A program made the translations under genes and the position numbers. From the NCBI RefSeq assembly GCF_022012395.1, contig NZ_JAKLTQ010000003.1:124001-188000 (forward strand): 64,000 nucleotides of DNA, read 5' to 3'. Below are positions 1 to 64,000 of the stretch, piece by piece. The DNA comes from Arthrobacter hankyongi (GTDB taxonomy: Bacteria; Actinomycetota; Actinomycetes; Actinomycetales; Micrococcaceae). Position 1 is the stretch's first letter; each line of letters starts with the position of its first letter. Below the pieces are notes generated by a model, which was given only the letters and a program-made list of their open reading frames with translations, had not been told where the DNA came from and ran no database searches.

Positions 1-761
1 GAGCGCTGGGCTTCGAGCGCAATTTTCTGGTCCAGATTGGCCTCCTCGGCTTGCTGCAGCAGCGCGTGCCGGACGCCGACGCCGGCGTGCGCACTGATGA
101 TGGCATCCAGCCGCTGGTCGATGGCGGCGAGGTTGGTACCGACATTGGCGGCGGGATCGCGCAGGTCGGCGGCGATCTTGTCCAGCAGGGCAAAGACCGA
201 ATCACCGTCCGCAGCCGTACCGAACACCTCGGCCCCGTCCGCGTCCACCCGGACGGTGGAGTTCGGGCCGATCCGGCGGTCCACCGCCGTCCCGTTGCCG
301 TTGAACGTGCCGTCTGGCTGGAAGGCAGCACCGGCGTCGGAGGTGCCGGCGAACACGGTCCGGCCCAGGTAGGTGGTGTTCGCCTGGGCGGCCAGATCCT
401 TCTTCAGCCCTTCGATTTCGACGGCGATCGCCTCCTTGGCCGTGGCGTTGAGGCTGCCGTTGGCCCCGCGCGCGGCCAGATCGCGCACCCGCTGCATCAG
501 GTCGGTGGCGGTAGCCAGTGCGCCGTCCAAGGTGGTGAGCCAGCCGGTGCCGTTGTCGATATTGCGCCCGTACTGGTCGGCGGCGCGCTGCTCGGCGCGG
601 ATGCGCAGCGCATCGGCGGCTGCCGCCGGATCGTCGGAAGGTTTGGTGATCGCCTTCTGCGTGGAAGCCTGGTCCTGCAGCTTGGCCAGTTTGGCCATGC
701 CGGACTGCAGGTTCCGCTGCGCCGACTGGGCCAGGGTCTGGTTGGTGACGCGGGAAATCAT
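1..761 (-). CDS. flgL: Flagellar hook-filament junction protein FlgL (C-terminus cut by window edge)
   Basis: FlgL (HAP3) forms the second junction ring between hook and filament and is exported by the flagellar type III system. About 253 codons are visible; the 3' end lies beyond the left edge. The start reads MISRVTNQTLAQSAQRNLQ, a typical flagellin-like D0 helix, followed by a coiled-coil region and the conserved KPSDDPAAAADALRIR stretch of FlgL and flagellin N-termini. The ATG lies 3 bases after the flgK stop, so it is the last visible gene of the flgN-flgK-flgL operon. FlgL rather than flagellin is favoured by the position after flgK and by a full flagellin elsewhere in the locus. Confidence 0.93.
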   Translation of the reverse strand, partial: MISRVTNQTLAQSAQRNLQSGMAKLAKLQDQASTQKAITKPSDDPAAAADALRIRAEQRAADQYGRNIDNGTGWLTTLDGALATATDLMQRVRDLAARGANGSLNATAKEAIAVEIEGLKKDLAAQANTTYLGRTVFAGTSDAGAAFQPDGTFNGNGTAVDRRIGPNSTVRVDADGAEVFGTAADGDSVFALLDKIAADLRDPAANVGTNLAAIDQRLDAIISAHAGVGVRHALLQQAEEANLDQKIALEAQR

Positions 762-764
762 GGA

Positions 765-2168
765 CTACCTTCCTACCAGGCCGGTGCGGTTGATCAGGGT
801 GTCCAGCATTTCGTCCACCGCGGTCATCACCCGGGCGGCGCCCTGGTAGGCGTGCTGGAAGCTGAGCAGGTTCACGTTCTCCTCATCCAGGTCCACCGAG
901 GCGCTGGCCAGCTGCTGGTTTGCCGCGGAGGTGTTCGCCAGGTCGGCCAGGTTCGCGCTCTGCTGGGCAGCCTTGGCTGCCACACCGAATTCGGTCACGA
1001 CGGCGGTCCAGACGGTATTGGGCGAAGTGGGCCCGGTGCCGAGCTGGGAAATCCGGTCCGCAATCGAGCCGTCCAGCCCGCCGGTGCCGGTGGCAATGTC
1101 GCCGACACCCTGCGGCACCACCGCCAGCGTTTGCGCTGCGCGGCCGGGGACATAGCTGAAGAAGTTTCCGCCGGGCGCTCCGGTAGGTGTCACCCCGGTG
1201 CTGTGGACGGCGTTGACCTGGGCAGCGAAATCCTCGGCGAAGGCGTTGAACCGGGCGGCTGCCTCGGCGATGGCACCGCCGGTCTTGGAAGCATTGGCCG
1301 GGGCGAGCACGGACAGCGCCCCGGCGAGCTCGCCGCCGTCGAGCGCGATCGGACTGCCCGGCCGGTGCGCCCATTCCAGCTGCAGGGTGCCGCCATCCAG
1401 CTGGGTGGCGCCGGTGAGCTTGACCGGGCGGAACGAATCGCCGGAAACCAGGGCATTGCCGCCGATCAGCACGTCCACGGTGCCGTCCGTGTTCTGCCGC
1501 ACCGTCCCGCCGGCCAGCGAAGCGATGTCCGCGGTGAGGGTGCTGCGCTTGTCCAGCAGTTCGTTGACGGAGCCGCCCGCCGCCAGGGTGGTCCGGATCC
1601 GGGCATTGAGGTCGGCGACCTGCGCCGCGGCACTGTTCAGTTCGGCCGCCATGGTGTCCGCCTTGCCGCGCACTTCGGTCCACTGGGCTTCGATTTCGCC
1701 GTAGCCGTGCGCCAGTTGCTGGGTGAAGACGGTGGTCTGTTCCAGCAGCACCCCGGCCGGAGCCGGCTCCCCGGGCTGGTTGGCGATGTCCTGCCAGCCC
1801 GCCCAGAACTGCTGCAGCCGCGCGGAGATGCCGTTGTCACCCGGCTCCCGTAGGACGTCCTCCAGTGCAGACAGCGTGTCCGAGCGTACCGAGGCATAGC
1901 CAGCGGCGGCCGCAGCGGAGCGGACCCGGGCGTCCAGGTGCAGGTCCCCGAGCCGGGCGATCGCGTCCACCGAGACGCCCTGGCCGGCGCGCACCCCGCC
2001 GGCGAACAAGCCGGTCTGCGCCACGGGGCCGACAGACGAGGTGCTGGCCCGCTGCCGGGTGTAGCCCTCGGTGTTGACGTTGGCGATGTTCTGCCCCACC
2101 ACGTTCAGGCCCTGCCGGGCGGCCACCAGGCCGGTGTAGGCGGTATTCAGTCCGCTGAAGGTGCTCAC
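765..2168 (-). CDS. flgK: Flagellar hook-associated protein 1 FlgK
   Basis: FlgK (HAP1) is the first junction protein on the hook. The 467-residue product begins (V)STFSGLNTAYTGLVAARQ and carries the rod/hook signature NVVGQNIANVNTEGYTRQR near residues 22-40. It ends with the usual helix (ENVNLLSFQHAYQGAARVM, then MLDTLINRTG). I chose GTG at 2168 because homologues begin there and GAGGA lies 7-8 bases upstream; the reading frame is open further upstream but that extension looks unlike FlgK. It lies 19 bases after flgN, its likely export chaperone gene, and 3 bases before flgL. Confidence 0.95.
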   Translation of the reverse strand: MSTFSGLNTAYTGLVAARQGLNVVGQNIANVNTEGYTRQRASTSSVGPVAQTGLFAGGVRAGQGVSVDAIARLGDLHLDARVRSAAAAAGYASVRSDTLSALEDVLREPGDNGISARLQQFWAGWQDIANQPGEPAPAGVLLEQTTVFTQQLAHGYGEIEAQWTEVRGKADTMAAELNSAAAQVADLNARIRTTLAAGGSVNELLDKRSTLTADIASLAGGTVRQNTDGTVDVLIGGNALVSGDSFRPVKLTGATQLDGGTLQLEWAHRPGSPIALDGGELAGALSVLAPANASKTGGAIAEAAARFNAFAEDFAAQVNAVHSTGVTPTGAPGGNFFSYVPGRAAQTLAVVPQGVGDIATGTGGLDGSIADRISQLGTGPTSPNTVWTAVVTEFGVAAKAAQQSANLADLANTSAANQQLASASVDLDEENVNLLSFQHAYQGAARVMTAVDEMLDTLINRTGLVGR

Positions 2169-2187
2169 TGGAAAGTCCTCACAACCC

Positions 2188-2673
2188 TTATAACGTCGTG
2201 TCGAAGAGCCGGGCGGCGGCGGGCGAGAGGCCTGCGACGCCGTGGGCATCGTACGTGCCGGCTTCCGGGGCCAGATTGGCCATGGTCTCCTGCGTGGAGC
2301 GGGCCGCCGAGCGCAGGAACTGCTCGTTGGTGTCCCGCAGGTCCTTGATCTGGGTGGCCAGTTCGGTCAGGGCCCGCAGATGCCCGGTGAAAATTTCCCC
2401 CCACGGTCCCGCCGGAGCTTTTTCGACGACGTCGCGCAGGGTGGCGTTTTCCGCCGAGCCCCATTCGGCGGCCAGTGCCGCCACTTCCACCGTCCGGGCC
2501 AGCCCGGCGTCCCGGACCCGTTCAAGTACCTGCTCCACTTCGCGGGTAGCGTGCTGGAGCCAGCGCGATTTGCCCGCGGTGAGCAGCAGCTGCTCCTCTT
2601 CGAGCTTGAAAACCAGCAGTTCCAGCAGCTCGCGCTCGCGCCAGAGCATTGCCGAAAGGTCGTGTGCGCCCAT
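2188..2673 (-). CDS. flgN: FlgN-like flagellar export chaperone
   Basis: A 161-residue, mostly helical, Glu/Leu/Ala-rich protein in the FlgN position, directly before flgK and flgL. FlgN chaperones bind the C-terminal helices of FlgK and FlgL and deliver them to the export gate. The N-terminus (MGAHDLSAMLWRERELLELL) and the following long helices fit the FlgN family. ATG at 2673 is preferred because GGAGG stands 8 bases upstream; a GTG three codons earlier is possible. It is the first gene of the leftward operon and is served by a sigma-28 type promoter about 110 bases upstream. Assignment rests on fold character and context, since FlgN sequences are poorly conserved. Confidence 0.8.
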   Translation of the reverse strand: MGAHDLSAMLWRERELLELLVFKLEEEQLLLTAGKSRWLQHATREVEQVLERVRDAGLARTVEVAALAAEWGSAENATLRDVVEKAPAGPWGEIFTGHLRALTELATQIKDLRDTNEQFLRSAARSTQETMANLAPEAGTYDAHGVAGLSPAAARLFDTTL

Positions 2674-2780
2674 AATCTCCACCTCCCCGGATTATCTGGG
2701 CGGGCCGCGATTCCCCAAGCGCGGACCCTCTTCTATTGCCGCCATATGAAATCGAGATAACGACATGGCTACGGAGCTCT

Positions 2781-2808
2781 CTATCGGCATGGTTTTGCAT
2801 AGCGTTAG
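2781..2808 (-). promoter_or_regulatory. Sigma-28 type promoter for flgN-flgK-flgL
   Basis: On the minus strand CTAAC (2808-2804), a 15-base spacer and GCCGATAG (2788-2781) reproduce the flagellar sigma-28 layout (enteric consensus TAAA-N15-GCCGATAA). The same arrangement occurs at four other flagellar gene starts in this window, which makes chance unlikely. It faces flgN and leaves a leader of about 100 bases. Confidence 0.85.
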
Positions 2809-2847
2809 CACCCTCTGGTGATAGGTTTCATCCGTAGGTTTCTGTGA

Positions 2848-2869
2848 CTGCCGGGCAGCTGTCCGGCAG
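2848..2869. promoter_or_regulatory. Palindrome between flgN and fliA, possible operator
   Basis: CTGCCGG (2848-2854), an 8-base spacer GCAGCTGT and CCGGCAG (2863-2869) form a dyad in the divergent flgN/fliA spacer, about 60 bases before the fliA start. No sigma-28 motif faces fliA, so this site may bind an unidentified regulator of the sigma gene. That role is inference. Confidence 0.4.
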
Positions 2870-2928
2870 CCATATTTTTGCGGAAGAGCCATACGTTCCG
2901 TGCGCGATGCTCATAGGGGGGCAAGCAG

Positions 2929-3738
2929 TTGGACCGTGCTGTGCGTAATGACCTGGTGGTGGAAAATTTGCCGCTTGTCGGCTACCTGGTGGCGGAAGTG
3001 TGCGCGAAGGCCACACATCTGTCCCGGGACGACCTGGCTTCTGCCGGATCGGTGGCGCTGATCACCGCGGCGGACGCCTTTGATCCTTCGCTCGGGGTTC
3101 CGTTCGGTGCCTTCGCCCGCCGGCGCATCGTTGGGGCTTTCGCGGACGAGATGCGCGCCATCGACTGGGCTCCGCGTTCGGTGCGCAAGCGGATCAAGGA
3201 GACCTTGGCCGTGCGCGAAACCCTCACCGCCGCACTTGGCAGGTATCCGACCGTGGACGAGATCGCCTCGGCGCTCGGCGTGGACCGCGAGACGGCCGGG
3301 GCCGCGCTGGCGGATGCCTCGCGGACCGTCTCCGCGCTGGATGATATGACCGCCGATTTCCTGATGGACGAGACACCCTCCCCGGAAGGGTCACTGCTGG
3401 ACGAGGAGCGGCTGGTCTTCCTGCGCTCGGCGGTGGAGATCCTGCCGGAGAAGATGCGCTACATCATCGAGCAGATCTATTTCGAAGACCGTTCGGTCAA
3501 GGACCTGGCCGAAGAGCTCGGCGCCACGCACTCGGCCATCTCGCAGCAGCGCTCCGAGGCGATCCGGCTGCTGCGCGACGGCTTGGCCACGCACTACCAC
3601 GACGACGCCGAGGCGGAGCACGTGCCCGAATCCCGGATTTCCCCGGCGCGCCGGAACAGCTACCTGTCGACCCTGGGCCAGCGCACTGCCGGCGGCATCA
3701 CCCGCATCGGCCGCCAGTCCGAACCGATGGTGTCCTGA
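2929..3738 (+). CDS. fliA: RNA polymerase sigma factor FliA/WhiG type (sigma-28)
   Basis: A 269-residue group 3 sigma-70 factor expected to direct polymerase to late flagellar promoters. Region 2 is seen in VENLPLVGYLVAEV and LASAGSVALITAADAFDP...FGAFARRRIVGAFADEMR, region 3 in RSVRKRIKET through TVDEIASALGVDRETA, and region 4 as a helix-turn-helix (FEDRSVKDLAEELGATHSAISQQR). The proposed start is TTG at 2929 with a G-rich stretch about 9 bases upstream; a GTG at 2938 is the alternative. It is divergent from flgN and directly before fliC. The C-terminal tail after about residue 225 is unlike region 4 and looks species-specific. No anti-sigma factor FlgM was found nearby. Confidence 0.92.
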   Translation: MDRAVRNDLVVENLPLVGYLVAEVCAKATHLSRDDLASAGSVALITAADAFDPSLGVPFGAFARRRIVGAFADEMRAIDWAPRSVRKRIKETLAVRETLTAALGRYPTVDEIASALGVDRETAGAALADASRTVSALDDMTADFLMDETPSPEGSLLDEERLVFLRSAVEILPEKMRYIIEQIYFEDRSVKDLAEELGATHSAISQQRSEAIRLLRDGLATHYHDDAEAEHVPESRISPARRNSYLSTLGQRTAGGITRIGRQSEPMVS

Positions 3739-3776
3739 CCGCTCAGTTCGCCACCAAGAAATTTCCCGAATTCCTC

Positions 3777-3804
3777 CTAACGCCCCTGCGACCTGCGCCG
3801 ATAG
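3777..3804 (+). promoter_or_regulatory. Sigma-28 type promoter for fliC
   Basis: CTAAC (3777-3781), 15 bases, then GCCGATAG (3797-3804). It lies 60 bases before the flagellin start and its ribosome binding site. It is identical in both boxes and in spacing to the flgN, flgB and fliM promoters of this window. Confidence 0.88.
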
Positions 3805-3864
3805 CGCTAGGTGAAGGCCCACGGACGGGCCGGAAGCACCAACCCACTCACGGAGGAATACATC

Positions 3865-4737
3865 ATGGGTATGCAGATCAACACCAACATCTCGGCGAAC
3901 AACGCCTACCGCAGCCTGAGCAGCATCCAGAACAACCTGTCCAAGTCGATGGAGAAGCTCTCCAGCGGCCTGCGCATCAACCGTGCGGCCGACGACGCCG
4001 CCGGCCTGTCCATTGCCGAGGGTCTGCGTTCGCAGGTCAACGGCAACGGGGTTGCCGCCCGCAACGCCCAGGACGGCATCTCGGTTATCCAGACCGCGGA
4101 AGGCGCCCTGACCGAGGTCCACTCCATCCTGCAGCGCATGCGTGACCTGGCTGTTCAGGCAGCGAATGATGCGAACAACGCTGACTCCCGCACCGCAATC
4201 AAGAACGAAGGCGACCAGCTCGGCGCGGAGCTCTCCCGCATCATCGAGTCCACCAACTTCAACGGCATCAACCTGTTCCAGGGCGGTGCTACCGCCGGTC
4301 CTGCCACGCTGAACTTCCAGGTTGGTGCCGAGGGCGACGCCGCTTCCACCATTTCGGTGGGCATGGCGGATCTGGCCACCGACCTGACCGACGTCATCAC
4401 CCACACGGGCGGCACCGTCGGGACGGCCGCGGCCGGCTTCATCGTGACCGACAAGACCACCGCGCAGGCCACCATCGAGGATATCGATACTGCGATCAAG
4501 AACGTGTCCGTGTCCCGTTCGGAGCTGGGCGCGAACCAGAACCGTCTCGAGTCCACCATCAACTCGCTGAACATCGCCAAGGAAAACCTGACCGCCGCCG
4601 AGTCCCGCATCCGCGATACGGACATGGCTGCGGAGATGGTCAACTACACCCGCTCCAACATCCTGTCCCAGGCCGGCACCGCGATGCTGGCGCAGGCCAA
4701 CCAGTCCGGCCAGGGTGTGCTGCAGCTGCTGCGCTAA
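3865..4737 (+). CDS. fliC: Flagellin FliC
   Basis: Filament subunit of 290 residues. The N-terminal D0/D1 domain has MGMQINTNISANNAYRSL and GLRINRAADDAAGLSIAEGL; the C-terminal D0/D1 domain ends with ANQSGQGVLQLLR, the usual polymerisation end. The variable middle is short (about residues 145-200), so this is a small flagellin. CGGAGGA stands 7 bases before the ATG at 3865. The gene has its own sigma-28 promoter and is followed by a strong hairpin, so it is probably a single-gene transcript. Its likely chaperone gene fliS follows fliD downstream. Confidence 0.97.
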   Translation: MGMQINTNISANNAYRSLSSIQNNLSKSMEKLSSGLRINRAADDAAGLSIAEGLRSQVNGNGVAARNAQDGISVIQTAEGALTEVHSILQRMRDLAVQAANDANNADSRTAIKNEGDQLGAELSRIIESTNFNGINLFQGGATAGPATLNFQVGAEGDAASTISVGMADLATDLTDVITHTGGTVGTAAAGFIVTDKTTAQATIEDIDTAIKNVSVSRSELGANQNRLESTINSLNIAKENLTAAESRIRDTDMAAEMVNYTRSNILSQAGTAMLAQANQSGQGVLQLLR

Positions 4738-4761
4738 TCCCTGACACACTGATGAAGTAAC

Positions 4762-4807
4762 CGCCGGTGGCGGCCGGGAAGGACGCCCTTCCCTGCTGCC
4801 GCCGGCG
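4762..4807 (+). terminator. Hairpin terminator after fliC
   Basis: A long GC-rich inverted repeat: CGCCGGTGGCGGC followed by GGGAAGG pairs, over an ACG loop, with CCTTCCC and then TGCCGCCGGCG, with a few mismatches. No T-run follows, as is common in high-GC actinobacteria. It sits 25 bases after the fliC stop. Confidence 0.7.
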
Positions 4808-4859
4808 CTCTGCATTGGTCGCTCATCCCGGCTGACAAGGAACTGAGGAAGGAAAGATT

Positions 4860-6224
4860 GTGGGAATCTCGCTCGATGGGCTCGCCAGCGGCCTGGACAC
4901 CACCTCGCTGATCAACTCGCTGATGCAGGTGGAGGCGATCCCGCAGTCCATCCTGAAGAACAAGGTCACCTCCTCCAACAGCTTCGTCTCCGCACTGCAG
5001 GGTCTCAATGCCAAGATTGCCTCCCTGGCCGAACTGGCCAAAGCGGCGGCGAAACCTGCAGCGCTCAATATTCTTAGTGCCTCCAGCAGTTCCGACGACG
5101 TGACTGCGACCGCGGGCAGTGCCGCAGCGGCCGGCGAAGTCAGCTTCGAAGTGAGCAAGCTGGCGCAGAAGCACATCGGCGTTTCCGGAGCCGTGGCCGC
5201 CTGGCCTGACGCTCCGCCGTTCTTCAACATCGTGGGCGCCGACAACACCATTACGCCGGTCACGGCAGCGTCCGGTTCCATGGATGACATCGTCGCGGCG
5301 ATCAACGGTGCCAATGTGGGTATCAACGCAGTCAAGATCGCCGCCGGGACAGGCGCCGGCGGCGAGCAGCTCTACCGGATCCAGTTCACTGCCTCTGCCA
5401 CCGGCGCGGCGGGCAAATTCGACATCAAGGATGCCGGCGGCACCAGCATCTTCAGCCGGGCCGGCGCCGCCGTCATCCAGCAGGGCCAGGACGCCGAGGT
5501 CAAGCTCTGGGCGGGAACCGCCGCCGAACAGTCGGTCACCTCCGCCACCAACACCTTCACCAACCTGGTCCCCGGCGTCGACGTCACGGTCAAGGCGACG
5601 TCGGCAACGCCGGTGACCGTGTCCGTGACCCGCGACGACGCGGCTGTCACTGCCAAAGCGAAGGAACTCGTTACCTCGCTGAACGATGTATTTGCCTACA
5701 TCAAGACCCGCAGCTCCGTCAGTTCGGGCACCAGCTCGACCGGTGCGGCGACCACCACTGCCGGGATCTTTACCGGTGACAGCACCGTCCGGGACGCCGG
5801 CCAGCGGATCATGCTGGCTGTTTCGACGCCGGTCGATGACAAGTCGCCGATGGAAATCGGGATTGAGATCACCAAGGTCGGCGATCTTAAGTTCGATGAG
5901 AAGAAGTTCGCCGAGGCGCTGGCCAAGGATCCGGCCCTGGTCGACGCCACGCTGCAGACCATTTCATCCCGGGTGGCCGATGCGGCCAAGGTGGCCTCGG
6001 ATAAGTACGACGGCACGCTGACGGCGGTGATCAAGGGGCAGGAGTCGCTGGTCCGGAACCTGAACGACCAGATCACCGGTTGGGACGACCGCCTCGCAAC
6101 ACGCCGCAGCACGCTGCAGCGGATCTACTCCCAGCTGGAGGTCCAGTTGAGTAACATGCAGTCCCAGCAGAGCTGGCTGACCTCGCAGCTGGCCGGATTG
6201 ACCACAGGAAGCTCCACCTCATGA
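4860..6224 (+). CDS. fliD: Flagellar filament cap protein FliD (HAP2)
   Basis: FliD caps the growing filament and folds exported flagellin. The 454-residue product begins (V)GISLDGLASGLDTTSLINSL, the family hallmark, followed by the FliD N domain with SVSATVKVTS-like Ala/Ser-rich strands and a C-terminal domain ending in helices (LNDQITGWDDRLATRRSTLQ ... YSQLEVQLSNMQSQQSWL). The GTG at 4860 is preceded by GAGGAAGGAAAG. Its stop overlaps the fliS start by 4 bases, so cap and flagellin chaperone are co-translated. Confidence 0.95.
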   Translation: MGISLDGLASGLDTTSLINSLMQVEAIPQSILKNKVTSSNSFVSALQGLNAKIASLAELAKAAAKPAALNILSASSSSDDVTATAGSAAAAGEVSFEVSKLAQKHIGVSGAVAAWPDAPPFFNIVGADNTITPVTAASGSMDDIVAAINGANVGINAVKIAAGTGAGGEQLYRIQFTASATGAAGKFDIKDAGGTSIFSRAGAAVIQQGQDAEVKLWAGTAAEQSVTSATNTFTNLVPGVDVTVKATSATPVTVSVTRDDAAVTAKAKELVTSLNDVFAYIKTRSSVSSGTSSTGAATTTAGIFTGDSTVRDAGQRIMLAVSTPVDDKSPMEIGIEITKVGDLKFDEKKFAEALAKDPALVDATLQTISSRVADAAKVASDKYDGTLTAVIKGQESLVRNLNDQITGWDDRLATRRSTLQRIYSQLEVQLSNMQSQQSWLTSQLAGLTTGSSTS

Positions 6225-6661
6225 ACATGATGGGCAATGCACAGGCCAAGCTCAACCAGTACCAGCGGGATGCGATCCTCTCCGCCTCGCCGGCGCGGCT
6301 GCTGACCATGCTCTACGACCGGCTGATGCTGGATCTGGCCCGCGCCGAGGAGGCGCAGGAGGCGCAGCAGTGGTCGGTGGCCTCGGACAACCTGCTGCAT
6401 GCGCAGGCGATCGTCACCGAGCTGACCATCACCCTGGACACCACGGCCTGGGACGGCGCCGACGGCCTGCTGGCACTGTACAACTACGTATCCCAGACCC
6501 TGATCAGCGCCAATATCCACCGGAATGTGGAGCGCACCCGCGAGTGCATCAGGCTGCTGGAACCGCTTCGCCAGGCCTGGCACGAGGCCGCCGGGGATGT
6601 TCCGGCTTTAGCCGCCCAGCAAGCCTTCGCCCAGCCGGTGGGGGAGCTGGGCATTGCCTGA
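6221..6661 (+). CDS. fliS: Flagellin export chaperone FliS
   Basis: A 146-residue helical protein. FliS binds the C-terminus of flagellin in the cytoplasm and docks on the export gate. The family opening is clear: a YQRDAILSASPARLLTMLYD segment near residues 14-33, then AQQWSVASDNLLHAQAIVTEL and a C-terminal helix. The start overlaps fliD by ATGA. The last codons overlap the next small gene. Confidence 0.93.
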   Translation: MNMMGNAQAKLNQYQRDAILSASPARLLTMLYDRLMLDLARAEEAQEAQQWSVASDNLLHAQAIVTELTITLDTTAWDGADGLLALYNYVSQTLISANIHRNVERTRECIRLLEPLRQAWHEAAGDVPALAAQQAFAQPVGELGIA

Positions 6662-7019
6662 GGACGCAGCGACGCCGGCCGGGGCGCACGGCGGCCAGGA
6701 GGCCACCGGCCAACCGGACGGCGGCGCACGCTGGGAAGCGGTGCTCGACGAGTTGGAGGCGGAACTGACGGTGGCCGCGGCGCCGCAGGCGGGCGACGCC
6801 GGCCGGCAGGCCGTTGCCGCGTGGACCGCGCCGCGGGACCTCGGGCCGATCCCGCCCGGCCTGGTGCGCCGGGCCACCCGGCTGGCCGCGGCCCAGCAGG
6901 AAGCCATCACCGCGCTGCGCGCGCAGGTCCGGGCGAACCGGAAGCAGTCCAGCTACCTCGAAGCAGTGCCCCAGGCGGCCGGCCGGGACATCTCCGTCTA
7001 CCTTGATGTGAACGGGTAA
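6654..7019 (+). CDS. Small helical protein in the FliT position
   Basis: A 121-residue protein of unknown family, starting at a TTG that overlaps the end of fliS by 8 bases, with GGGGGAG about 9 bases upstream. It is predicted to be mainly helical, with an Ala/Arg-rich coil around residues 68-100 (VRRATRLAAAQQEAITALRA) and a conserved-looking tail DISVYLDVNG. In many flagellar loci the gene after fliD-fliS encodes the FliD chaperone FliT; position, size and helicity fit that role here, but sequence alone does not prove it. A sigma-28 promoter begins 42 bases after its stop, so it closes the fliD operon. Confidence 0.65.
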   Translation: MPEDAATPAGAHGGQEATGQPDGGARWEAVLDELEAELTVAAAPQAGDAGRQAVAAWTAPRDLGPIPPGLVRRATRLAAAQQEAITALRAQVRANRKQSSYLEAVPQAAGRDISVYLDVNG

Positions 7020-7060
7020 GCCACGCCCTTCGCAGTTCCTCACGAAAAACTTCGTGTTTC

Positions 7061-7088
7061 CTAACATGGCACCCCCGGCTGCCGATAG
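7061..7088 (+). promoter_or_regulatory. Sigma-28 type promoter for the flgB-flgE operon
   Basis: CTAAC (7061-7065), 15 bases, GCCGATAG (7081-7088). It controls the long flgB-flgC-fliE-...-flgE run. Transcription would begin near 7095, which helps to choose the flgB start. Confidence 0.88.
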
Positions 7089-7163
7089 GGCGGAGTGAGC
7101 ATGGATCGCTCACACCTCAGGCCACGGATCGGCCGCCGCACCGCGAGTGAAGTTGGTTTTGCC

Positions 7164-7505
7164 GTGTTCGATTCCGTGAGCTCCGTGGCGCTGGAAAGCG
7201 CCCTGGATGGCCTGGCCCTGCGCCAGCGTGCCATCGCGAACAACATCGCCAATGTGAACACCCCGGGCTACCATGCCAAGCGGGTGGCCTTCGAGGACGC
7301 GCTCTCCCGCTCCATCCAGCTGGGCGACGGACACGCCGACGCCACCACGGCCCGGTCCCTGGAGCCCACCCGGACCGACGGCAACAACGTGAACCTGGAC
7401 ACCGAAACCCTCTCCAACGTTGAAACAGTGCTGCGCTACCAGTTCGCGGCCCGGGCCGTGGAAGGCCAGTTCACCAGCGTCCGCACGGCGATGAGGACCA
7501 GCTGA
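7164..7505 (+). CDS. flgB: Flagellar proximal rod protein FlgB
   Basis: FlgB forms the proximal rod next to the MS ring. With GTG at 7164 the 113-residue product reads (V)FDSVSSVALESALDGLALR, then AIANNIANVNTPGYHAKRVA, the rod/hook protein signature. Upstream in-frame starts at 7095 (GTG) and 7101 (ATG, with GGAG 5 bases before it) would add 21-23 residues unlike FlgB, and those lie at or before the predicted transcription start. The stop overlaps the flgC start by one base (TGATG). First gene of the basal-body operon. The gene is certain; the exact start is not. Confidence 0.88.
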   Translation: MFDSVSSVALESALDGLALRQRAIANNIANVNTPGYHAKRVAFEDALSRSIQLGDGHADATTARSLEPTRTDGNNVNLDTETLSNVETVLRYQFAARAVEGQFTSVRTAMRTS

Positions 7506-7897
7506 TGACTTTCGACGCGATCGGCATCGCCGGTACCGGCCTGACCCTGCACCGCAAGTGGCTGGACGCCGTCTCGGACAACCTCGCCAACGCCAACAAC
7601 GCCTCGAGCACCAACGGTCCGGCCTTCCAGGCCCGCTACGTGCTGGCACAGGAGGGGCAGGGCAACAGCGGCGCGTACGTCGCCGGCGCGGCCTGGGGCG
7701 ACGCCGCGGGCCGGATGGTCTACGAACCTGACCACCCGCTGGCCGACGCCGAGGGCTATGTGCGCTATCCGGACATCGACCTTGCCGAGCAGATGGGCCA
7801 GCTCATCCTGGCCCAGCGCGGCTACCAGGCCAATGCCGCCGTCGTCGACCGAGCCAAGGCCACTTACGAGGCCGCCCTGCAGATTGGACGTTCCTGA
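7505..7897 (+). CDS. flgC: Flagellar proximal rod protein FlgC
   Basis: A 130-residue rod protein. The N-terminus MTFDAIGIAGTGLTLHRKWL and DAVSDNLANANNASS carry a variant of the rod motif. The C-terminus (DLAEQMGQLILAQRGYQANA ... AKATYEAALQIGRS) is the hallmark of FlgC. The start overlaps flgB (TGATG) and the stop overlaps fliE in the same way, so translation is probably coupled through this part of the operon. Confidence 0.94.
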   Translation: MTFDAIGIAGTGLTLHRKWLDAVSDNLANANNASSTNGPAFQARYVLAQEGQGNSGAYVAGAAWGDAAGRMVYEPDHPLADAEGYVRYPDIDLAEQMGQLILAQRGYQANAAVVDRAKATYEAALQIGRS

Positions 7898-8223
7898 TGC
7901 CCGTACCCGCCGTTTCCGGCCTTGCTTCCGCCATCGCCCCGGTCCAGGGTGTGGCCGGCACCGGCTACCTGCCCGCAGCCAGCGAAACCACTGCCACGGA
8001 GGGCGCCGGCTTCGCCACCGCCCTGGCCGGTGCCGTGGACAATGTCCAGCAGCTGCAGTCCACCTCCAAGCAGCTTTCGCTCCAGGCCGTCACCGGGAAC
8101 CTGGAGGACATCCACACCGCCACGCTGGCCTCCACCCGTGCGCAGGTGACCCTGGAACTGGTCGCGGCGGTGCGCAACAAGGGCGTTGACGCCTTCAACG
8201 AGATCATGAGGATGCAGGCCTGA
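7897..8223 (+). CDS. fliE: Flagellar hook-basal body protein FliE
   Basis: FliE joins the MS ring to the rod and is an early export substrate. The 108-residue product has a low-complexity N-terminus and the conserved C-terminal helices QLSLQAVTGNLEDIHTATLA and VTLELVAAVRNKGVDAFNEI, ending MRMQA. It overlaps flgC and fliF by one base each. Confidence 0.93.
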   Translation: MPVPAVSGLASAIAPVQGVAGTGYLPAASETTATEGAGFATALAGAVDNVQQLQSTSKQLSLQAVTGNLEDIHTATLASTRAQVTLELVAAVRNKGVDAFNEIMRMQA

Positions 8224-9881
8224 TGCAGACCAAGGTCGCCGCCTGGTTCGGCCGCCTGGGTGAGGTGGTCCGCGGGTTCAGCATCGCCCAGCGCACGATC
8301 GCGCTGATCGGGATCGCCGCCGTCGTGCTCGGCACGGTGGCGCTGGTGTCCTGGCTGTCCAAACCCGCCTACAGCCCGCTCTTTTCCGGCCTGCAGGCCG
8401 CGGACGCGAACAGCATCGTCGAGCAGCTGCGCGCCGACGGCGTGCCGTACGAGCTGGCCGACGGCGGCGGCACCGTGATGGTGCCGCAGGACAAGGTCTA
8501 TGACGAGCGGCTCAAGGCTGCCGCCAATGGCCTGCCCACCTCGAAGACCCAGGGCTATTCGCTGCTCGATGACATGGGCGTGACCTCCTCCGAGTTCCAG
8601 CAGTCGGTGACCTTCAAACGGGCACTCGAGGGCGAACTGGCGGCCACCATCTCCGCGATGGACGGCGTGCAGACCGCCTCGGTCCAGCTGGCCATCCCGA
8701 AGGAAACGGTCTTCGCCAAGCAGAAGGCGGACCCCACGGCGTCGGTGTTCATCCAGACAGACAATGGGGTGACGTTGTCCTCGGACCAGGTCCAGGCCAT
8801 CGTGCACCTGACCTCGGCGTCGATCGAGGGGATGGATGCCAAGAACGTCTCGGTGGTCGATGCCAGCGGCAAGGTGCTGTCCGCGGCGGGGGTGGGCGTC
8901 ACCGGCTCCACCGACCAACAGGCCTCGGACTACGAGGAGAAGGTCCGCAATTCCGTGCAGGCCATGCTGGACCGGGTCGTCGGGCCGGGCAACGCCAGCG
9001 TGGTGGTCGCCGCGGACATGAGCAGCGAGTCCGCGCAGCGGGTGGAGGAATCCTTTACCACCCCGGACAACGCCCCGGCGCTAAACGAATCGACCACCAC
9101 TGAAAAGTACACCGGCACTGGCGCCGGCTCCTCGGGTGTGCTGGGCCCGGACAATATTGCCGTCCCGGACGGCGCCAACGGCAACGGCACCTTCGATTCC
9201 GAGTCCAGCACCCGGAACAACGCGGTCAACAAGGTCACCGAGAACCGGACGATCCCGGCCGGGGTGCTCAACCGGCAGACCGTCTCCGTGGCCGTGGACC
9301 AGGCGGCGGCCGCCGGCGTGAGCATGGCCAACCTCTCCACGCTCGTCTCCACCGCGGCCGGGATCGATACGAAGCGCGGGGACCAGGTCACCGTGGAAGT
9401 CATGCCGTTCAACGCAGCCGGCGCGCAGGCCGCGGCCCAGGCCCTCGCCGACGCGCAGGCCCAGGAAGCGGCCCAGCGCCAGTTCGAGCTGATCCGCACC
9501 CTGATCATCGTCGGCGGCATCGCGCTGCTGGCCATCATCGGGCTGCTGGCCTATGCCCGCTGGTCCCGCCGGCAGAACCGCGAGCCGGTGGACCTGGAGG
9601 AACTGCAGCAGGTCACGCCCGAGCTCGAGGCGCCGCTGACCGTGGACATCAAGGAACCGGCACCGGAGCCCGTCCCGGTGGCGGCCGCCCCGGTGCGCCG
9701 CCAGGTGGCCCCGGCCCCGGTGACGACGGCGATCCCGCTGCCCGCGGCACCGCCGGAACTGGACCCGCATGCGGCCGCCGTCGAGCGCAAGCGTGCGGAG
9801 ATCGACGCGCTGGCCGGCAGCGATCCCGAGCGTACGGCGGAGTTCCTGCGCAGCCTCATGGATGAACGGACGCCGGCATGA
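8223..9881 (+). CDS. fliF: Flagellar MS-ring protein FliF
   Basis: FliF builds the membrane-supramembrane ring that anchors rod, switch and export gate. The 552-residue protein has one membrane helix near residues 22-43 (IALIGIAAVVLGTVALVSWL), YscJ/FliF ring domains (YSPLFSGLQAADANSIVEQL; VQTASVQLAIPKETVF), a Ser/Gly-rich loop, a second membrane helix near residue 425 (LIIVGGIALLAIIGLLAYAR) and a cytoplasmic tail that binds FliG (AEFLRSLMDER). The tail is preceded by an Ala/Pro-rich linker. The stop overlaps fliG by ATGA. Confidence 0.96.
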   Translation: MQTKVAAWFGRLGEVVRGFSIAQRTIALIGIAAVVLGTVALVSWLSKPAYSPLFSGLQAADANSIVEQLRADGVPYELADGGGTVMVPQDKVYDERLKAAANGLPTSKTQGYSLLDDMGVTSSEFQQSVTFKRALEGELAATISAMDGVQTASVQLAIPKETVFAKQKADPTASVFIQTDNGVTLSSDQVQAIVHLTSASIEGMDAKNVSVVDASGKVLSAAGVGVTGSTDQQASDYEEKVRNSVQAMLDRVVGPGNASVVVAADMSSESAQRVEESFTTPDNAPALNESTTTEKYTGTGAGSSGVLGPDNIAVPDGANGNGTFDSESSTRNNAVNKVTENRTIPAGVLNRQTVSVAVDQAAAAGVSMANLSTLVSTAAGIDTKRGDQVTVEVMPFNAAGAQAAAQALADAQAQEAAQRQFELIRTLIIVGGIALLAIIGLLAYARWSRRQNREPVDLEELQQVTPELEAPLTVDIKEPAPEPVPVAAAPVRRQVAPAPVTTAIPLPAAPPELDPHAAAVERKRAEIDALAGSDPERTAEFLRSLMDERTPA

Positions 9882-10897
9882 GCGATGTGCTAGGTGGGGT
9901 GACCGGGACCCAGAAGGTGGCCATCGTGCTGATGCAGATGGACCCGGAGCGGGCAGCCCAGGTGATGAAGCAGTTCAGTGAGGCCGAGGCGGAGCGGATC
10001 ATCGCCGAGATCGTGGCCCTGGACCGGATCGAACCGGAGCTGGCAGAAAAGGCGCTGGCGGAGTTCCACGACATGACAGTCAAGGGCCGGCCGCGTCCAC
10101 GCGGCGGCCGCACCTTCGCATCCGGCCTGCTCGCGGCCTCCTTCGGGGCGGAAAAGGCCGCCGGGGTGCTGGACCGGCTGGCGTCGACGCTGGCGGGAAA
10201 GCCGTTCGAGTTCCTCGAGGATGCCGAATCCGGGCAGGTCGTCACCCTGCTCACCGGCGAACTGCCGCAGACCATTGCCCTGGTGCTGGCGCATCTGCGC
10301 CCGGACCAGGCCTCCGCCGTGCTGGCCGGATTCCACGACGAACTGCGCGCCGAGGTGGCCCGCTGCATCGCGACGATGGGCACCGCCACGCCGGAGGCGG
10401 TCAGCATCGTCGCCGATACGATGCGGGCCCGCGCCGGCGCGCTGGTGGCGCCCAAGCAGGCCGTGGAGGTGGTCGGCGGCATCCAGCCGCTGGTGGACAT
10501 CATCAACCGCGCCGATATCGCCACCGAACGTGCGGTGCTGGAGGGGCTGGCACTGCGGGATCCGCATTTGGCGGACGAGGTCCGCTCCCGGATGCTCACC
10601 TTTGCCGACATCATCAAGCTTGAGCCGCGGGACATCCAGCAGGTGCTGCGCGGCATCGACACCGCCGTGCTGGCCGTGGCGATGAAGGGCGCGGACGAAC
10701 AGGTGACCGAACTGATCCGCCGGAACGTCTCCGAGCGCAACCGGGAGATCCTCGACGACGAGATCCGCGATGCCGGCCCGGTCCGCCTGTCCCAGGTGGA
10801 AGAGGCGCGCGCGGACATTGTGCGGGCCATCCGCAGCCTCGAGGCGGACGGCCTGATCACCGTCCAGCGGGCGGACGAGGACGAGTATGTCTACTGA
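9878..10897 (+). CDS. fliG: Flagellar motor switch protein FliG
   Basis: FliG couples the MS ring to stator-generated torque. The 339-residue product has the N-terminal FliF-binding domain (TGTQKVAIVLMQMDPERAAQ), the middle domain (LTGELPQTIALVLAHLRPDQ, including the hydrophobic EHPQ-like region) and the C-terminal torque helix (IKLEPRDIQQVLRGIDTAVL; MKGADEQVTELIRRNVSER) with charged residues. It overlaps fliF by 4 bases and fliH by 11. Confidence 0.96.
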   Translation: MSDVLGGVTGTQKVAIVLMQMDPERAAQVMKQFSEAEAERIIAEIVALDRIEPELAEKALAEFHDMTVKGRPRPRGGRTFASGLLAASFGAEKAAGVLDRLASTLAGKPFEFLEDAESGQVVTLLTGELPQTIALVLAHLRPDQASAVLAGFHDELRAEVARCIATMGTATPEAVSIVADTMRARAGALVAPKQAVEVVGGIQPLVDIINRADIATERAVLEGLALRDPHLADEVRSRMLTFADIIKLEPRDIQQVLRGIDTAVLAVAMKGADEQVTELIRRNVSERNREILDDEIRDAGPVRLSQVEEARADIVRAIRSLEADGLITVQRADEDEYVY

Positions 10898-11495
10898 GGC
10901 AGTGTTCTCGCCGATGAGTTTCCCGCCGCTGCGCGATGGCCGGCACGAGCAGGCGGAGGAGCGGGCCCGGGCCCGCGGCCACGCCGCCGGCTATGCCGCC
11001 GGTCTGCGCGCGGCCGCCGCCGAGATCACGGCACAGAAGGCCCGGCTGCAGGCCGAGCACGAGGCCGTGGTGCAGCACGGGAAGGCGCGCGTGGAGCGGA
11101 CGGTGCAGGCCCTGAACACCGCCGTCCAGACCCTGCAGCAGCGCACCGCGCCGGTGCTGGCGGATGCGCAGGACACGCTGGCCGCGGCCGCGCTGGAACT
11201 GGCCGAGGCGGTGCTGGGCTGCGAACTGGCCGACGGCGAGCGCGGTGCCCGGGCCGCGCTGGCCCGGGCGCTGGCCGGGGTGGATGCCGCCACCGTGCAG
11301 ACGGTGCGGATGAATCCGGTGGACCTGACCGTGCTCGATCCCGAGGTACGCCGGCAGGCCGGGGTGCAGTTCGTCCCCGATTCCAGCCTGGCGCGCGGGG
11401 ACGCGGTCACCGAGTTCGCGGACGGCTTCCTGGACGCGAAGATCGGCAGTGCCTTGGCCCGGGCCCGGGCCGCGCTGCAGGGAGCCGGAGCATGA
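10887..11495 (+). CDS. fliH: Flagellar export ATPase regulator FliH
   Basis: FliH binds and restrains the ATPase FliI and links it to FliN. The 202-residue protein has an N-terminal segment with ARARGHAAGYAAGLRAAAAE, related to the GxxxG-type helix repeats of FliH, a coiled coil, and the C-terminal FliH/YscL domain (AALELAEAVLGCELADGERG; GVQFVPDSSLARGDAVTEF). It overlaps both fliG and fliI, placing it in the export apparatus segment of the operon. Confidence 0.9.
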   Translation: MSTEAVFSPMSFPPLRDGRHEQAEERARARGHAAGYAAGLRAAAAEITAQKARLQAEHEAVVQHGKARVERTVQALNTAVQTLQQRTAPVLADAQDTLAAAALELAEAVLGCELADGERGARAALARALAGVDAATVQTVRMNPVDLTVLDPEVRRQAGVQFVPDSSLARGDAVTEFADGFLDAKIGSALARARAALQGAGA

Positions 11496-12847
11496 CGACG
11501 ACAGCGGCGGCGCGGCCGGGGTTCCCGGCCGGTTGGCGTCCGCGGGCAGACCGCTTCGCCGCCGCCTGTGCCGCGGCCCGGCCCGAACGGGTCGGCGTCG
11601 TGTCCTCGGTGCTGGGCCTCGCCGTCGAAATCACCGGCCTGGACTGCGCCATCGGCGAGCTCGTGCGGATCGGCGGCCAGCCGGGCATCGAGGCCGAGGT
11701 GGTGGCCGCGGACCGGACCGGCGTGCGCTGCATGCCGCTCGGTGCGCTGCGCGGCATCAGCCCCGGCGCCCCGGCCCGGGCAAAGGGTACGCCGATGCTG
11801 GTCCCGACCGGCGCCGGGCTGTTCGGGCGGGTACTGGACGGGCTCGGCCGGCCGATCGACGGCAAGGGGCCGCTGCACCCGGACGCCTGGGTGCCGCTGG
11901 ACAGCGATTCGCCCTCGGCCATGCACCGGGCACGCATCGACACGCCGCTGCAGCTGGGGGTGCGCGTGATGGACACGCTGACCACGGTGGGCAAGGGCCA
12001 GCGGATGGGGCTGTTCGCGGGCTCCGGCGTCGGCAAATCCTCGCTGCTGTCGATGATCGCCCGCGGCACCAACGCCCAGATCTCCGTGATCGCGCTGGTG
12101 GGCGAGCGCGGCCGCGAAGTGCGCGAATTCCTCGAGGACGACCTTGGGCCCGAGGGCCTGGCCCGCTCCATCGTGGTGGTCTCCACCTCGGACGAACCGG
12201 CCCTGATGCGGCTGCGCGCGGCATTCACCGCCACCCGGATCGCCGAGTCCTTCCGCGAGCAGGGGGCGGACGTGATGCTGATGATGGACTCGCTGACCCG
12301 CGTGGCCATGGCGCAGCGCGAAATCGGGCTGTCCGTCGGCGAGCCGCCGGCCACCCGGGGCTACCCGCCGTCCACCTTCTCCGTGCTGGCCCGGCTGCTC
12401 GAGCGCGCCGGCACCGCCGAGACCGGATCGGTGACCGGGATGTACACCGTGCTGGTGGACGGGGACGACCACAACGAGCCGGTCGCCGACGCCGCGCGCT
12501 CGATCCTGGACGGACACGTGGTGCTGGACCGCAAGCTGGCCGTCGCTGGGCATTTCCCGTCCATCGACGCCCTGGCCTCGATTTCCCGGGTGGCCTCCAA
12601 GGTCAACCCGGCCGAGCGCACCCGGCTGGCGGCCGGCCTGCGCAAGGTCCTGGCCGCGCGCAAGGCGGCGCAGGACCTGCTCGACGTCGGCGCCTACCAG
12701 CGCGGGTCCAACCGCCTGGTGGACGCCGCGGTGGACCACGAGGACGAGATCAACCTGTTCCTGCAGCAGCGCATGGACGACCAGACCCTGGCCGATGCGG
12801 CCTGGGAGCACCTGCGCCGGCTGGCGGCAACCCTTGGAGGTATCTGA
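11492..12847 (+). CDS. fliI: Flagellum-specific ATPase FliI
   Basis: The 451-residue ATPase of the flagellar type III export system, related to F1-beta. Walker A is GSGVGKSS near residue 176, Walker B is VMLMMDSLTRVAMAQREI, and the catalytic Glu lies in ALVGERGREVREF. The family signature PPATRGYPPSTFSVL is present. It starts at an ATG overlapping fliH (ATGA) and ends in a TGATG overlap with fliJ. The N-terminal 20 residues are more divergent, as usual for the FliH-binding part. Confidence 0.97.
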   Translation: MTTTAAARPGFPAGWRPRADRFAAACAAARPERVGVVSSVLGLAVEITGLDCAIGELVRIGGQPGIEAEVVAADRTGVRCMPLGALRGISPGAPARAKGTPMLVPTGAGLFGRVLDGLGRPIDGKGPLHPDAWVPLDSDSPSAMHRARIDTPLQLGVRVMDTLTTVGKGQRMGLFAGSGVGKSSLLSMIARGTNAQISVIALVGERGREVREFLEDDLGPEGLARSIVVVSTSDEPALMRLRAAFTATRIAESFREQGADVMLMMDSLTRVAMAQREIGLSVGEPPATRGYPPSTFSVLARLLERAGTAETGSVTGMYTVLVDGDDHNEPVADAARSILDGHVVLDRKLAVAGHFPSIDALASISRVASKVNPAERTRLAAGLRKVLAARKAAQDLLDVGAYQRGSNRLVDAAVDHEDEINLFLQQRMDDQTLADAAWEHLRRLAATLGGI

Positions 12848-13275
12848 TGGCCCGTTCCTTCCCGTTGGCCGGCCTGCTCAGGCTGCGCCACCTGCAGCAG
12901 GACCAGGCGGCCAGCCAGCTCGCCGCTGCCAACGCGCGGCTGCGCGACAGCGGCAAAAGCCTGGTCCAGGCACGCACCCTGCTGGGTGAATCCACCGCCG
13001 AGGTCTCGGATCCGGCCACCCTGCAGGCGGTGTCCGCGGCCCGCGCCTCCTCGCGCAGCATGCTGGCCGAACTGCAGGCGGCCGAGACGCTGTGCCGGAC
13101 CGAGGCGGAGGAGGCGCAGCTGGCCTTCCAGCAGGCGCGCGCCCAGGCCATCGGGCTGGAGAAGCTGCAGGGCCAGCATGCCCTGTCGATGGCGGCCGAG
13201 GAACTGCGCGGCGAGCAGGTGGTCCTGGACGAGATCGCCTCCGGGACCTGGCACCGCGGGGAGGCCGGCCGGTGA
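12847..13275 (+). CDS. fliJ: Flagellar export protein FliJ
   Basis: A 142-residue antiparallel coiled-coil protein directly after fliI. FliJ resembles the gamma subunit of F-ATPases and helps to couple ATP hydrolysis to export. It begins MARSFPLAGLLRLRHLQQDQ, typical of FliJ, and continues with heptad-rich helices (ARASSRSMLAELQAAETLCR; EEAQLAFQQARAQAIGLEKL). The ATG at 12847 overlaps the fliI stop. Its own stop overlaps the next start (GTGA). Confidence 0.88.
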   Translation: MARSFPLAGLLRLRHLQQDQAASQLAAANARLRDSGKSLVQARTLLGESTAEVSDPATLQAVSAARASSRSMLAELQAAETLCRTEAEEAQLAFQQARAQAIGLEKLQGQHALSMAAEELRGEQVVLDEIASGTWHRGEAGR

Positions 13276-14024
13276 GCCTGACCGAGATGCTCGGCCGAGT
13301 CCAGCAGATCCAGTCCACGCTGAACCAGCTCGAGGGCAACACCCTGATCTCCGGGACGGCCGGCACCGCCGGGTCTGCGGCGTCGTCCCAAGGCTCCACG
13401 GCCTCGGCGGCGGCCTTCGCCCAGGCGCTCGCCGCTGCCGGCGGCACCGCGGGTGCGGCCGGCAGCGCGCCGTCGTCGTCCGTGGCCGCGGGGACGGATG
13501 CTGCCGGGACGGGCACGAACGCCGATGCGCTGATCGCGGCGGCCAAAAACTACATCGGGCTACCCTATGTCTGGGGCGGTACGGACCCGGCGGTGGGGCT
13601 GGACTGCTCCAGCTTCGTCCAGCTGGCGTTCCGGGACATCGGCATCGAGCTGCCGCGGGTGACCTGGGACCAGATGAAGGAAGGCACCCAGGTCAATTCG
13701 CTGGCCGAGGCGCGGCCCGGGGACCTGATTTTCAGCCACGACGGCGGCCACGTGTCCATCTACCTGGGCAATGGCAAGGCGATCGACGCGCCGCAGCCGG
13801 GGGCTACGATCCAGATCCGCGACGCTTGGGAGAATGACGGCAACATCACCACCATCCGCCGGGTGCTGCCCGCCGACGGCGGCAATTCCGGCACCGCGGG
13901 TACCTCCGGCGCGGCGGTGGCGCTGGCCGGGAGCCAGGGTGCCGCCTCCGGTTTCGCTGACGCGGGGCTGTCCGACCTGGTGGCCGCCGCACAGGCAGCC
14001 CTGGTGACGGGGGGAGCGGCATGA
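13272..14024 (+). CDS. NlpC/P60 peptidoglycan hydrolase of the flagellar operon
   Basis: A 250-residue protein with a flagellar-type N-terminus ((V)SLTEMLGRVQQIQSTLNQLE), an Ala/Ser/Gly linker and an NlpC/P60 cysteine peptidase domain at about residues 90-200. The catalytic Cys112 is in GLDCSSFVQLAF and His160 in GGHVSIYLG; GLPYVWGG precedes them. Such enzymes cut peptide stems of peptidoglycan. There is no signal peptide or membrane helix, so export by the flagellar machinery is plausible (inference). The GTG overlaps the fliJ stop and the end overlaps fliK. In this operon it probably opens the wall for the rod, as the FlgJ hydrolase does elsewhere; no flgJ was seen. A Gly/Ala-rich tail of about 40 residues follows the domain. 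Confidence 0.88.
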   Translation: MSLTEMLGRVQQIQSTLNQLEGNTLISGTAGTAGSAASSQGSTASAAAFAQALAAAGGTAGAAGSAPSSSVAAGTDAAGTGTNADALIAAAKNYIGLPYVWGGTDPAVGLDCSSFVQLAFRDIGIELPRVTWDQMKEGTQVNSLAEARPGDLIFSHDGGHVSIYLGNGKAIDAPQPGATIQIRDAWENDGNITTIRRVLPADGGNSGTAGTSGAAVALAGSQGAASGFADAGLSDLVAAAQAALVTGGAA

Positions 14025-15511
14025 GCATCCCGGCAGCAGGATTTTCCGCCCCGGCGGCTCCGGCGGCAGCCCGCGCCACCGGTGGCCGGCCGGCGGCCGG
14101 CCAGTTCGGCGCGGCGATGCAGGACGCGCTGGGCAGCCTCGCGGCGGACGCCGCACCTGCCGACACGCCGGACCGCGCCGGTGCCGGCGCCCTAGGCCAG
14201 GGTGCGCCGGCTGCGCCGGCTGCCGGGACCGACGGCCTTCCCGCAGCGGCGGGCTGGTTGGCCGGTTTTGCCCTCGCCGTGCCCGTGACCGGTGTGCCGT
14301 CCGGCGGCAGCCCCGCGATGGCTGCGGCCGCCGACAGCCCGGACACCGCCGCGACAGGCGGCCCGGGCGGCGGTGCAGGGTTGTCCGGCGCGGCAGCCGC
14401 TGCAGGCGACCTGCCACAAGCCGCCGCGGCGGGCCTTTCCGTACCGGCCGGCGCCGCCGGCGGACCGCAGCCAGCGGCTGCTGCCGTGCTGCCGGCCGCT
14501 GCAGAATTGGGCGCTGCAGGGACCCCGGCTGCCGGAATTTCCGGGGGAGCGGCCAGCCTGGCCAACGCTGCGGCCATCCCGGCGTCCCCGGCAGCCGTGG
14601 CCGCTGTGGACCCCCTGGCCGGAACCGGCGTGGCCGGGCAGGTTGACGCCGCTGCCGCTGCGTCTGCCAGCGGCGATGCTGCCGTGGCCGGGCCGGCTGC
14701 CGCTGCACCGCCGGCAACTGCCGCACCGCAGGCAACCGGCTTGGCGGGTGCGGTGCCGGCCGGCTCCCGGTCCGAGGCGTCCGGCAGCCGGCCGGTGCCC
14801 GATACCGGAACCGGCGTCGTCGAATCCGGTACCGCGGTCTTTGGCACCGTGACCGGCGCCGCCGACTCAGCCGCGGCTGCCGCGGCCGGCCGCGCCGCCC
14901 CGGCGCCCGCGGCAGATTCCGTTGCCCCCGCCGCTGCCGGTCAGAAAGCCCCGGACCAGGCCCCCGCCGTCGTACCCCTGCCGGCCGCGCCGGCGGCAGC
15001 TGCGGCCGGTGGGGCCGCGGCTCCGGCCCCAGCGGCCCACCCCAACGCCGCTCTCCCGTTCGGCGCCCAGATTGCCCGGCCGCTGTTTTCGCTGGCCAAC
15101 GCCGCCTTGGGCGAGCATGTGCTGACCATCAACGTCGCCCCCGACAACCTGGGACCGGTCACGGTCCGCGCCCACGTCTCCGGCGAGCACATCCGGGTGG
15201 AGCTGTTCGCGCCCAGCGACGCCGGCCGCGAGGCGCTGCGCGGCATCCTGCCGGAGCTGCGCCGCGACCTGGCCGGGCAGGGCATGAACACCAGCCTGGA
15301 CCTGTCCTCGCAGAACCGGCCGGGGGACCAGCGCGGCGGCGTCGCGCCGGACGGCGGACAGCCGGGCTCCGGGAACGGCTCCGGGTCCGCCGGACAGCGG
15401 CCCGACGGACGCCTGGCCGCCTCCGGCCCCGGCACCGCCACTGTCCCGGCGGCAGCCCCGGTCCCGGCCCGGCCCGTATCAAGCACTTCCATCATCGACG
15501 TATTGGCCTAG
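14021..15511 (+). CDS. fliK: Flagellar hook-length control protein FliK
   Basis: FliK measures hook length and switches export specificity. About 340 of the 496 residues form an extremely Ala/Pro/Gly-rich, probably disordered ruler. The conserved hook-length domain lies at about residues 345-450 (GEHVLTINVAPDNLGPVTVR; AHVSGEHIRVELFAPSDAGR; LRGILPELRRDLAGQGMN). It lies between the hydrolase gene (4-base overlap) and flgD, the standard position. The low-complexity part is unalignable, so function rests on the C-terminal domain and context. Confidence 0.92.
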   Translation: MSIPAAGFSAPAAPAAARATGGRPAAGQFGAAMQDALGSLAADAAPADTPDRAGAGALGQGAPAAPAAGTDGLPAAAGWLAGFALAVPVTGVPSGGSPAMAAAADSPDTAATGGPGGGAGLSGAAAAAGDLPQAAAAGLSVPAGAAGGPQPAAAAVLPAAAELGAAGTPAAGISGGAASLANAAAIPASPAAVAAVDPLAGTGVAGQVDAAAAASASGDAAVAGPAAAAPPATAAPQATGLAGAVPAGSRSEASGSRPVPDTGTGVVESGTAVFGTVTGAADSAAAAAAGRAAPAPAADSVAPAAAGQKAPDQAPAVVPLPAAPAAAAAGGAAAPAPAAHPNAALPFGAQIARPLFSLANAALGEHVLTINVAPDNLGPVTVRAHVSGEHIRVELFAPSDAGREALRGILPELRRDLAGQGMNTSLDLSSQNRPGDQRGGVAPDGGQPGSGNGSGSAGQRPDGRLAASGPGTATVPAAAPVPARPVSSTSIIDVLA

Positions 15512-15528
15512 CGAAGAGGAGACCAGCT

Positions 15529-15966
15529 GTGCCCGTTGAAGGCGTAGTCAGCACCACACCCGCGGCGGTGTCCACCGGCGTGTATGCCGGCGCGGCAGCG
15601 CGCACGCCGAAGCAGGCCATGGACAGCGAGGTGTTTATGTCCCTGCTGGTCACCCAGCTGCGCAACCAGGACCCGAGCTCACCGATGGACACGAACCAGA
15701 TGATCTCGCAGACCACGCAGCTGGCCATGATGGAGCAGATGACGGACCTGACCAAGACCAACCAGGAGAACTTCTCGCTGCAGATGCGTTCGGCGGCCGC
15801 GGCCCTGCTCGGACAGACCGCCAGCTATGCGGACACACAAGGCAAAGCCGTCACCGGCGTCATCAGCGCCGTCTCCTATGCCGGAGCAGTGCCGACGGTG
15901 ACCATCGGCGGCGTCGAGGTTCCCCTGGACGCGCTGTCCGGGGTGAGCGCTGCGGCCACCTCCTGA
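15529..15966 (+). CDS. flgD: Flagellar hook cap (assembly) protein FlgD
   Basis: FlgD caps the growing hook. The 145-residue product contains the core FlgD motif (DSEVFMSLLVTQLRNQDPSS, then PMDTNQMISQTTQLAMMEQM) and a short C-terminal domain with GQTASYADTQGKAVTGVISA, VTIGGVEVPL. It is shorter than enteric FlgD because the FLG/tudor-type domain is minimal. GAAGAGGAG lies 7 bases before the GTG at 15529. Transcribed after fliK and before flgE. Confidence 0.94.
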   Translation: MPVEGVVSTTPAAVSTGVYAGAAARTPKQAMDSEVFMSLLVTQLRNQDPSSPMDTNQMISQTTQLAMMEQMTDLTKTNQENFSLQMRSAAAALLGQTASYADTQGKAVTGVISAVSYAGAVPTVTIGGVEVPLDALSGVSAAATS

Positions 15967-16014
15967 TTTTCCCAGCACGAGCAAACCACCCGAACTACCT
16001 GAAAGGCGCCACCC

Positions 16015-17187
16015 ATGCTGCGTTCGCTGTACTCCGGGATCTCCGGCCTGCGGTCCCACCAGACCATGCTGGACGTGACCGGCAACAACATCGCCAACGT
16101 CAACACCACCGGTTTCAAGGCCTCGGCCACCCAGTTCCAGGACACCCTGTCACAGATGACCAAGGGCGCCGGCGGGGCCCAGGCCGAGGCCGGCGGCACC
16201 AACCCGGCGCAGATCGGCCTGGGCGTGCAGGTCGCCGGGATCTCGACCAACTTTGCGCAGGGGTCGGCCCAGGCCACCGGCCGCGGCACGGACATGATGA
16301 TTTCCGGTGACGGCTTCTTCGTGACCAGCAAGGGCGGCGAGCAGCTGTACACCCGCGCCGGTGCCTTCGAGCTCGACGCCAACGGCAACCTGGTCAGCCC
16401 GGACGGCGCCATCCTGCAGGGCTGGATGGCAGTCAACGGGCAGGTGCCGGTCGGCGGTGCCGTGCAGAACATCAGCCTCTCGTCGAAGGCCGTCTCGCCG
16501 GCCAGCGCCACCAACGCGGCGACGGTCGACGGCAACCTGCCGGCAGACGCCGCAGTGGGAACCCAGCTGGTCCGGGACGTCGAGGTCTACGACGGACTGG
16601 GCCAGACCCGGACCCTGTCGCTGACCTTTGCAATGACCGGCGCCGGCTGGACCGTCAGCGGCGATGACGGCACCGGGGCCACCGCGGCCCAGGCGATGAC
16701 CTTCGCCGGCGGGAACCTGACCGGACCGGCGACGCTGGCGGTCAACGGCGTGAACGTCGACCTGCAGGCCATCACCGGCTTTGCCGGCATGACCACCGTG
16801 GCCTTCGCGGACCAGAACGGCCGGGCCGCCGGCACGCTTGAGTCCTTCACGATGTCTCCGGACGGCACGCTGATCGGCTCCTTCAGCAACGGTGACTCCG
16901 ACGTCGTCGGCCGCGTGGCGCTGGCCAACTTCACCAACCCGGGAGGCCTGGAGAAGGCCGGCTCGTCCTCCTACCGCGGCACCGCCAACTCCGGTGCCGC
17001 CACCGTGGGCACGGCCGGCACCGCCGGCATGGGTTCGCTGAGCGGCGGCTACCTGGAGATGTCCAACGTGGACCTGTCGCAGGAGTTCACCAACCTGATC
17101 GTGGCCCAGCGCGGCTTCCAGGCCAACGCGCGGATCATCACCACCTCCGACGAGGTGCTGCAGGAACTGACCAACCTGAAGCGGTAA
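16015..17187 (+). CDS. flgE: Flagellar hook protein FlgE
   Basis: FlgE polymerises to the hook. The 390-residue product opens MLRSLYSGISGLRSHQTMLD and GNNIANVNTTGFKASATQFQ (rod/hook signature) and closes with the C-terminal domain YLEMSNVDLSQEFTNLIVAQ, RGFQANARIITTSDEVLQEL. GAAAGG stands before the ATG at 16015. It is the last gene of the left flagellar operon. Directly after it come a strong hairpin and the accessory region, whereas the flagellar genes resume only at flbD, 20 kb downstream. Confidence 0.97.
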   Translation: MLRSLYSGISGLRSHQTMLDVTGNNIANVNTTGFKASATQFQDTLSQMTKGAGGAQAEAGGTNPAQIGLGVQVAGISTNFAQGSAQATGRGTDMMISGDGFFVTSKGGEQLYTRAGAFELDANGNLVSPDGAILQGWMAVNGQVPVGGAVQNISLSSKAVSPASATNAATVDGNLPADAAVGTQLVRDVEVYDGLGQTRTLSLTFAMTGAGWTVSGDDGTGATAAQAMTFAGGNLTGPATLAVNGVNVDLQAITGFAGMTTVAFADQNGRAAGTLESFTMSPDGTLIGSFSNGDSDVVGRVALANFTNPGGLEKAGSSSYRGTANSGAATVGTAGTAGMGSLSGGYLEMSNVDLSQEFTNLIVAQRGFQANARIITTSDEVLQELTNLKR

Positions 17188-17225
17188 TTTGGCGGAAAAC
17201 ATAGCTGTCTCTTAGCTGCTTCCAT

Positions 17226-17268
17226 GAGACAGCCCCGAACCGACCAAAAATCGGATCGGGGCTGTCTC
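17226..17268 (+). terminator. Strong hairpin after flgE
   Basis: GAGACAGCCCCGA (17226-17238) pairs with TCGGGGCTGTCTC (17256-17268), and the inner CGA/TCG extends the stem around an A-rich loop. The upstream GCTGTCTC at 17204-17211 could pair with the same left arm, giving two exclusive hairpins. It most likely ends the flgB-flgE transcript. Confidence 0.75.
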
Positions 17269-17283
17269 CTCCCGGAGCGCGAC

Positions 17284-17755
17284 ATGCAACGCATCGACCT
17301 GCTCCTGGCCCTGATGGCGCAGGACTGGAAACGCACCGGACCCGACCAACGCTTCTTCCAGTACACGGCCACCTTGGCCGACGGCCTCGGGGCCGGCAAG
17401 GATCTTTTCATGGTCGAGGATGACGCCGTGATCGAGGCCCTGCTGGCCCGGCGCGGAGGCACTCGGTGCCCTGGACGTGGCCCGGCGACTGTACGCCTAC
17501 CGGCGGGACGGAGACCTGCTGTTTCCCGAACGGCAGTTCACCGCACCCGGGAACACCTTGGTCCCGTACCTTCATGCCGTCCTGGCCGCCCTGCCGGCCG
17601 GTGCCCACCCGGGCTCGATAGCCGGGTTCTTCCTCACCGTGCAGCCGGACCCGGTCCTGAACGGACGGGCCGTGACCGTGAAGGAGTGGCTCGAAGCCGG
17701 CGGTCCGTCAGAGTTTGTGATCGAGATGGCTCAGGACCTGACCGCCGGTTATTGA
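17284..17755 (+). pseudogene. Frameshifted gene, antitoxin-like C-terminus
   Basis: Two frames read as one protein. The first (17284 to about 17460) starts MQRIDLLLALMAQDWKRTGP and includes FMVEDDAVIEALLARRGG. The second, from about 17455 to 17755, continues EALGALDVARRLYAYRRDGD and ends GPSEFVIEMAQDLTAGY. A one-base change near 17455-17465 would join them into about 157 residues. The end (NGRAVTVKEWLEAGGPSEFV) recalls the C-terminal part of Xre/MbcA/ParS-type antitoxins, but this is a weak resemblance. No partner toxin was seen. It lies at the left edge of the accessory region. Confidence 0.55.
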
Positions 17756-17858
17756 AGCGGCCTGACCATCAGTCCGTTAGCAGGTATGCAGGGCGGCCTG
17801 CGCCGCAGATGCCGCGCAAAATAAGGGGAGCAACCGCAGAAAGGGCCGGGCTATCGCC

Positions 17859-18038
17859 TGAACTGGTCCCCAAAAGCTGGACTGCCTATTGTGTCTCCGC
17901 TTTAGTGGACAGCGGCTGGCTCTACTCTGATGGCTCCGCCCCAAATGGGACGGAGCCTTTTCTGAGAAGTGCCCAGCGCTAGCCACTAAAGTGGGGATCT
18001 CACAGCTGGGAGCGTCCAAACTTTCAGGGACCAGTTCA
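17859..18038. mobile_element. 180-bp miniature element with IS3-like terminal inverted repeats
   Basis: The ends are 24-25 base imperfect inverted repeats beginning TGAACTGGTCCC (17859) and ending GGGACCAGTTCA (18038), both with an AAAG..TGGAC-type inner part. TG...CA termini of this kind are typical of IS3-family (IS150 group) elements. Inside are two nested hairpins (CTTTAGTGG/CCACTAAAG and GGCTCCG/CGGAGCC) and no gene. No clear target duplication flanks it. It may be a MITE mobilised by the IS3-type transposase whose fragment lies 1.4 kb downstream. Confidence 0.65.
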
Positions 18039-18372
18039 TAGCCGGCCCTTCTTGTGTCACCGACACCGCTGCGCGATGCCGTGAACTGCCGGATCAGCCC
18101 GGGACATTCCGGGGATCATTGCCGTAGCTGTCCTTGGCGCGATCTTCCCGTTCTGGTACTTGATGACGTGCTCCACCTTGTCGGCCTGGGCAGCGTCCCG
18201 ACCTGCAGCTTCTGCCTCATCCTTGGGGCCGTAGTCAGCGCCGAAAGCACGGCCAGTGCCCGCATTATCCAACGGAGACTGCCTGTACCGCGTGAACACT
18301 ACGGCCAAAAGGGAGTTGATACTGGTGAGGCCAACCCCACCCCGGTCGGGAATCGAGTACTACAGTGGTTGC
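18039..18372. other. Spacer without recognisable gene
   Basis: No open frame here resembles a protein. The stretch lies between the miniature element and the AAA+ ATPase. TACAGT at 18361-18366 lies 6 bases before the ATPase ATG and could be the -10 box of a leaderless transcript; no good -35 box is seen. Confidence 0.5.
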
Positions 18373-19407
18373 ATGGCTGCCAGCCGCAATCCGCTCGACG
18401 AGCTGCGCGAAACCATCGGCCATCTGGCCGATCAGCTCAAGCTGCACAGTTCGGAGCGCGTCGACGATCTGTTCGGCGATCTCATCGGTGCGAGGCCCGG
18501 GCCGGCCCGGCCGCTGTCCGAGGTGCAGGCCGAGCTCGACGCGCTGGTCGGACTGGAGACCGTGAAGGAACAGGTGCGGGCCCTCGTCGCACTGCTCCAG
18601 GTCCAGGCCCGCCGTAAGGCGCACGGCCTGCCGGAGGTGGCCACATCACAGCATCTGGTGTTCCTCGGAAACCCGGGCACGGGCAAGACCACCGTGGCGC
18701 GGCTGCTGGCCGAGATGTACCGCGCGGTCGGTCTGCTGCAGAAAGGCCACCTGGTCGAGGTCGACCGTTCGGGCCTGGTGGGGCAGTACGTCGGCGCGAC
18801 CGCCATCAAGACGGACCGGGTGATCCGGCGTGCGCTGGACGGCGTCCTGTTCATCGACGAGGCCTACGCGCTGGCCCCGGAGGACGGCCGGATGGACTTC
18901 GGCCCCGAGGCGATCGAGGTCCTGCTCAAGCGGATGGAGGACCACCGCCACCGCCTGGTCGTGATCGTGGCCGGGTACCCGCGGCTGATGGAGTCCTTCC
19001 TGCTCTCGAACCCCGGACTGCGCTCCCGATTTGCCCGCGAGATCACGTTCCCCGACTACTCCGTCGACGAACTCCAAACGATCTTCCACCAGATGCTGGC
19101 CCAGCACGAGTACACGCTGGAGCCGGGTGCGGACCAGATGCTGCGCCGCATCCTCACCGGGCTCCACGCGGGCGAGGACTCCGGCAACGCACGGTTCGCC
19201 CGCACGCTGTTCGAGCAGGCGCTCAACCGCCAGGCGCTGCGGCTGTCGCTCGACGAGGAACAAAGTCTCGACGCGCTCGATCGTGAGGCCGTCATGACGC
19301 TCACCGCGGACGACATCGTCGAGGCCGCGCTGGCCTTGGGCGAGGAGCCGGAGCCGGAACCGACGCCGGAACCGGAGCAGTCACGCTGGTGGCGCAGGCT
19401 GGGCTGA
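18373..19407 (+). CDS. AAA+ ATPase of the CbxX/CfqX (CbbX) family
   Basis: A 344-residue AAA+ protein. A helical N-terminus (about 65 residues) precedes the core: [20 protein letters not shown], Walker A GNPGTGKT near residue 99, pore-loop-like region SGLVGQYVG, Walker [12 protein letters not shown] near residue 157, sensor 1 VVIVAGYP and arginine finger LRSRFAREI. CbbX-type proteins remodel Rubisco, and related domains occur in EccA of type VII secretion; neither partner is present here, so the substrate is unknown. The Pro/Glu-rich end stops at RWWRRLG. There is no good ribosome binding site, and the ATG may be leaderless. It stands alone among mobile-element debris. Confidence 0.85.
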
Positions 19408-19415
19408 CCGGATCT

Positions 19416-19595
19416 GCGGCGGCTGTCAGGCGAATGCTGGGTTCGCTGCGGCTGGTCTGCAAGGCCCGGCGGAAGAAGCGCTACAACTCTTACCAGGGCG
19501 AGCAGGGCATCGTTGCCCCGAACCTGCTGAACCGGCAGTTTGATGCCGGCGCCCCGAATGAAAAGTGGGTGACTGACATGACCGAATTCAGCGTC
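19416..19595 (+). pseudogene. IS3-family (IS150 group) transposase OrfB fragment
   Basis: About 60 codons match the start of the OrfB core: KKRYNSYQGEQGIVAPNLLN followed by RQFDAGAPNEKWVTDMTEFS. The first Asp of the DDE triad would be in WVTDMTEF. Everything after it, including the other catalytic residues, is missing, as is OrfA. It is a dead remnant directly after the AAA+ gene and may belong to the same family as the miniature element upstream. Confidence 0.85.
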
Positions 19596-20099
19596 GCCGA
19601 CAGGCCCGCGGGTTCCGGGTTGGTCCGGTGCCGGGTGTCTACGCCGGGCGGGCGAAGGATCGGCTGAACCTCTGGCCTGACAGGACGAGGTTCTGCCCCG
19701 CACTGACGGCTGACGCCTCATCCCACCACGGGGCAATGACCGCCGCCAGCCCAAGGCATTATGAAATGGCCATGCAGGCGGTCGGCCCAAAACCCCGATA
19801 ACCGCGAATATGTCGCCCGGGGGCCAATGCTCAGGCCACCGCCCAGGACCTCGGGCTTCGGTGCGGGGCTACAGGGCGAAGACCGCGCAGACGAATAGCA
19901 ACGGCCATCGCGACCCGTTATGTGGCCTGGAGCGCGTCAAGTAGGAACCAGACCGGCAGAGGTCTGCCGGGCTTTCCCAAGTCAGCCGGACAATACTGGA
20001 TGCATCGTGGTGCCGGGCGCGCTGACGCCCCAGGAGAGGGCCAAGACGATGGAGCCTGGCGGTTTCCCCATATCCGCCAGGCTCCAGTCTCCCCGTCCG
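19596..20099. other. Gene-poor remnant DNA
   Basis: About 500 bases with no convincing protein frame. It follows the transposase fragment and looks like decayed mobile DNA. I see no tRNA or clear repeat in it. Near 20060-20095 a GGCGGTTTCCCC ... CCAGTCTCCCCG stretch could form a weak hairpin between the convergent transcripts. Confidence 0.4.
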
Positions 20100-20525
20100 C
20101 TAGTCGGGGCGGGAGGCATCCAGGCCGGCAAGCCGTTCGATGATTGCAAGACCGGAGGGGCTGCCGGGCCAGTGGCGGCGCAGCGGCTCGGGGCCGGCGG
20201 ATCGGATCGCGGAGCGGAGGACGAGCGCGACGATGATCACGTCGTCGGCGTGCCCGATCACGGGCAGGAAGTCCGGCACGAGGTCCAGCGGCAGGAGCAG
20301 GTAGGCCACCAGCAGGCCCAGTTTGACCCGCACGCCGGCCGGCACGGTCCGGTCCACCGCCATCCGCCGGAGCACGTGCAGCAGGTCCGGCAGCAGCCGC
20401 AGGGCGTCCTTCAGCCCCACCGTTTCCGGGTGGCGCCGGGCCTAGATCCAGATGGTCAGCAGCAGGATCATATAGACCCCGATCAGTCCGGCCAAGATGC
20501 CCAGCAGTATTTCCCACCAGTTCAC
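20100..20525 (-). pseudogene. YkvA-family (DUF1232) membrane protein with internal TAG
   Basis: Read through one TAG codon (20444-20442) the frame gives a 141-codon protein: GTG start at 20525, MNWWEILLGILAGLIGVYMI membrane helix ending TIWI, stop, then ARRHPETVGLKDALRLLPDL and the DUF1232 core LLLPLDLVPDFLPVIGHADD, VIIVALVLRSAI. The two halves are in the same frame and together match the usual layout, where Tyr or a similar residue would stand at the stop. A GTG at 20420 could restart and give a 106-residue protein with the DUF1232 domain. It is most simply a recently broken gene. Confidence 0.7.
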
Positions 20526-20624
20526 GGTCTGGTGTTCTCCGTTCTTTCGTGGTCGGTGACCGTCAGGCAAACGGGATGCCCCGTTGTGGCGGCGGCTGAT
20601 GGGCCGGAGGTAGCCGGCCCCGTT

Positions 20625-21299
20625 CTACTTCGAGACCGCGGCGTCGATGAGCTGTTCGAACTCTTGGAGCGTGGAGGGTGAGATCTGTTCTCCGTCCAGG
20701 AAGAACGTGGGGGTGCCGCTGACACCCAGCCCCAAGCCGTCGTTCTTGTCCGTTTCCACCCGGGCGGTGGTGGCAGGGTCTGCCACGGCGGCGTCGTAGG
20801 CTGCCATGTCCAGTCCCAGGTCTTTGGCGTAGCCGCGGAAGGTGCCGGCCCGGGATTCCGGGGTGTGTGACCATTCGGTCTGCGTCTCGTACATGCGGTG
20901 GTACATGTCCTCGAACTTCCCCTGTTGTGCTGCCGCCTCGACGGCCACCGCCGCAGTGAGCGCGTTGGAGTGTCCCGGGAGGGGGAAGTAGCGGCTGACC
21001 ACCGTCAGGTTGTCGGCGTGTTTGGCCCGAAGTTCCTCGATGAACGGATAGGCGGCGAGGCAGGATTCGCATTCGAAGTCCAGGAACTCCACGAGAACGG
21101 CCTTCTCATCCTTGGCGGTAGACAGGCGGTGGCTGTCTTCGCGCACCACCTCCGCCGCTTCGGCGGCGGTGGCCTGCGATGCCGCGTTGGTCCTGTTGAT
21201 GAAGACAGTGGCGGCCAGGGCGGCCAGCGTTGCGGCCACGACCAGGGCAATGGCGATCTTGTTGGGCGTGCTGAGAGAAGTCTTCGCCGTCAAGGTCAC
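20625..21299 (-). CDS. DsbA-like thiol oxidoreductase (membrane-anchored)
   Basis: A 224-residue protein with one N-terminal membrane helix (residues 14-35) and an extracytoplasmic thioredoxin/DsbA domain. The active site is C77-E-S-C80 in DFECESCLAAYPFIEE, and the cis-Pro loop is VSGTPTFFLDG. Such proteins oxidise or isomerise disulfides, or act as reductases in metal homeostasis. The GTG start overlaps the stop of the CDF exporter (GTGA), so it is the third gene of the arsR-cdf unit. The link suggests a role in metal stress outside the membrane, but the substrate is unknown. Confidence 0.88.
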   Translation of the reverse strand: MTLTAKTSLSTPNKIAIALVVAATLAALAATVFINRTNAASQATAAEAAEVVREDSHRLSTAKDEKAVLVEFLDFECESCLAAYPFIEELRAKHADNLTVVSRYFPLPGHSNALTAAVAVEAAAQQGKFEDMYHRMYETQTEWSHTPESRAGTFRGYAKDLGLDMAAYDAAVADPATTARVETDKNDGLGLGVSGTPTFFLDGEQISPSTLQEFEQLIDAAVSK

Positions 21300-22096
21300 T
21301 TGCTCCCTTCTGCCGGGTCCGGGCAGCAGGAGCAGGCGCCGGGGTTCGGCTTGGCAGTGAGGTTGGGCGCCTGTGCCTGCGGTGCCGACGTCGGAGCCAC
21401 CGTGCCGGCGGCAGCCGTGGCAGGGGCTTCGTCCTCGACGTGCAGGTGCATTCCGGGGGCGCAGCAGCTGTCCCCGCGCCAGGCTTCCAGGCCTTCCTTG
21501 ACGGCCACCGCCGCGATGACCAGCGCGGCGATCGGATCAGCCCAGGACCAGCCCAGGGTACTGTTCAGGACCAGGCCCATGAGCAGCACCGCGGACAGGT
21601 ACGAACACAGCAGGGTCTGCTTGGAATCGGCCACGGCGGAGCGGGATCCCAGTTCACGGCCTGCCCGGCGCTGGGCCCAGGACAGGGCCGGCATGATGGC
21701 CAGGCTGGCTGCGGCCAGCACGATGCCCACGGTCGAGTGCTCTGCTTCCCGTCCTCCCAACAGGGAGCGGAGCGCATCGAAGGCCACGAAGGCGGCCAGC
21801 GCGAAGAAGGAGAAGGCGATGAACCGCAGCGCCTTCCTCTCCCTCTTCTCCGGGTCGCGGCCGGCGAACTGCCAGGCCACGGCCGCGGCTGAGGAAACTT
21901 CGATGACAGAATCCAGGCCGAACCCGATCAGGGCGCTGGAATCGGCCACGGTCCCGGCGGCAAGGGCCACCACCGCCTCAACGACGTTGTATGTGATGGT
22001 GGCCGCGACGAACAGCCGGATGCGGCGGGCCAGCACCGCCCTGCGCTGTGGGGAAGCCGCCACAGCGGCATGGGTATGGACCGCCATCAGCAGCAC
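21296..22096 (-). CDS. Cation diffusion facilitator (CDF) family metal exporter
   Basis: A 266-residue membrane protein with about six helices. CDF motifs are visible: SALIGFGLDSVIEVSSAAAV (the ALxxDS-like helix) and LNSTLGWSWADPIAALVIAA in the second half. The C-terminus is rich in Cys and His (RGDSCCAPGMHLHVEDE; ACSCCPDPAEGSK), probably metal-binding. CDF proteins exchange Zn, Cd or Co for protons. It overlaps the ArsR gene by 10 bases, so metal induction through that repressor is likely. Start at 22096 or at an ATG 3 codons later. Confidence 0.85.
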   Translation of the reverse strand: MLLMAVHTHAAVAASPQRRAVLARRIRLFVAATITYNVVEAVVALAAGTVADSSALIGFGLDSVIEVSSAAAVAWQFAGRDPEKRERKALRFIAFSFFALAAFVAFDALRSLLGGREAEHSTVGIVLAAASLAIMPALSWAQRRAGRELGSRSAVADSKQTLLCSYLSAVLLMGLVLNSTLGWSWADPIAALVIAAVAVKEGLEAWRGDSCCAPGMHLHVEDEAPATAAAGTVAPTSAPQAQAPNLTAKPNPGACSCCPDPAEGSK

Positions 22097-22422
22097 CCCT
22101 TCTGCCCGCTGTCCGCGCAGGCCTCCGGATCAACGGCCAGCACCACCCCGAGCAGATCCCCCAAGGCATGGCCCAGGCGCGCGTCCGCCAGTTCGTACCG
22201 TGAGCGCCGGCCCTCGGGCACCGAGGCGACCAGGCCGCACCCGCGCAGGCAGGCCAGATGGTTGGACAGGCTTTGCCGGCTGACCCCGATCAGGTCCGCC
22301 AGGTCGCTCGGATAAGCCGGGGCCTCCCGCAATGCCAGCAGGATCCTCGCCCGCGTCGGATCCGACAGGGCATACCCGAAGCGGGAGAGTACCGAGGTGT
22401 GGGCGGCAGTGTCTGTTTCCAT
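22087..22422 (-). CDS. ArsR/SmtB-family metal-responsive repressor
   Basis: A 111-residue winged-helix protein. RFGYALSDPTRARILLALRE opens the family fold, DLIGVSRQSLSNHLACLRGC is the recognition region and VPEGRRSRYELAD the wing. Cysteines lie in HLACLRGCG and in the tail DPEACADSGQKGCC, resembling CmtR-type Cd/Pb sensors; the metal cannot be fixed from sequence. It is first in the operon with the CDF exporter and the DsbA-like protein. The ATG sits about where transcription should begin, so the mRNA may be leaderless. Confidence 0.92.
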   Translation of the reverse strand: METDTAAHTSVLSRFGYALSDPTRARILLALREAPAYPSDLADLIGVSRQSLSNHLACLRGCGLVASVPEGRRSRYELADARLGHALGDLLGVVLAVDPEACADSGQKGCC

Positions 22423-22428
22423 AATCCC

Positions 22429-22470
22429 AGATTAGTACATCGAATTATGTATTCACAAAATAATGTACTA
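22429..22470 (-). promoter_or_regulatory. ArsR-unit promoter with operator palindrome
   Basis: On the minus strand TTGTGA (22458-22453), an 18-base spacer and TAATCT (22434-22429) form a sigma-A type promoter. TAGTACAT (22433-22440) and ATGTACTA (22463-22470) form an inverted repeat around it, fitting autorepression by the ArsR protein. The predicted start of transcription coincides with the ATG. Confidence 0.65.
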
Positions 22471-22773
22471 TCTTCTGGATTTCGGCCTGCTGGTCCTTCA
22501 TGATCTTCTTTGCCAGGGCGATCGCTTCGGGAGATCGCTTCGGGATTGGAGCCAATGGCGGTTTCCTGCTCGGCCATCTTGAAGGCGGTCGGCGGCTGCC
22601 GTGACGGAGCCGGTTTGTATGCCCGGTCCCGTCCCATGGTGGGTGCCGTTGAGGATGTGCATCCCGAGGATGCCCGCGATGATGGCGGCCAGACCCAGCA
22701 ACGCCACCAGGGGATGGCGGAAGGGCAGGGGAACCGCGGCGGTGTGCCGTGCACCGTCGCTCCCACCCTCCAA
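22445..22773 (-). pseudogene. Fused remnants: small membrane protein start and DUF305 tail
   Basis: From 22773 (TTG) a frame gives a membrane helix PLVALLGLAAIIAGILGMHI with a following HH, resembling DUF6153-type proteins. From 22577 a different frame reads MAEQETAIGSNPEAI, and after a 13-base tandem duplication (CCCGAAGCGATCT twice, near 22520-22545) a third frame reads ALAKKIMKDQQAEIQKIV before TAA at 22445. Removing one 13-base copy restores the C-terminal half of a DUF305 protein. So two metal-linked small genes were fused by deletion and then frameshifted. The end overlaps the ArsR promoter. Confidence 0.6.
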
Positions 22774-22872
22774 CTTGGTGGCCTGGCCGGGGTCATTTCA
22801 GAATATCGGCACTACCTGCAGCGGCCGAATCCCGCTGCAGCCCCAGGAGCGTCGGCCCGACTCGTGCTGCGG

Positions 22873-25305
22873 CTACCGGGCACCGCTTGGTTCCGGAGCT
22901 GGCTCGGTTTTCCTTGTGATTCCGGTGGCTTCTCCGGGTCCGGGCAGGCGCAGGCGCTTGAGCATCAGCGCATTGACGGCGACGATGACACTGGAGCCGG
23001 ACATGGAGATGGCGGCGATTTCGGGGCTGAGCATGAGGCCGAAGGCCGGGTAGAAGACACCGGCGGCGATGGGCAGGGCGATGACGTTGTAGCCGATGGC
23101 CCAGCCCAGGTTCTGGCGCATTTTGCGCAGGGTGCCCTTGCCGATGCGCAGCGCGGTCGGCACATCGAGGGGATCCGAGCGCATCAGGACCACGTCGGCG
23201 GTTTCGATGGCCACGTCGGTGCCGGCGCCGATGGCGATGCCCAGATCGGCCCGGGCCAGCGCGGGGGCGTCGTTGACGCCGTCGCCGACCATGGCGACCC
23301 GTTTGCCCATCGCCTGCAGTTCGGCAACCTTGGCGGACTTGGCCTCAGGCAGCACCTCGGCGATGACGGTGTCGATGCCCAGCTGGCCGGCGATGCGCCG
23401 GGCGGTGGCCTCGTTGTCGCCGGTGAGCATGACGACCTCGATGCCTGCCCCGTGCAGGGCGGCCACGGCGGAGGCGGCCGTGTCGCGGGCGGCGTCGGCC
23501 AGGGCGATGACGCCCGCGGCGCGCCCGTCGACGGAGACCAGGACCGCGGTGCGGCCGGTGGATGCCAGCGCCTCGCGCTGCCCTGCCACCGGGGCGATGT
23601 CGATGCCCTGGTCCGCCAGCAGCTTGCGGTTGCCGACGAGGACCTGCCGCCCGTTCACGGTGGCCCCGGCGCCGTGTCCGGGCACGTTCCGGAAAGCCGC
23701 GGCAACGGCTGCCGGGACGCCGCGGGCGGCGGCGTAGCTGACGACGGCGGCGGCGAGGGGATGCTCGGATTCGCGTTCGACGGCGGCAACAAGTGCCAGC
23801 AGTTCGTCCTCGTCGATGCCGAGGGCGATGAAGTCGGTGACCTCGGGTTCACCTCTGGTCAGGGTGCCGGTCTTGTCCATCACGACGGTGTCGATGCGGG
23901 CAGAGGTCTCCAGGGCCGTGGCGTTCTTGAACAGCACTCCGCGCCGGGCACCCAGCCCGGTGCCGACCATGATCGCCGTCGGGGTGGCCAGGCCCAGGGC
24001 GTCGGGGCAGATGATGACCACGACGGTGATGGCGAACAGAATCGCCTGGGCCACGCCCGCCCCGGCCAGCCACCAGGCCAGGAACGTCGCGGTTCCGCCG
24101 ACCAGGGCCACCAGCACCAGCCAGAACGCGGCCCGGTCGGCCAGGCGCTGGCCCGGGGCCTTGGAGTTCTGGGCCTCCTGGACCAGTGCGACGATCCGGG
24201 CCAAGGCCGTGTCCGCACCGACCCGGGTGGCCCGCACTCGCAGGGTGCCGGTGGTGTTCACCGACGCGCCGATCACCTCCGAGCCGACGGATTTGGATAC
24301 GGGCAGGCTTTCGCCGGTGACCATGGACTCGTCAATCTCTGACTCTCCGTCCTCCACCACGCCGTCGGTGGGTACCTTCGAGCCCGGGCGCACCAGCATC
24401 AGGTCCCCGGGCATCACCTCGGCGGTAGGAACCTCCACGGTCTCCCTGTCGCGGATAACCAGGGCCATGAACGGAGCGAGCTCGAGCAGGGTCCGGACCG
24501 CGTCATTGGCCCCGCCCCTGGCCCGCATCTCGAACCAGTGGCCCAGCAGCACGAAGGTGGCCAGCACGGTGGCGGCCTCGTAGAAGACTTCGCCGCCTCC
24601 GGTCAGAGTGACGATGAGGCTGTAGAGCCAGCCGGCGCCGACGCCGACGGCGACCAGGACCATCATGTCCAGCGTGCGGGCCTTCAGCGCCCGCCAGGCG
24701 CCGTCGAAGAAGATCCAGGCCGAATAGAAGATCACCGGCAGGGACAGGATCAGCGCGAAGACATCGTCGCGCAGGCCGAACGGCGCCGGGACCGTGAAGC
24801 CGAGAACCTCCCGGCCGATCGGGGACCACAGGATGATCGGCACCGAAAGGATGGCGGCGACCAGGAACCGGTTCCGCATGTCCCGAACCATGGACTCCAT
24901 CGACATGCCGTGGCCGTGCCCTCCGTGGCCCATGAGGTCCTGCGCGTCATGAACCGCCGGCATCCCGTGCCCGGCGTGACCGACAGGGGCCTCGTGTCCC
25001 GCATGGGTCCTCGTGCCGTGGGTCGGCTCTTGGTGTGCAGGGCCCGCCTCGTGCATCGGGTCGCAGATGTGCTCCGGGACGGACTGGCCGGCACAGTGGT
25101 AGCCGCATTCGCGAACCCAGCGGGTGAGGTCGGCCACCGAGGTCTGGTCGGGGTCGAAGGTGACGTTGGCGGTCTGCGCCACCGGGTTCGCCTCGACGCT
25201 GAGCACGCCCGGGCGGCGGGACAACACCGACTCGGCGACGGCCTTGGACGAGGCCCAGTAGACGCCCTTTACTTCCATGACCGCGGTTTGAGTTTGCGGA
25301 TTCAT
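22873..25305 (-). CDS. Heavy-metal P1B-type ATPase with His-rich N-terminus and CPD motif
   Basis: An 810-residue metal-exporting P-type ATPase, probably for copper. It has an HMA-like N-terminal domain lacking the CxxC pair (residues 1-75), a His/Met-rich segment (about 75-135), membrane helices, actuator motif TGES, the ion-binding helix C433-P434-D435 ([15 protein letters not shown]), phosphorylation site DKTGTLT near residue 477, the SEHPLAAAV motif and [10 protein letters not shown]. The final helices carry YN and MSGSS motifs. CPD differs from the CPC of CopA and the CPH of CopB. ATG at 25305 is chosen for its AAAGGAA site; the frame is open upstream to 25515. It lies downstream of the small HMA protein and its CsoR-type box. 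Confidence 0.92.
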
Positions 25306-25525
25306 GCGGATTGTTCCTTTCGGACCGGATACTTCCGGTCCTGCCCGCATCCCACCGGATGAGTGGGCCGGGCCATGTGCGTGGCTGGAGGATTTTTGCT
25401 GCGCCGTCCTTGGTGCTCCGTCGGGGCCGGGACCTGTTGGAGCGGGAGTAGTTGCGGTGAGGGCGGCAGCGGTGCGGGTTGGCGTGGTGGCGGCCCGCAT
25501 GCAGCGGACCGCCACCTGGGAGCCG

Positions 25526-25861
25526 CTAGTTGTTTCCTGCTAGTTTGTAGCCGGCCTCGGCCACCGCTGAGCGGACGGCCTCAGCAGGTACCGGCCCCGT
25601 GCTGTGCACCGTGACCGTTGAGGTGCCCCGCGGCACGAGCGAGACCTGGACGTCCCTGACGCCGTCGACTCGGCCGATCGCCCGGGAGACACTGGAGGCG
25701 CAGCCCCCGCATGTCATGCCATCTACCAGGTACTCCCTGATGGTGGTGACCGGGGCGGCCGTTTGGATCTGCAGCCCGGCCTGCTGCATCGGCCCGCAGC
25801 AGGAACAGCCTGCCGCGCCGGCGGTGTTCAGGGAAGTTTCCGGGGCCGTTGAGCCGCACAT
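25526..25861 (-). CDS. Small HMA-domain metal-binding protein (CopZ-like, Cys-rich N-terminus)
   Basis: A 111-residue protein. Residues 41-111 form a heavy-metal-associated domain with [20 protein letters not shown] (Cys51, Cys54). The N-terminal 35 residues hold Cys2 and a CSCCGP cluster (19, 21, 22), which may be a second metal site. CopZ-type proteins carry Cu(I) to P1B ATPases. GAGGAG lies 6 bases before the ATG at 25861. Directly upstream is a CsoR-type operator in a good promoter, and the P1B ATPase follows 220 bases downstream on the same strand, so copper control of both is likely. Confidence 0.9.
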
Positions 25862-26001
25862 GATGATCTCCTCAAAGATGGTTTGTCGATGAAGCGGTGC
25901 GGAGGAGCCCTGACGTTCGGAGTCGGGCCTTGTCCGCGTTGCGGGGACCTTCATGGCGTAGGGCCCCATGTGGCCCGAGACGGCACGTTCCGGTAAGAAT
26001 G

Positions 26002-26030
26002 AACTTATACCCCTAGGGGGTATAAGTCAA
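26002..26030 (-). promoter_or_regulatory. Promoter with embedded CsoR-type operator
   Basis: On the minus strand TTGACT (26030-26025), exactly 17 bases, then TAAGTT (26007-26002). The spacer is filled by the palindrome TATACCCCCTAGGGGTATA, a classic copper-sensing CsoR box. A bound repressor would block the promoter. No csoR-like gene lies in this window. Confidence 0.85.
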
Positions 26031-26136
26031 GGGTCGGGCGATGCCTAGGGCGCCAATTTCGTGACGGCCCGGCCGGGAGCCTTCCACGGCGGATATGCTC
26101 TGGGCGGGGCGTTTCCTCATTGGTAGGCTGGATGCG

Positions 26137-26640
26137 ATGGCTGATTCGGGCAGGTCCGGCGCCCGTCGCGCAGGGCATTCCAGGATGCTTCGGAGGCTGA
26201 AACCTTGGCAAAGCGTCCTGCTGTCCCTTGCGCTGGTCCTGCTGGTGGCCGGCGGCGCTTCCAACTGCCTGACCGGCCATGCCGATGTCGGGCACGCCGA
26301 GGGAGCCGGCACTGTGTCAAACCCGCAATCAGCCCAGGCAGGGCCTGAGCCTGCCGCCATCGGTGACCTGCGGGGGATCCCGCCGACGAGTAGCCAGGGG
26401 GCGCCGCTGCGGAGCCCGGAGACACCTGGTGATACCCCCAGTTGCTGCCCCATTGCTATTCCCCCGGCGATAAACGAATCGATTCCCGGCCGCCCAGCGG
26501 CCCAGAAGGCGGATGCCCCGCGCATCAATCCGGTGTCCACTGGCGTCTGTGGACACTCTTCAGCCCCGCCGGGCCTGCTGATGGATTCGACGGCAGCCGC
26601 GGCCCCATCCCTCATCCAACTCTCGATCAGCCGCACGTAG
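26137..26640 (+). CDS. Hypothetical membrane-anchored small protein
   Basis: A 167-residue frame divergent from the copper operon. It has basic N-terminal residues, one membrane helix (QSVLLSLALVLLVAGGASNC) and a Pro/Ser-rich outside part with paired Cys in DTPSCCPIAIPP and single Cys/His residues. The gene is uncertain: a frame on the opposite strand is also open, but only this one has a believable membrane helix after a basic segment. An ATG at 26095 would add 14 residues. No family recognised. Metal binding is a guess from Cys/His content and position. Confidence 0.45.
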   Translation: MADSGRSGARRAGHSRMLRRLKPWQSVLLSLALVLLVAGGASNCLTGHADVGHAEGAGTVSNPQSAQAGPEPAAIGDLRGIPPTSSQGAPLRSPETPGDTPSCCPIAIPPAINESIPGRPAAQKADAPRINPVSTGVCGHSSAPPGLLMDSTAAAAPSLIQLSISRT

Positions 26641-26912
26641 GCGCGGAATCGCAGCGGCGGGAGAACTCCGCCGTCATCCATCAGTCGTGCCGTGGTCGGC
26701 GGGCGACATAGCCCGCCCGATTACCTGGGCTTGCTGCCTGGTCTTGCTGCGGATCTGTGCATTCCGGCTCACCTTGTCCTGCAAGCCGAGTTTAAGTTGA
26801 CGGGTTCATTCCAGGCTGCTGGGCGCCACCCGTCGCATGGTCCCCGTCCTCGGCACTAATCCGCCGGACGAGGGACTGCCTGCACTAAAGGAACTGAGAG
26901 GAAAACCTGGTC

Positions 26913-27164
26913 ATGATGTATGGATGGGACGGAGGCTGGGGCGTCGGCGGCTGGATCGCCATGGCCCTGATGATGCTGCTGTTCTGGGGAGGCGTGGTCA
27001 CGGTGGCGATCCTGCTGATTCGCGGCCCGCGCCACGCCGGCTGGGGCGCTCATGAACAGTCCTGGGACGATGCCGAACGTATTCTCAACGAGCGATTCGC
27101 CCGCGGCGAAATCGACGAGCAGGAGCTGAACGCCCGCCGGGCTGCGTTGAGGCGCAGGCCGTGA
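26913..27164 (+). CDS. SHOCT-domain small membrane protein
   Basis: An 83-residue protein with a Trp/Gly-rich start (MMYGWDGGWGVGGW), one membrane helix (MALMMLLFWGGVVTVAILLI) and a C-terminal SHOCT motif (AERILNERFARGEIDEQELNARRAAL). SHOCT domains are short helical tails of unknown molecular role, common in membrane proteins next to copper and phage-shock genes. GAGAGGAAAA precedes the ATG at 26913. The stop overlaps the start of the cupredoxin gene (GTGA), so the two are co-translated. Confidence 0.9.
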   Translation: MMYGWDGGWGVGGWIAMALMMLLFWGGVVTVAILLIRGPRHAGWGAHEQSWDDAERILNERFARGEIDEQELNARRAALRRRP

Positions 27165-27727
27165 ACAGGATCTCCGGCCGGGCCCAAATCCTGCTGGGCA
27201 TTGTCGCAACCCTGCTGCTGACCGGCTTGTCGCTGGCCGCGGTTGCCCTGTTTCACGGGGCATCTGGTCCGGGATGGCGCGGGTTTCCGGCGGCTGGTGG
27301 GTGCAGCATCCCGAACCTTCCGGGCACGGTCGTCAACGTGGCCACCATGGACATGGCGGGCCGCATGATGGGAGGCGGGATAATGGGCGGCGGCATGCGT
27401 CTGGCGGCTGACCGCGCCACCGTGGCGCACGGTGAGGTGACCTTCCTGGTCACCAACGTCGGCCAAATCAGTCACGAGATGGTGATCCTGCCGCTGTCCG
27501 GCACCCGGGCTGCCGGTACGCGGCCGATCGGCGGAGACGGGCAGGTCGATGAGGCCGGCAGCCTTGGCGAGGCATCGGCCACCTGTGCCGAAGGCGAAGG
27601 CCAGGGGATCCTGCCCCGGACCGCGGCATGGGTGACGGTCAACCTGCCGGCCGGCCGCTACGAACTCGTATGCAACCTTCCCGGCCATTACCAGGCTGGA
27701 ATGTACACGCAGCTCACCGTCACCTGA
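27161..27727 (+). CDS. Membrane-anchored cupredoxin (type 1 copper protein)
   Basis: A 188-residue protein with an N-terminal membrane helix or signal (residues 8-32) and a cupredoxin fold. The type 1 copper ligands are His105 (QISHEMVIL), Cys171, His176 and Met181 (ELVCNLPGHYQAGMYTQLTV), the standard C-x4-H-x4-M pattern. A Met/Gly-rich stretch (GRMMGGGIMGGGM) precedes the domain and could bind Cu(I). It is likely an extracytoplasmic copper or electron carrier. Two-gene unit with the SHOCT protein, opposite the copper exporter operon. Confidence 0.88.
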   Translation: MNRISGRAQILLGIVATLLLTGLSLAAVALFHGASGPGWRGFPAAGGCSIPNLPGTVVNVATMDMAGRMMGGGIMGGGMRLAADRATVAHGEVTFLVTNVGQISHEMVILPLSGTRAAGTRPIGGDGQVDEAGSLGEASATCAEGEGQGILPRTAAWVTVNLPAGRYELVCNLPGHYQAGMYTQLTVT

Positions 27728-28484
27728 CGTCATCTGGAGGGCGGTCGGAAGCTCAGTCGCAAGGGCGCGCCCGGCGGACCAAGAGCGGGGCCGAGTGGCA
27801 GACGTGGCATGTCTATCCGCAGACCCCGCGAAGCGTCACAACCCGCAGCGTAGTCCGGGCGGCACGGTGAAGGCCCTGCAAATCCGGCCCGCCGCCCGGA
27901 GTGGCTTGATGACGAGGAACTCGAGCTAGGTAACCTCGCGTCGGGCCCGCAGGCTTCTGAATGTAGTCTGACGCCGTCCCGGCTTTCGGATCGGGCACAA
28001 CGTTCCTGAAGCGGACGGCCAAAGGTCCCACCCTCTTGTCCACGGTGGGGCCTCTGGCCGTCCCCAAGGCCGGGTGCTGTTGTATGGTGCCGGCCCGCAA
28101 TACAAATCATATGGATGTGGCGTTATTGCCTGCGGCACCTTTGCGCCACCTGTGAAGACTCTCCCATATCCCTGAAAAGCCTTGCCGCCCGGCCGTCCGC
28201 CCGGGAACACTGGAGGCACCTGTTAGGGCCACGCCTTCCGGTGTCCGGCAGACGTCGGAGGGGTCCGGGCTGAACCTGACCCCTGGGCCGGCTTCCCTCC
28301 GCACCGTGGTGGCCGTTGCTTTGGTCGGATTCGGCGCCACGCTGAACACTTGTAACAAAGCCCCCAGTCCTGAAGTTCCCCAGCCAAAGCAAGGTCGGGG
28401 TCCCAACGAGCGATCCAGTGGACCAGACCCTTGTGCGTTTTGGGCCAGGCCTGCTAATCCGGGGTCGCATGAAAGAAGGTGCCG
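27728..28484. other. Long spacer without convincing gene
   Basis: About 750 bases with only short, unlikely frames on either strand. The main structure is the large hairpin at 28013-28063. GAAAGAAG at 28471-28478 is the ribosome binding site of the following lipoprotein gene. Confidence 0.5.
28013..28063. repeat. 20-bp stem inverted repeat in spacer
   Basis: GGACGGCCAAAGGTCCCACC (28013-28032) and GGTGGGGCCTCTGGCCGTCC (28044-28063) pair with three mismatched positions over an 11-base loop. It could be a bidirectional terminator for the cupredoxin unit or a remnant of a palindromic repeat element. Confidence 0.6.
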
Positions 28485-28865
28485 GTGCGTATCGTCTCCC
28501 TTTGCCTCGTCCTCCTGGCCGCACTAACCGGTTGCTCGAGTCCGGGAGGGGGCAACCCCGCCACCTCTCCGCCGGCATCTCCATCGGTCGTCCAGTCGGC
28601 CGACCCGCCGACCGCTCCGTCAGCCTCTGCGTCGGCGAACACCTCCGTGCAAACCGTCGATCCGAACACTGCGACGACCGAGGAGCTGACCGCAGCACTG
28701 CAGTCGGCCGGGGTGGATAACCCCGAGAAGTGGGCCGACGAGGTCCAGGAGTACGGCCCCTACACGGCCGAGAACCTCGAGCCCACGCTTACCCAGGAGC
28801 TCGGCAAGTATGGCATCTCCCAGGATCAGCTGAGCAGGGTGCTCAGTGCCCTCAAGGTGGAGTGA
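28485..28865 (+). CDS. Hypothetical lipoprotein
   Basis: A 126-residue lipoprotein. The signal peptide (VRIVSLCLVLLAALTGCSS) has the lipobox LTGC. A Ser/Pro/Ala-rich linker leads to a small C-terminal helical domain from about residue 60 (TTEELTAALQSAGVDNPEKW; EVQEYGPYTAENLEPTLTQE; ISQDQLSRVLSALKVE) that looks like a protein-binding helical bundle. GTG at 28485 is preferred since GAAAGAAG stands 6 bases upstream; GTG at 28479 is the alternative. The stop overlaps the next start (GTGA), so it works with the membrane protein below. Confidence 0.75.
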   Translation: MRIVSLCLVLLAALTGCSSPGGGNPATSPPASPSVVQSADPPTAPSASASANTSVQTVDPNTATTEELTAALQSAGVDNPEKWADEVQEYGPYTAENLEPTLTQELGKYGISQDQLSRVLSALKVE

Positions 28866-29359
28866 GCGTTGTGGTGAGCACCGTGGGAACCCGCTCCGAC
28901 GCGGTGAAGCTGGTCAACCTCTATCGCCGTCTCCTGACGTGGCTGGGCGTTAGCACCGCCCTCGGGGCCTGCGCCGAGCTAGCGATGCTGCGCCACTGGC
29001 AGGGCCCGGGCCAGCTCGTGCCGTGGGCGGTCCTGGCCGTGCTGCTTCTCGCCGCGGCGGCATGGCTGGTGCGGCGCTCCGCGGCAACCGCGCGGGTCCT
29101 GCAAGGGACCGCGGTGTTAGCCGCACTGGGCAGTGCGTTTGGTGTCTACGAACATGTCGGCGCGAACCTGGACGCCGGTCCGCTCAGCGGTCACTATGCC
29201 GGCAAGTGGGAGTCGATGTCGGCGGTGTCGCAGCTGTGGGCGGCCGCCACCGGGTCCGTTGGCGCCTCCCCGGTGCTCGCGCCGGGCATGGTCGGACTGG
29301 CGGGCGTGCTGCTATGGCTCGCCGCTTTCCGCTGGGTTCCCGGGAATCGACAGCCCTAG
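28862..29359 (+). CDS. Hypothetical four-helix membrane protein
   Basis: A 165-residue protein with four predicted membrane segments: LLTWLGVSTALGACAELAML, LVPWAVLAVLLLAAAAWLVR, LQGTAVLAALGSAFGVYEHV and VLAPGMVGLAGVLLWLAAFR. A loop before the last carries DAGPLSGHYAGKWESMSAVS. No family recognised. The GTG at 28862 overlaps the lipoprotein stop and has AAGGTGGA close upstream. The pair may form a small envelope complex; function unknown. Confidence 0.75.
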   Translation: MSVVVSTVGTRSDAVKLVNLYRRLLTWLGVSTALGACAELAMLRHWQGPGQLVPWAVLAVLLLAAAAWLVRRSAATARVLQGTAVLAALGSAFGVYEHVGANLDAGPLSGHYAGKWESMSAVSQLWAAATGSVGASPVLAPGMVGLAGVLLWLAAFRWVPGNRQP

Positions 29360-29985
29360 AGCTGGCAGTGTACTGACCATCGGGGCGAGTCCGCGGCCGC
29401 ATGGGCGGCATCCCGGACGGCCAGTGATGATCCAAAGACCGACGTGACAGTCTACCGTGCCCCTGCCGGGTGCGATGCCGACTGGAGCGAAGCTGTAGAA
29501 TCACCGGCAGGGCTGGCTCTGGCCATCCGCGCGGTGTACACCGCAGTCCAGCACGCCGAGAAGGAGCAGCTGGAGGCGCTGCTCATCAGTGAGGTAATGG
29601 TACTCATCGTACGCATGGTCGCAGCACGCAATATCGACATCGAAGGCGACCTTCTCCGTGCCGTCGGCCGCGGCTGGGGCTCAGGAAAGAGCTCCGAACC
29701 TACCAAGAATCGAACCTCAGCATTGATTCCAGCGGTCGGTTCATCCCGCGGCAGAAATCCCGAATCGCGGGCTTTGGGCTTGAGGCAAGCCGGGGCAAGG
29801 CTTGTCTGCACGCGGTCCGCCACCTCGTCAGATCCAACAATTACGAGCGGCTAGCCCCGATGCGACGCCGTAGGCAGCATCCCTGACAATGACCTAACAG
29901 AGCTGGTACCGGCGAGGCTCCCCGAGGGAACGAAGGACGGGAAGGCTGACAGGTCTAGGGCCGGGGACGCGCCGGAGCCACGGGC
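29360..29985. other. Gene-poor stretch with one doubtful frame
   Basis: A plus-strand frame at 29444-29854 could encode 136 residues; the middle (AIRAVYTAVQHAEKEQLEAL; VMVLIVRMVAARN) looks helical but the ends are low quality, and no ribosome binding site is evident. The rest shows no gene. I treat the region as remnant DNA beside the decayed recombinase. Confidence 0.35.
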
Positions 29986-30411
29986 CTAACGTGCGCTTGC
30001 GGGAACCCAGCTGTACAGGGTCGGGACGGACCCAGGTTGGCTGCGACCTCTTTCGCCGACATGCCCTGGGCCCAGGAGCTTTCTGGCGGCGGCCATCTTG
30101 CTGGCGGTCATCAGCCTCTTGCGGGCGCCTACACGCCCTTGTTCCCTGGCTGCCGCCAGCCCCGCCTGGGTACGTTCGATCATGAGTTCGCGTTCCAGTT
30201 GGGCCAGGGACGCCATGACGTGGAAGAAGAACCGCCCGGACGCAGCGGCGGTATCGATGGATTCGGTCAGGCTAACGAATCCGATGCCCCTGCGGCCGAG
30301 CTCGCACACGAAATGGATAAGATCTTTGACGTTGCGTCCGAGGCCGTCGAGTTTCCACACCACGAGAGTGTCACCCTCACGCAGACTGCTGCAGGCCCGG
30401 CCTTTGGTCAC
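29986..30411 (-). pseudogene. Serine recombinase (resolvase) remnant
   Basis: The frame matches a Tn3-type resolvase from the middle on: LREGDTLVVWKLDGLGRNVK, IGFVSLTESIDTAAASGRFF, LAQLERELMIERTQAGLAAA. The N-terminus with the YxRVS motif and the catalytic serine is absent. Near 30035-30080 the frame is shifted and then restored: the third frame reads AQGMSAKEVAANLG where a helix-turn-helix is expected, and the original frame resumes at PTLYSWVPASAR. So both catalytic and DNA-binding parts are broken. It marks past mobile-element activity. Confidence 0.85.
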
Positions 30412-30690
30412 GGCCTGAACTACAACCCATGCCTATCATCGGCAGCGGGATTGGGGCCTCATGCCACGTGCACGGATCGAATGCGGCGGCGGATGGGCCC
30501 CGGTTTGATCGCCCGTGCCCACCGTGGATGGCCAGGTTGAAGCGGACGAGACTGCTGGCTCGCTAAAGTCCTGGCGGGAATCGGTAGCACGACAGGGGCC
30601 AGGACCGCGGCATTCCGGCAGCCAGCGGGGTCGTGGAGGATACGCTCGGATTGAAGTATCGGAAGCTCCAGCCGTGAGCGGCGAACGGCC

Positions 30691-31455
30691 TCAGCTGATT
30701 CTGCGGCGGTAGATAGCGGTCGCGATCGCATAGGCGGCGACGAGGATGCCGACCAGCCAGGCGAGGGCGATCCAGATGTCATCGCCGACGGGTTGCCGGG
30801 TGAAGAGGGCACGGATGGCGTTCACGATGGAGGTCACGGGTTGGTTCTCGGCAAACCATGCGACTGGTGCGGGCATCGAACTGGTGGGCACGAACGCTGA
30901 GCTGATGAAGGGCAGGAAGATCAGCGGATAGCTGAACGCGCTTGCGCCGTCGACGGTCTTCGCCGAGAGCCCGGCGATCACGGCGATCCAAGTCAGTGCG
31001 AGGGTAAACAGGACCAGGATGCCGGCGACGGCGAGCCAGCCGGCCACGGATGCTCCGGTGCGGAACCCCATGATCAGGGCGACGCCGGTGACGATCGCGA
31101 CCGAAGCCAGGTTTGCGGCCAGGGAGGTGAGCACGTGCGCCCAGAGCACGCTCGACCTTGCGATCGGCATGGACTGGAAGCGTTCGAAGATACCGCCCTG
31201 CAGGTCGAGGAACAGCCGGTACGCCGTGTAAGCGATGCCGGATGCGATCGTGATGAGCAGGATGCCGGGCAGTAGGTAGTTGACGTACGACTGGTTGGAT
31301 CCGGTGTTGATCGCGCCGCCGAGCACATACACGAACAACAGCATCAGCGCGACCGGGGTGACCGCAGTGGTGATGATCGTGTCGGGGCTGCGGAGGATGT
31401 GGCGCAGCGAGCGGCTAGTGAGGACGCCGGTGTCGCCGAGCAGGAGGGAAGTCAT
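30691..31455 (-). CDS. ABC-2 type exporter permease (DrrB-like)
   Basis: A 254-residue integral membrane protein with six helices in ABC-2 permease layout: TIITTAVTPVALMLLFVYVL, YVNYLLPGILLITIASGIAY, LTSLAANLASVAIVTGVALI, then LALTWIAVIAGL, PLIFLPFISSAFVPTSSMPA and WIALAWLVGILVAAYAIATA. The conserved FERFQSMPIARS loop contacts the ATPase. It resembles daunorubicin-type DrrB permeases, so a drug or lipid may be exported. The start overlaps the ATPase gene by ATGA. Last gene of a PadR-DUF1048-ATPase-permease unit. Confidence 0.92.
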   Translation of the reverse strand: MTSLLLGDTGVLTSRSLRHILRSPDTIITTAVTPVALMLLFVYVLGGAINTGSNQSYVNYLLPGILLITIASGIAYTAYRLFLDLQGGIFERFQSMPIARSSVLWAHVLTSLAANLASVAIVTGVALIMGFRTGASVAGWLAVAGILVLFTLALTWIAVIAGLSAKTVDGASAFSYPLIFLPFISSAFVPTSSMPAPVAWFAENQPVTSIVNAIRALFTRQPVGDDIWIALAWLVGILVAAYAIATAIYRRRIS

Positions 31456-32285
31456 CGGAGTTCCTTTCGTGCCGCGACCTTGTCGTCGACGCGGTCAGCG
31501 TCGGCGGTGCCGGCCTCACCGGCTTCAGAGACGAGGGCGATGAAGACCTCCTCCAGGGAGGGCTGCTTCTCGACGTAGTCGACCTTGGCGGGCGGAAGGA
31601 GTTGCTTGAGTTCGGCAAGGGTGCCGTCCTGGATGATCTTGCCCCGGTGCAGGATCGCGATCCTGTCGGCGAGCTGCTCGGCCTCGTCAAGGTACTGCGT
31701 CGTGAGCAGCACGGTCGTGCCGCCATCGGCGAGTTGCTTGATGGTCTGCCACACCTCGACCCGTGCCTGGGGGTCGAGCCCCGTTGTCGGTTCGTCAAGG
31801 AAGACGACCGGTGGGTTCCCGATCAGGCTCATCGCGATGTCGAGCCGGCGTCGCATGCCACCCGAGTACGTCGATGCCTTGCGGTTGCCAGCTTCAGTGA
31901 GCGAGAAGCGGATGAGGAGGTCATCGGCGATCGCAGCCGGGCTCTTCAGGTGACGAAGCCTGGCGACCAACATCAGGTTCTCTCGACCCGTGAGCACTTC
32001 ATCGACCGCGGCGAACTGGCCGGTGAGGCTGATCGACTCGCGCACCTTGCCGGGCTCGGTTCCGACGTCGAAGCCGCGCACTGTGGCGGTGCCCGAATCG
32101 GCCTTCAGCAGCGTCGACAAGATCCGCACCAACGTCGTCTTGCCCGCACCATTCGAGCCAAGCAGCGCAAAGATACTTCCCGCTTCCACCTCAAGGTCAA
32201 CGCCCCGCAGCACGTGCAGGTCCTTGAAGGACTTCCCGATGCCCTGCACTCGGATGGCGGGTTCGAGGGCCTGGCCGGTGGTCAT
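31452..32285 (-). CDS. ABC exporter ATP-binding protein (DrrA-like)
   Basis: A 277-residue ATPase. Walker A is GSNGAGKT, the Q-loop LTGQFAAVDE, signature YSGGMRRRLD, Walker B VVFLDEPTTGLDP and switch His is replaced by the TTQYLDEAE pattern typical of the DrrA subgroup. The C-terminal extension (VDYVEKQPSLEEVFIALV) is also DrrA-like. ATG at 32285 (MTTGQALEPAIRV) is chosen over an upstream extension because it overlaps the preceding DUF1048 stop. It energises the adjacent permease. Confidence 0.94.
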   Translation of the reverse strand: MTTGQALEPAIRVQGIGKSFKDLHVLRGVDLEVEAGSIFALLGSNGAGKTTLVRILSTLLKADSGTATVRGFDVGTEPGKVRESISLTGQFAAVDEVLTGRENLMLVARLRHLKSPAAIADDLLIRFSLTEAGNRKASTYSGGMRRRLDIAMSLIGNPPVVFLDEPTTGLDPQARVEVWQTIKQLADGGTTVLLTTQYLDEAEQLADRIAILHRGKIIQDGTLAELKQLLPPAKVDYVEKQPSLEEVFIALVSEAGEAGTADADRVDDKVAARKELR

Positions 32286-32650
32286 TTCTGCTCCTTCCGC
32301 TCCGCATCCTCGATCGCTTTGGTCAGGCGGGCACGCTCCTTGTCGATCCACTGCTTGCCGGTGTAGGCCTGCGCAAACGTCTCGGCGAACTCGACCGGAT
32401 CATCGCCCACGATCTCGCGCACCGGCGTGCCGTCGGCGGCGGCGCGCTCCCACAGGTCGGCCAAGTCGCCGAACATTGTGATGAGGGTCTCTCCGTCGGT
32501 GATGCCTCCGTAGTACATGAAGTACCGGTGCAGCGCTTTCGCAGCACTTCCGTACGGCTCCGGGAGGGAATCGATGCGGGTCTTGTCCTGCTTGTATTGC
32601 TTCTTCTGCTCGAGCGATCCGGTGAGGGTCTCGATCCACTTTGCTGCCAT
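32282..32650 (-). CDS. DUF1048 protein
   Basis: A 122-residue soluble helical protein of the DUF1048 type (MAAKWIETLTGSLEQKKQYK; LPEPYGSAAKALHRYFMYYG; DPVEFAETFAQAYTGKQWID). These proteins are found next to PadR regulators and ABC-2 exporters, and structures show a helical bundle of unknown role. It overlaps the ATPase start by 4 bases and follows padR by 2 bases, so the four genes are one unit. Confidence 0.88.
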   Translation of the reverse strand: MAAKWIETLTGSLEQKKQYKQDKTRIDSLPEPYGSAAKALHRYFMYYGGITDGETLITMFGDLADLWERAAADGTPVREIVGDDPVEFAETFAQAYTGKQWIDKERARLTKAIEDAERKEQK

Positions 32651-32652
32651 GA

Positions 32653-33003
32653 TTACTCTCTTTCATCATGCGGGTGTTCGACATGGTGGTGGAGCTGTTC
32701 GATCCGTTCCGCGAGGAAGTTCCAGGCCCTCCAGAACTCTTCGAGGTACTCGTGGCCCAGCGCGTTGATCGAGTAGACCTTGCGCGGGGGCCCTTTCTCG
32801 GAGGGGACCTTCGCCACGTCCACAAATCCGCGCTGCTCGATCCTGATCAGCAGCGCATAGACGGTGCCTTCGACGATGTCGGAGAAGCCCTGCTCCCGCA
32901 GCCGCGCCGTGATCTCGTACCCGTATGCCGGCTGCACGGCCAGGATCGCGAGAACGATGCCCTCGAGCGTGCCCTTGAGCATCTCGGTCATCTGCTTAGC
33001 CAT
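32653..33003 (-). CDS. PadR-family transcriptional repressor
   Basis: A 116-residue winged-helix regulator: MAKQMTEMLKGTLEGIVLAI, then PAYGYEITARLREQGFSDIV, EGTVYALLIRIEQRGFVDV and the wing GPPRKVYSINALGHEYLEEF. A short C-terminal helix dimerises it. PadR proteins such as LmrR bind planar drugs and release exporter promoters. First gene of the exporter unit and probably autorepressive through the palindrome upstream. Confidence 0.93.
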   Translation of the reverse strand: MAKQMTEMLKGTLEGIVLAILAVQPAYGYEITARLREQGFSDIVEGTVYALLIRIEQRGFVDVAKVPSEKGPPRKVYSINALGHEYLEEFWRAWNFLAERIEQLHHHVEHPHDERE

Positions 33004-33030
33004 GGAACCCTTCCCGAACCTACCTAGCCT

Positions 33031-33052
33031 TACTAAGTACCACTAGATAGTA
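33031..33052 (-). promoter_or_regulatory. Probable PadR operator
   Basis: TACTA (33031-33035) and TAGTA (33048-33052) form the outer arms of a 22-base imperfect dyad 28 bases upstream of padR. AT-rich dyads of this size are usual PadR binding sites. It likely overlaps the promoter of the exporter unit. Confidence 0.5.
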
Positions 33053-33477
33053 GCACTGAATAGCTGTGGGACAAGGGGTCAATCGGGTTCGGTCTGGATT
33101 CAGTCGCGCCGGCTCACACCCCACGTCAATTGGTTTCCATAAGACCGGGCCCGCGAACGAGCACGGCGCGAGTGACGGCTCGGCCGGAGGAAAGTGGCTC
33201 ACCTATGTGGTGATGAGCGGATTCGTTAGGAATGCATTTCGGTCCTGCTCGATCACAACACCAGTCTGCGCGTCGTTCAGAGGTAACACACTGCGTCGCG
33301 GGCAAGGACAGTGCCTGCTGCAACGTCCTGGCTATGACGGGTCAGAGGAAGTATTTCATCCAGTCCAATTTCCAGGTCCTGAGGGACGCGGCGGGCGGAC
33401 CGGTTGGCGACTCGATGAGCCCCGGGTCATCCGGTTTGGGTGAAGCACCGGCCGGCGACGCGGCCTAGGGTCGGGGC
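33053..33477. other. Spacer without recognisable gene
   Basis: About 425 bases between the divergent padR and LURP-one-like genes. Short frames exist on both strands but none looks like a protein. No repeat or RNA gene recognised. Confidence 0.45.
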
Positions 33478-33984
33478 ATGGGACTATTACGGCACAGGCA
33501 TGACGAACCCACCGGCGCGCGGTTTCAGATGCGCGAGAAACTGCTGTCGATCGGGGATGACTTCTGGATTGAGGACGACCAGGGCCAACGCGCCTTCAAG
33601 GTCAATGGCAAGGCGGTTCGGGTCCGGGACACATTCGTTCTGGAAGACGCCTCGGGAAACGAGGTGGCGAGCATCCAGGAGCGCAAGTTCTCGGTCCGGG
33701 ACAAGTTTGCCATCGAGCGCGGGGGTGACACCGCAGCGACTGTCCACAAGGCGCTGATCGGGCTCCGGGATCGCTTCTCCATCGATGTGAAGGACGGCGA
33801 TGATATGAAGGCGCACGGGAACATCGTCGACCACGAGTACGAGATCGAGCGCAATGGCCACACCGTCGCCACGATCTCCAAGAAATGGTTCCGCGTGCGT
33901 GAATCCTACGGCGTCGAAGTCGTGCAAGGCGAGGACGTCCCGCTCATCCTTGCGATCACCGTCGCCATCGACTCGTTGGCCTAG
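33478..33984 (+). CDS. LURP-one-related (YxjI-like) protein
   Basis: A 168-residue protein of the LURP-one/YxjI beta-barrel family, related in fold to tubby and scramblase domains. The repeating strand pairs are clear: RFQMREKLLSIGDDFWIEDD, AFKVNGKAVRVRDTFVLEDA, VASIQERKFSVRDKFAIERG, IGLRDRFSIDV, TISKKWFRVRESYGVEVVQG. It ends VPLILAITVAIDSLA. The molecular role in bacteria is not established; membrane or lipid association has been proposed for relatives. Single gene, followed by a small hairpin at 34070-34089. Confidence 0.88.
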   Translation: MGLLRHRHDEPTGARFQMREKLLSIGDDFWIEDDQGQRAFKVNGKAVRVRDTFVLEDASGNEVASIQERKFSVRDKFAIERGGDTAATVHKALIGLRDRFSIDVKDGDDMKAHGNIVDHEYEIERNGHTVATISKKWFRVRESYGVEVVQGEDVPLILAITVAIDSLA

Positions 33985-34349
33985 CCTGTTCAGGCAACCC
34001 CACCCAGGAACCGACCCCGATTCCGGCTGGCCGCGACCTGCGATCCTCGATTCGATCCCTCCTCGGAATCCCTTCGATTTCGCGAAGGGGCAGCAGAGTC
34101 CGGCAGGATCGTTAAGTCTGCGGGAAGCTGCGCCTGTCGCCCAGACACCCGCCCGCACCCGGATCCCGGCATCATGTTGGGTCCGGGGTATCGCTTTCCC
34201 TTGGTGCCTGGCCCGTCACTCAGGTACCGGTGCCCACGGCTGTCTGGAGTCCGGTCGGGCGCGGCAGGCGCCGCCGCCCTTAAATGTCGGAGGCCGCCGC
34301 TACACTCACGCCCAACAGGTTCCGTAGCGCAACCGGGGCGGAGGGACGG
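33985..34349. other. Spacer with hairpin and recombinase promoter region
   Basis: CCCTTCG (34070-34076) and CGAAGGG (34083-34089) form a small hairpin that may end the upstream gene. TACACT at 34300-34305 is a plausible -10 box for the tyrosine recombinase. No other feature recognised. Confidence 0.4.
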
Positions 34350-35732
34350 ATGCCAAGGGTTCGGATCGAGTACGGCGGCAGTTGGGACGCCGCCGCCGTC
34401 GAGCAGGTGCTCGGCGTGCCGCCGCTGGCGGTCCCGGTGGTCCGTTCGCCGGTGCTCAGCGTGGACGGGTTGGTCGAACCGGATGCGACGGCGTGGCTGG
34501 CCGAGGTTTATGCCCGCACCGACGGCACCAAGACGGCCAAGTCCCACGCCGAAAGCCTGCAGCGCTTCGCCTCGTTCCTGCTCGAACACGGCACCACCCT
34601 GCGCGGGGCACGCCACGGCCACATCGTGGAGTACGTGCGGCACCGCACCGAGGACGCCGCCACCCGGGTCGCGGGCGCGACCTGGCAGCGGGACCGGACC
34701 GCGATCAAGCAGTTCTACGAATGGCTTCGTGACGCGCACGGCACGGCCCTGCCGTTCACCCTCGATCTGGTGCCCACGCCGGGCGGTCCGGTGGAGTCGA
34801 TGCGCGAGGGCCGCGGCATTCCGGCCGCCGGCGCGCCCGGCACCCCGCTGGAACCACCGCAGATCCCTCAGCTGCTGGCCGCGGCGCAGCGCGCCACTGC
34901 CTCCTGGGCGCCTGGCGTACCCAGTCCAGCCGGTGCCCGGGACGCCGCGTTCATCGCGCTCGGCCTGGCCTGCGGTGCCCGGGCGGACACCCTGGCGCAC
35001 CTGACCATCTACGAGCTGCCGGACCCGTCCTTGCCAGGGGAGTTGGTCGAGATGTACCTGCCCGGAGCCGTCAGCAAGGGCCGCCGCGAGGTCCGGCTCC
35101 GGGCCTTCCGGCGACATCTGGACCTGGTCTACGATTACCTGCACCCGGAGCGCGGAGCCCGCCGGCTGCTGCTGAAGGACTGGCTGCCGCCGGACCCGAT
35201 CCAAGCGGCGAAACCGCCTGTGCCCGGCTCCCGGGAAATCTTCGACACGGCCGGCACCAGGTACCGGTTCAACAGCATGACCGCCGCAGAGCGCCGGCGC
35301 CTGCTCACCCCCGACGGCGAGCCGGCCATGCTGTTCCTGTCCGCGCGCGACGGCGCGCCGCTGTCCTACAGTGCCGCCGAAGAGCTGACCGCCGACGTGT
35401 CCCGGGCGGCCGAAGCCGCCGCCCGGGCCCGCGGCGCCTACTTCCCCCACGTCCATACGCACGACCTGCGGCACACCTACGCCACCCACCTGGCCGCGCT
35501 CTACCTGATCGGCGCGGCGGACCAGGACATGCCCGGCGGGCATCCGGTGGACGCGCGCGGCGCCGTCGGTCTGGCCGCCACCGGGCTGGGCCACCTGGAC
35601 GCCCAGACCACGGCGGTCTACATCCGGCAGGTTGGCAGCATGGCCCGCCGGTACGGCGCCGCCGACTTCCTCGGACGGACCAGAACCGACCCGGCCCCGG
35701 AGAGCCGGGCTGCACAGCAGGAGGACCCTTGA
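34350..35732 (+). CDS. Tyrosine site-specific recombinase
   Basis: A 460-residue phage-integrase-family enzyme. The N-terminal SAM-like core-binding domain spans about residues 50-135 (TKTAKSHAESLQRFASFLLE; WQRDRTAIKQFYEWL). The catalytic domain has Arg211 (LACGARADTLAHL), the HxxR box (HTHDLRHTYATH, His371 and Arg374), GLGHLDAQTTAVYIRQ with a His and the nucleophile Tyr424. It is longer than XerC/D because of an insert near residues 275-340. ATG at 34350 is chosen for its GGAGGGA site; an ATG at 34284 lacks one. It is translationally coupled to the next gene (TTGA), suggesting a two-protein recombination module. Confidence 0.9.
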   Translation: MPRVRIEYGGSWDAAAVEQVLGVPPLAVPVVRSPVLSVDGLVEPDATAWLAEVYARTDGTKTAKSHAESLQRFASFLLEHGTTLRGARHGHIVEYVRHRTEDAATRVAGATWQRDRTAIKQFYEWLRDAHGTALPFTLDLVPTPGGPVESMREGRGIPAAGAPGTPLEPPQIPQLLAAAQRATASWAPGVPSPAGARDAAFIALGLACGARADTLAHLTIYELPDPSLPGELVEMYLPGAVSKGRREVRLRAFRRHLDLVYDYLHPERGARRLLLKDWLPPDPIQAAKPPVPGSREIFDTAGTRYRFNSMTAAERRRLLTPDGEPAMLFLSARDGAPLSYSAAEELTADVSRAAEAAARARGAYFPHVHTHDLRHTYATHLAALYLIGAADQDMPGGHPVDARGAVGLAATGLGHLDAQTTAVYIRQVGSMARRYGAADFLGRTRTDPAPESRAAQQEDP

Positions 35733-36157
35733 ACAGCAACCGGGAACTTGCCGAAGCCATCACGGACGCCCTGGCCGGCGGTGCGCTGCCGGTGCCGCTC
35801 CAAGCGCTGGTCGCCGGCACACTGATGTGCGCCCGCGGCGGTGCCCCGACCCGGCTGGGCATGGCCAAGGTGGGCGGCTACTCCAACGGCAGTTCTCAGA
35901 CGCACTATGCGGACCTGCTCGCGGCCATCATCGACCGGCTGCCCGCCGCGGTGGCAGCCATGGCCGATGACGTCGACCCGGTCCCGGCCGCACGGCTCGC
36001 CGCGGAAGTCCGACGGCGCGACGAGACCATCGCGGCGCTGCGCCGCCAAGTGAGGGCGCTCGCCAGGAGCCGGGAACAGGTACGGCGGTATGCCCTGGCA
36101 CTGCATGAACGCCTCCGTGCCGTGGAGGCTCAGGCGGGGGAGGAAGCCATCGGTTAG
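35729..36157 (+). CDS. Coiled-coil partner of the tyrosine recombinase
   Basis: A 142-residue protein of unknown family. Residues 1-65 may form a small DNA-binding helical fold (TRLGMAKVGGYSNGSSQTHY); residues 85-138 form an Arg/Ala/Glu coiled coil (LAAEVRRRDETIAALRRQVR). It starts at TTG 35729, overlapping the recombinase stop, with GGAGG just upstream. The layout recalls the small accessory protein (TnpC) that follows tyrosine recombinases in Tn554-type elements; that is an analogy, not a sequence match I can show. Confidence 0.75.
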   Translation: MNSNRELAEAITDALAGGALPVPLQALVAGTLMCARGGAPTRLGMAKVGGYSNGSSQTHYADLLAAIIDRLPAAVAAMADDVDPVPAARLAAEVRRRDETIAALRRQVRALARSREQVRRYALALHERLRAVEAQAGEEAIG

Positions 36158-36243
36158 GGGGATCCGCTGCGGGTCGCGTCGTCCCGGAGCGGTGGGACAG
36201 GGATGCTTTCCGACAGATGGGTGATGGGGTGGGGGAGGTAGCG

Positions 36244-36912
36244 CTAGGCGACTTGGTGGCGAGGGCCTTGGGATCGGTTGCTGGTCATGGCGGCCAGGGC
36301 GGCCCCGGCGGCCAGGACCCCGTCGACCACGGGAAGGCCGAGCCGGCGGCTCAGTTCGCCGGCCACACCCATGCTGCTCAGGCCGGTACAGGCCAGCAGG
36401 ATGACATCGGCAGCTGCCGCTGCCAGCCGCTCGCCCGCGGCCAGTGTTTCGAATACGCCGGTGGGCGTGAGCAGCTCCGGCGAGACGCTGACACTTGGCG
36501 GTGATTCGACGGCAGCAAGGTGGTCCCCGAGAACTGCCGCCACCGCGGCCGGAGCATCGTGCCTGATGCCCAGAACCCCAACCCTTGAGCCGATGGCCAG
36601 CGCGGCGGCCGCGCCGGCACTGCCGGCTCCCGCCACCGGAATGCTGGCGGCTTCCCGGGCCTCGGCAAGTCCGGGATCTTCGGCGCAGCTGATGATGATG
36701 CCGTCGACGTGCGGTGCCAGTTGGCTGGCAGCGGTGCGGACCCGGGGGACCGCACGGGACAAAGATTCGACGTCGTGGACCCCGTCAGGCTGGCCTGGAA
36801 TCGGGACCGACTGGACGCTGAACCCATAGGCAGCCTGCAGCGCATGCCCGTGGGTATGGAGCAGGGAACGGTTGGAAGTGGTCAAGGTGCGGATCAGCCC
36901 AATGCGTTTCAT
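36244..36912 (-). CDS. Asp/Glu/hydantoin racemase family protein
   Basis: A 222-residue protein of the two-cysteine racemase superfamily. The catalytic pair is Cys76 (GIIISCAEDPGLAEAR) and Cys175 (VILLACTGLSSMG). The start MKRIGLIRTLTTSNRSLLHT and middle RVGVLGIRHDAPAAVAAVLG fit hydantoin or Asp/Glu-type racemases, which invert an alpha carbon by a two-base mechanism without cofactor. AAGGA lies 7 bases before the ATG at 36912. Single gene, divergent from flbD, at the right end of the accessory region; the substrate is unknown. Confidence 0.85.
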   Translation of the reverse strand: MKRIGLIRTLTTSNRSLLHTHGHALQAAYGFSVQSVPIPGQPDGVHDVESLSRAVPRVRTAASQLAPHVDGIIISCAEDPGLAEAREAASIPVAGAGSAGAAAALAIGSRVGVLGIRHDAPAAVAAVLGDHLAAVESPPSVSVSPELLTPTGVFETLAAGERLAAAAADVILLACTGLSSMGVAGELSRRLGLPVVDGVLAAGAALAAMTSNRSQGPRHQVA

Positions 36913-37092
36913 CTGGAAATCCTTAGCGGTGCAGGAGTCGGGGCAGATTCGTTGGGTTTGGCTGGTGGGGAACATCCCTACCGCGATCCATCCTGCCCGG
37001 TGGTCGTTGCAGGCAGGTTTCCCCGAGGTTATTTCCCCGCGGCCGGCCCGGACCCGCACCGCTATGCCCGGCAGCAGGTGCTACGTGCATGC

Positions 37093-37120
37093 CTTACTTA
37101 TCCGGCGCGGCAGCCGACAG
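37093..37120 (+). promoter_or_regulatory. Sigma-28 type promoter for flbD-motA-motB
   Basis: CTTAC (37093-37097), 15 bases, GCCGACAG (37113-37120). It differs from the other four sites by one base in each box but keeps the exact spacing. It allows the right flagellar part to be expressed independently of the left operon. Confidence 0.72.
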
Positions 37121-37172
37121 TAGGGGACAGCGGCTCATTGGAAGAGCCTTATTTATCACCAGGACGGGCGCA

Positions 37173-37481
37173 ATGATCGTTGTCACACGGCTGAACGAGA
37201 GCCGGTTTGCGGTCAACCCTGACCTGATCGAACGCATCCACGCCAGCCCTGACACCACTTTGGTCATGGTGGACGGCGCCAAGTACATCGTCACCGAGAC
37301 GATGGAAGAGGTCATCGAGATGATCGCCGGCTACCGCGCCTATGTGCTGAACCTCGCCCGCGAGATGCCCGCCTATCAGCACGGCCATCCGCAGCTCGGC
37401 CTCGTGCCGCCGGCCGACGGGCAGGCAGGCGAGCCCGGAACCGCCGGCAATACCGTGCCCCTGCGCCCAAGGAACAAGTAA
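37173..37481 (+). CDS. flbD: Flagellar protein FlbD
   Basis: A 102-residue FlbD/SwrD-type protein: MIVVTRLNESRFAVNPDLIE, RIHASPDTTLVMVDGAKYIV, TETMEEVIEMIAGYR. In Bacillus the homologue SwrD raises stator output. The first 65 residues match the family; the remaining Pro/Gly-rich tail is extra. ATG at 37173 follows AGGACGGG. The stop overlaps the motA start (TAATG), fitting a link to the stator. Confidence 0.92.
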   Translation: MIVVTRLNESRFAVNPDLIERIHASPDTTLVMVDGAKYIVTETMEEVIEMIAGYRAYVLNLAREMPAYQHGHPQLGLVPPADGQAGEPGTAGNTVPLRPRNK

Positions 37482-38266
37482 TGGATTTAGCCATCATCGT
37501 CGGAGTGGTCCTGGCATTCGGGGCCCTGTTCGCCATGCTCACCCTCGAAGGTTCCCACCTGACGGCCATCCTGCTGCCGGCGCCGATGATCCTGGTCTTT
37601 GGCGCCACCATCGCCGTCGGTCTGGCCGGTGGCACGATGAAGGACTTCATCCAGGCCTTCAAAGCCGTCCCGAAGGCGATCAAGGGCAAGGTAGTCCCGC
37701 CGCAGGAAGTGATCGACAAGGTCGTGTCAATGGCTGAAAAGGCCCGCAGCGAAGGCCTGCTGGCCCTTGACCAGGAGGCCACCGAGACAGAAGACCCGTT
37801 CCTGCGCCGTGCCCTGCAGAACATTGCCGACGGTACGGACGGGGACGAGCTGCGGATGATGCTGGAGGATGAAATCGCCACCAAGTCGCAGGAGGACCGC
37901 ATCGCCTCCAAGTTCTTCCAGAGTCTGGGCGGCTACGCACCGACCGTGGGCATTATCGGCACCGTGGTGTCGCTGACCCACGTGCTGGAAAACCTTTCGA
38001 CGCCCGAGCATCTGGGGCCGATGATCGCCGCAGCGTTTGTGGCCACCTTGTGGGGCCTGCTTAGTGCGAACTTCCTCTGGCTGCCGCTGGCCGCCCGGTT
38101 GCGCCGGATCTCGGAACTCGAAGTGGACCGGATGACGCTGCTGATGGAGGGCATGCTGGCGGTCCAGGCCGGCAGCCAGCCTCGCCTGCTGGGCGAGCGC
38201 CTGCGTGCCATGGTGCCGGCACGGGACCTGCCGCCGGTTGATTCCGCCCCCGCTGCCGCGGCATGA
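37481..38266 (+). CDS. motA: Flagellar stator protein MotA
   Basis: A 261-residue membrane protein with four helices, the A subunit of the proton-driven stator. Helix 1 is LAIIVGVVLAFGALFAMLTL; helices 3 and 4 include GGYAPTVGIIGTVVSLTHVL, with the conserved Pro, and MIAAAFVATLWGLLSANFLW. The cytoplasmic loop has charged residues (AEKARSEGLLALDQEA) that face FliG. It overlaps flbD by one base and motB by four. Confidence 0.95.
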   Translation: MDLAIIVGVVLAFGALFAMLTLEGSHLTAILLPAPMILVFGATIAVGLAGGTMKDFIQAFKAVPKAIKGKVVPPQEVIDKVVSMAEKARSEGLLALDQEATETEDPFLRRALQNIADGTDGDELRMMLEDEIATKSQEDRIASKFFQSLGGYAPTVGIIGTVVSLTHVLENLSTPEHLGPMIAAAFVATLWGLLSANFLWLPLAARLRRISELEVDRMTLLMEGMLAVQAGSQPRLLGERLRAMVPARDLPPVDSAPAAAA

Positions 38267-39168
38267 GCAGGAGTCGCCGCCGTCGTTCCGGGTATGAGGA
38301 GGAGGAACACCCGGACGAACGCTGGATGGCCTCCTACATGGACATGGTCACGGTGCTGATGTGCATGTTCATTGTGCTCTTCGCCATGTCCACGGTGGAC
38401 GCGAACAAGTTCGCGAAGCTGGCCAACTCCCTGGCCACCGGGTTCGGCTCGGTTCAGAGCCAGAAAGTGGATACCGCCGAAGGTGTGGTGGTGCCGCCGG
38501 AGCTGGCCAACGCCCAGGGTGAGGGTTTTGCCGACATGGAGGTCGCCCTGTGGGAGGTGGAGGACCTGACCGCACTGCAGGACAAGATCGCCACCGGGCT
38601 GCACGCGCAGGGGCTGGAGGATGCGGCCCGCTTCGAGCTGGACGAGCGCGGTCTGACCATCAGGCTGGTCGGCAGCGAGTCCTTTTTCCGGCCCGACGAC
38701 GCGGCCCTGACCGCCCGGACCACCCGGGTGCTCAACGTGGTGGGGCCGGTCCTGAAGCCGGTGCATTATGAGCTGAAGGTCGAGGGGCATACCGCCCAGG
38801 TGCGGGACTTCGATCCGCGTGCCACGGACTGGGAGCTGTCCTCGGACCGGGCCGTCAACGTGCTGCGCCATCTCGTGGAAAACTCCGGGGTCGCCATGTC
38901 GCACATTTCCGCGGTGGGCTTCGGCGAGTCCCGGCCGTTGAAGACCTCCGGCTCGAAGGCGGACCTGGCGGCGAACCGGCGGGTGGACATCGTGGTGCTC
39001 TCCGGGCAGCCGGAGACGGTGCGTGCCCTGATCCCCGAAGTGGCGAAGGACCCGGCGGCCGCGCTGCGCAAGATCCAGCAGACCCGGGCCAAGCAGGCCG
39101 CTTCGGCGGAAACCGGCAGCGCCCAACCTGCCGGGGAGGGCAGTCAAGAGGAGTCCGCCGGCCACTGA
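38263..39168 (+). CDS. motB: Flagellar stator protein MotB
   Basis: A 301-residue stator B subunit. After a basic/acidic N-terminus, the single membrane helix WMASYMDMVTVLMCMFIVLF carries the ion-binding Asp27. The C-terminal OmpA-like peptidoglycan-binding domain includes LKVEGHTAQVRDFD, WELSSDRAVNVLRHLV, ISAVGFGESRPL and NRRVDIVVL. A Ala/Gln-rich tail follows. Last gene of the flbD-motA-motB unit. Confidence 0.95.
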   Translation: MSRSRRRRSGYEEEEHPDERWMASYMDMVTVLMCMFIVLFAMSTVDANKFAKLANSLATGFGSVQSQKVDTAEGVVVPPELANAQGEGFADMEVALWEVEDLTALQDKIATGLHAQGLEDAARFELDERGLTIRLVGSESFFRPDDAALTARTTRVLNVVGPVLKPVHYELKVEGHTAQVRDFDPRATDWELSSDRAVNVLRHLVENSGVAMSHISAVGFGESRPLKTSGSKADLAANRRVDIVVLSGQPETVRALIPEVAKDPAAALRKIQQTRAKQAASAETGSAQPAGEGSQEESAGH

Positions 39169-39222
39169 GCTCCGCTGGGACAGGGCATTGACTCTGCAGC
39201 AGCCGAGGTGTCGGGGGATTGA

Positions 39223-39272
39223 GTGTGCGCCACAGCCATGTTTGGCGGCCCATACATGGCTGTGGCGCACAC
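39223..39272. repeat. Perfect 18-bp inverted repeat after motB
   Basis: GTGTGCGCCACAGCCATG (39223-39240) and its exact complement CATGGCTGTGGCGCACAC (39255-39272) flank a 14-base loop. It may terminate the motB transcript or be a member of an extragenic palindrome family. Confidence 0.8.
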
Positions 39273-39324
39273 TGGGTGGAGGGCCGGGTCCGGTGCGCCC
39301 TGAATGAAGTTTGGCCGGAAGGTC

Positions 39325-39352
39325 CTAACATCGCCGAACCGGCTGCCGATAG
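39325..39352 (+). promoter_or_regulatory. Sigma-28 type promoter for the fliM-flhA operon
   Basis: CTAAC (39325-39329), 15 bases, GCCGATAG (39345-39352). It shares CCGGCT just before the -10 box with the flgB promoter. Transcription would start at about 39360, so an ATG at 39304 cannot be the fliM start on this transcript. Confidence 0.88.
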
Positions 39353-39360
39353 TGCAGGCT

Positions 39361-40269
39361 GTGACGGTCCAGGATCATGTGCAATCCAGCGTGCCCGCGA
39401 AGCCTGCCCCGACAGTCGAGGTGTATGACTTCCGCCGGCCCACGACGCTGGCGCGCGAGCATTCGCGTGTGCTGGAGCTGGCTTTCGAGACGTTCGCCCG
39501 CCAGTGGGGTACCCAGTTGACCGCCAAGGTCCGGGTGATTTCCCAGGTCACCTCCGAACAGGTCCTGATGCAGACCTACGACGACTACGCCGCCTCCCTG
39601 CCGCCCACCACGGCCATGGTGCTGTGTGCGCTGGAGGACATCACCGGCAAGGCTGTCATCCAGTTTCCCGCCTCCGCCGCCCTGACCTGGGTCGCCCACA
39701 TGCTGGGCGGCAACGGCAGTGACACGATCCCCGAGCGCAAGTTCACCCAGGTGGAGCAGGCCCTGATCAAGCGCCTGATGGAAGACGCGCTGGAGGACCT
39801 GCGCTACTCGCTCGGTTCGCTGCTGACCACCCCGATCGGCCTGGACTCGATCCACTACAACTCCCAGTTCGCCCAGGCCGCCGCCACCAACGACCTGATG
39901 ATCGTGGCCACGTTCGAAATCCGCGTGGGGGACAATGTCGCCCCGGCCACCGTGGCCTTCCCCGCGGAGGTGCTGCTCGCCCAGCTGCGGGACGCCTTCC
40001 CGATGAGCAACACCGCCAATGCGCGCAGCCTGATCGAGGCCCACCTGGCCCAGCTGCCGGTGGATGTGTCCCTGCAGTTCGCGCCCATCCAGGTCACGCC
40101 CCGGGATGTCCTGGGCCTGGCCGTCGGTGATGTGCTGCCGCTGCCTCATCCGCAGCACCGCCCGCTCGATGTGGCCATCGGCGGGCAGCCGCTGGCCCAT
40201 GCGGCAGTGGGCGCCAACGGTTCCCGCCTGGCCGGCGTCATTGTCACTACCGAGGAGAACGCCCGATGA
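39361..40269 (+). CDS. fliM: Flagellar motor switch protein FliM
   Basis: FliM forms the C-ring wall. The 302-residue product has the FliM signature VEVYDFRRPTTLAREHSRVL near residues 20-40, the CheC-like middle domain (IQFPASAALTWVAHMLGGNG) and the C-terminal SpoA domain (VTPRDVLGLAVGDVLPLPHP). The usual N-terminal CheY-binding peptide (LSQDEIDALL type) is absent, also if a 5' extension to 39304 is read. GTG at 39361 fits a nearly leaderless start; GTG at 39379 with AGGA close by is the alternative. The stop overlaps fliN (ATGA). Confidence 0.93.
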   Translation: MTVQDHVQSSVPAKPAPTVEVYDFRRPTTLAREHSRVLELAFETFARQWGTQLTAKVRVISQVTSEQVLMQTYDDYAASLPPTTAMVLCALEDITGKAVIQFPASAALTWVAHMLGGNGSDTIPERKFTQVEQALIKRLMEDALEDLRYSLGSLLTTPIGLDSIHYNSQFAQAAATNDLMIVATFEIRVGDNVAPATVAFPAEVLLAQLRDAFPMSNTANARSLIEAHLAQLPVDVSLQFAPIQVTPRDVLGLAVGDVLPLPHPQHRPLDVAIGGQPLAHAAVGANGSRLAGVIVTTEENAR

Positions 40270-40967
40270 ATTCCACCCAGACTCTGCAGGCCGCCGCGGC
40301 GGACGCGCTCCTGGGCTTGCTGCCCAGCACCAGCCCGCTGTACGCCATGGCCTATCCCGACGGCGCGACACTGACCGCGCGGGTGACCCGCGCCGTCGTC
40401 TCCTCCTTCGTCGGCGAGGTCTCCGCCGACGTCGCCGTGATGCTCGAGGACACCTCGGCGCTGGCCCTGGCCGCCGGCAGCGAGTCGGCGCTGGTCTCCA
40501 CCTCGGACCTGCTGCGTCCGGCGCTGGAGGCAGCTACCGCGGTGCTCGGCACCGGAGTGCTCGGCGAAACCCGGGTGGACAACGCCGCCCAGCTGTTCGC
40601 CGATCCTGCTGCGGGTGTCTTCAAGCTGGCCAGCGACGACGGCCAGGCCGCCGGCTGGTTCGCGATCCGGGTGCGGGAAAACCGTGCCGGCCGCTTCGGC
40701 GCCGGCGGCGACGTGGTGGGCAAGCTCGGGCGCATCAACAATGTGGAAATGGCCCTGACCGTGGAGATCGGACGCACCCGGATGTCGGTGCGGGACGTGC
40801 TCGGCCTCGAGCCCGGCGCGGTGATCGAACTGGACCGCTCCGCCGGCGCGCCCGCGGACGTGCTGCTCAACGGCCGGCTGATCGCCCATGGTGAGGTGGT
40901 GGTGGTGGACCAGGACTACGCGGTGCGTATTACCAAGATCCTCGACGTGGCCGAAGGCCTTAACTAA
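40266..40967 (+). CDS. fliN: Flagellar motor switch protein FliN (long form)
   Basis: A 233-residue switch protein. The C-terminal SpoA domain (residues about 155-233) is typical FliN: NNVEMALTVEIGRTRMSVRD, VLGLEPGAVIELDRSAGAPA, DVLLNGRLIAHGEVVVVDQD. The first 150 residues form an additional domain, as in FliY-type proteins, but I see no clear CheC phosphatase active-site motif (no DxxxE...N pair that I can align). It overlaps fliM by 4 bases and abuts fliO. Confidence 0.92.
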   Translation: MNSTQTLQAAAADALLGLLPSTSPLYAMAYPDGATLTARVTRAVVSSFVGEVSADVAVMLEDTSALALAAGSESALVSTSDLLRPALEAATAVLGTGVLGETRVDNAAQLFADPAAGVFKLASDDGQAAGWFAIRVRENRAGRFGAGGDVVGKLGRINNVEMALTVEIGRTRMSVRDVLGLEPGAVIELDRSAGAPADVLLNGRLIAHGEVVVVDQDYAVRITKILDVAEGLN

Positions 40968-41450
40968 GTGGACACCTTTGTCCTGGCACTGCGGGTCCTG
41001 CTCTCGCTGGCCGTGGTGCTCGGACTGCTGTGGGTTTTGCAGCGGCGGTTTTCCCGCGGGGCTGCCGGCAGCTCCGGTGACGTTGAGCTGACCGTGCTCT
41101 CCCGGCGCAACGTCAGCCCCAAGGCTTCCGTCGTCGTGGTCGAAACGGACGGCAAGCGTTTCCTGCTCGGGGTGACCGAGCAGTCGGTGAATGTCCTGCA
41201 CACTTCCGATGCGCCCGAGCCCGCCCCCGCCGAGGAGCCCGCCGGCGCAGCCGCCTTCGCCCGGTCGCTGGAAGCGGCGGATACCCACGACGGCGCTGCG
41301 CCGGATACGGTCCCGGCACCTGCGCTGTATCCGGTGCCGGGCGACCGCCGGGCCCGGCACCGGCCCCCGTCGCCGCTGGCCGGATCCATTCTGTCGCCGG
41401 ACACCTGGAAGCAGACCGCGGCCGCGTTGCGCCAGGTCAGCCAGAAATGA
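40968..41450 (+). CDS. fliO: Flagellar biosynthesis protein FliO
   Basis: A 160-residue protein with one N-terminal membrane helix (ALRVLLSLAVVLGLLWVLQR) and a FliO domain (VELTVLSRRNVSPKASVVVV, ETDGKRFLLGVTEQSVNVLH), then a long Pro/Ala-rich tail. FliO helps to assemble FliP in the export gate. The GTG at 40968 is directly after the fliN stop; the end overlaps fliP by 4 bases. Confidence 0.9.
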   Translation: MDTFVLALRVLLSLAVVLGLLWVLQRRFSRGAAGSSGDVELTVLSRRNVSPKASVVVVETDGKRFLLGVTEQSVNVLHTSDAPEPAPAEEPAGAAAFARSLEAADTHDGAAPDTVPAPALYPVPGDRRARHRPPSPLAGSILSPDTWKQTAAALRQVSQK

Positions 41451-42301
41451 CAGTACCCAACACCCCGGCCCGGGCTGTGTCCGGCCGGGCCGCACGGCTG
41501 GGACTGGCCGTGCTGTTCGCCATCTTCCTGGCCGCCGTCCTGCTACTGGCCGGCAGCGCCGCGGCGCACGCATCGCCGATCGCTCCGGTGGACCCGGCCA
41601 ATCCCACGGACCCCACAGCACCGGGGAGCGGCGGGCTCTCGGTGGAGATCAACGGCCCGGACGGCACGCCCTCCAGCGCCGTCGTCACCCTGCTGGGCAT
41701 CACGCTGCTCGCGGTGGCACCGGCGCTGCTGCTGATGATGACCTCGTTCACCAAGATCTTCGTGGTGCTGGCGATGACCCGGAACGCGCTCTCGCTGCCA
41801 TCGATCCCGCCGAACCAGGTGCTCGCCGGCCTGGCGCTGTTCCTGTCCCTGTTCATCATGTGGCCGGTGGTCACCGAGGTGAACAACCTGGGGGTGCAGC
41901 CGTATCTCGAGGGCAAGATAGATTTCGGCGCAGCACTGGAGGCCGCCTCGGGGCCGCTGCAGCACTTCATGCTCGCGCACACCCGCGAGGAGGATCTGGC
42001 CCTGATGACCCGGGCCGCCGGCCTGGACAATCCTGCCGACCCGCAGGACGTGCCGCTGCAGACGCTGATTCCGGCCTTTATGATCTCCGAGCTCCGGGCA
42101 GCCTTCATCATCGGTTTCGTCATCTTTGTCCCGTTCCTGGTCATCGACCTGGTGGTCTCGGCGGCGTTGATGTCCATGGGCATGATGATGCTGCCGCCGG
42201 TCATGATCTCGCTGCCGTTCAAGATCCTGCTGTTCGTGCTGGTGGACGGCTGGGGCCTGATCATCACCGCACTGATCTCCAGCTACCAGGGCGGCGGCTG
42301 A
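41447..42301 (+). CDS. fliP: Flagellar export gate protein FliP
   Basis: A 284-residue gate protein with an N-terminal signal-like helix and four further membrane segments. Family hallmarks are SFTKIFVVLAMTRNALSLPS, PPNQVLAGLALFLSLFIMWP, QTLIPAFMISELRAAFIIGF and MGMMMLPPVMISLPFKILLF. It forms the core of the export pore with FliQ and FliR. It overlaps fliO and fliQ. Confidence 0.97.
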   Translation: MTVPNTPARAVSGRAARLGLAVLFAIFLAAVLLLAGSAAAHASPIAPVDPANPTDPTAPGSGGLSVEINGPDGTPSSAVVTLLGITLLAVAPALLLMMTSFTKIFVVLAMTRNALSLPSIPPNQVLAGLALFLSLFIMWPVVTEVNNLGVQPYLEGKIDFGAALEAASGPLQHFMLAHTREEDLALMTRAAGLDNPADPQDVPLQTLIPAFMISELRAAFIIGFVIFVPFLVIDLVVSAALMSMGMMMLPPVMISLPFKILLFVLVDGWGLIITALISSYQGGG

Positions 42302-42576
42302 TGGATACCAGTGCCGTCCTGGACATCGGACTGCAGGGGCTATTCGTCGCCGCCAAACTGTCAGCGCCCATATTGCTGACGGCGCTGGTGGTGGGCTTTG
42401 CCGTATCCCTGGTCCAGTCCATGACCCAGATCCAGGAAGTCACGCTCTCCTTCGTGCCCAAGGCGATCGCCGTAGCGGTGGCCCTGCTGATCTGCGGGCA
42501 CTGGATGATCACCGAGATGGTCGGGTTCACGCACGACCTATTCGACAAGCTGCCCGCGCTGCTGGGCGGCGGCTGA
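42301..42576 (+). CDS. fliQ: Flagellar export gate protein FliQ
   Basis: A 91-residue, two-helix membrane protein. ILLTALVVGFAVSLVQSMTQ, IQEVTLSFVPKAIAVAVALL and the end WMITEMVGFTHDLFDKLP are characteristic. Start in a TGATG overlap with fliP. The fliR GTG follows one base after the stop. Confidence 0.95.
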   Translation: MDTSAVLDIGLQGLFVAAKLSAPILLTALVVGFAVSLVQSMTQIQEVTLSFVPKAIAVAVALLICGHWMITEMVGFTHDLFDKLPALLGGG

Positions 42577-42577
42577 G

Positions 42578-43336
42578 GTGTCCATCCCGCTGGACCAGCA
42601 CTGGATCGAGGCCGTCATGCTCGCCGGCGTGCGCATGGTGGCCTTCCTGGTCATCGCCCCGCCGTTCTCCTACCGGGCGATTCCGGCACGGGTCAAGGCC
42701 ATGCTCGGCGTGGGACTGGCACTCGCGGTCTCGCCGCAGGTGGCCGGGAACTACACCTCCCTGGACACCGCCGGATATTTCGGCGCACTGGTCCTGGAGC
42801 TGCTCACCGGCGCGCTGCTGGGGTTCCTGGTGCTGGTGGTGTTCTCCGCGGTGCAGTCCGCCGGCAACCTGATCGACTTGTTCGGCGGCTTCTCGCTGGC
42901 ACAGGCCTTCGACCCGCAGTCCCAGGTCAACGGCGCCCAGTTCACCCGGCTGTTCCAGATGACCGCGCTGGCCCTGCTGTTCTCCTCGGACGGCTACCAG
43001 TTGATCATCGGCGGCCTGGTCCGTACCTTCACCGCGCTGCCGCTGGGCGGCGGCATCGATCTGGCCGAGCCGGTGCAGGCGATGACCACCGCCGTGACGC
43101 AGATGTTCCTGGCCGCGGTGCAGATTGCCGGGCCGCTGCTGGTGGTGCTGTTCCTGGCCGACGCCGGCCTGGGCCTGCTCACCCGGGTGGCCCCGGCGCT
43201 GAATGCTTTCGCTTTGGGGTTTCCGCTGAAGATCCTGCTGACCCTGACCTTCGGATCGGTGGTGTTCGTGGTGCTGCCCCGGGTGGTCTCCTCGCTGGTG
43301 CAGCAGGCCGTCGGCATGGTGCTGGGGGTGGGCTAG
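42578..43336 (+). CDS. fliR: Flagellar export gate protein FliR
   Basis: A 252-residue integral membrane protein of the export gate with six or more helices (GVRMVAFLVIAPPFSYRAIP; ARVKAMLGVGLALAVSPQVA; GALLGFLVLVVFSAVQSAGN; LLVVLFLADAGLGLLTRVAP; LNAFALGFPLKILLTLTFGS). GTG start at 42578 right after fliQ; the end abuts flhB (TAG then GTG). Confidence 0.95.
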   Translation: MSIPLDQHWIEAVMLAGVRMVAFLVIAPPFSYRAIPARVKAMLGVGLALAVSPQVAGNYTSLDTAGYFGALVLELLTGALLGFLVLVVFSAVQSAGNLIDLFGGFSLAQAFDPQSQVNGAQFTRLFQMTALALLFSSDGYQLIIGGLVRTFTALPLGGGIDLAEPVQAMTTAVTQMFLAAVQIAGPLLVVLFLADAGLGLLTRVAPALNAFALGFPLKILLTLTFGSVVFVVLPRVVSSLVQQAVGMVLGVG

Positions 43337-44470
43337 GTGTCGGACTCCGAGGAACGCACAGAACAGGCCACCCAGAAGCGGATGAAGGAGGTCCGCTCCA
43401 AGGGCCAGCTTTCCCGGTCCCAGGACCTGACCGCCTGGGTGGCTGTCGCCGCCGTCGCCCTGATGCTGCCCGCCACCGTCGCGCGCGCTTCGGAAGCCGC
43501 CGTCGAACAGCTCTTCGCCGTCCGCGCGGCGGCAGCCAATCCGGATCCGGCGGTGGTCCTGCAGGCGCTGGGGGACGGGCTCGGGTCCATCGGGCACGTC
43601 CTCGGCCCGCTGCTGGCCGTCGCCGTGCTGGCGGTGGTCATCAGCGCCGCCCTGCAGGGCGGGATCCGCTTCAAGAAGTTCAAGCTGGATACCGAGCCGC
43701 TGAACCTCATCAACGGGTTCAAGCGCACCTTCGGCCCGCAGGCGCTGTGGCAGGGCACCAAGGCACTGCTGAAGACCGCCGCCGTCGGCCTCGTGCTGTA
43801 TTTGGTGGTCGTGGACCTGGTCCCGGTGCTGATGACCGCCGGCGGGCTTTCCGTCTCCGCGCTGCTGGACACGGCCGGGGCCGGTACCGCCACGCTGGTG
43901 CGGACGGCCGTGATTGCCGGGCTGGTGCTGGCCGCGGCCGATATCTTTGTGGTGATGCGCCGGAACCGGAAGAAGACCCGGATGACCAAGAAGGAGGTCC
44001 GGGACGAGAACAAGAACTCGGACGGCGACCCGCTGATCAAGTCCCAGCGCCGTTCCCGGCAGCTGGCCATGAGCCGCAACCGCATGATCGCCGCGGTGGG
44101 AGGAGCCGACGTCGTGATGGTCAACCCGACCCACTACGCCGTGGCACTGAAATACGAACCAGGCAAATCCGCCCCGCGCGTGGTGGCCAAGGGTGCCGGG
44201 ACGATCGCAGCACGGATCCGCGAGGAAGCCGAGGCCAAGCGGGTGCCGATGGTCCGGGACGTGCCGCTGACCCGCGCGCTGCATGCCGCCTGCGAGATCG
44301 GCCAGGAGATCCCCGTGGAGTTGTACAACGCCGTCGCCCGGGTGCTGGCCTTCGTGATGGCGCTCAAGACCCGCGGCGCGGCCCAGGGCGTGCATACGCT
44401 GGAGCGGCCGGCACTGACCGAACCTGCCTTGACCGAAACTGCCACATCCCCATCCGGACTTAGGGATTGA
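43337..44470 (+). CDS. flhB: Flagellar export switch protein FlhB
   Basis: A 377-residue protein that changes export specificity by self-cleavage. It begins SDSEERTEQATQKRMKEVRS and KGQLSRSQDL, has four membrane helices, a linker, and the cytoplasmic domain with the cleavage site N263-P-T-H in VMVNPTHYAVALKYEPGKSA. RVPMVRDVPLTRALHAACEI, GQEIPVELYNAVARVLAFVM completes it. GTG start one base after the fliR stop region; its end overlaps the alternative flhA start. Confidence 0.96.
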   Translation: MSDSEERTEQATQKRMKEVRSKGQLSRSQDLTAWVAVAAVALMLPATVARASEAAVEQLFAVRAAAANPDPAVVLQALGDGLGSIGHVLGPLLAVAVLAVVISAALQGGIRFKKFKLDTEPLNLINGFKRTFGPQALWQGTKALLKTAAVGLVLYLVVVDLVPVLMTAGGLSVSALLDTAGAGTATLVRTAVIAGLVLAAADIFVVMRRNRKKTRMTKKEVRDENKNSDGDPLIKSQRRSRQLAMSRNRMIAAVGGADVVMVNPTHYAVALKYEPGKSAPRVVAKGAGTIAARIREEAEAKRVPMVRDVPLTRALHAACEIGQEIPVELYNAVARVLAFVMALKTRGAAQGVHTLERPALTEPALTETATSPSGLRD

Positions 44471-44472
44471 AG

Positions 44473-46524
44473 ATGAAACGCAACCTGCCCAAGCTCGCCG
44501 TACCCCTCGGGGTGGTCGGCATCATCATGCTGCTGGTCGTCCCCATTCCGGTGGGGCTGCTGGACTTCCTGATTGCGGTGAACATCCTGTTCGCCCTGGT
44601 GATCCTGCTGACCACCATGTTCGTGAAGAAGCCGCTGGACTTCTCCGTGTTCCCGTCCCTGCTGCTGGTGGCCACACTGTTCCGGCTGGGCCTGAACGTG
44701 GCTTCCACCCGGCTGGTCCTGGGCGAGGGTTACGCCGGCAAGGTGATCGAGGCCTTCGGACATGTGGCCGTGGGCGGTTCGATGATCATCGGCGCCGTGG
44801 TGTTCCTGATCCTGGTGGTAATCCAGTTCGTGGTGGTCACCAAGGGTGCCGAACGTGTGGCCGAGGTGGGCGCGCGCTTCACCCTCGATGCCATGCCAGG
44901 CAAGCAGATGGCCATCGACGCGGACCTGAACGCGGGCCTGATCACGGACAGCCAGGCGCGCGAGCGGCGCGCCGCGGTTTCCGCCGAGGCGGACTTCTAC
45001 GGTGCGATGGACGGTGCCTCCAAGTTCGTCAAGGGCGACGCGATCGCGGGCCTGATCATCATCATCATCAACATCGTCGGCGGCATCGCCATCGGCATGC
45101 TCCAGCGCGGCCAGGACATGATGGACGCGGTCAATACCTACACGCTGCTGACCATCGGCGACGGGCTGGTCACCCAGATCCCCGCCCTGCTGATGGCCGT
45201 GTCCACCGGCATGATCGTGACCCGCTCCAACGCCGAAGAGGACATGGGCTCCACCGCCTCGTCCCAGCTGTCCCAGTCGCGTAACGCGCTGATGATCGCC
45301 GGCGGTGCGGCGATCGTGCTGGCGCTGATCCCCGGCATGCCCAAGATTCCGTTCATCCTGGTGGGAGCCGTGCTGCTGTTCGCGGCCCAGCGGATCAAGG
45401 CGGCCGAGGTGACCAAGGCCGACGACGACGCCGCGGCGGCTGCCGCTGCCGCCGCGGCCCCGGCGGCGGACAGCACCGAGGACCTGATCGAGCAGATGCG
45501 CGTGCACGCACTGGAGATCCAGCTCGCACCGGACCTGGTGGATCTGGTCTCCGGCGGGCCGGACGACCTGCTCGCCCGGGTGCGCGCGCTGCGCCGGAAG
45601 ATCGCCATGGACCTGGGGATCGTGGTGCCGCCGGTGCGCACCCGGGACAGCATCGACCTGCCGTCTGCGACCTACGTGATCAGGATTGCCGGCGTCGAGG
45701 CCGGCCGCGGGCAGGCGCCGGCCGGGAAGGTACTGGCGCTGGGCGAGAACCTGGAATCGCTGCCGGGAACGGCCACCGTGGAACCGGTCTTCGGCCTGGC
45801 CGGCAAGTGGGTGCCGGCCGAGATGCGGCACAGCGCGGAAATGGCCGGGGCCACCGTGATCGACCGGGTCTCGGTGCTGGTGACCCACCTGTCCGCGATG
45901 ATCACCAACAACGCAGCCCGCCTGCTGACCCGCGAAGATGTGCGCGTGCTGACCGAGGGGGTCAAGGCGGTCAATCCCGCCGCGGTGGAGGAGTTGGTGC
46001 CGGGCCTGTTGACCCTGGCCGAGGTCCAGCGCGTGCTCCAGGGCCTGCTGGCCGAGCAGATCCCGATCAACGACCTGCCGCGCATCTACGAGGCGCTGGC
46101 CCTGCGCGCACGGGTCTCCACCGAACCTGAGGGACTGATCGAGGCGGCCCGGCAGGCACTGGGCCCGGCACTGACGGCCCAGTACCAGGACGGCCCGCTG
46201 CTGCGCGTGATCATGATCGACCCGCTGCTGGAGCAGGGCATGCTCGAAGGCCTGCGTCCGTCCGAGCACGGCACCCAGATCCTGCTCTCCGCGGACCGCA
46301 CCGAGGCAGTGGTGCAGTCGCTGCGGGAGTCGGTGGGCAATGTGGAGGCCAACGGACTGACGGCGGTGCTGGTCTGCGCGCCGGCACTGCGCCCGGCCAT
46401 CCGGCGCCTGGTCTCCGCCCAGGCCGGAGGCCTGCCGGTGCTCTCCTACCAGGAGGTCACCGCTGCCAATGTGAACATCGAGACCGTAGGGGTGGTCCGT
46501 GTCGCCGACACGGTTGCAGCTTAA
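44473..46524 (+). CDS. flhA: Flagellar export gate platform FlhA
   Basis: A 683-residue export gate protein. The N-terminal half has about eight membrane helices; the FHIPEP-type region includes ATLFRLGLNVASTRLVLGEG, and the conserved cytoplasmic loop reads VVVTKGAERVAEVGARFTLD, AMPGKQMAIDADLNAGLI. The C-terminal docking domain (DLIEQMRVHALEIQLAPDLV to the end) binds chaperone-substrate pairs. I prefer ATG 44473; TTG 44467 adds two residues. An Ala/Asp-rich linker joins the halves. The end overlaps the FlhF-like gene by 26 bases. Confidence 0.96.
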   Translation: MKRNLPKLAVPLGVVGIIMLLVVPIPVGLLDFLIAVNILFALVILLTTMFVKKPLDFSVFPSLLLVATLFRLGLNVASTRLVLGEGYAGKVIEAFGHVAVGGSMIIGAVVFLILVVIQFVVVTKGAERVAEVGARFTLDAMPGKQMAIDADLNAGLITDSQARERRAAVSAEADFYGAMDGASKFVKGDAIAGLIIIIINIVGGIAIGMLQRGQDMMDAVNTYTLLTIGDGLVTQIPALLMAVSTGMIVTRSNAEEDMGSTASSQLSQSRNALMIAGGAAIVLALIPGMPKIPFILVGAVLLFAAQRIKAAEVTKADDDAAAAAAAAAAPAADSTEDLIEQMRVHALEIQLAPDLVDLVSGGPDDLLARVRALRRKIAMDLGIVVPPVRTRDSIDLPSATYVIRIAGVEAGRGQAPAGKVLALGENLESLPGTATVEPVFGLAGKWVPAEMRHSAEMAGATVIDRVSVLVTHLSAMITNNAARLLTREDVRVLTEGVKAVNPAAVEELVPGLLTLAEVQRVLQGLLAEQIPINDLPRIYEALALRARVSTEPEGLIEAARQALGPALTAQYQDGPLLRVIMIDPLLEQGMLEGLRPSEHGTQILLSADRTEAVVQSLRESVGNVEANGLTAVLVCAPALRPAIRRLVSAQAGGLPVLSYQEVTAANVNIETVGVVRVADTVAA

Positions 46525-47560
46525 GGGCGCCTCGCTGGAGGAACTGCGCACGCAGGTGCTCGCCGAGTATGGTCCGGCGGCACGGATCGTGGCGGCCGAG
46601 AAGGTCACGGTGGGCGGCATCCGCGGCTACCTGGCCCGGCACCACTACGAAGTCACGGTGGAAATCCCGGACCCGCCGGCCCCGGGCACGGTGATCGAAG
46701 GCAGGCCGGATTCCGCGGCGGGACCCGGCCGCCGTGCCGCGCATGCGCTGGACGAACCGCGGCGGGCGGGCATCGCCGCGCTGCTGGCCGAGGCGGAGGC
46801 GCTCGAAGCCCAGCTGCACGGCCGGCCGCCCGAACTGAACGTCTCCACCAGCTCCGGCGGCTTCGCCGAACTGATGGATGACCTGACCTTCAACGCGGGC
46901 CGGACTTCCATCGCGCTGCCGGGCACCGGGTCCGGTGCGGCTGGGTCCGGCGTTGCCGTGCCTGATACCGCCGGCCCCGGTACTGTCGTGTCCGCCGTGT
47001 CCAGACAGCCAGCCCCGGCCGGGCCCGGCACGGACGCGGCCGGCGTTGCGCCCGTGCCGCTGGCCGGGGCCGGGGATTTGGTGGTGGTGGCAGGCTTGGG
47101 CGAGGACCCGCTGCACGTAGCCCGGTCCATGGCCGCCGTCGTCCGCGGACAGGGCCAGGCAGGGGAGCAGGGCGCCATCCTGGTGCCGCCGGAAGTCAAG
47201 GCCGGCGGTGCGCTCGCCGGCACCGTCCGCCGGCCGGTCCAGGACCGCAAGAGCGCGCTGGCCGCCCGGGCCCGGGGCGTCGAACACGGCCACAGCGTCT
47301 TTGTGGCGTTCGGCCTGGGCCGGGGTGGACCGGACCTGGACAGCTGGCTGCCGGTGCTGGCCGGACTCGAGGCGGACCAGCTGTGGGTGGCCGTGGACGC
47401 CGGCCGCAAGCCGGGGGATACCGCACGCTGGGTGCATCGGATCATGAGGGTGGCGGAGGTGGACGCCGTGGCGGTGGAGGGATCAGCGGCCACCGACACG
47501 CCGCAGACCGTCCTCGAGCTGGGTCTGCCCATCGGCTGGATCGACGGCGACCGCCCCTGA
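46499..47560 (+). CDS. FlhF-like protein without a nucleotide-binding P-loop
   Basis: A 353-residue protein in the flhF position. The first 50 residues match the FlhF N-terminus (LQLKGASLEELRTQVLAEYG, PAARIVAAEKVTVGGIRGYL). The expected SRP-type GTPase domain is degenerate: where GxxGxGKT should stand, the sequence is DLVVVAGLGEDPLHVARSMA, with no Lys-Ser/Thr. The end (DAVAVEGSAATDTPQTVLEL, GLPIGWIDGDRP) keeps an FlhF-like TVLELGLPI. FlhF GTPases place the flagellum; this one probably cannot bind GTP normally. GTG at 46499 lies within flhA. Alternative: an unrelated ParA-like fold. Confidence 0.75.
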   Translation: MSPTRLQLKGASLEELRTQVLAEYGPAARIVAAEKVTVGGIRGYLARHHYEVTVEIPDPPAPGTVIEGRPDSAAGPGRRAAHALDEPRRAGIAALLAEAEALEAQLHGRPPELNVSTSSGGFAELMDDLTFNAGRTSIALPGTGSGAAGSGVAVPDTAGPGTVVSAVSRQPAPAGPGTDAAGVAPVPLAGAGDLVVVAGLGEDPLHVARSMAAVVRGQGQAGEQGAILVPPEVKAGGALAGTVRRPVQDRKSALAARARGVEHGHSVFVAFGLGRGGPDLDSWLPVLAGLEADQLWVAVDAGRKPGDTARWVHRIMRVAEVDAVAVEGSAATDTPQTVLELGLPIGWIDGDRP

Positions 47561-47602
47561 GGCGCAGGCTTCCGGTCCCTGGGGTTGCGATAGAGTGGGC
47601 AG

Positions 47603-47845
47603 GTGCTGGTACTGACACGCAAGCCTGGCGAGCGGATCCTGATCGGTGACGACATCGTCATCACCGTCCTTGACGCGCGCCGGGACGGCGTCCGGCTGGG
47701 CATTGAGGCGCCGAAGGGCGTGAAGATCCAGCGCGACGAGGTGCTGCGGGCCGTGACCGAGGCCAACGTCGCCGCTGCCGAAGCCGATCCCGACGCCGAG
47801 GCGCGGATCAAGGCGCTGCTGGGCCTGACGGCCGACGATGCCTGA
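47603..47845 (+). CDS. csrA: Carbon storage regulator CsrA
   Basis: An 80-residue RNA-binding protein. MLVLTRKPGERILIGDDIVI, TVLDARRDGVRLGIEAPKGV and KIQRDEVL are the complete CsrA fold, with the RNA-contacting GVRLGI strand and ordinary R44-type Arg. CsrA blocks ribosome binding on target mRNAs such as flagellin. The GTG at 47603 lies 7 bases after TAGAGT, a possible -10 box, so the mRNA may be leaderless. No fliW (its antagonist) is visible. The C-terminal 20 residues are an acidic extension. Confidence 0.96.
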   Translation: MLVLTRKPGERILIGDDIVITVLDARRDGVRLGIEAPKGVKIQRDEVLRAVTEANVAAAEADPDAEARIKALLGLTADDA

Positions 47846-47882
47846 ACCAACAGTGCCCGCTCGGGCTCGAACGGAGTCTTTT

Positions 47883-47912
47883 TTGACCTGCCATGGCTGC
47901 CCGCGCTAATCT
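47883..47912 (+). promoter_or_regulatory. Promoter for rplM-rpsI
   Basis: TTGACC (47883-47888), 18 bases, TAATCT (47907-47912), a sigma-A type promoter directly after the csrA T-run (47878-47884). It gives a leader of about 200 bases before rplM containing a small GGCTC/GAGCC hairpin, possibly used for ribosomal-protein control. Confidence 0.65.
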
Positions 47913-48120
47913 TGGTAGTCGTTGTGCGTGTCCAATCTCGATACGTCCTTGCCTGCGTGACGGCTCAGTTGCAGAGCCACCTGGTCCGCGGGCCTGGCCG
48001 GGAACCACTGGACCACTGGTCATTCAGTCCTCACCTGAAGTTCCGGTAGCGCATAGAAAACGTGCGTGCGTGTCCGTCAGGGCGCGCCGCTACCTTGAAC
48101 ACGAAACGAAGGCAAAAACC

Positions 48121-48564
48121 GTGCGTACGTACACCCCGAAGCCCGGCGATATCAACCGCCAGTGGCACGTCATTGACGCCACCGACGTTGTCCTGGGTCG
48201 TCTTGCCAGCCAGACCGCAACACTGCTGCGCGGAAAGCACAAGCCGACCTTTGCGTCCCATATGGATATGGGCGACTTCGTCATCATCATCAACGCCGAG
48301 AAGGTGGCCCTGACCGGCGCCAAGCTCGAACAGAAGCGTGCCTACCGCCACTCCGGTTACCCGGGTGGCCTCAAGTCCGTCAACTACGCGGAACTGCTGG
48401 ACAAGAACCCGGTCCGCGCAGTGGAGAAGGCGGTCCGCGGCATGCTGCCGAAGAACTCCCTCGCTGCCCAGCAGCTGACCAAGCTGAAGGTCTACGCCGG
48501 CCCGGAGCACCCGCACGCTGCCCAGCAGCCCAAGACCTTCGAAATCACCCAGGTCGCCCAGTAG
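48121..48564 (+). CDS. rplM: 50S ribosomal protein L13
   Basis: A 147-residue ribosomal protein with [40 protein letters not shown] and [20 protein letters not shown], ending EITQVAQ. GTG at 48121 is the family start; an upstream open extension to 47893 is not L13. rpsI follows 38 bases later, the standard pair. Confidence 0.97.
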
Positions 48565-48602
48565 TCCTGGCCACCGACTAAGAAACTTATTCAAGGAGAA
48601 TC

Positions 48603-49103
48603 GTGGCTCAGAACCCTGAAGAGCTGAACACCGCTGAGGAAAACCTCACCAGCTACACCTCGGAGACCCCGGCGGAGACCGCCGAGACCACCAAGCGCGA
48701 GCGTCCGGCGCTGACCGTCGGCGGATCCGCCGTCGGCCGCCGCAAGGAAGCCGTGGCCCGCGTCCGCCTGGTGCCGGGTACCGGCAAGTGGACCATCAAC
48801 GGCCGCGACCTGGCGAACTACTTCCCGAACAAGCTGCACCAGCAGGAAGTCAATGACCCGTTCCGGCTCCTCGAGCTCGACGGCGCCTACGACGTGGTCG
48901 CCCGCATCGTCGGCGGCGGCATTTCCGGCCAGGCCGGCGCGCTGCGCCTGGGTGTGGCCCGTGCGCTGAACGAGATCGACCGCGAGAACAACCGCCCGAC
49001 CCTGAAGAAGGCCGGTTTCCTCACCCGCGACGCCCGTATCATCGAGCGTAAGAAGGCCGGTCTCAAGAAGGCCCGCAAGGCCCCGCAGTACTCCAAGCGC
49101 TAA
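48603..49103 (+). CDS. rpsI: 30S ribosomal protein S9
   Basis: A 166-residue protein. The S9 core starts near residue 42 ([33 protein letters not shown]) and ends [26 protein letters not shown], the tail that contacts tRNA. The first 40 residues are a Glu/Thr-rich extension frequent in actinobacteria. AAGGAGAATC precedes the GTG. Confidence 0.97.
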
Positions 49104-49146
49104 ACCGGCGCTGTCCTGGCCGGATTCAAGTGGCCAGGCTTCCCGG

Positions 49147-49180
49147 ACCCCGGTCGGTGGATTCTTCCACCGGCCGGGGT
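49147..49180 (+). terminator. Terminator after rpsI
   Basis: ACCCCGGTCGGTGG (49147-49160) pairs with CCACCGGCCGGGGT (49167-49180) around ATTCTT with one mismatch. It lies 44 bases after the rpsI stop; no T-run, as usual here. Confidence 0.78.
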
Positions 49181-49416
49181 TCGGTGCGTTAACTCTCACA
49201 ATCTGTGAGCCGACGCCGGCGCGTTCCGGACTTTTATGTCTGGCCTTCGGGCAGGAAGGCGGCGCCGTCCGCCCGGAACACGCGGATTTGTCCGGATCCG
49301 CAGCCTGCCACTGGGTATATAAGTCCAATCCGTGCCCGCCCGGAGACGGCACGCCACGGCCGCAGCCATGTCACGGTGTCATTTGGTCACGGTTCGCTAA
49401 CGTAAACTGGTCTGCG

Positions 49417-50781
49417 ATGTCTAGATTATTTGGAACCGACGGTGTCCGTGGATTGGCCAATGGACTGCTGACCGCAGAACTCGCGCTGCAGTTGGCGCAG
49501 GCCGCAGCGGTGGTACTGGGCCACCGCCAGGTGGAGGACGGCCGGCGTCCCACGGCGGTTATCGCCCGCGACCCACGCGCCAGCGGAGAATTCATCGGCG
49601 CAGCGGTGGAAGCGGGACTGGCCAGCGCCGGGGTGGACGTGTACAACGCCGGTGTACTGCCGACCCCCGCCGCCGCCTATCTGGTGGCGGACCTCAAAGC
49701 GGACTTCGGCGTCATGATTTCCGCCTCGCACAACCCGGCACCGGACAACGGCATTAAGTTCTTCGCCCGCGGCGGCCACAAGCTGCCGGACGAGGTCGAG
49801 GATGCGATCGAGGCCGAGATGGCCCTGCCGCGCCTCCGGCCCACCGGCGCCGGGATCGGCCGCATTCAGCGCTTCTCGGACGCCGAGGACCGCTACGTCG
49901 TTCACCTGCTGCAGACCCTGCCGGCCCGGCTCGACGGCCTGAAGGTGGTGCTGGACTGCGCCAATGGCGCGGCCAGCGGCTGCTCGCCCCAGGTCTTCAA
50001 GGATGCCGGCGCCGACATCGTGGTCATCGGAGCCGAGCCGGACGGGCTGAATATCAACGACGGCGTGGGCTCCACCCATATGGACAAGCTGCGGGCCGCC
50101 GTCATCGAGCACGGCGCCAATCTGGGCATTGCCCATGACGGAGACGCGGACCGCTGCCTCGCGGTGGACGAAAACGGCGAACTCGTGGACGGCGACCAGA
50201 TCATGACGATCCTCGCGCTGGCGCTCAAGAACGCCGGAAAGCTCAAGGACGATGTCCTGGTGGCCACCGTGATGAGCAACCTCGGCATGAAGATCGCCCT
50301 GCGCGAGGCGGGTATCCGCATCGAGGAAACTGCCGTGGGGGACCGGTATGTGCTGGAAAACATGCGGGCCAACGGCTACTCGCTCGGCGGCGAGCAGTCC
50401 GGCCACGTGATCTTCCTGGACCACGCCACTACTGGTGACGGCGTATTGACCGGCCTGCAGTTGGCGGCCCAGATGGCTAGGACCAGCCGGCCGCTGTCGG
50501 AGCTGGCGGCCCAGATGACCCGGCTGCCGCAGGTGCTGATCAACGTCCGCGATGTGGACAAGGCCGCAGTTTCCAGCCACGAGGGCCTGCAGCAGGCCGT
50601 GGCGGAGGCCGGGGCGGCATTGGGCGAGACCGGCCGGGTGCTGCTGCGTCCCTCGGGCACCGAACCCGTAGTGCGGGTGATGGTCGAGGCCGCGGACATG
50701 GACACCGCACAGTCCACCGCCGAGCAGCTGGCCGCAGCAGTCAAGAAGTACCTCTCGCTCGAACAGGAACTCGCCAGCTGA
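49417..50781 (+). CDS. glmM: Phosphoglucosamine mutase
   Basis: GlmM converts glucosamine-6-phosphate to glucosamine-1-phosphate for UDP-GlcNAc and cell wall synthesis. The 454-residue enzyme begins [20 protein letters not shown], carries catalytic Ser104 in [17 protein letters not shown], the metal loop DGDADRC and the sugar loop GGEQSGHV, and ends with a phosphate-binding [17 protein letters not shown] about 9 bases before the ATG suggests a nearly leaderless transcript. With glmS further on it forms the amino-sugar route. Confidence 0.97.
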
Positions 50782-50816
50782 CCAAAGGCGCAAGCCCCCT
50801 GTCGCCACCCCCGTCG

Positions 50817-50868
50817 ACTTGCCACTTGACGACCTTTTCAGGCCTGAGAACGTCGTTAAGTGGCAAGT
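50817..50868. repeat. 52-bp near-perfect extragenic palindrome
   Basis: ACTTGCCACTT (50817-50827) is mirrored by AAGTGGCAAGT (50858-50868), and the centre TCAGGCCTGA (50838-50847) is itself a palindrome; ACGAC/GTCGT pairs lie between. It sits between convergent glmM and a lipoprotein gene, so it may terminate both, or be a REP-like repeat. Confidence 0.8.
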
Positions 50869-50927
50869 GGATGGGGTTTCGGAAGGGGGATCGGTTTTCT
50901 TGGGCGAGCCACCCTTGAGCGGCCGGG

Positions 50928-51920
50928 TTATTCGGCGTCGACAATGACCACTTCGTAGGTCTTGGCCGTCGGCGGATTCCCGGTGTCGAACTTGGCGTTG
51001 ACCACCAGCAGCTTCGCCCCGATCAGCGCCGCCGTGGTCGGGGTCTGGAACTGTCCGCTGGTGATCACCTGCTCCACGGCTCCGCTGCCCAGATCGGCGT
51101 CGAGCCGGATGCGGCTGACCTGGTTCTTGAAGTTCTGTACCGCCCACAGCTGGCGGTCCTGCAGCACGAGCCCGTCCACATAGGGCAGGTCAAGGCCGGA
51201 GATCTTCTTGCTGGCACCGGTTTCGGGATCGACGGTGTAGACCGCCTGATTATTGGTGTGCGCCACAATCAGCGTCCGGCCGTCGTCGGTGGCCGCGATT
51301 CCGTTCAGGTTGAAGCCATCTCGGACTTCCGCCGCCGGTCCGGTCAACTTCACGGTCCTGGCCTCGCCTGGTTTGCCGTCGTCGCTGATCGGGACGACGT
51401 ACAGCTCGCCTTTGCGGGAGTTGGTGAACCAGGCGCCGGCGGGAGTCAGCACAACGTCGTTGATGAAGGATTCCTTGGCTTTGGCGAGCTGGAGCGTGGC
51501 GATGGTCTTCCCGCTGCCGGTGTCGTAGAAATAGCCCTGCCCGGTCGTCCCGCCGGCCACGGCCAGCAGGCTGTGCGCCTGGTCCGCTTTCATGCCCACC
51601 GCCATTCGCCCCGACGGCACGTCGATGAAGCGTTCGGCCCGGCGGTCGCCCAGATCGCCGCGGAAAATATCGCCGGCCACCAGGTCGCCGGCGAAGAAGG
51701 TATCTCCCTCAGCGGCGGCGATGCCCTCGGCCGAGGTGGCCCCGGGCAGCACGATGGTCGGTGCGGGTGTCGTCGACACCGCCGATGGGGAGGGGGACGT
51801 GTCGGAAGCATCCGGTGCGGCGCAGGAGGTGAGCAGCAGGGCGCCGGCGGCCACCAGTCCGGCCAGCCGGGCCGGCGACGAAAGGTTGCGGCTTGCAGTT
51901 GCCTGGATCAGCTGGGACAT
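50928..51920 (-). CDS. Lipoprotein with beta-propeller (SMP-30/gluconolactonase-like)
   Basis: A 330-residue secreted lipoprotein: signal peptide RLAGLVAAGALLLTSCAA with lipobox LTSC near residue 33, a Ser/Thr/Pro linker, then propeller-like repeats (AEGIAAAEGDTFFAGDLVAG; FINDVVLTPAGAWFTNSRKG; NLNGIAATDDGRTLIVAHTN; YVDGLVLQDRQLWAVQNFKN). The repeats fit the six-bladed SMP-30/NHL fold; no enzyme activity can be assigned. Convergent with glmM across a palindrome. Single gene. Confidence 0.82.
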   Translation of the reverse strand: MSQLIQATASRNLSSPARLAGLVAAGALLLTSCAAPDASDTSPSPSAVSTTPAPTIVLPGATSAEGIAAAEGDTFFAGDLVAGDIFRGDLGDRRAERFIDVPSGRMAVGMKADQAHSLLAVAGGTTGQGYFYDTGSGKTIATLQLAKAKESFINDVVLTPAGAWFTNSRKGELYVVPISDDGKPGEARTVKLTGPAAEVRDGFNLNGIAATDDGRTLIVAHTNNQAVYTVDPETGASKKISGLDLPYVDGLVLQDRQLWAVQNFKNQVSRIRLDADLGSGAVEQVITSGQFQTPTTAALIGAKLLVVNAKFDTGNPPTAKTYEVVIVDAE

Positions 51921-52071
51921 CGGGTACTCCCGTCCGGACGCCGGCGGGGAGCCGCCGGAGTTGGCATGCCTGTGTTCCAGCGTACGCCGGCGCCCGGCAG
52001 CAGGACAGGGGAGTGCTAGCTAGCGCGTCGGGCCTTCCCACCGCTCGCAAGCTCGCGGCGGTCCCTCAGCC

Positions 52072-52470
52072 CTAGCTGCGGACCTTCAGCGAGTCGCGGA
52101 TTTCGGTCAGCAGCGCCACCTGCGGATCCACCGGCGCTTCCTCGGTCTGCTTGCCGATGCCGAGCTTGCGGTCGCGCAGGGCGATCAGCTTGTTCATCGG
52201 CATCACGATGACGAAGTAGATCGCCGCGGCAATCAGCAGGAAGTTGACCACGGCGGTGAGCAGGACGCCGAACTCCACCATGTTGCCGTTGAAGTTCCAG
52301 CGCGCGAACTCGTCGAAATTCGGGGACCCGACCAGGCCGGCGATGAACGGCATCAGCACGTTCTTGACCATGGCGTTGACCACGCTGCTGAAAGCGGCAC
52401 CGATGACGACGGCGACGGCGAGGTCAACAACGTTGCCCTTCATGATGAAGTCTCTGAACCCTTGAAGCAT
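52072..52470 (-). CDS. mscL: Large-conductance mechanosensitive channel MscL
   Basis: A 132-residue channel that opens under extreme membrane tension. MLQGFRDFIMKGNVVDLAVA, VVIGAAFSSVVNAMVKNVLM and the second helix LLTAVVNFLLIAAAIYFVIV are all canonical, as is the C-terminal helix VALLTEIRDSLK. ATG at 52470 is the family start. A second, broken mscL of the same orientation lies 600 bases upstream. Confidence 0.96.
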   Translation of the reverse strand: MLQGFRDFIMKGNVVDLAVAVVIGAAFSSVVNAMVKNVLMPFIAGLVGSPNFDEFARWNFNGNMVEFGVLLTAVVNFLLIAAAIYFVIVMPMNKLIALRDRKLGIGKQTEEAPVDPQVALLTEIRDSLKVRS

Positions 52471-52573
52471 GGAAGCCAATTTACCGGGGCGCCGGAACGG
52501 GAAGCGGACGATAGCGTTCCGGGCGGTGTGACTTCGCTTACTGTGGGAGGGAGAGCTTCAGCAGGAGGGGGCC

Positions 52574-53059
52574 ATGATGACCGCAGCAGGCAGGGGCCCC
52601 GGGCATCGCTTCGGCGGTCCGGTCCTGGCCGGTGTCCTGCCGCGGCAGGCACCCCGGGTCCGGGCCTGTGCCGCGGAGCTGGCGGCCGTCCTGCACGTCC
52701 CGCTGGTGTGCGCCTACGCCGATCCCTCCGTCTTCCCGGTGTTCGACGACGCCGGGGCCGTGCGTCTGGCGCCGATCGATCCGGACGGCGACGACGCCGG
52801 CAGTGCGGCCGAGGCCGCGGAGCTTGCCGCGCTTCTGCGCGGAGAGCTGGAGCAGGCGCCGGTGGAATGGGAATTCCGCCGCCTCTGGGGCGAACCGGCG
52901 CAGGCCCTGCACCGGACCGCCGAGGAACTGGACGCCTCGCTGATTGTGCTGGGCACGCGTCAGCCGGGCCCGGGACACCACTTGGAGGAGTTGATCACCG
53001 GCTCGGTGGCCGGCCGCCTCGCACACCGCCAGGACCGGCCGGTCCTGCTGGTTCCCTAG
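52574..53059 (+). CDS. Universal stress protein (UspA family)
   Basis: A 161-residue single-domain Usp: GPVLAGVLPRQAPRVRACAA, then the AELAAVLHVPLVCAYADPSV strand-helix, and the end LDASLIVLGTRQPGPGHHLE with ITGSVAGRLAHRQDRPVLLV, the G-x9-GS-type ATP-binding loop in altered form. Start at ATG 52574 or 52577. It lies between two mscL copies on the opposite strand and overlaps the end of the broken one by 4 bases. Confidence 0.88.
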   Translation: MMTAAGRGPGHRFGGPVLAGVLPRQAPRVRACAAELAAVLHVPLVCAYADPSVFPVFDDAGAVRLAPIDPDGDDAGSAAEAAELAALLRGELEQAPVEWEFRRLWGEPAQALHRTAEELDASLIVLGTRQPGPGHHLEELITGSVAGRLAHRQDRPVLLVP

Positions 53060-53448
53060 GGCGCGTGGCTGCGCAAGGCGTCCCGGATATCGGTCAGCAG
53101 CGCGATCTGGGGATCCATCGCGTCCTCGGCCGGGGCGATGCCCAGCCGCCGGTCGCGCCGTTCGATGGCATGGTTCATCGGCGCGACCACCAGGAAGTAG
53201 ATCGCCGCGGCCACCAGCAGGAAGTTGACCAGGACGGTCAGGAAGGCACCGAACTTGATGTCGTTGCCGTTGATCGTCACCACTCCGAAGCTGTCGAAGT
53301 TGGGCGATCCGACCAGGGCGGCAATCCGCGGCATGATGATGTTCCCGACCAGGGAGTTGATCACGGCGCTGAACGCGGCGCCGATGACCACAGCGACGGC
53401 AAAGTCGACGACATTGCCTTACATGATGAATTCCTTGAAGCCATGCAG
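53056..53448 (-). pseudogene. Second mscL copy, broken near the start
   Basis: The frame reads LHGFKEFIM, then TAA (53421-53419), then GNVVDFAVAVVIGAAFSAVI and the rest of MscL (second helix LTVLVNFLLVAAAIYFLVVA, tail IALLTDIRDALRSHAP). The TAA replaces the Lys codon of FIMKGNVVD, and no start codon precedes the first Leu. A restart at GTG 53391 would lack the N-terminal helix and half of TM1. So this is a recent pseudogene. Confidence 0.85.
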
Positions 53449-53497
53449 CCCGTTGGACGCTGATCCCGCCCGCCGGGACCGGCAATGCCCGCGGCCG

Positions 53498-54325
53498 TCA
53501 GCGGTAGCCGGGCGCGGCAGGCAGGCCGAAATAGGTCTCCAGCGACTTCATGCCCTGCGCGGCCATGTCCGCGGCGACCTTTTTGCCGACATAGCGCAGG
53601 TGCCAGGCCTCGGGCGAGTAGCCGGTGACATCCTCCTGGCCCGGTTGGTAGCGCACGATGAAGCCGAACCGGGAGGCATTGGCCGCCGCCCAGCGTCCCG
53701 CCGCGGTGTCGGCGAAGCAGGCGCTCAGGTTGCAGCTGCCTGACGGATCGCCGATATCCACTACCAGGCCCGTCTGGTGTTCGGAATAGCCGGGCCGGGC
53801 GGAAATCTTGTCCGCCTCGGCCTTGCCGTTGACCTCGACCCAGTGCTGGTAGGTGGACACCTGTGTCTGGTAGGAGCGGAAGCCGCTGAGCAGGGTCAGC
53901 GGGACGCCGTCCGCCGCGGCCGCCGCGAAGAGCTGCTCGACGGCGTTGGCCACGGCTGCGCGGACCTGGGCTGTGTCCCCGCCCGGCCCGAGCGGTACTT
54001 GCGGCGCCCGCAGGTCCGCCGGAGCGTAATCCAGCGGCATCAGCGGCCGCGTCTTGTTGACGACGACGTCGAACTGCGCCGGGTCATCGTGTCCGCCGGC
54101 GGTCGGCGGCGGGGCGCTCTTGGTTGGCGGTGCCGTCCCGGTGGGTGCCACCGCCGTCGGCGAAGCACCCGCGGTGGCCCCCGCCGTCGTCGTGGGAGAG
54201 GAAAACGTAGCGGAACCGGCGCTCGGTTCCGCCGCCGGCGGTGCGGCAGGTGTGCAGGCCGGCAACAGCAGCATGAGGCCGGCGGCAAGGCCGGCGGACC
54301 GGAGGGAACGGGGAAATCTCATCAT
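53498..54325 (-). CDS. D-Ala-D-Ala carboxypeptidase, VanY-type lipoprotein (M15B)
   Basis: A 275-residue lipoprotein. The signal ends at the lipobox LLPAC near residue 24, followed by an Ala/Thr/Pro linker to about residue 75. The M15 zinc peptidase domain has LLSGFRSYQTQVSTYQHWVE, SEHQTGLVVDIGDP (zinc ligands His and Asp) and EAWHLRYVG (catalytic Glu and zinc His). Such enzymes trim the terminal D-Ala of cell wall peptides. The start overlaps the coaA stop. Confidence 0.9.
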   Translation of the reverse strand: MMRFPRSLRSAGLAAGLMLLLPACTPAAPPAAEPSAGSATFSSPTTTAGATAGASPTAVAPTGTAPPTKSAPPPTAGGHDDPAQFDVVVNKTRPLMPLDYAPADLRAPQVPLGPGGDTAQVRAAVANAVEQLFAAAAADGVPLTLLSGFRSYQTQVSTYQHWVEVNGKAEADKISARPGYSEHQTGLVVDIGDPSGSCNLSACFADTAAGRWAAANASRFGFIVRYQPGQEDVTGYSPEAWHLRYVGKKVAADMAAQGMKSLETYFGLPAAPGYR

Positions 54326-55302
54326 CAGGTCTTCCGCAGCAGCATCCGGCGGATCGAATGGTCTGCATCCTTGGTCAGCACCAGCTGGGCCCTGCCCCGG
54401 GTGGGCAGCACATTCTCCCGCAGGTTCGGTTCATTGATCCGCTTCCAGATATCCAGGGCCGTGGTCCGTGCCTCGTCGTCGGTCAGGGACGCATACCGGT
54501 GGAAGTAGGATTCGGGGTCGGCGAACGCGGACGAGCGCAGCTTCTGGAACCGGCGGACGTACCACTCCTCTATATAAGAGGTCTTGGCATCCACGTAGAC
54601 AGAGAAGTCGAAGAAATCGCTGACCGCCAGCGAGGACCGCCCGTCCAGCTGCGGACGGGCCGCCTGCAGCACGTTCAGGCCCTCCACGATCAGCACATCC
54701 GGACGGCGGACCACCACTTCGCGGTCCGGCACGATGTCGTAGGTCAGGTGCGAGTACCAGGGGGCGCGGACTTCCTCGGCGCCGGACTTCACCTCGCTGA
54801 CAAAGCGCAGCAGGGCCCGGCGGTTGTAGGACTCCGGGAAGCCCTTGCGTTCCATCAGGCCGCGGCGGATCAGCTCGGCATTGGGATAGAGGAAGCCGTC
54901 GGTGGTCACCAGTTCCACGTTCGGGGTCCCGGGCCAGCGCCGCAGCATCTCCTGCAGCACGCGCGCGGTGGTGGACTTTCCCACCGCCACCGAACCGGCC
55001 ACGCCGATCACGAACGGGGTGCGGCGGAACTGTTCGCCGAGGAAGGTGGTGGTGGCCTGGTGCAGTTCGCCGGCACCGGCCACATAGAGGTTGAGCAGGC
55101 GGGAGAGCGGCAGGTACACCTCGCGGACCTCGTTCAGGTCCAGCTGCTCGCCCAGGCCGCGCAGCCGTTCGAGGTCCTCCTCGTCCAGCGGCTGCTCCAG
55201 CTCATGGGAAAGGCGGGACCAGGTCTGGCGGTCCAGCTCCACGAAGGGTGTGAAGTTACTCTCACCCGTGGACGCCGACGTCTTCAGTGTCGGTTCACTC
55301 AC
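54325..55302 (-). CDS. coaA: Type I pantothenate kinase
   Basis: CoaA catalyses the first step of coenzyme A synthesis. The 325-residue protein has [20 protein letters not shown], the P-loop [20 protein letters not shown] near residue 110, [33 protein letters not shown] and [14 protein letters not shown] at 55302 is the family start; an upstream extension to 55419 would overlap glmS. Divergent from glmS. TCTAAA just before the GTG suggests a leaderless transcript. Confidence 0.96.
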
Positions 55303-55417
55303 TTTAGAATTGTGCCTGTTCGGGCTGCCATTCCCCAAAATGACGGCACGGGGCTGGTATATGCCTCCGGACGCGTCCTGCGCGGCGCACCCGGCGGGGA
55401 CAGGTACCCTTGATCGC

Positions 55418-57307
55418 ATGTGTGGAATCGTAGGTTATGTGGGCCGCGGCGGCTCGGCAGGCACTCTGGCAGGTCCCGAGGGGCATGGTGCCCTGGATGT
55501 GGTGTTGGAGGGGCTGCGCCGCCTCGAGTACCGGGGTTATGACTCCGCCGGCGTCGCCGTCATCACCGGCAACGGGATCGAAAGCCGGAAGAAGTCCGGC
55601 AAGCTGACGAACCTGCTCGACGAACTGCAGGCTAATCCGTTGCCCGAGTCCCTCACCGGCATCGGACACACCCGCTGGGCCACCCACGGCGGACCGACGG
55701 ACCGCAACGCCCACCCGCACCTGGCCGACGGTGGCAAGCTCGCCGTCATCCACAATGGCATCATCGAAAACTTTGCCGAGCTCAAGCGCACCCTGTCCGC
55801 CCAGGGCGTTGAGTTCGTGTCCGAGACGGATACCGAGGTCGCCGCCGCGCTGATCGGCGAATTGTTCCGCGGCGAGGCCGGCGGTGACCTCACTCGGGCG
55901 ATGCAGCTGGCCTGCCAGCGGCTGGAGGGCGCCTTCACCCTGCTGGCCATCCACCGGGACCAGCCGGACACCGTGGTCGCCGCACGGCGCAACTCCCCGC
56001 TTGTGGTCGGCCTGGGCGACGGCGAAAACTTCCTCGGCTCGGACGTTTCCGGCTTCATCGACTTCACCCGGCGGGCGGTGGAGCTGGGCCAGGACCAGAT
56101 CGTCACCATCACCCCGGACAGCTTCGAGGTCACCGACTTCAACGGCAAGCCCGCGCAGGGCCGTGAATTCCAGGTTGACTGGGATGCCGCCGCCGCGGAA
56201 AAGGGCGGGTTCGCCTCCTTCATGGAGAAGGAGATCAACGACCAGCCCGAGGCCGTGGCCCAGACCCTGCTCGGCCGCGCCGGCCTGGACGGGAAGCTGC
56301 AGCTGGACGAACTACGCATCGACCCGTCCCAGCTGAAGGCAGTGGACAAGATCATCGTGCTGGCCTGCGGCACCTCCGCGTACGCCGGCCAGGTGGCCAA
56401 GTACGCCATCGAGCACTGGTGCCGTATCCCGGTGGAGGTGGAACTGTCCCACGAGTTCCGCTACCGGGATCCGATCGTGAACGCCAATACCCTGGTGGTG
56501 GCCATCTCCCAGTCCGGCGAGACCATGGACACCCTGATGGCCGCGCGCTACGCCCAGGAACAGGGCGCCAAGGTGCTGGCCATCTGCAACACCAACGGCT
56601 CCACCATCCCGCGCGAGGCCGACGCCGTGCTCTACACGCACGCCGGTCCGGAAATCGCTGTTGCCTCCACCAAGGCCTTCCTGGCCCAGATCACCGCGGC
56701 CTACCTGCTGGGCCTGTACCTCGGGCAGCTGCGCGGCAACCTGTTCACCGGGCAGATCCGGGACATTCTGGCGGACCTGGCCAAGGTGCCGGCGAAGATC
56801 CAGACGGTGCTCGACGATTCGGACCAGGTCAAGAAGCTGGCCCGCACCATGGCCGATACCCGCTCGGTGCTGTTCCTGGGCCGCCACGTCGGCTTCCCGG
56901 TCGCGATGGAAGGCGCGCTCAAGCTCAAGGAGCTGGCGTACATCCACGCCGAGGGTTTTGCCGCCGGCGAGCTCAAGCACGGGCCGATCGCCCTGATCGA
57001 GGAGGGCCAGCCGGTCTTCGTCATCGTCCCGTCCCCGCGCGGCCGCAATTCGCTGCATGCGAAGGTGGTGTCGAACATCCAGGAGATCCGGGCCCGCGGC
57101 GCGAAGACCATCGTCATTGCCGAGGAAGGCGACACCGCGGTGCAGGCCTATGCCGAGCATGTGTTCTACATCCCGGAGACGCCCACGCTGCTGGCGCCGC
57201 TGCTGGCCACCGTGCCGCTGCAGGTCTTTGCCTGCGAGCTGGCCACGGCCAAGGGCTACGACGTGGACCAGCCGCGGAACCTGGCCAAGTCCGTCACGGT
57301 CGAGTAG
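55418..57307 (+). CDS. glmS: Glutamine-fructose-6-phosphate aminotransferase
   Basis: GlmS makes glucosamine-6-phosphate from fructose-6-phosphate and glutamine. The 629-residue enzyme has the Ntn glutaminase domain with Cys2 (MCGIVGYVG), [18 protein letters not shown], and two SIS domains ([40 protein letters not shown]), ending KSVTVE. The start must be the ATG at 55418 so that Cys follows Met. No clear ribosome binding site; TACCCT 7 bases upstream may be a -10 box. No glmS ribozyme is seen. Confidence 0.97.
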
Positions 57308-57336
57308 GCATCGGCCCGCAGCCGAAAGGAACCGCC

Positions 57337-57687
57337 GTGATCGTAGGCATCGGCGTGGACGTGGTGGACGTGCCGCGCTTCCGGCGCCAGTTGGAGCGCA
57401 CTCCCGGGCTGCGGGACCGGCTGTTCACCCCTGCCGAACGGGAGCTGAACACCCGGTCGCTGGCTGCGCGCTTTGCCGCTAAGGAGGCTATCGCCAAGGC
57501 GCTGGGCGCACCGGTGGGGATGAACTGGCAGGACTGCACGATCTGCGTGGACGATGCCGGGGATCCTTACCCGGAGCTCACCGGCACCGTTGCCGCCGCG
57601 GCCGAGGCCCGGGGAGCGCTCATCTGGCACCTTTCCATGAGCCATGACGGAGATCTGGCCACGGCGATGGTGGTGGCCGAACGGTAG
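57337..57687 (+). CDS. acpS: Holo-[acyl-carrier-protein] synthase
   Basis: AcpS moves phosphopantetheine from CoA to acyl carrier protein. The 116-residue product has (V)[18 protein letters not shown] with the metal-binding Asp, and [15 protein letters not shown] with the second acidic site, ending ISHD-like [21 protein letters not shown] precedes the GTG. It follows glmS by 29 bases. Confidence 0.95.
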
Positions 57688-57740
57688 CCCCATAGGGTAG
57701 TAAGGTTACAGACCTTATTGGCGGATTTTGGGAGTGCAGC

Positions 57741-59933
57741 ATGGAAGTTTGGCCCGGGCAACCGTACCCTTTGGGCGCCACCTACGACGGCAACGGCACC
57801 AACTTCACCCTGTACAGCAACGTGGCCGAGAGTGTGGTGCTGTGCCTGTTCGACGACGAAGGCAATGAGACCCGGGTCAGGATGCGGGAGGTCGACGGCT
57901 ACGTCTGGCACTGCTACCTGCCCCAGATCATCCCCGGGCAGAAGTACGGTTTCCGCGTACACGGCCCCTATGACCCGGAGCAGGGGCTGCGCTGCAACCC
58001 GAACAAGCTGCTGCTGGATCCCTATGCCAAGGCCGTCCACGGGGAGATGGACTGGGACCAGTCCCTGTTTGGCTACAACTTCGGCGACGAGGACTCGCGC
58101 AATGACGAGGACTCCGCCGCGCACATGATGCTCGGCGTCGTGGTCAACCCGTTCTTCGACTGGGCCGGGGACCGCAAGCCACGCACGCCCTACCACCGTT
58201 CGGTCATCTACGAAGCCCACGTCAAGGGCCTGACCGAACTGCATCCGGACGTGCCCGAGGAACAGCGCGGAACCTACGCCGGCGTGGCGCACCCGTCCGT
58301 GGTGGCGCACCTGCAGAAGCTGGGCATCACGGCCCTCGAGCTGATGCCGGTGCACCAGTTCGTCAATGACAGCACGCTGCAGGACAAGGGACTGTCCAAC
58401 TACTGGGGTTACAACACCATCGGTTTCTTTGCCCCGCAGAACACCTACAGCTCCACCGGGGACACCGGCCAGCAGGTCCAGGAGTTCAAGGCCATGGTGC
58501 GCACCCTGCATCTGGCCGGCATCGAAGTGATCCTGGACGTGGTGTACAACCACACCGCCGAGGGCAACCACCTCGGTCCCACGCTGTCCTTCCGCGGCAT
58601 CGACAACGCCTCCTACTACCGGCTGGTCGAGGACGACAAGCGCTACTACATGGACTACACCGGCACCGGCAATTCGCTGAACGTGCGCAGTCCGCATTCG
58701 CTGCAGCTGCTGATGGACTCGCTGCGCTACTGGGCCACCGAGATGCATGTGGATGGGTTCCGGTTCGATCTGGCCAGCACGCTGGCCCGCGAGTTCTACG
58801 ACGTGGACCGCCTCTCGTCCTTCTTTGAAATGGTGCAGCAGGATCCGGTGGTGTCCCAGTGCAAGCTCATCGCCGAACCCTGGGACGTGGGCCCCGGCGG
58901 ATACCAGGTGGGCAACTTCCCGCCGCTGTGGACGGAATGGAACGGCAAGTTCCGGGATACGGTGCGCGATTTCTGGCGCGGCGAGCCGGCGACGCTGGGG
59001 GAGTTCGCCTCCCGGATCACCGGCTCGGCGGACCTGTACGAGGACACCGGCCGCCGTCCCTTCGCCTCGATCAACTTCGTCACCGCCCATGACGGTTTCA
59101 CGCTGCGGGACCTGGTCTCCTATAACGAGAAGCACAACGAGGCCAACGGCGAGAACAACCGCGACGGCGAGTCCCACAACCGCTCCTGGAACTGCGGCGC
59201 CGAGGGCCCCACCGAGGATCCGAAGGTGCTGGGATTGCGGGCCCGGCAGCAGCGCAACTTCCTCGCCACGCTGCTGCTCTCCCAGGGCGTGCCGATGATC
59301 TCCCACGGGGACGAGCTCGGCCGGACCCAGGACGGCAACAACAACACCTACTGCCAGGACTCGGAACTGTCCTGGATCCACTGGGACGCGGTGGACCAGC
59401 CGCTGCTGGAGTTCGTAGCCGCGGTGAACCGGCTCCGTGCCGAGCATCCCACCTTCCGCCGCCGCCGCTTCTTCGACGGCCGGCCGGTGCGCCGGGGTCA
59501 GGGCGAGGCCCTGCCGGACATCGACTGGCTGGGCACCGACGGGCTGCCCATGCAGCCCGAGGACTGGGATTCCGGGTTTGGCCGCTGCATCGGCGTCTTC
59601 CTCAACGGCCAGGGCATCAGGGGACTGGACGAGCGCGGCGAGCGGATCACCGACGTGAATTTCCTGGCCTATTTCAATGCCCATGACGACGAGGTGGTCT
59701 TTGTGCTGCCGTCCAAGGAATACGCCCAGCACTGGGATGCGGTGATCGATACCGCCGGCGAGCATGCCGAGTCGACGGCGCTGCGGGCGGGCCGGAAAAT
59801 CACCCTGCAGGCCAAATCCATGGTGGTGCTCCGCTCCCACCAGGAACCCGATGTGGAACCGGACCACTCGGTGGCTGCCTCCCTGGCGGCGCTGGCCGGG
59901 TCCAAGACGGCGAGCCCGAAGTCTGCCCAGTGA
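57741..59933 (+). CDS. glgX: Glycogen debranching enzyme GlgX
   Basis: A 730-residue GH13 debranching enzyme. An N-terminal CBM48 domain ([20 protein letters not shown]) precedes the barrel with [26 protein letters not shown] (nucleophile Asp), [16 protein letters not shown] (acid Glu) and [17 protein letters not shown]. It frees malto-oligosaccharides from glycogen for TreY. The stop overlaps treY (GTGA). The unusual His/Ser-rich end after residue 705 is outside the family core. Confidence 0.96.
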
Positions 59934-62260
59934 GGGCCCCGGTTTCCACCTACCGGCTGCAGATCCGCCCCGGCTTCGATCTGTACGCCGCGGCCTCGCT
60001 GGTGCCGTATCTGCGCCGGCTGGGCGTGGACTGGGTCTACCTGTCGCCGATCCTCACGGCCGAGCCCGGCTCGGACCACGGCTATGACGTCACGGACTTC
60101 TCCGCGGTGGATCCGGCCCGCGGCGGCGCGGCCGGACTGCAGGCGCTGTCCGACGCGGCCCATGCCGCCGGCCTGGGCGTGCTGGTGGACATTGTGCCCA
60201 ACCACATGGGCGTGGCCACGCCGGCGAACAACAGGTGGTGGTGGTCCCTGCTGGCCGAGGGCCGCGGCAGCCGCTACGCCGAGGCCTTCGACGTGGACTG
60301 GGCTGCGGCCGGCGGCCGGATCCGCCTGCCGGTGCTGGGGGATGGCCCGGACGAGCTGGACCGGCTGGAACTGGTGCGCGGCACCGGCCCGGGCAGTGCC
60401 GGCGTCGAACTGCGCTACTACGACCACCGCTTCCCGGTGGCCGAAGGCACCGCCGGCGACGGCGCCACCGCCCGCCAGGTGCACGACCGGCAGCATTACG
60501 AACTGGTCAGCTGGCGCCGGGCCGACGCCGAACTGAACTACCGACGCTTCTTCGGCGTCAATTCGCTGGCCGGCGTCCGTGTGGAAGTCCCGTGGGTGTT
60601 CGAGGAATCCCATGCCGAGATCCGGCGCTGGTTCGCCGAAGGGCTGGTGGACGGGCTGCGGATCGACCATCCGGACGGCCTGGCGGATCCCGCAGGCTAC
60701 CTCGACCGGCTGCACGGGCTCACCGGCGGGGCCTACGTGCTGGTGGAGAAGATCCTGGAGCCGGGGGAGCAGTTGCCCGGGCGCTGGCGCTGCCAGGGCA
60801 CCACCGGCTATGACGCGCTCGCCGAGGTGGACCGGCTGTTCACCGATCCGGACGGCTGCCGCGAACTGACCGCCGCGGCGCAGCCGGTGCCCTGGCCCCG
60901 GATGATCCACGGCACCAAGCGCGCCATCGCGGACGGATTGCTGCATTCGGAGGTGCAGCGGCTGGTGCGGCTAGTCCCCGCCTCGGCCGGACTGGCCCCG
61001 GAGCTGGCCGCGGACGCCCTCGCCGAGCTGCTGGCCTGCTTCCCGGTCTACCGCAGCTACCTGCCCGACGACGGCGCAGGCTACCTGGCCGAGGCCGCCG
61101 TGGCCGCGCGCATCCACCGGCCGGACCTGGCGCCGGCGCTCGCGGCGCTGCTGCCGCTGCTGGACCCGGGCGCCACGCTGACCGAACTGGCGGTGCGTTT
61201 CCAGCAGACCTCCGGCATGGTGATGGCCAAGGGCGTGGAGGACACCGCGTTCTACCGCTATACGCGCCTGACCTCGCTCAACGAAGTTGGGGCGGACCCG
61301 TCCGTGGACGCACTGGACCCGTTCGGCCTGCACGCCGCGCTGATCCGGCGCCAGCAGGACCAGCCGCTGGCGATGACCGCCTTGACCACCCACGACACCA
61401 AACGCAGCGAGGACACCCGGGCGCGGATCAGCACGTTGTCCGAAGAACCGCAGCTGTGGCTTCAGCACCTGCAGCGGCTCGACAACGCCGCGCCGCTGGG
61501 GCACCGGCCCTTCGCCGACCTGTTGTGGCAGGCCTTGCTCGGTGCCTGGCCGCTGGATCCGGAACGCGCCCATGCCTATGCGCTGAAGGCCGCCCGCGAG
61601 GCCGGCGATGTGACCCGCTGGACCGAGCCGGATGAGGACTTCGAAAAGAAGCTGGCGGCCGCGGTCGAGGCCGCCTTCGGCGACACCGGGGTTGCCGCGG
61701 TCCTCGAGGAGCTGGCCGGGCGGCTGCGGCAGGCAGGCTGGACGAACTCGCTCGCGGCCAAGCTGGTACAGCTGGCCATGCCCGGTGTGCCGGATGTCTA
61801 TCAGGGCACCGAATTCTGGGACCACTCGCTGGTGGACCCGGACAACCGCCGGCCGGTGGATTTCGATGCCCGCAGCCAGGTGCTGGCGCAGCTGGATGCC
61901 GGCACCGGCCCGGTGCCCGGCATCGACGCCGGCGCCGCGGCCAAGCTGCTGGTGGTCTCCCGCACCCTGCGGCTGCGGCGGGACCGCCCCGGACTCTTTA
62001 CCGGCTACGAGGCGGTGGCGGCCAGCGGACCGGCGGCGGACCACGTCTTTGGATTCGACCGCGGCGGCGCGGTGGCCCTGGCCACCCGGTTGCCGCTGCG
62101 TTTGGCGCGCGACGGCGGCTGGCGGGACACCGCCGTCGTCCTGCCGCCGGGCCGCTGGCGGGATGAACTGACCTCACGCGCCTTCGCCGGCGGCACGCTG
62201 GCGGTGTCCGAGGTATTCGCGCAGCTGCCGGTGGCGCTGCTGGCCCGGGAGGATGCATGA
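59930..62260 (+). CDS. treY: Maltooligosyl trehalose synthase TreY
   Basis: A 776-residue GH13 enzyme that turns the reducing end of maltodextrins into a trehalose unit. [20 protein letters not shown] opens the family; [50 protein letters not shown] (nucleophile), [12 protein letters not shown] (acid) and [17 protein letters not shown] follow. It overlaps both neighbours by 4 bases and lies between glgX and treZ. Confidence 0.97.
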
Positions 62261-64000
62261 GCGCGGAGGCCAGGGATTTTGCCGTCTGGGCGCCGGAAGC
62301 CGGACGGGTGGACCTGGTGGCCGGGCCGGACGCCCGCCCGGTGCCGCTGGGGCGGGCGGACCAGGGCTGGTGGCGGCTGCCGGCTGCCGCGCAGCTGCCG
62401 GCCGGCGAGCTGGACTACGGGTACAGCGTCGACGGCGGTGCGCCGCTGCCGGACCCGCGCTCACGGCGCCAGCCGTCCGGCGTGCACCGGCTCTCGCGCA
62501 CCTTCAATCCCTCCGCCCACCGCTGGCAGGACGGCAGCTGGCGCTCGCCGGGGCTGAACGGCGGGGCCATTTACGAACTGCACGTGGGCACCTTCACGCC
62601 CGAGGGAACCTTGGACGCCGCGGCCGGCAAGCTGGAGTACCTGGCCGGACTGGGCGTGGACTTCGTCGAGCTGCTGCCGGTCAACGCCTTCAACGGCACC
62701 CACAACTGGGGCTACGACGGTGTGCTCTGGTATGCGGTGCAGGAGCAGTACGGCGGGCCGGCGGCCTATCAGCGCTTCGTCGATACCGCCCATCGGCACG
62801 GGCTCGGCGTCATCCAGGACGTGGTGTACAACCACCTCGGCCCCAGCGGCAACTACCTGCCGCAGTTCGGCCCCTACCTGAAGCCCGGGGACGCGAACAC
62901 CTGGGGAGACAGCGTGAACCTGGACGGACCGTGCTCGGACCAGGTCCGGCAGTACATCGTGGACAACGCCCTGATGTGGTTCCGCGACTACCACGTGGAC
63001 GGACTGCGGCTGGACGCCGTGCACGCGTTCCGCGACGAACGCGCCGTGCACCTGCTCGAGGAACTGGCCACGGCCACGGACGCCTGCGCCGCCGAACTGG
63101 GCAAGCCGCTGTTCCTGGTCGCCGAATCGGACCTGAACAACCCGCGGCTGCTCGAATCCCGCACGGTCAACGGCTACGGGCTGGCCGGCCAGTGGAGCGA
63201 CGACTTCCACCATGCGGTCCATGTGAACCTGACCGGGGAGACGTCCGGCTACTACGCTGATTTTGACTCGCTCGGGGCGCTGGCCAAGGTCCTGACCGGC
63301 GGGTTCTTCCACGACGGCAGCTACTCCTCCTTCCGCGGGCGGCACCACGGCCGGCCCATCGACAAGGCCCGGGTCAACGCCCACCAGTTGGTGGTGTGCA
63401 CCCAGAACCATGACCAGATCGGCAACCGTGCGGCCGGAGACCGGCTCTCCGCCACGCTGGGCTATGGACCGCTGGCGATGGCGGCGGTGCTGAACCTGGC
63501 CTCGCCGTTCACTCCGATGCTGTTCATGGGCGAGGAATTCGGTGCCTCCACACCCTGGCAGTTCTTCACCTCGCATCCGGAACCGGAGCTGGGGGAGGCC
63601 ACCGCGAAGGGCCGGCTGCGCGAGTTCACCCGGATGGGCTGGGACCCGTCCGTGGTGCCGGATCCGCAGGACCCGGCCACCTTCACCCGCTCCAAACTGG
63701 ACTGGTCCGAGGCCGGCAAAGGGGATCACGCGCGGCTGCTGGCGCTGTACCGCGAGCTGATTGCGCTGCGCAAAAAGATCCCGGACCTGAGGAATCCGGA
63801 TTTCGGCGCGGCCACCGTGGACTTCGACGAAGACGCACGCTGGCTGGCCCTGCACCGCGGGACCGTCACCGTGGCGGTCAATTTCTGCACCGCGGCCCAG
63901 GATCTGGGACCCGGGATCGGCGAACTGCTGCTGGCCACCGACGACGGGATCCAGTTGAAGGACGGCGGGGTGCACCTTCCGGCCGGCTCGGCAGCCATCC
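62257..64000 (+). CDS. treZ: Maltooligosyl trehalose trehalohydrolase TreZ (3' end beyond window)
   Basis: TreZ releases trehalose from the TreY product. 581 codons are present. [20 protein letters not shown] is the N-terminal carbohydrate domain; [54 protein letters not shown] (nucleophile), [13 protein letters not shown] (acid) and [13 protein letters not shown] are the GH13 motifs. The ATG overlaps treY (ATGA). Only the last part is missing. Confidence 0.96.

Follow-up and report, generated by a model that had tools for sequence, protein, structure and literature searches.

One sigma-28-type promoter class and conserved candidate CsrA sites on two leaders in the flagellar gene cluster of Arthrobacter hankyongi

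The stretch of the Arthrobacter hankyongi genome analysed here (64,000 nucleotides, called the window as a whole) carries a flagellar gene cluster in which a leftward operon headed by flgN lies next to the genes of the sigma factor FliA and of the flagellin FliC, while the flgB, flbD and fliM operons and csrA are found further along the forward strand (Table 1); gene names were checked against Pfam. The host is a soil bacterium that has Arthrobacter mobilis as a close relative.

Table 1. Promoter boxes, genes and leader elements of the flagellar cluster (window positions unless a contig is named; hairpin loops in brackets)
Feature	Position	Strand	Remarks
flgN, heading the leftward operon	2188..2673	-	start 2673; Pfam, NCBIfam
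flgN operon boxes, CTAAC-N15-GCCGATAG	2781..2808	-	exact match in window scan; genome scan
TGATAGGTT, candidate housekeeping-type extended -10 of fliA	2819..2827	+	putative; back to back with flgN promoter
fliA, flagellar-clade sigma factor, presumed reader of the boxes	2929..3738	+	Pfam sigma70 r2/r4
fliC boxes, CTAAC-N15-GCCGATAG	3777..3804	+	exact match in window scan; genome scan
fliC leader CsrA-type hairpin, GGCCC[ACGGAC]GGGCC	3816..3831	+	ANGGA at this place in 56/56 unique leaders
CACGGAGGA, fliC Shine-Dalgarno doubling as ANGGA site	3849..3857	+	CANGGAGGA in 55/56 unique leaders
fliC, flagellin	3865..4737	+	start 3865; Pfam
flgB operon boxes, CTAAC-N15-GCCGATAG	7061..7088	+	exact match in window scan; genome scan
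flgB leader hairpin 1, GTGAGC[ATGGATC]GCTCAC	7095..7113	+	at predicted mRNA 5' end
flgB leader hairpin 2, GGCC[ACGGATC]GGCC	7120..7134	+	conserved in relatives
flgB, first gene of its operon (then flgC, fliE, fliF, fliG, fliH, fliI, onward)	7164..7505	+	TIGR01396 above cut-off
flbD-motA-motB boxes, CTTAC-N15-GCCGACAG	37093..37120	+	two mismatches (CTTAC, GCCGACAG) to CTAAC-N15-GCCGATAG
flbD	start codon 37173	+	heads flbD-motA-motB
fliM operon boxes, CTAAC-N15-GCCGATAG	39325..39352	+	exact match in window scan
fliM	GTG start 39361	+	start 8 nt after -10
csrA, -10-like ATAGAGTG just before GTG start	47603..47845	+	Pfam CsrA 7.9e-24; sole genome match
fliW, further along flgN operon, left of window	C23:123515-123862	-	single gene

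The claim of a first-pass annotation of this DNA, that identical boxes and spacing precede flgN, fliC, flgB and fliM and a CTTAC variant precedes flbD, was confirmed by the window scan; the spacer is N15 in all five promoters, and all five lie upstream of the start codons taken for these genes. By their -35 TAA(A) and -10 GCCGATA(A), spaced by about 15 nt and located upstream of flagellar genes, these sites are predicted sigma-28 promoters; TAAC and GCCGATAG each differ by one base from the sigma-28 boxes given in PMC8325347, where the consensus is -35 TAAA and -10 GCCGATAA. With up to three mismatches allowed, CTAAC-N15-GCCGATAG has 12 matches in the window against 9.3 expected, a count reached by 23 of 100 shuffles, so that loose matches represent background and the five sites are set apart by their exactness and place. 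In the scan of the whole genome (5,186,447 bases, 67 contigs) that the same annotation had proposed, CTWAC-N15-GCCGAYAG has five matches (reversed-pattern control: 2), all of them the window's own sites and all preceding flagellar operons. Allowing spacers of 14-17 and dropping the last G gives eight matches (control: 6), the additional three having N16 and lying on other contigs; these were rejected as an extension of the regulon, their number being at the control level and their neighbours, according to Pfam, not motility genes (CAP/FG-GAP, TM2 and DUF2510 proteins, the last overlapping its match). An exact TAAC-N15-GCCGATA core at C56:2115 was likewise not accepted: the 3' end of an ORF overlaps this match, and the gene after it encodes a GH25/FG-GAP protein. 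The core scan of the genome with two mismatches yields 1631 matches against 1680 for the reversed control and is therefore without power.

Among relatives, the boxes are kept at a near-fixed distance to the start codon before fliC (65 of 66 loci, reversed control 1, one row, L075, having been dropped since its alignment began at residue 237), before flgB (57 of 57, reversed control 3) and, with a score of at least 10, before flgN (68 of 85, reversed control 1); the 17 flgN rows without a box show a weak match to flgN (39-50% identity), and may not be flgN. A loose-pattern box is found upstream of flbD in all 10 rows compared, the window among them, and 18 of 20 loci retain the fliM box, fliM being truncated at its 5' end in the other two. 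In some relatives N16 replaces N15 before flgB or fliC, and in other families the -35 takes the form CTCA(A/G). The locus sets used for boxes and hairpins contain some species twice (e.g. L036 and L056); for the hairpin and ANGGA-position counts given below identical leaders were removed, and the hairpin counts also leave out leaders with a box score below 10. The start codon of fliM lies at +8 from the -10 in the same 18 loci out of 20, and in all 15 of the 15 unique ones, and the fliM mRNA is predicted to be leaderless.

The best NCBIfam model for the window FliA is TIGR02479 FliA_WhiG (E 1e-38), with 133 bits, below the curated cut-off of 189.6, and the FliA structures 6pmi, 9wsm and 1rp3 are among its best PDB sequence matches. 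It is the only flagellar-clade sigma factor found by protein search of this genome, two matches having been obtained at E up to 0.001, of which the non-FliA one is weak (E 3.4e-5). Since the boxes are conserved before fliC and flgB in relatives, it is very likely that FliA (sigma-28) reads them; of the link between consensus and FliA drawn by the first-pass annotation, the fit to the consensus, the conservation and the sole sigma factor of this clade are thus observed, and the reading itself we infer. On its own strand, fliA shows no sigma-28 box of this type in the window scan. The candidate extended -10 upstream of it, TGATAGGTT, was not listed by the sigma-70 scan; GATAGGTTTCA is present upstream of fliA in 5 of the 24 rows shown, all Arthrobacter, and a variant in about five more (by eye). 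As to csrA, TANNNT occurs at the -10 position in 24 of 27 rows (counted by eye), and the gene apparently has a -10 of its own and lacks a leader.

That early basal-body genes belong to the class, as had been claimed, is borne out by the flgB and fliM operons, which carry the same box. The three-tier arrangement of enterics, with basal-body operons independent of sigma-28 and an FlgM checkpoint, is by sequence not recognisable here: these operons are boxed, and FlgM is over cut-off in none of the 59 genomes searched, being over cut-off in three control genomes. FlgM is a small and poorly conserved protein. The absence of flgM from the flagellated Actinobacteria then sequenced has already been stated (PMC2587704). 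The transcription hierarchy, judged from the boxes, looks flat, with one class of promoters; should a single kind of sigma-28 promoter serve these operons, the timing must have another source. Flagellar regulons of one class are known in kind: in Actinoplanes missouriensis, one FliA-type class, CTCA(N15-17)GCCGAA, reportedly precedes all flagellar operons, from which simultaneous assembly was inferred (Jang et al. 2016). The likeness to the present cluster lies in this single class before flagellar operons; the differences are the -35, here CTAAC/CTTAC, and a CsrA layer, which is not known to be described for that system.

Candidate CsrA sites are found on the fliC leader, where an upstream ANGGA hairpin and an ANGGA-containing Shine-Dalgarno, together with csrA and fliW genes alongside flagellin, make up what appears to be a CsrA-FliW-flagellin module. 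The hairpin has a perfect stem of at least 4 in 44 of 56 unique leaders. In the further loci, which were fetched before hairpins were scored in them, it is present in 13 of 15 fliC rows, one row (L140, 30% identity), probably not fliC, having been entered as a miss; in 14 of these loci, none of 2000 shuffles with re-dealt 3' arms attains the real pairing. One and the same group of 20 out of 59 genomes, to which this one belongs, has strong FliA matches (E <1e-40) and, over cut-off, flagellin and FliW; CsrA is over cut-off in those 20 plus G047, so that csrA tracks flagellin among relatives. In a PDB sequence search the top match of the window CsrA is 5dmb, which we take to be the CsrA-FliW complex.

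The flgB leader carries two such hairpins in tandem. By the same stem criterion (perfect, 4 or more), an ANGGA hairpin is found in all 54 unique close leaders and two in 53 of them, against 9-11% (one) and 0.3-0.4% (two) of shuffled leaders. ANGGA is in place in 53 (hairpin 1) and 54 (hairpin 2) of 54 leaders and is preceded by C in 52 of 53 and 54 of 54, respectively; it lies mainly 12-15 and 33-38 nt past the -10, with the start codon 70-92 nt past it, and the stems differ between families. In the further loci, 10 of 11 flgB leaders have an ANGGA hairpin and 7 of 11 have two; none was found in L138. Among 30 flgB loci drawn across the phylum, a hairpin is present in only 12 and two in 6, of which one is the window and one repeats L145. 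Covariation in the further loci is modest, re-dealt 3' arms matching the real pairing in 25 (hairpin 1, n=10) and 21 (hairpin 2) of 2000 shuffles, and depends on setting the loop register to 7, the value carried over from the close set; with register 6 there is none. In the close set the stems hardly vary and re-dealt arms consequently pair as well as the real ones (hairpin 1, 0.940 real and 0.920 re-dealt, with a maximum of 0.940; hairpin 2, 0.830 and 0.849), and covariation there was rejected as evidence. Two stronger results were set aside, the loci having been picked after the hairpins were seen: a larger covariation (0, 7 and 0 of 2000 for fliC and flgB hairpins 1 and 2) and the presence of at least two ANGGA sites in 15 of 16 hand-picked flgB loci; the values given above for the further loci replace them. 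In 104 kb of the contig the tandem pair occurs once, and in none of 10 random copies; single ANGGA hairpins number 6 and 3 per strand against 2-11 in random copies, so that only the tandem and its conservation are informative. Folding energies are ordinary (z -0.48 for flgB, -0.64 for fliC) and were rejected as evidence, and an Rfam search of the window at the gathering threshold gave no matches to curated RNA families. In the literature searched, no report of CsrA sites on an actinobacterial flgB leader was found. As to the other leaders, flgN has an ANGGA hairpin in 5 of 65, at or below the shuffle level; that of flbD in the window was rejected as a clear CsrA target, its hairpin loop (ATTGGAA) lacking ANGGA, and ANGGA hairpins seem present, by eye, in the flbD leaders of the other-family loci L139, L141, L142 and L147.

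What is observed, namely conserved boxes, the hairpins, and one csrA and one fliW gene that occur together with flagellin, is combined here in a model that we consider likely: a single sigma-28 tier that is afterwards timed by CsrA-FliW. In this model the five FliA promoters could together drive the flagellar structural operons of this motile Arthrobacter as a single class, and separate promoters, probably housekeeping ones, would serve fliA and csrA; the order of assembly would be set after transcription, in a system without a recognisable FlgM. CsrA would bind, as the leader sequences suggest, the fliC leader at its hairpin and Shine-Dalgarno, repressing flagellin translation as in Bacillus hag, and, on the mRNA of the flgB operon, the tandem pair of hairpins at its 5' end; FliW, encoded in the flgN operon, would relieve CsrA, and unexported flagellin would titrate FliW. 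The flat hierarchy suggested by the first-pass annotation may thus hold for transcription, but the conserved CsrA-type hairpins on the leaders of fliC and flgB make it improbable that the regulon is flat at the level of protein as well.

Since both flgB sites are placed at the predicted 5' end and clear of the ribosome site, we lean towards protection or activation by CsrA at flgB, by analogy with E. coli, where CsrA protects the flhDC mRNA (PMC7652899), the candidate target here being the rod/MS-ring operon and not a master regulator. If CsrA instead repressed the flgB operon, the basal body would be shut down along with flagellin when flagellin backs up; within this cluster, fliC has the layout for repression by blockage of the ribosome site, and in Campylobacter FlgI levels drop on fliW deletion (PMC4894983), yet the position of the conserved flgB sites off the ribosome site speaks against it, and we hold this as a real possibility that we would not favour. 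The hairpins might also have no CsrA role at flgB, being generic 5' stabilisers or leftovers beside a sigma-28 class that acts alone. The conservation of the promoters is indeed independent of hairpins, as seen at flgN, and the flgB leader shows nothing unusual in folding energy, but the near-invariance of ANGGA and its preceding C on stems that differ between families, as well as the tracking of flagellin by csrA, make this reading unlikely.

Timing could also come from an unrelated anti-sigma factor that, in place of FlgM, holds FliA until hook completion and delays the late genes transcriptionally. Such a factor, with FlgM itself undetected, could exist because FlgM is small, poorly conserved and hard to detect, and RsiG is a non-FlgM anti-sigma factor for WhiG (PMC8325347); early and late operons, however, share their promoter, so that the basal body would be held back along with FliA, and we regard this explanation as quite improbable.

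The proposed single tier timed by CsrA-FliW resembles the homeostasis described for Bacillus subtilis CsrA, FliW and Hag, in which the flagellin leader carries two CsrA sites, one of them on the Shine-Dalgarno (PMC7652899); both systems have csrA and fliW and two sites, here candidates, on the flagellin leader, and the difference lies in the second candidate target, the flgB leader, with its tandem 5' hairpins. In Campylobacter jejuni, CsrA binds basal-body mRNAs too, those of flgI and flgH being enriched, and the present case would be similar if the candidate sites are used; the flgB mRNA was not enriched there (1.6x), and the flgI site is near the Shine-Dalgarno (PMC4894983). The motility island of Kineococcus radiotolerans, too, has csrA amid flagellar genes and a hag-like CsrA site, here a candidate, at fliC, and the absence of flgM noted above is stated in the same paper; flgB leader sites and promoter motifs are not mentioned in the available part of that paper, and the word FliW is absent from its text (PMC2587704).

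How flagella are ordered without FlgM was raised as a question for Actinobacteria in 2008 (PMC2587704), and the conserved CsrA-type flgB hairpins in genomes with csrA, fliW and flagellin offer a concrete candidate answer in harmless soil bacteria. A broader proposal, that CsrA-FliW replaces the FlgM-sigma-28 checkpoint in flagellated Actinomycetales by affecting two leaders of a single class in opposite ways, is tentative and, in our view, rather doubtful; if it were true, when flagellin backs up, free CsrA would stop fliC translation and stabilise the flgB operon mRNA, so that more export machines would be made and less cargo.

The five flagellar promoters of one sigma-28 (FliA) architecture that the first-pass annotation had placed before flgN, fliC, flgB, flbD and fliM are a correct find of an already known kind: a scan of the genome (5.19 Mb) with CTWAC-N15-GCCGAYAG returned five matches, exactly the five sites of the window (see the table), against two for the reversed control. 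Among relatives, the strict scan recovered five boxes in Arthrobacter mobilis (G001), four in G036 and G033 and three in G007, and the boxes missed in the last three genomes are present with altered bases. In a set of 98 sequences (the window, 17 fetched stretches and 80 named loci), fliC could be placed in 67, flgB in 57 and flgN in 85; at a score of at least 10 of 13, and with one fliC row dropped, a box was accepted 5' of fliC in 65 of 66 loci, of flgB in 57 of 57 and of flgN in 68 of 85, the same sequences reversed giving 1, 3 and 1, respectively. The box ends 57-64 nt from the start codon of fliC and 70-92 nt from that of flgB; in fliM the -10 lies 8 nt from the start codon in all 18 loci including it (20 examined; 15/15 unique), and the fliM mRNA is therefore predicted to be leaderless. 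CTCA(A/G) is a frequent form of the -35 in other families, in line with the motif reported for Actinoplanes; the flagellar operons of Actinoplanes, in work by Jang from 2016, reportedly have a single promoter class. Two stray sigma-28-like sites lie at other places of the genome (L183:2056-2083 and L053:2115-2140; one has an N16 spacer, the other lacks the leading C). Each precedes a gene for an FG-GAP repeat protein, which in one case also carries a CAP domain and in the other a GH25 muramidase domain, a shared context that may be due to chance.

Promoters, leader hairpins and other features of the window
Feature	Position	Strand	Remark
CTAAC-N15-GCCGATAG, exact	2781	-	motif scan
CTAAC-N15-GCCGATAG, exact	3777		motif scan
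CTAAC-N15-GCCGATAG, exact	7061		motif scan
CTAAC-N15-GCCGATAG, exact	39325		motif scan
CTAAC-N15-GCCGATAG, two mismatches	37093		motif scan
fliC leader hairpin			GGCCC[ACGGAC]GGGCC, then CACGGAGGA at the Shine-Dalgarno
flgB leader hairpin 1			GTGAGC[ATGGATC]GCTCAC, at leader start
flgB leader hairpin 2			GGCC[ACGGATC]GGCC; 23 nt from site to site
Inverted repeat, fliA leader	2848-2878		GC-rich, then T run; terminator-like by score
flgE to flbD	17188-37092		about 20 kb, mostly non-flagellar
Tyrosine integrase	34284-35732		within the flgE-flbD stretch
-10-like TAGAGT	47580-47605		abuts csrA GTG
csrA	47603-47845		single gene in genome

In the window, which spans 124001-188000 of contig C23, Pfam named or fitted flgK, flgN, fliA, fliC, fliD, fliS, flgB, flgC, fliE, fliF, fliG, fliH, fliI, fliK, flgD, flgE, flbD, fliM, motA, motB, fliN, fliO, fliP, fliR, flhB, flhA and csrA, while fliQ, between fliP and fliR, was recognized by eye only. 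The stretch from flgE to flbD also codes for an ABC transporter, a cupredoxin-like protein and an AAA+ ATPase; the flgB and flbD boxes lie 30.0 kb apart in the window, compared with 18.9 kb in A. mobilis and roughly 10 kb in G033 and G036.

Of the two matches that a protein search of the genome gave for FliA, one is weak (E 3.4e-5), which leaves a single FliA-type sigma factor, 87% identical to the FliA of A. mobilis E918 (L056, NZ_JAAZSQ010000002.1); its best NCBIfam model is FliA_WhiG, at a score under the curated cut-off, and FliA structures are among its best matches in a PDB sequence search. No sigma-28 box was found 5' of fliA on its own strand; GATAGGTTTCA, seen there by eye in 5 of 24 rows and as a variant in about five more, all Arthrobacter, is not among the predictions of a simple sigma-70 scan and could be the housekeeping -10 of the gene. 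Given the missing box and this candidate -10, the likely circuit is one in which fliA is first transcribed from a housekeeping promoter and a single sigma-28 class comes after it. The inverted repeat of the fliA leader, a possible attenuator, has by eye a similar counterpart in A. mobilis and no clear one in other relatives. G006, of the same genus, has two FliA genes (on C226 and C180), both 60% identical to that of the window. fliC could not be located in 17 loci, the majority from Arthrobacter (L077, L079-L081, L084, L086, L087, L092, L096, L101-L103, L107, L108, L114, L117, L119); most have the order fliM..flhA-csrA-fliA, with a weak flgN match divergent to fliA and without a sigma-28 box.

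A flat hierarchy had also been proposed; one sigma-28 class is indeed likely, but it is not the whole story, since the fliC and flgB leaders carry CsrA-type hairpins, ANGGA within a hairpin loop being how CsrA sites are laid out (PMC4894983). With a perfect stem of at least 4 required, and unique leaders of near relatives counted against dinucleotide shuffles, flgB leaders have a hairpin in 54 of 54 cases (shuffles 9%) and two in 53, fliC leaders have one in 44 of 56 (9%) and flgN leaders in 5 of 65 (11%); two hairpins occur in 0.3-0.4% of the shuffles. If the stem condition is waived, ANGGA is at its place in all 56 unique fliC leaders of this close set, and CANGGAGGA stands at the Shine-Dalgarno in 55 of them; the flgB sites lie mainly 12-15 and 33-38 nt past the -10. 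Both hairpins appear when the single flgB leader is folded, at a stability not above shuffles. No second tandem pair occurs in the surrounding 104 kb (both strands), where single hairpins occur at background level only.

The flgB stems hardly vary within the close set and show no covariation signal, and the fliC stem covaries (paired 0.90 vs 0.81; maximum of 500 shuffles 0.84). In loci of flagellated order relatives that were collected ahead of any hairpin scoring there, the hairpin is present in 10 of 11 flgB leaders (two in 7) and in 13 of 15 fliC rows. With the loop register taken from the close set, pairing there is 0.893 for fliC (shuffle mean 0.664; reached by 0/2000 shuffles; n=14), 0.900 vs 0.780 for flgB hairpin 1 (25/2000; n=10) and 0.875 vs 0.791 for hairpin 2 (21/2000); the neighbouring register of these loci gave no covariation. 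In a phylum-wide draw of 30 flgB loci, the window and one repeat counted, at least one hairpin occurs in 12 and two in 6, and the tandem layout is therefore not universal. The flbD leaders of four loci from other families (L139, L141, L142, L147) seem by eye to have ANGGA twice, in a hairpin and close to the Shine-Dalgarno, and flbD may be a third flagellar CsrA target there.

TANNNT stands directly 5' of the csrA start in 24 of 27 rows by eye (exceptions L050, L144, L145), relatives having TAGATTGAGAG-ATG and similar, and the csrA mRNA looks leaderless. The single fliW lies on the leftward strand just left of the window, past a flagellin-N protein taken as flgL. Flagellin and FliW over the cut-off and a strong FliA (E < 1e-40) occur in the same 20 of 59 genomes, host included, and CsrA over the cut-off in those 20 and in G047 (89% complete). 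FlgM reached the cut-off in none of the 59, positive controls being detected; its weak sub-threshold matches fall in five genomes, A. hankyongi not among them. Flagellated Actinobacteria without flgM, csrA adjoining flagellar genes and a fliC with a hag-like CsrA site were all described for Kineococcus radiotolerans in 2008 (PMC2587704).

Most likely, with one sigma-28 class, all flagellar parts would be made at once; CsrA would repress flagellin, as in Bacillus, FliW would relieve this repression, and unexported flagellin would hold FliW, a mechanism taken from PMC7652899. A CsrA dimer probably bridges both hairpins of the flgB operon. Its effect there may be protection of the mRNA, by analogy with flhDC of E. 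coli; this first guess is favoured because the hairpins are at the predicted 5' end and off the ribosome site, repression being the second guess, and the sign of the effect is beyond what sequence alone decides. In literature searches, none of the titles and abstract openings of the open-access papers listed reported an flgB leader with CsrA sites from an actinobacterium; what a specialist would not have expected is the flgB operon leader, with its conserved tandem of CsrA-type hairpins.
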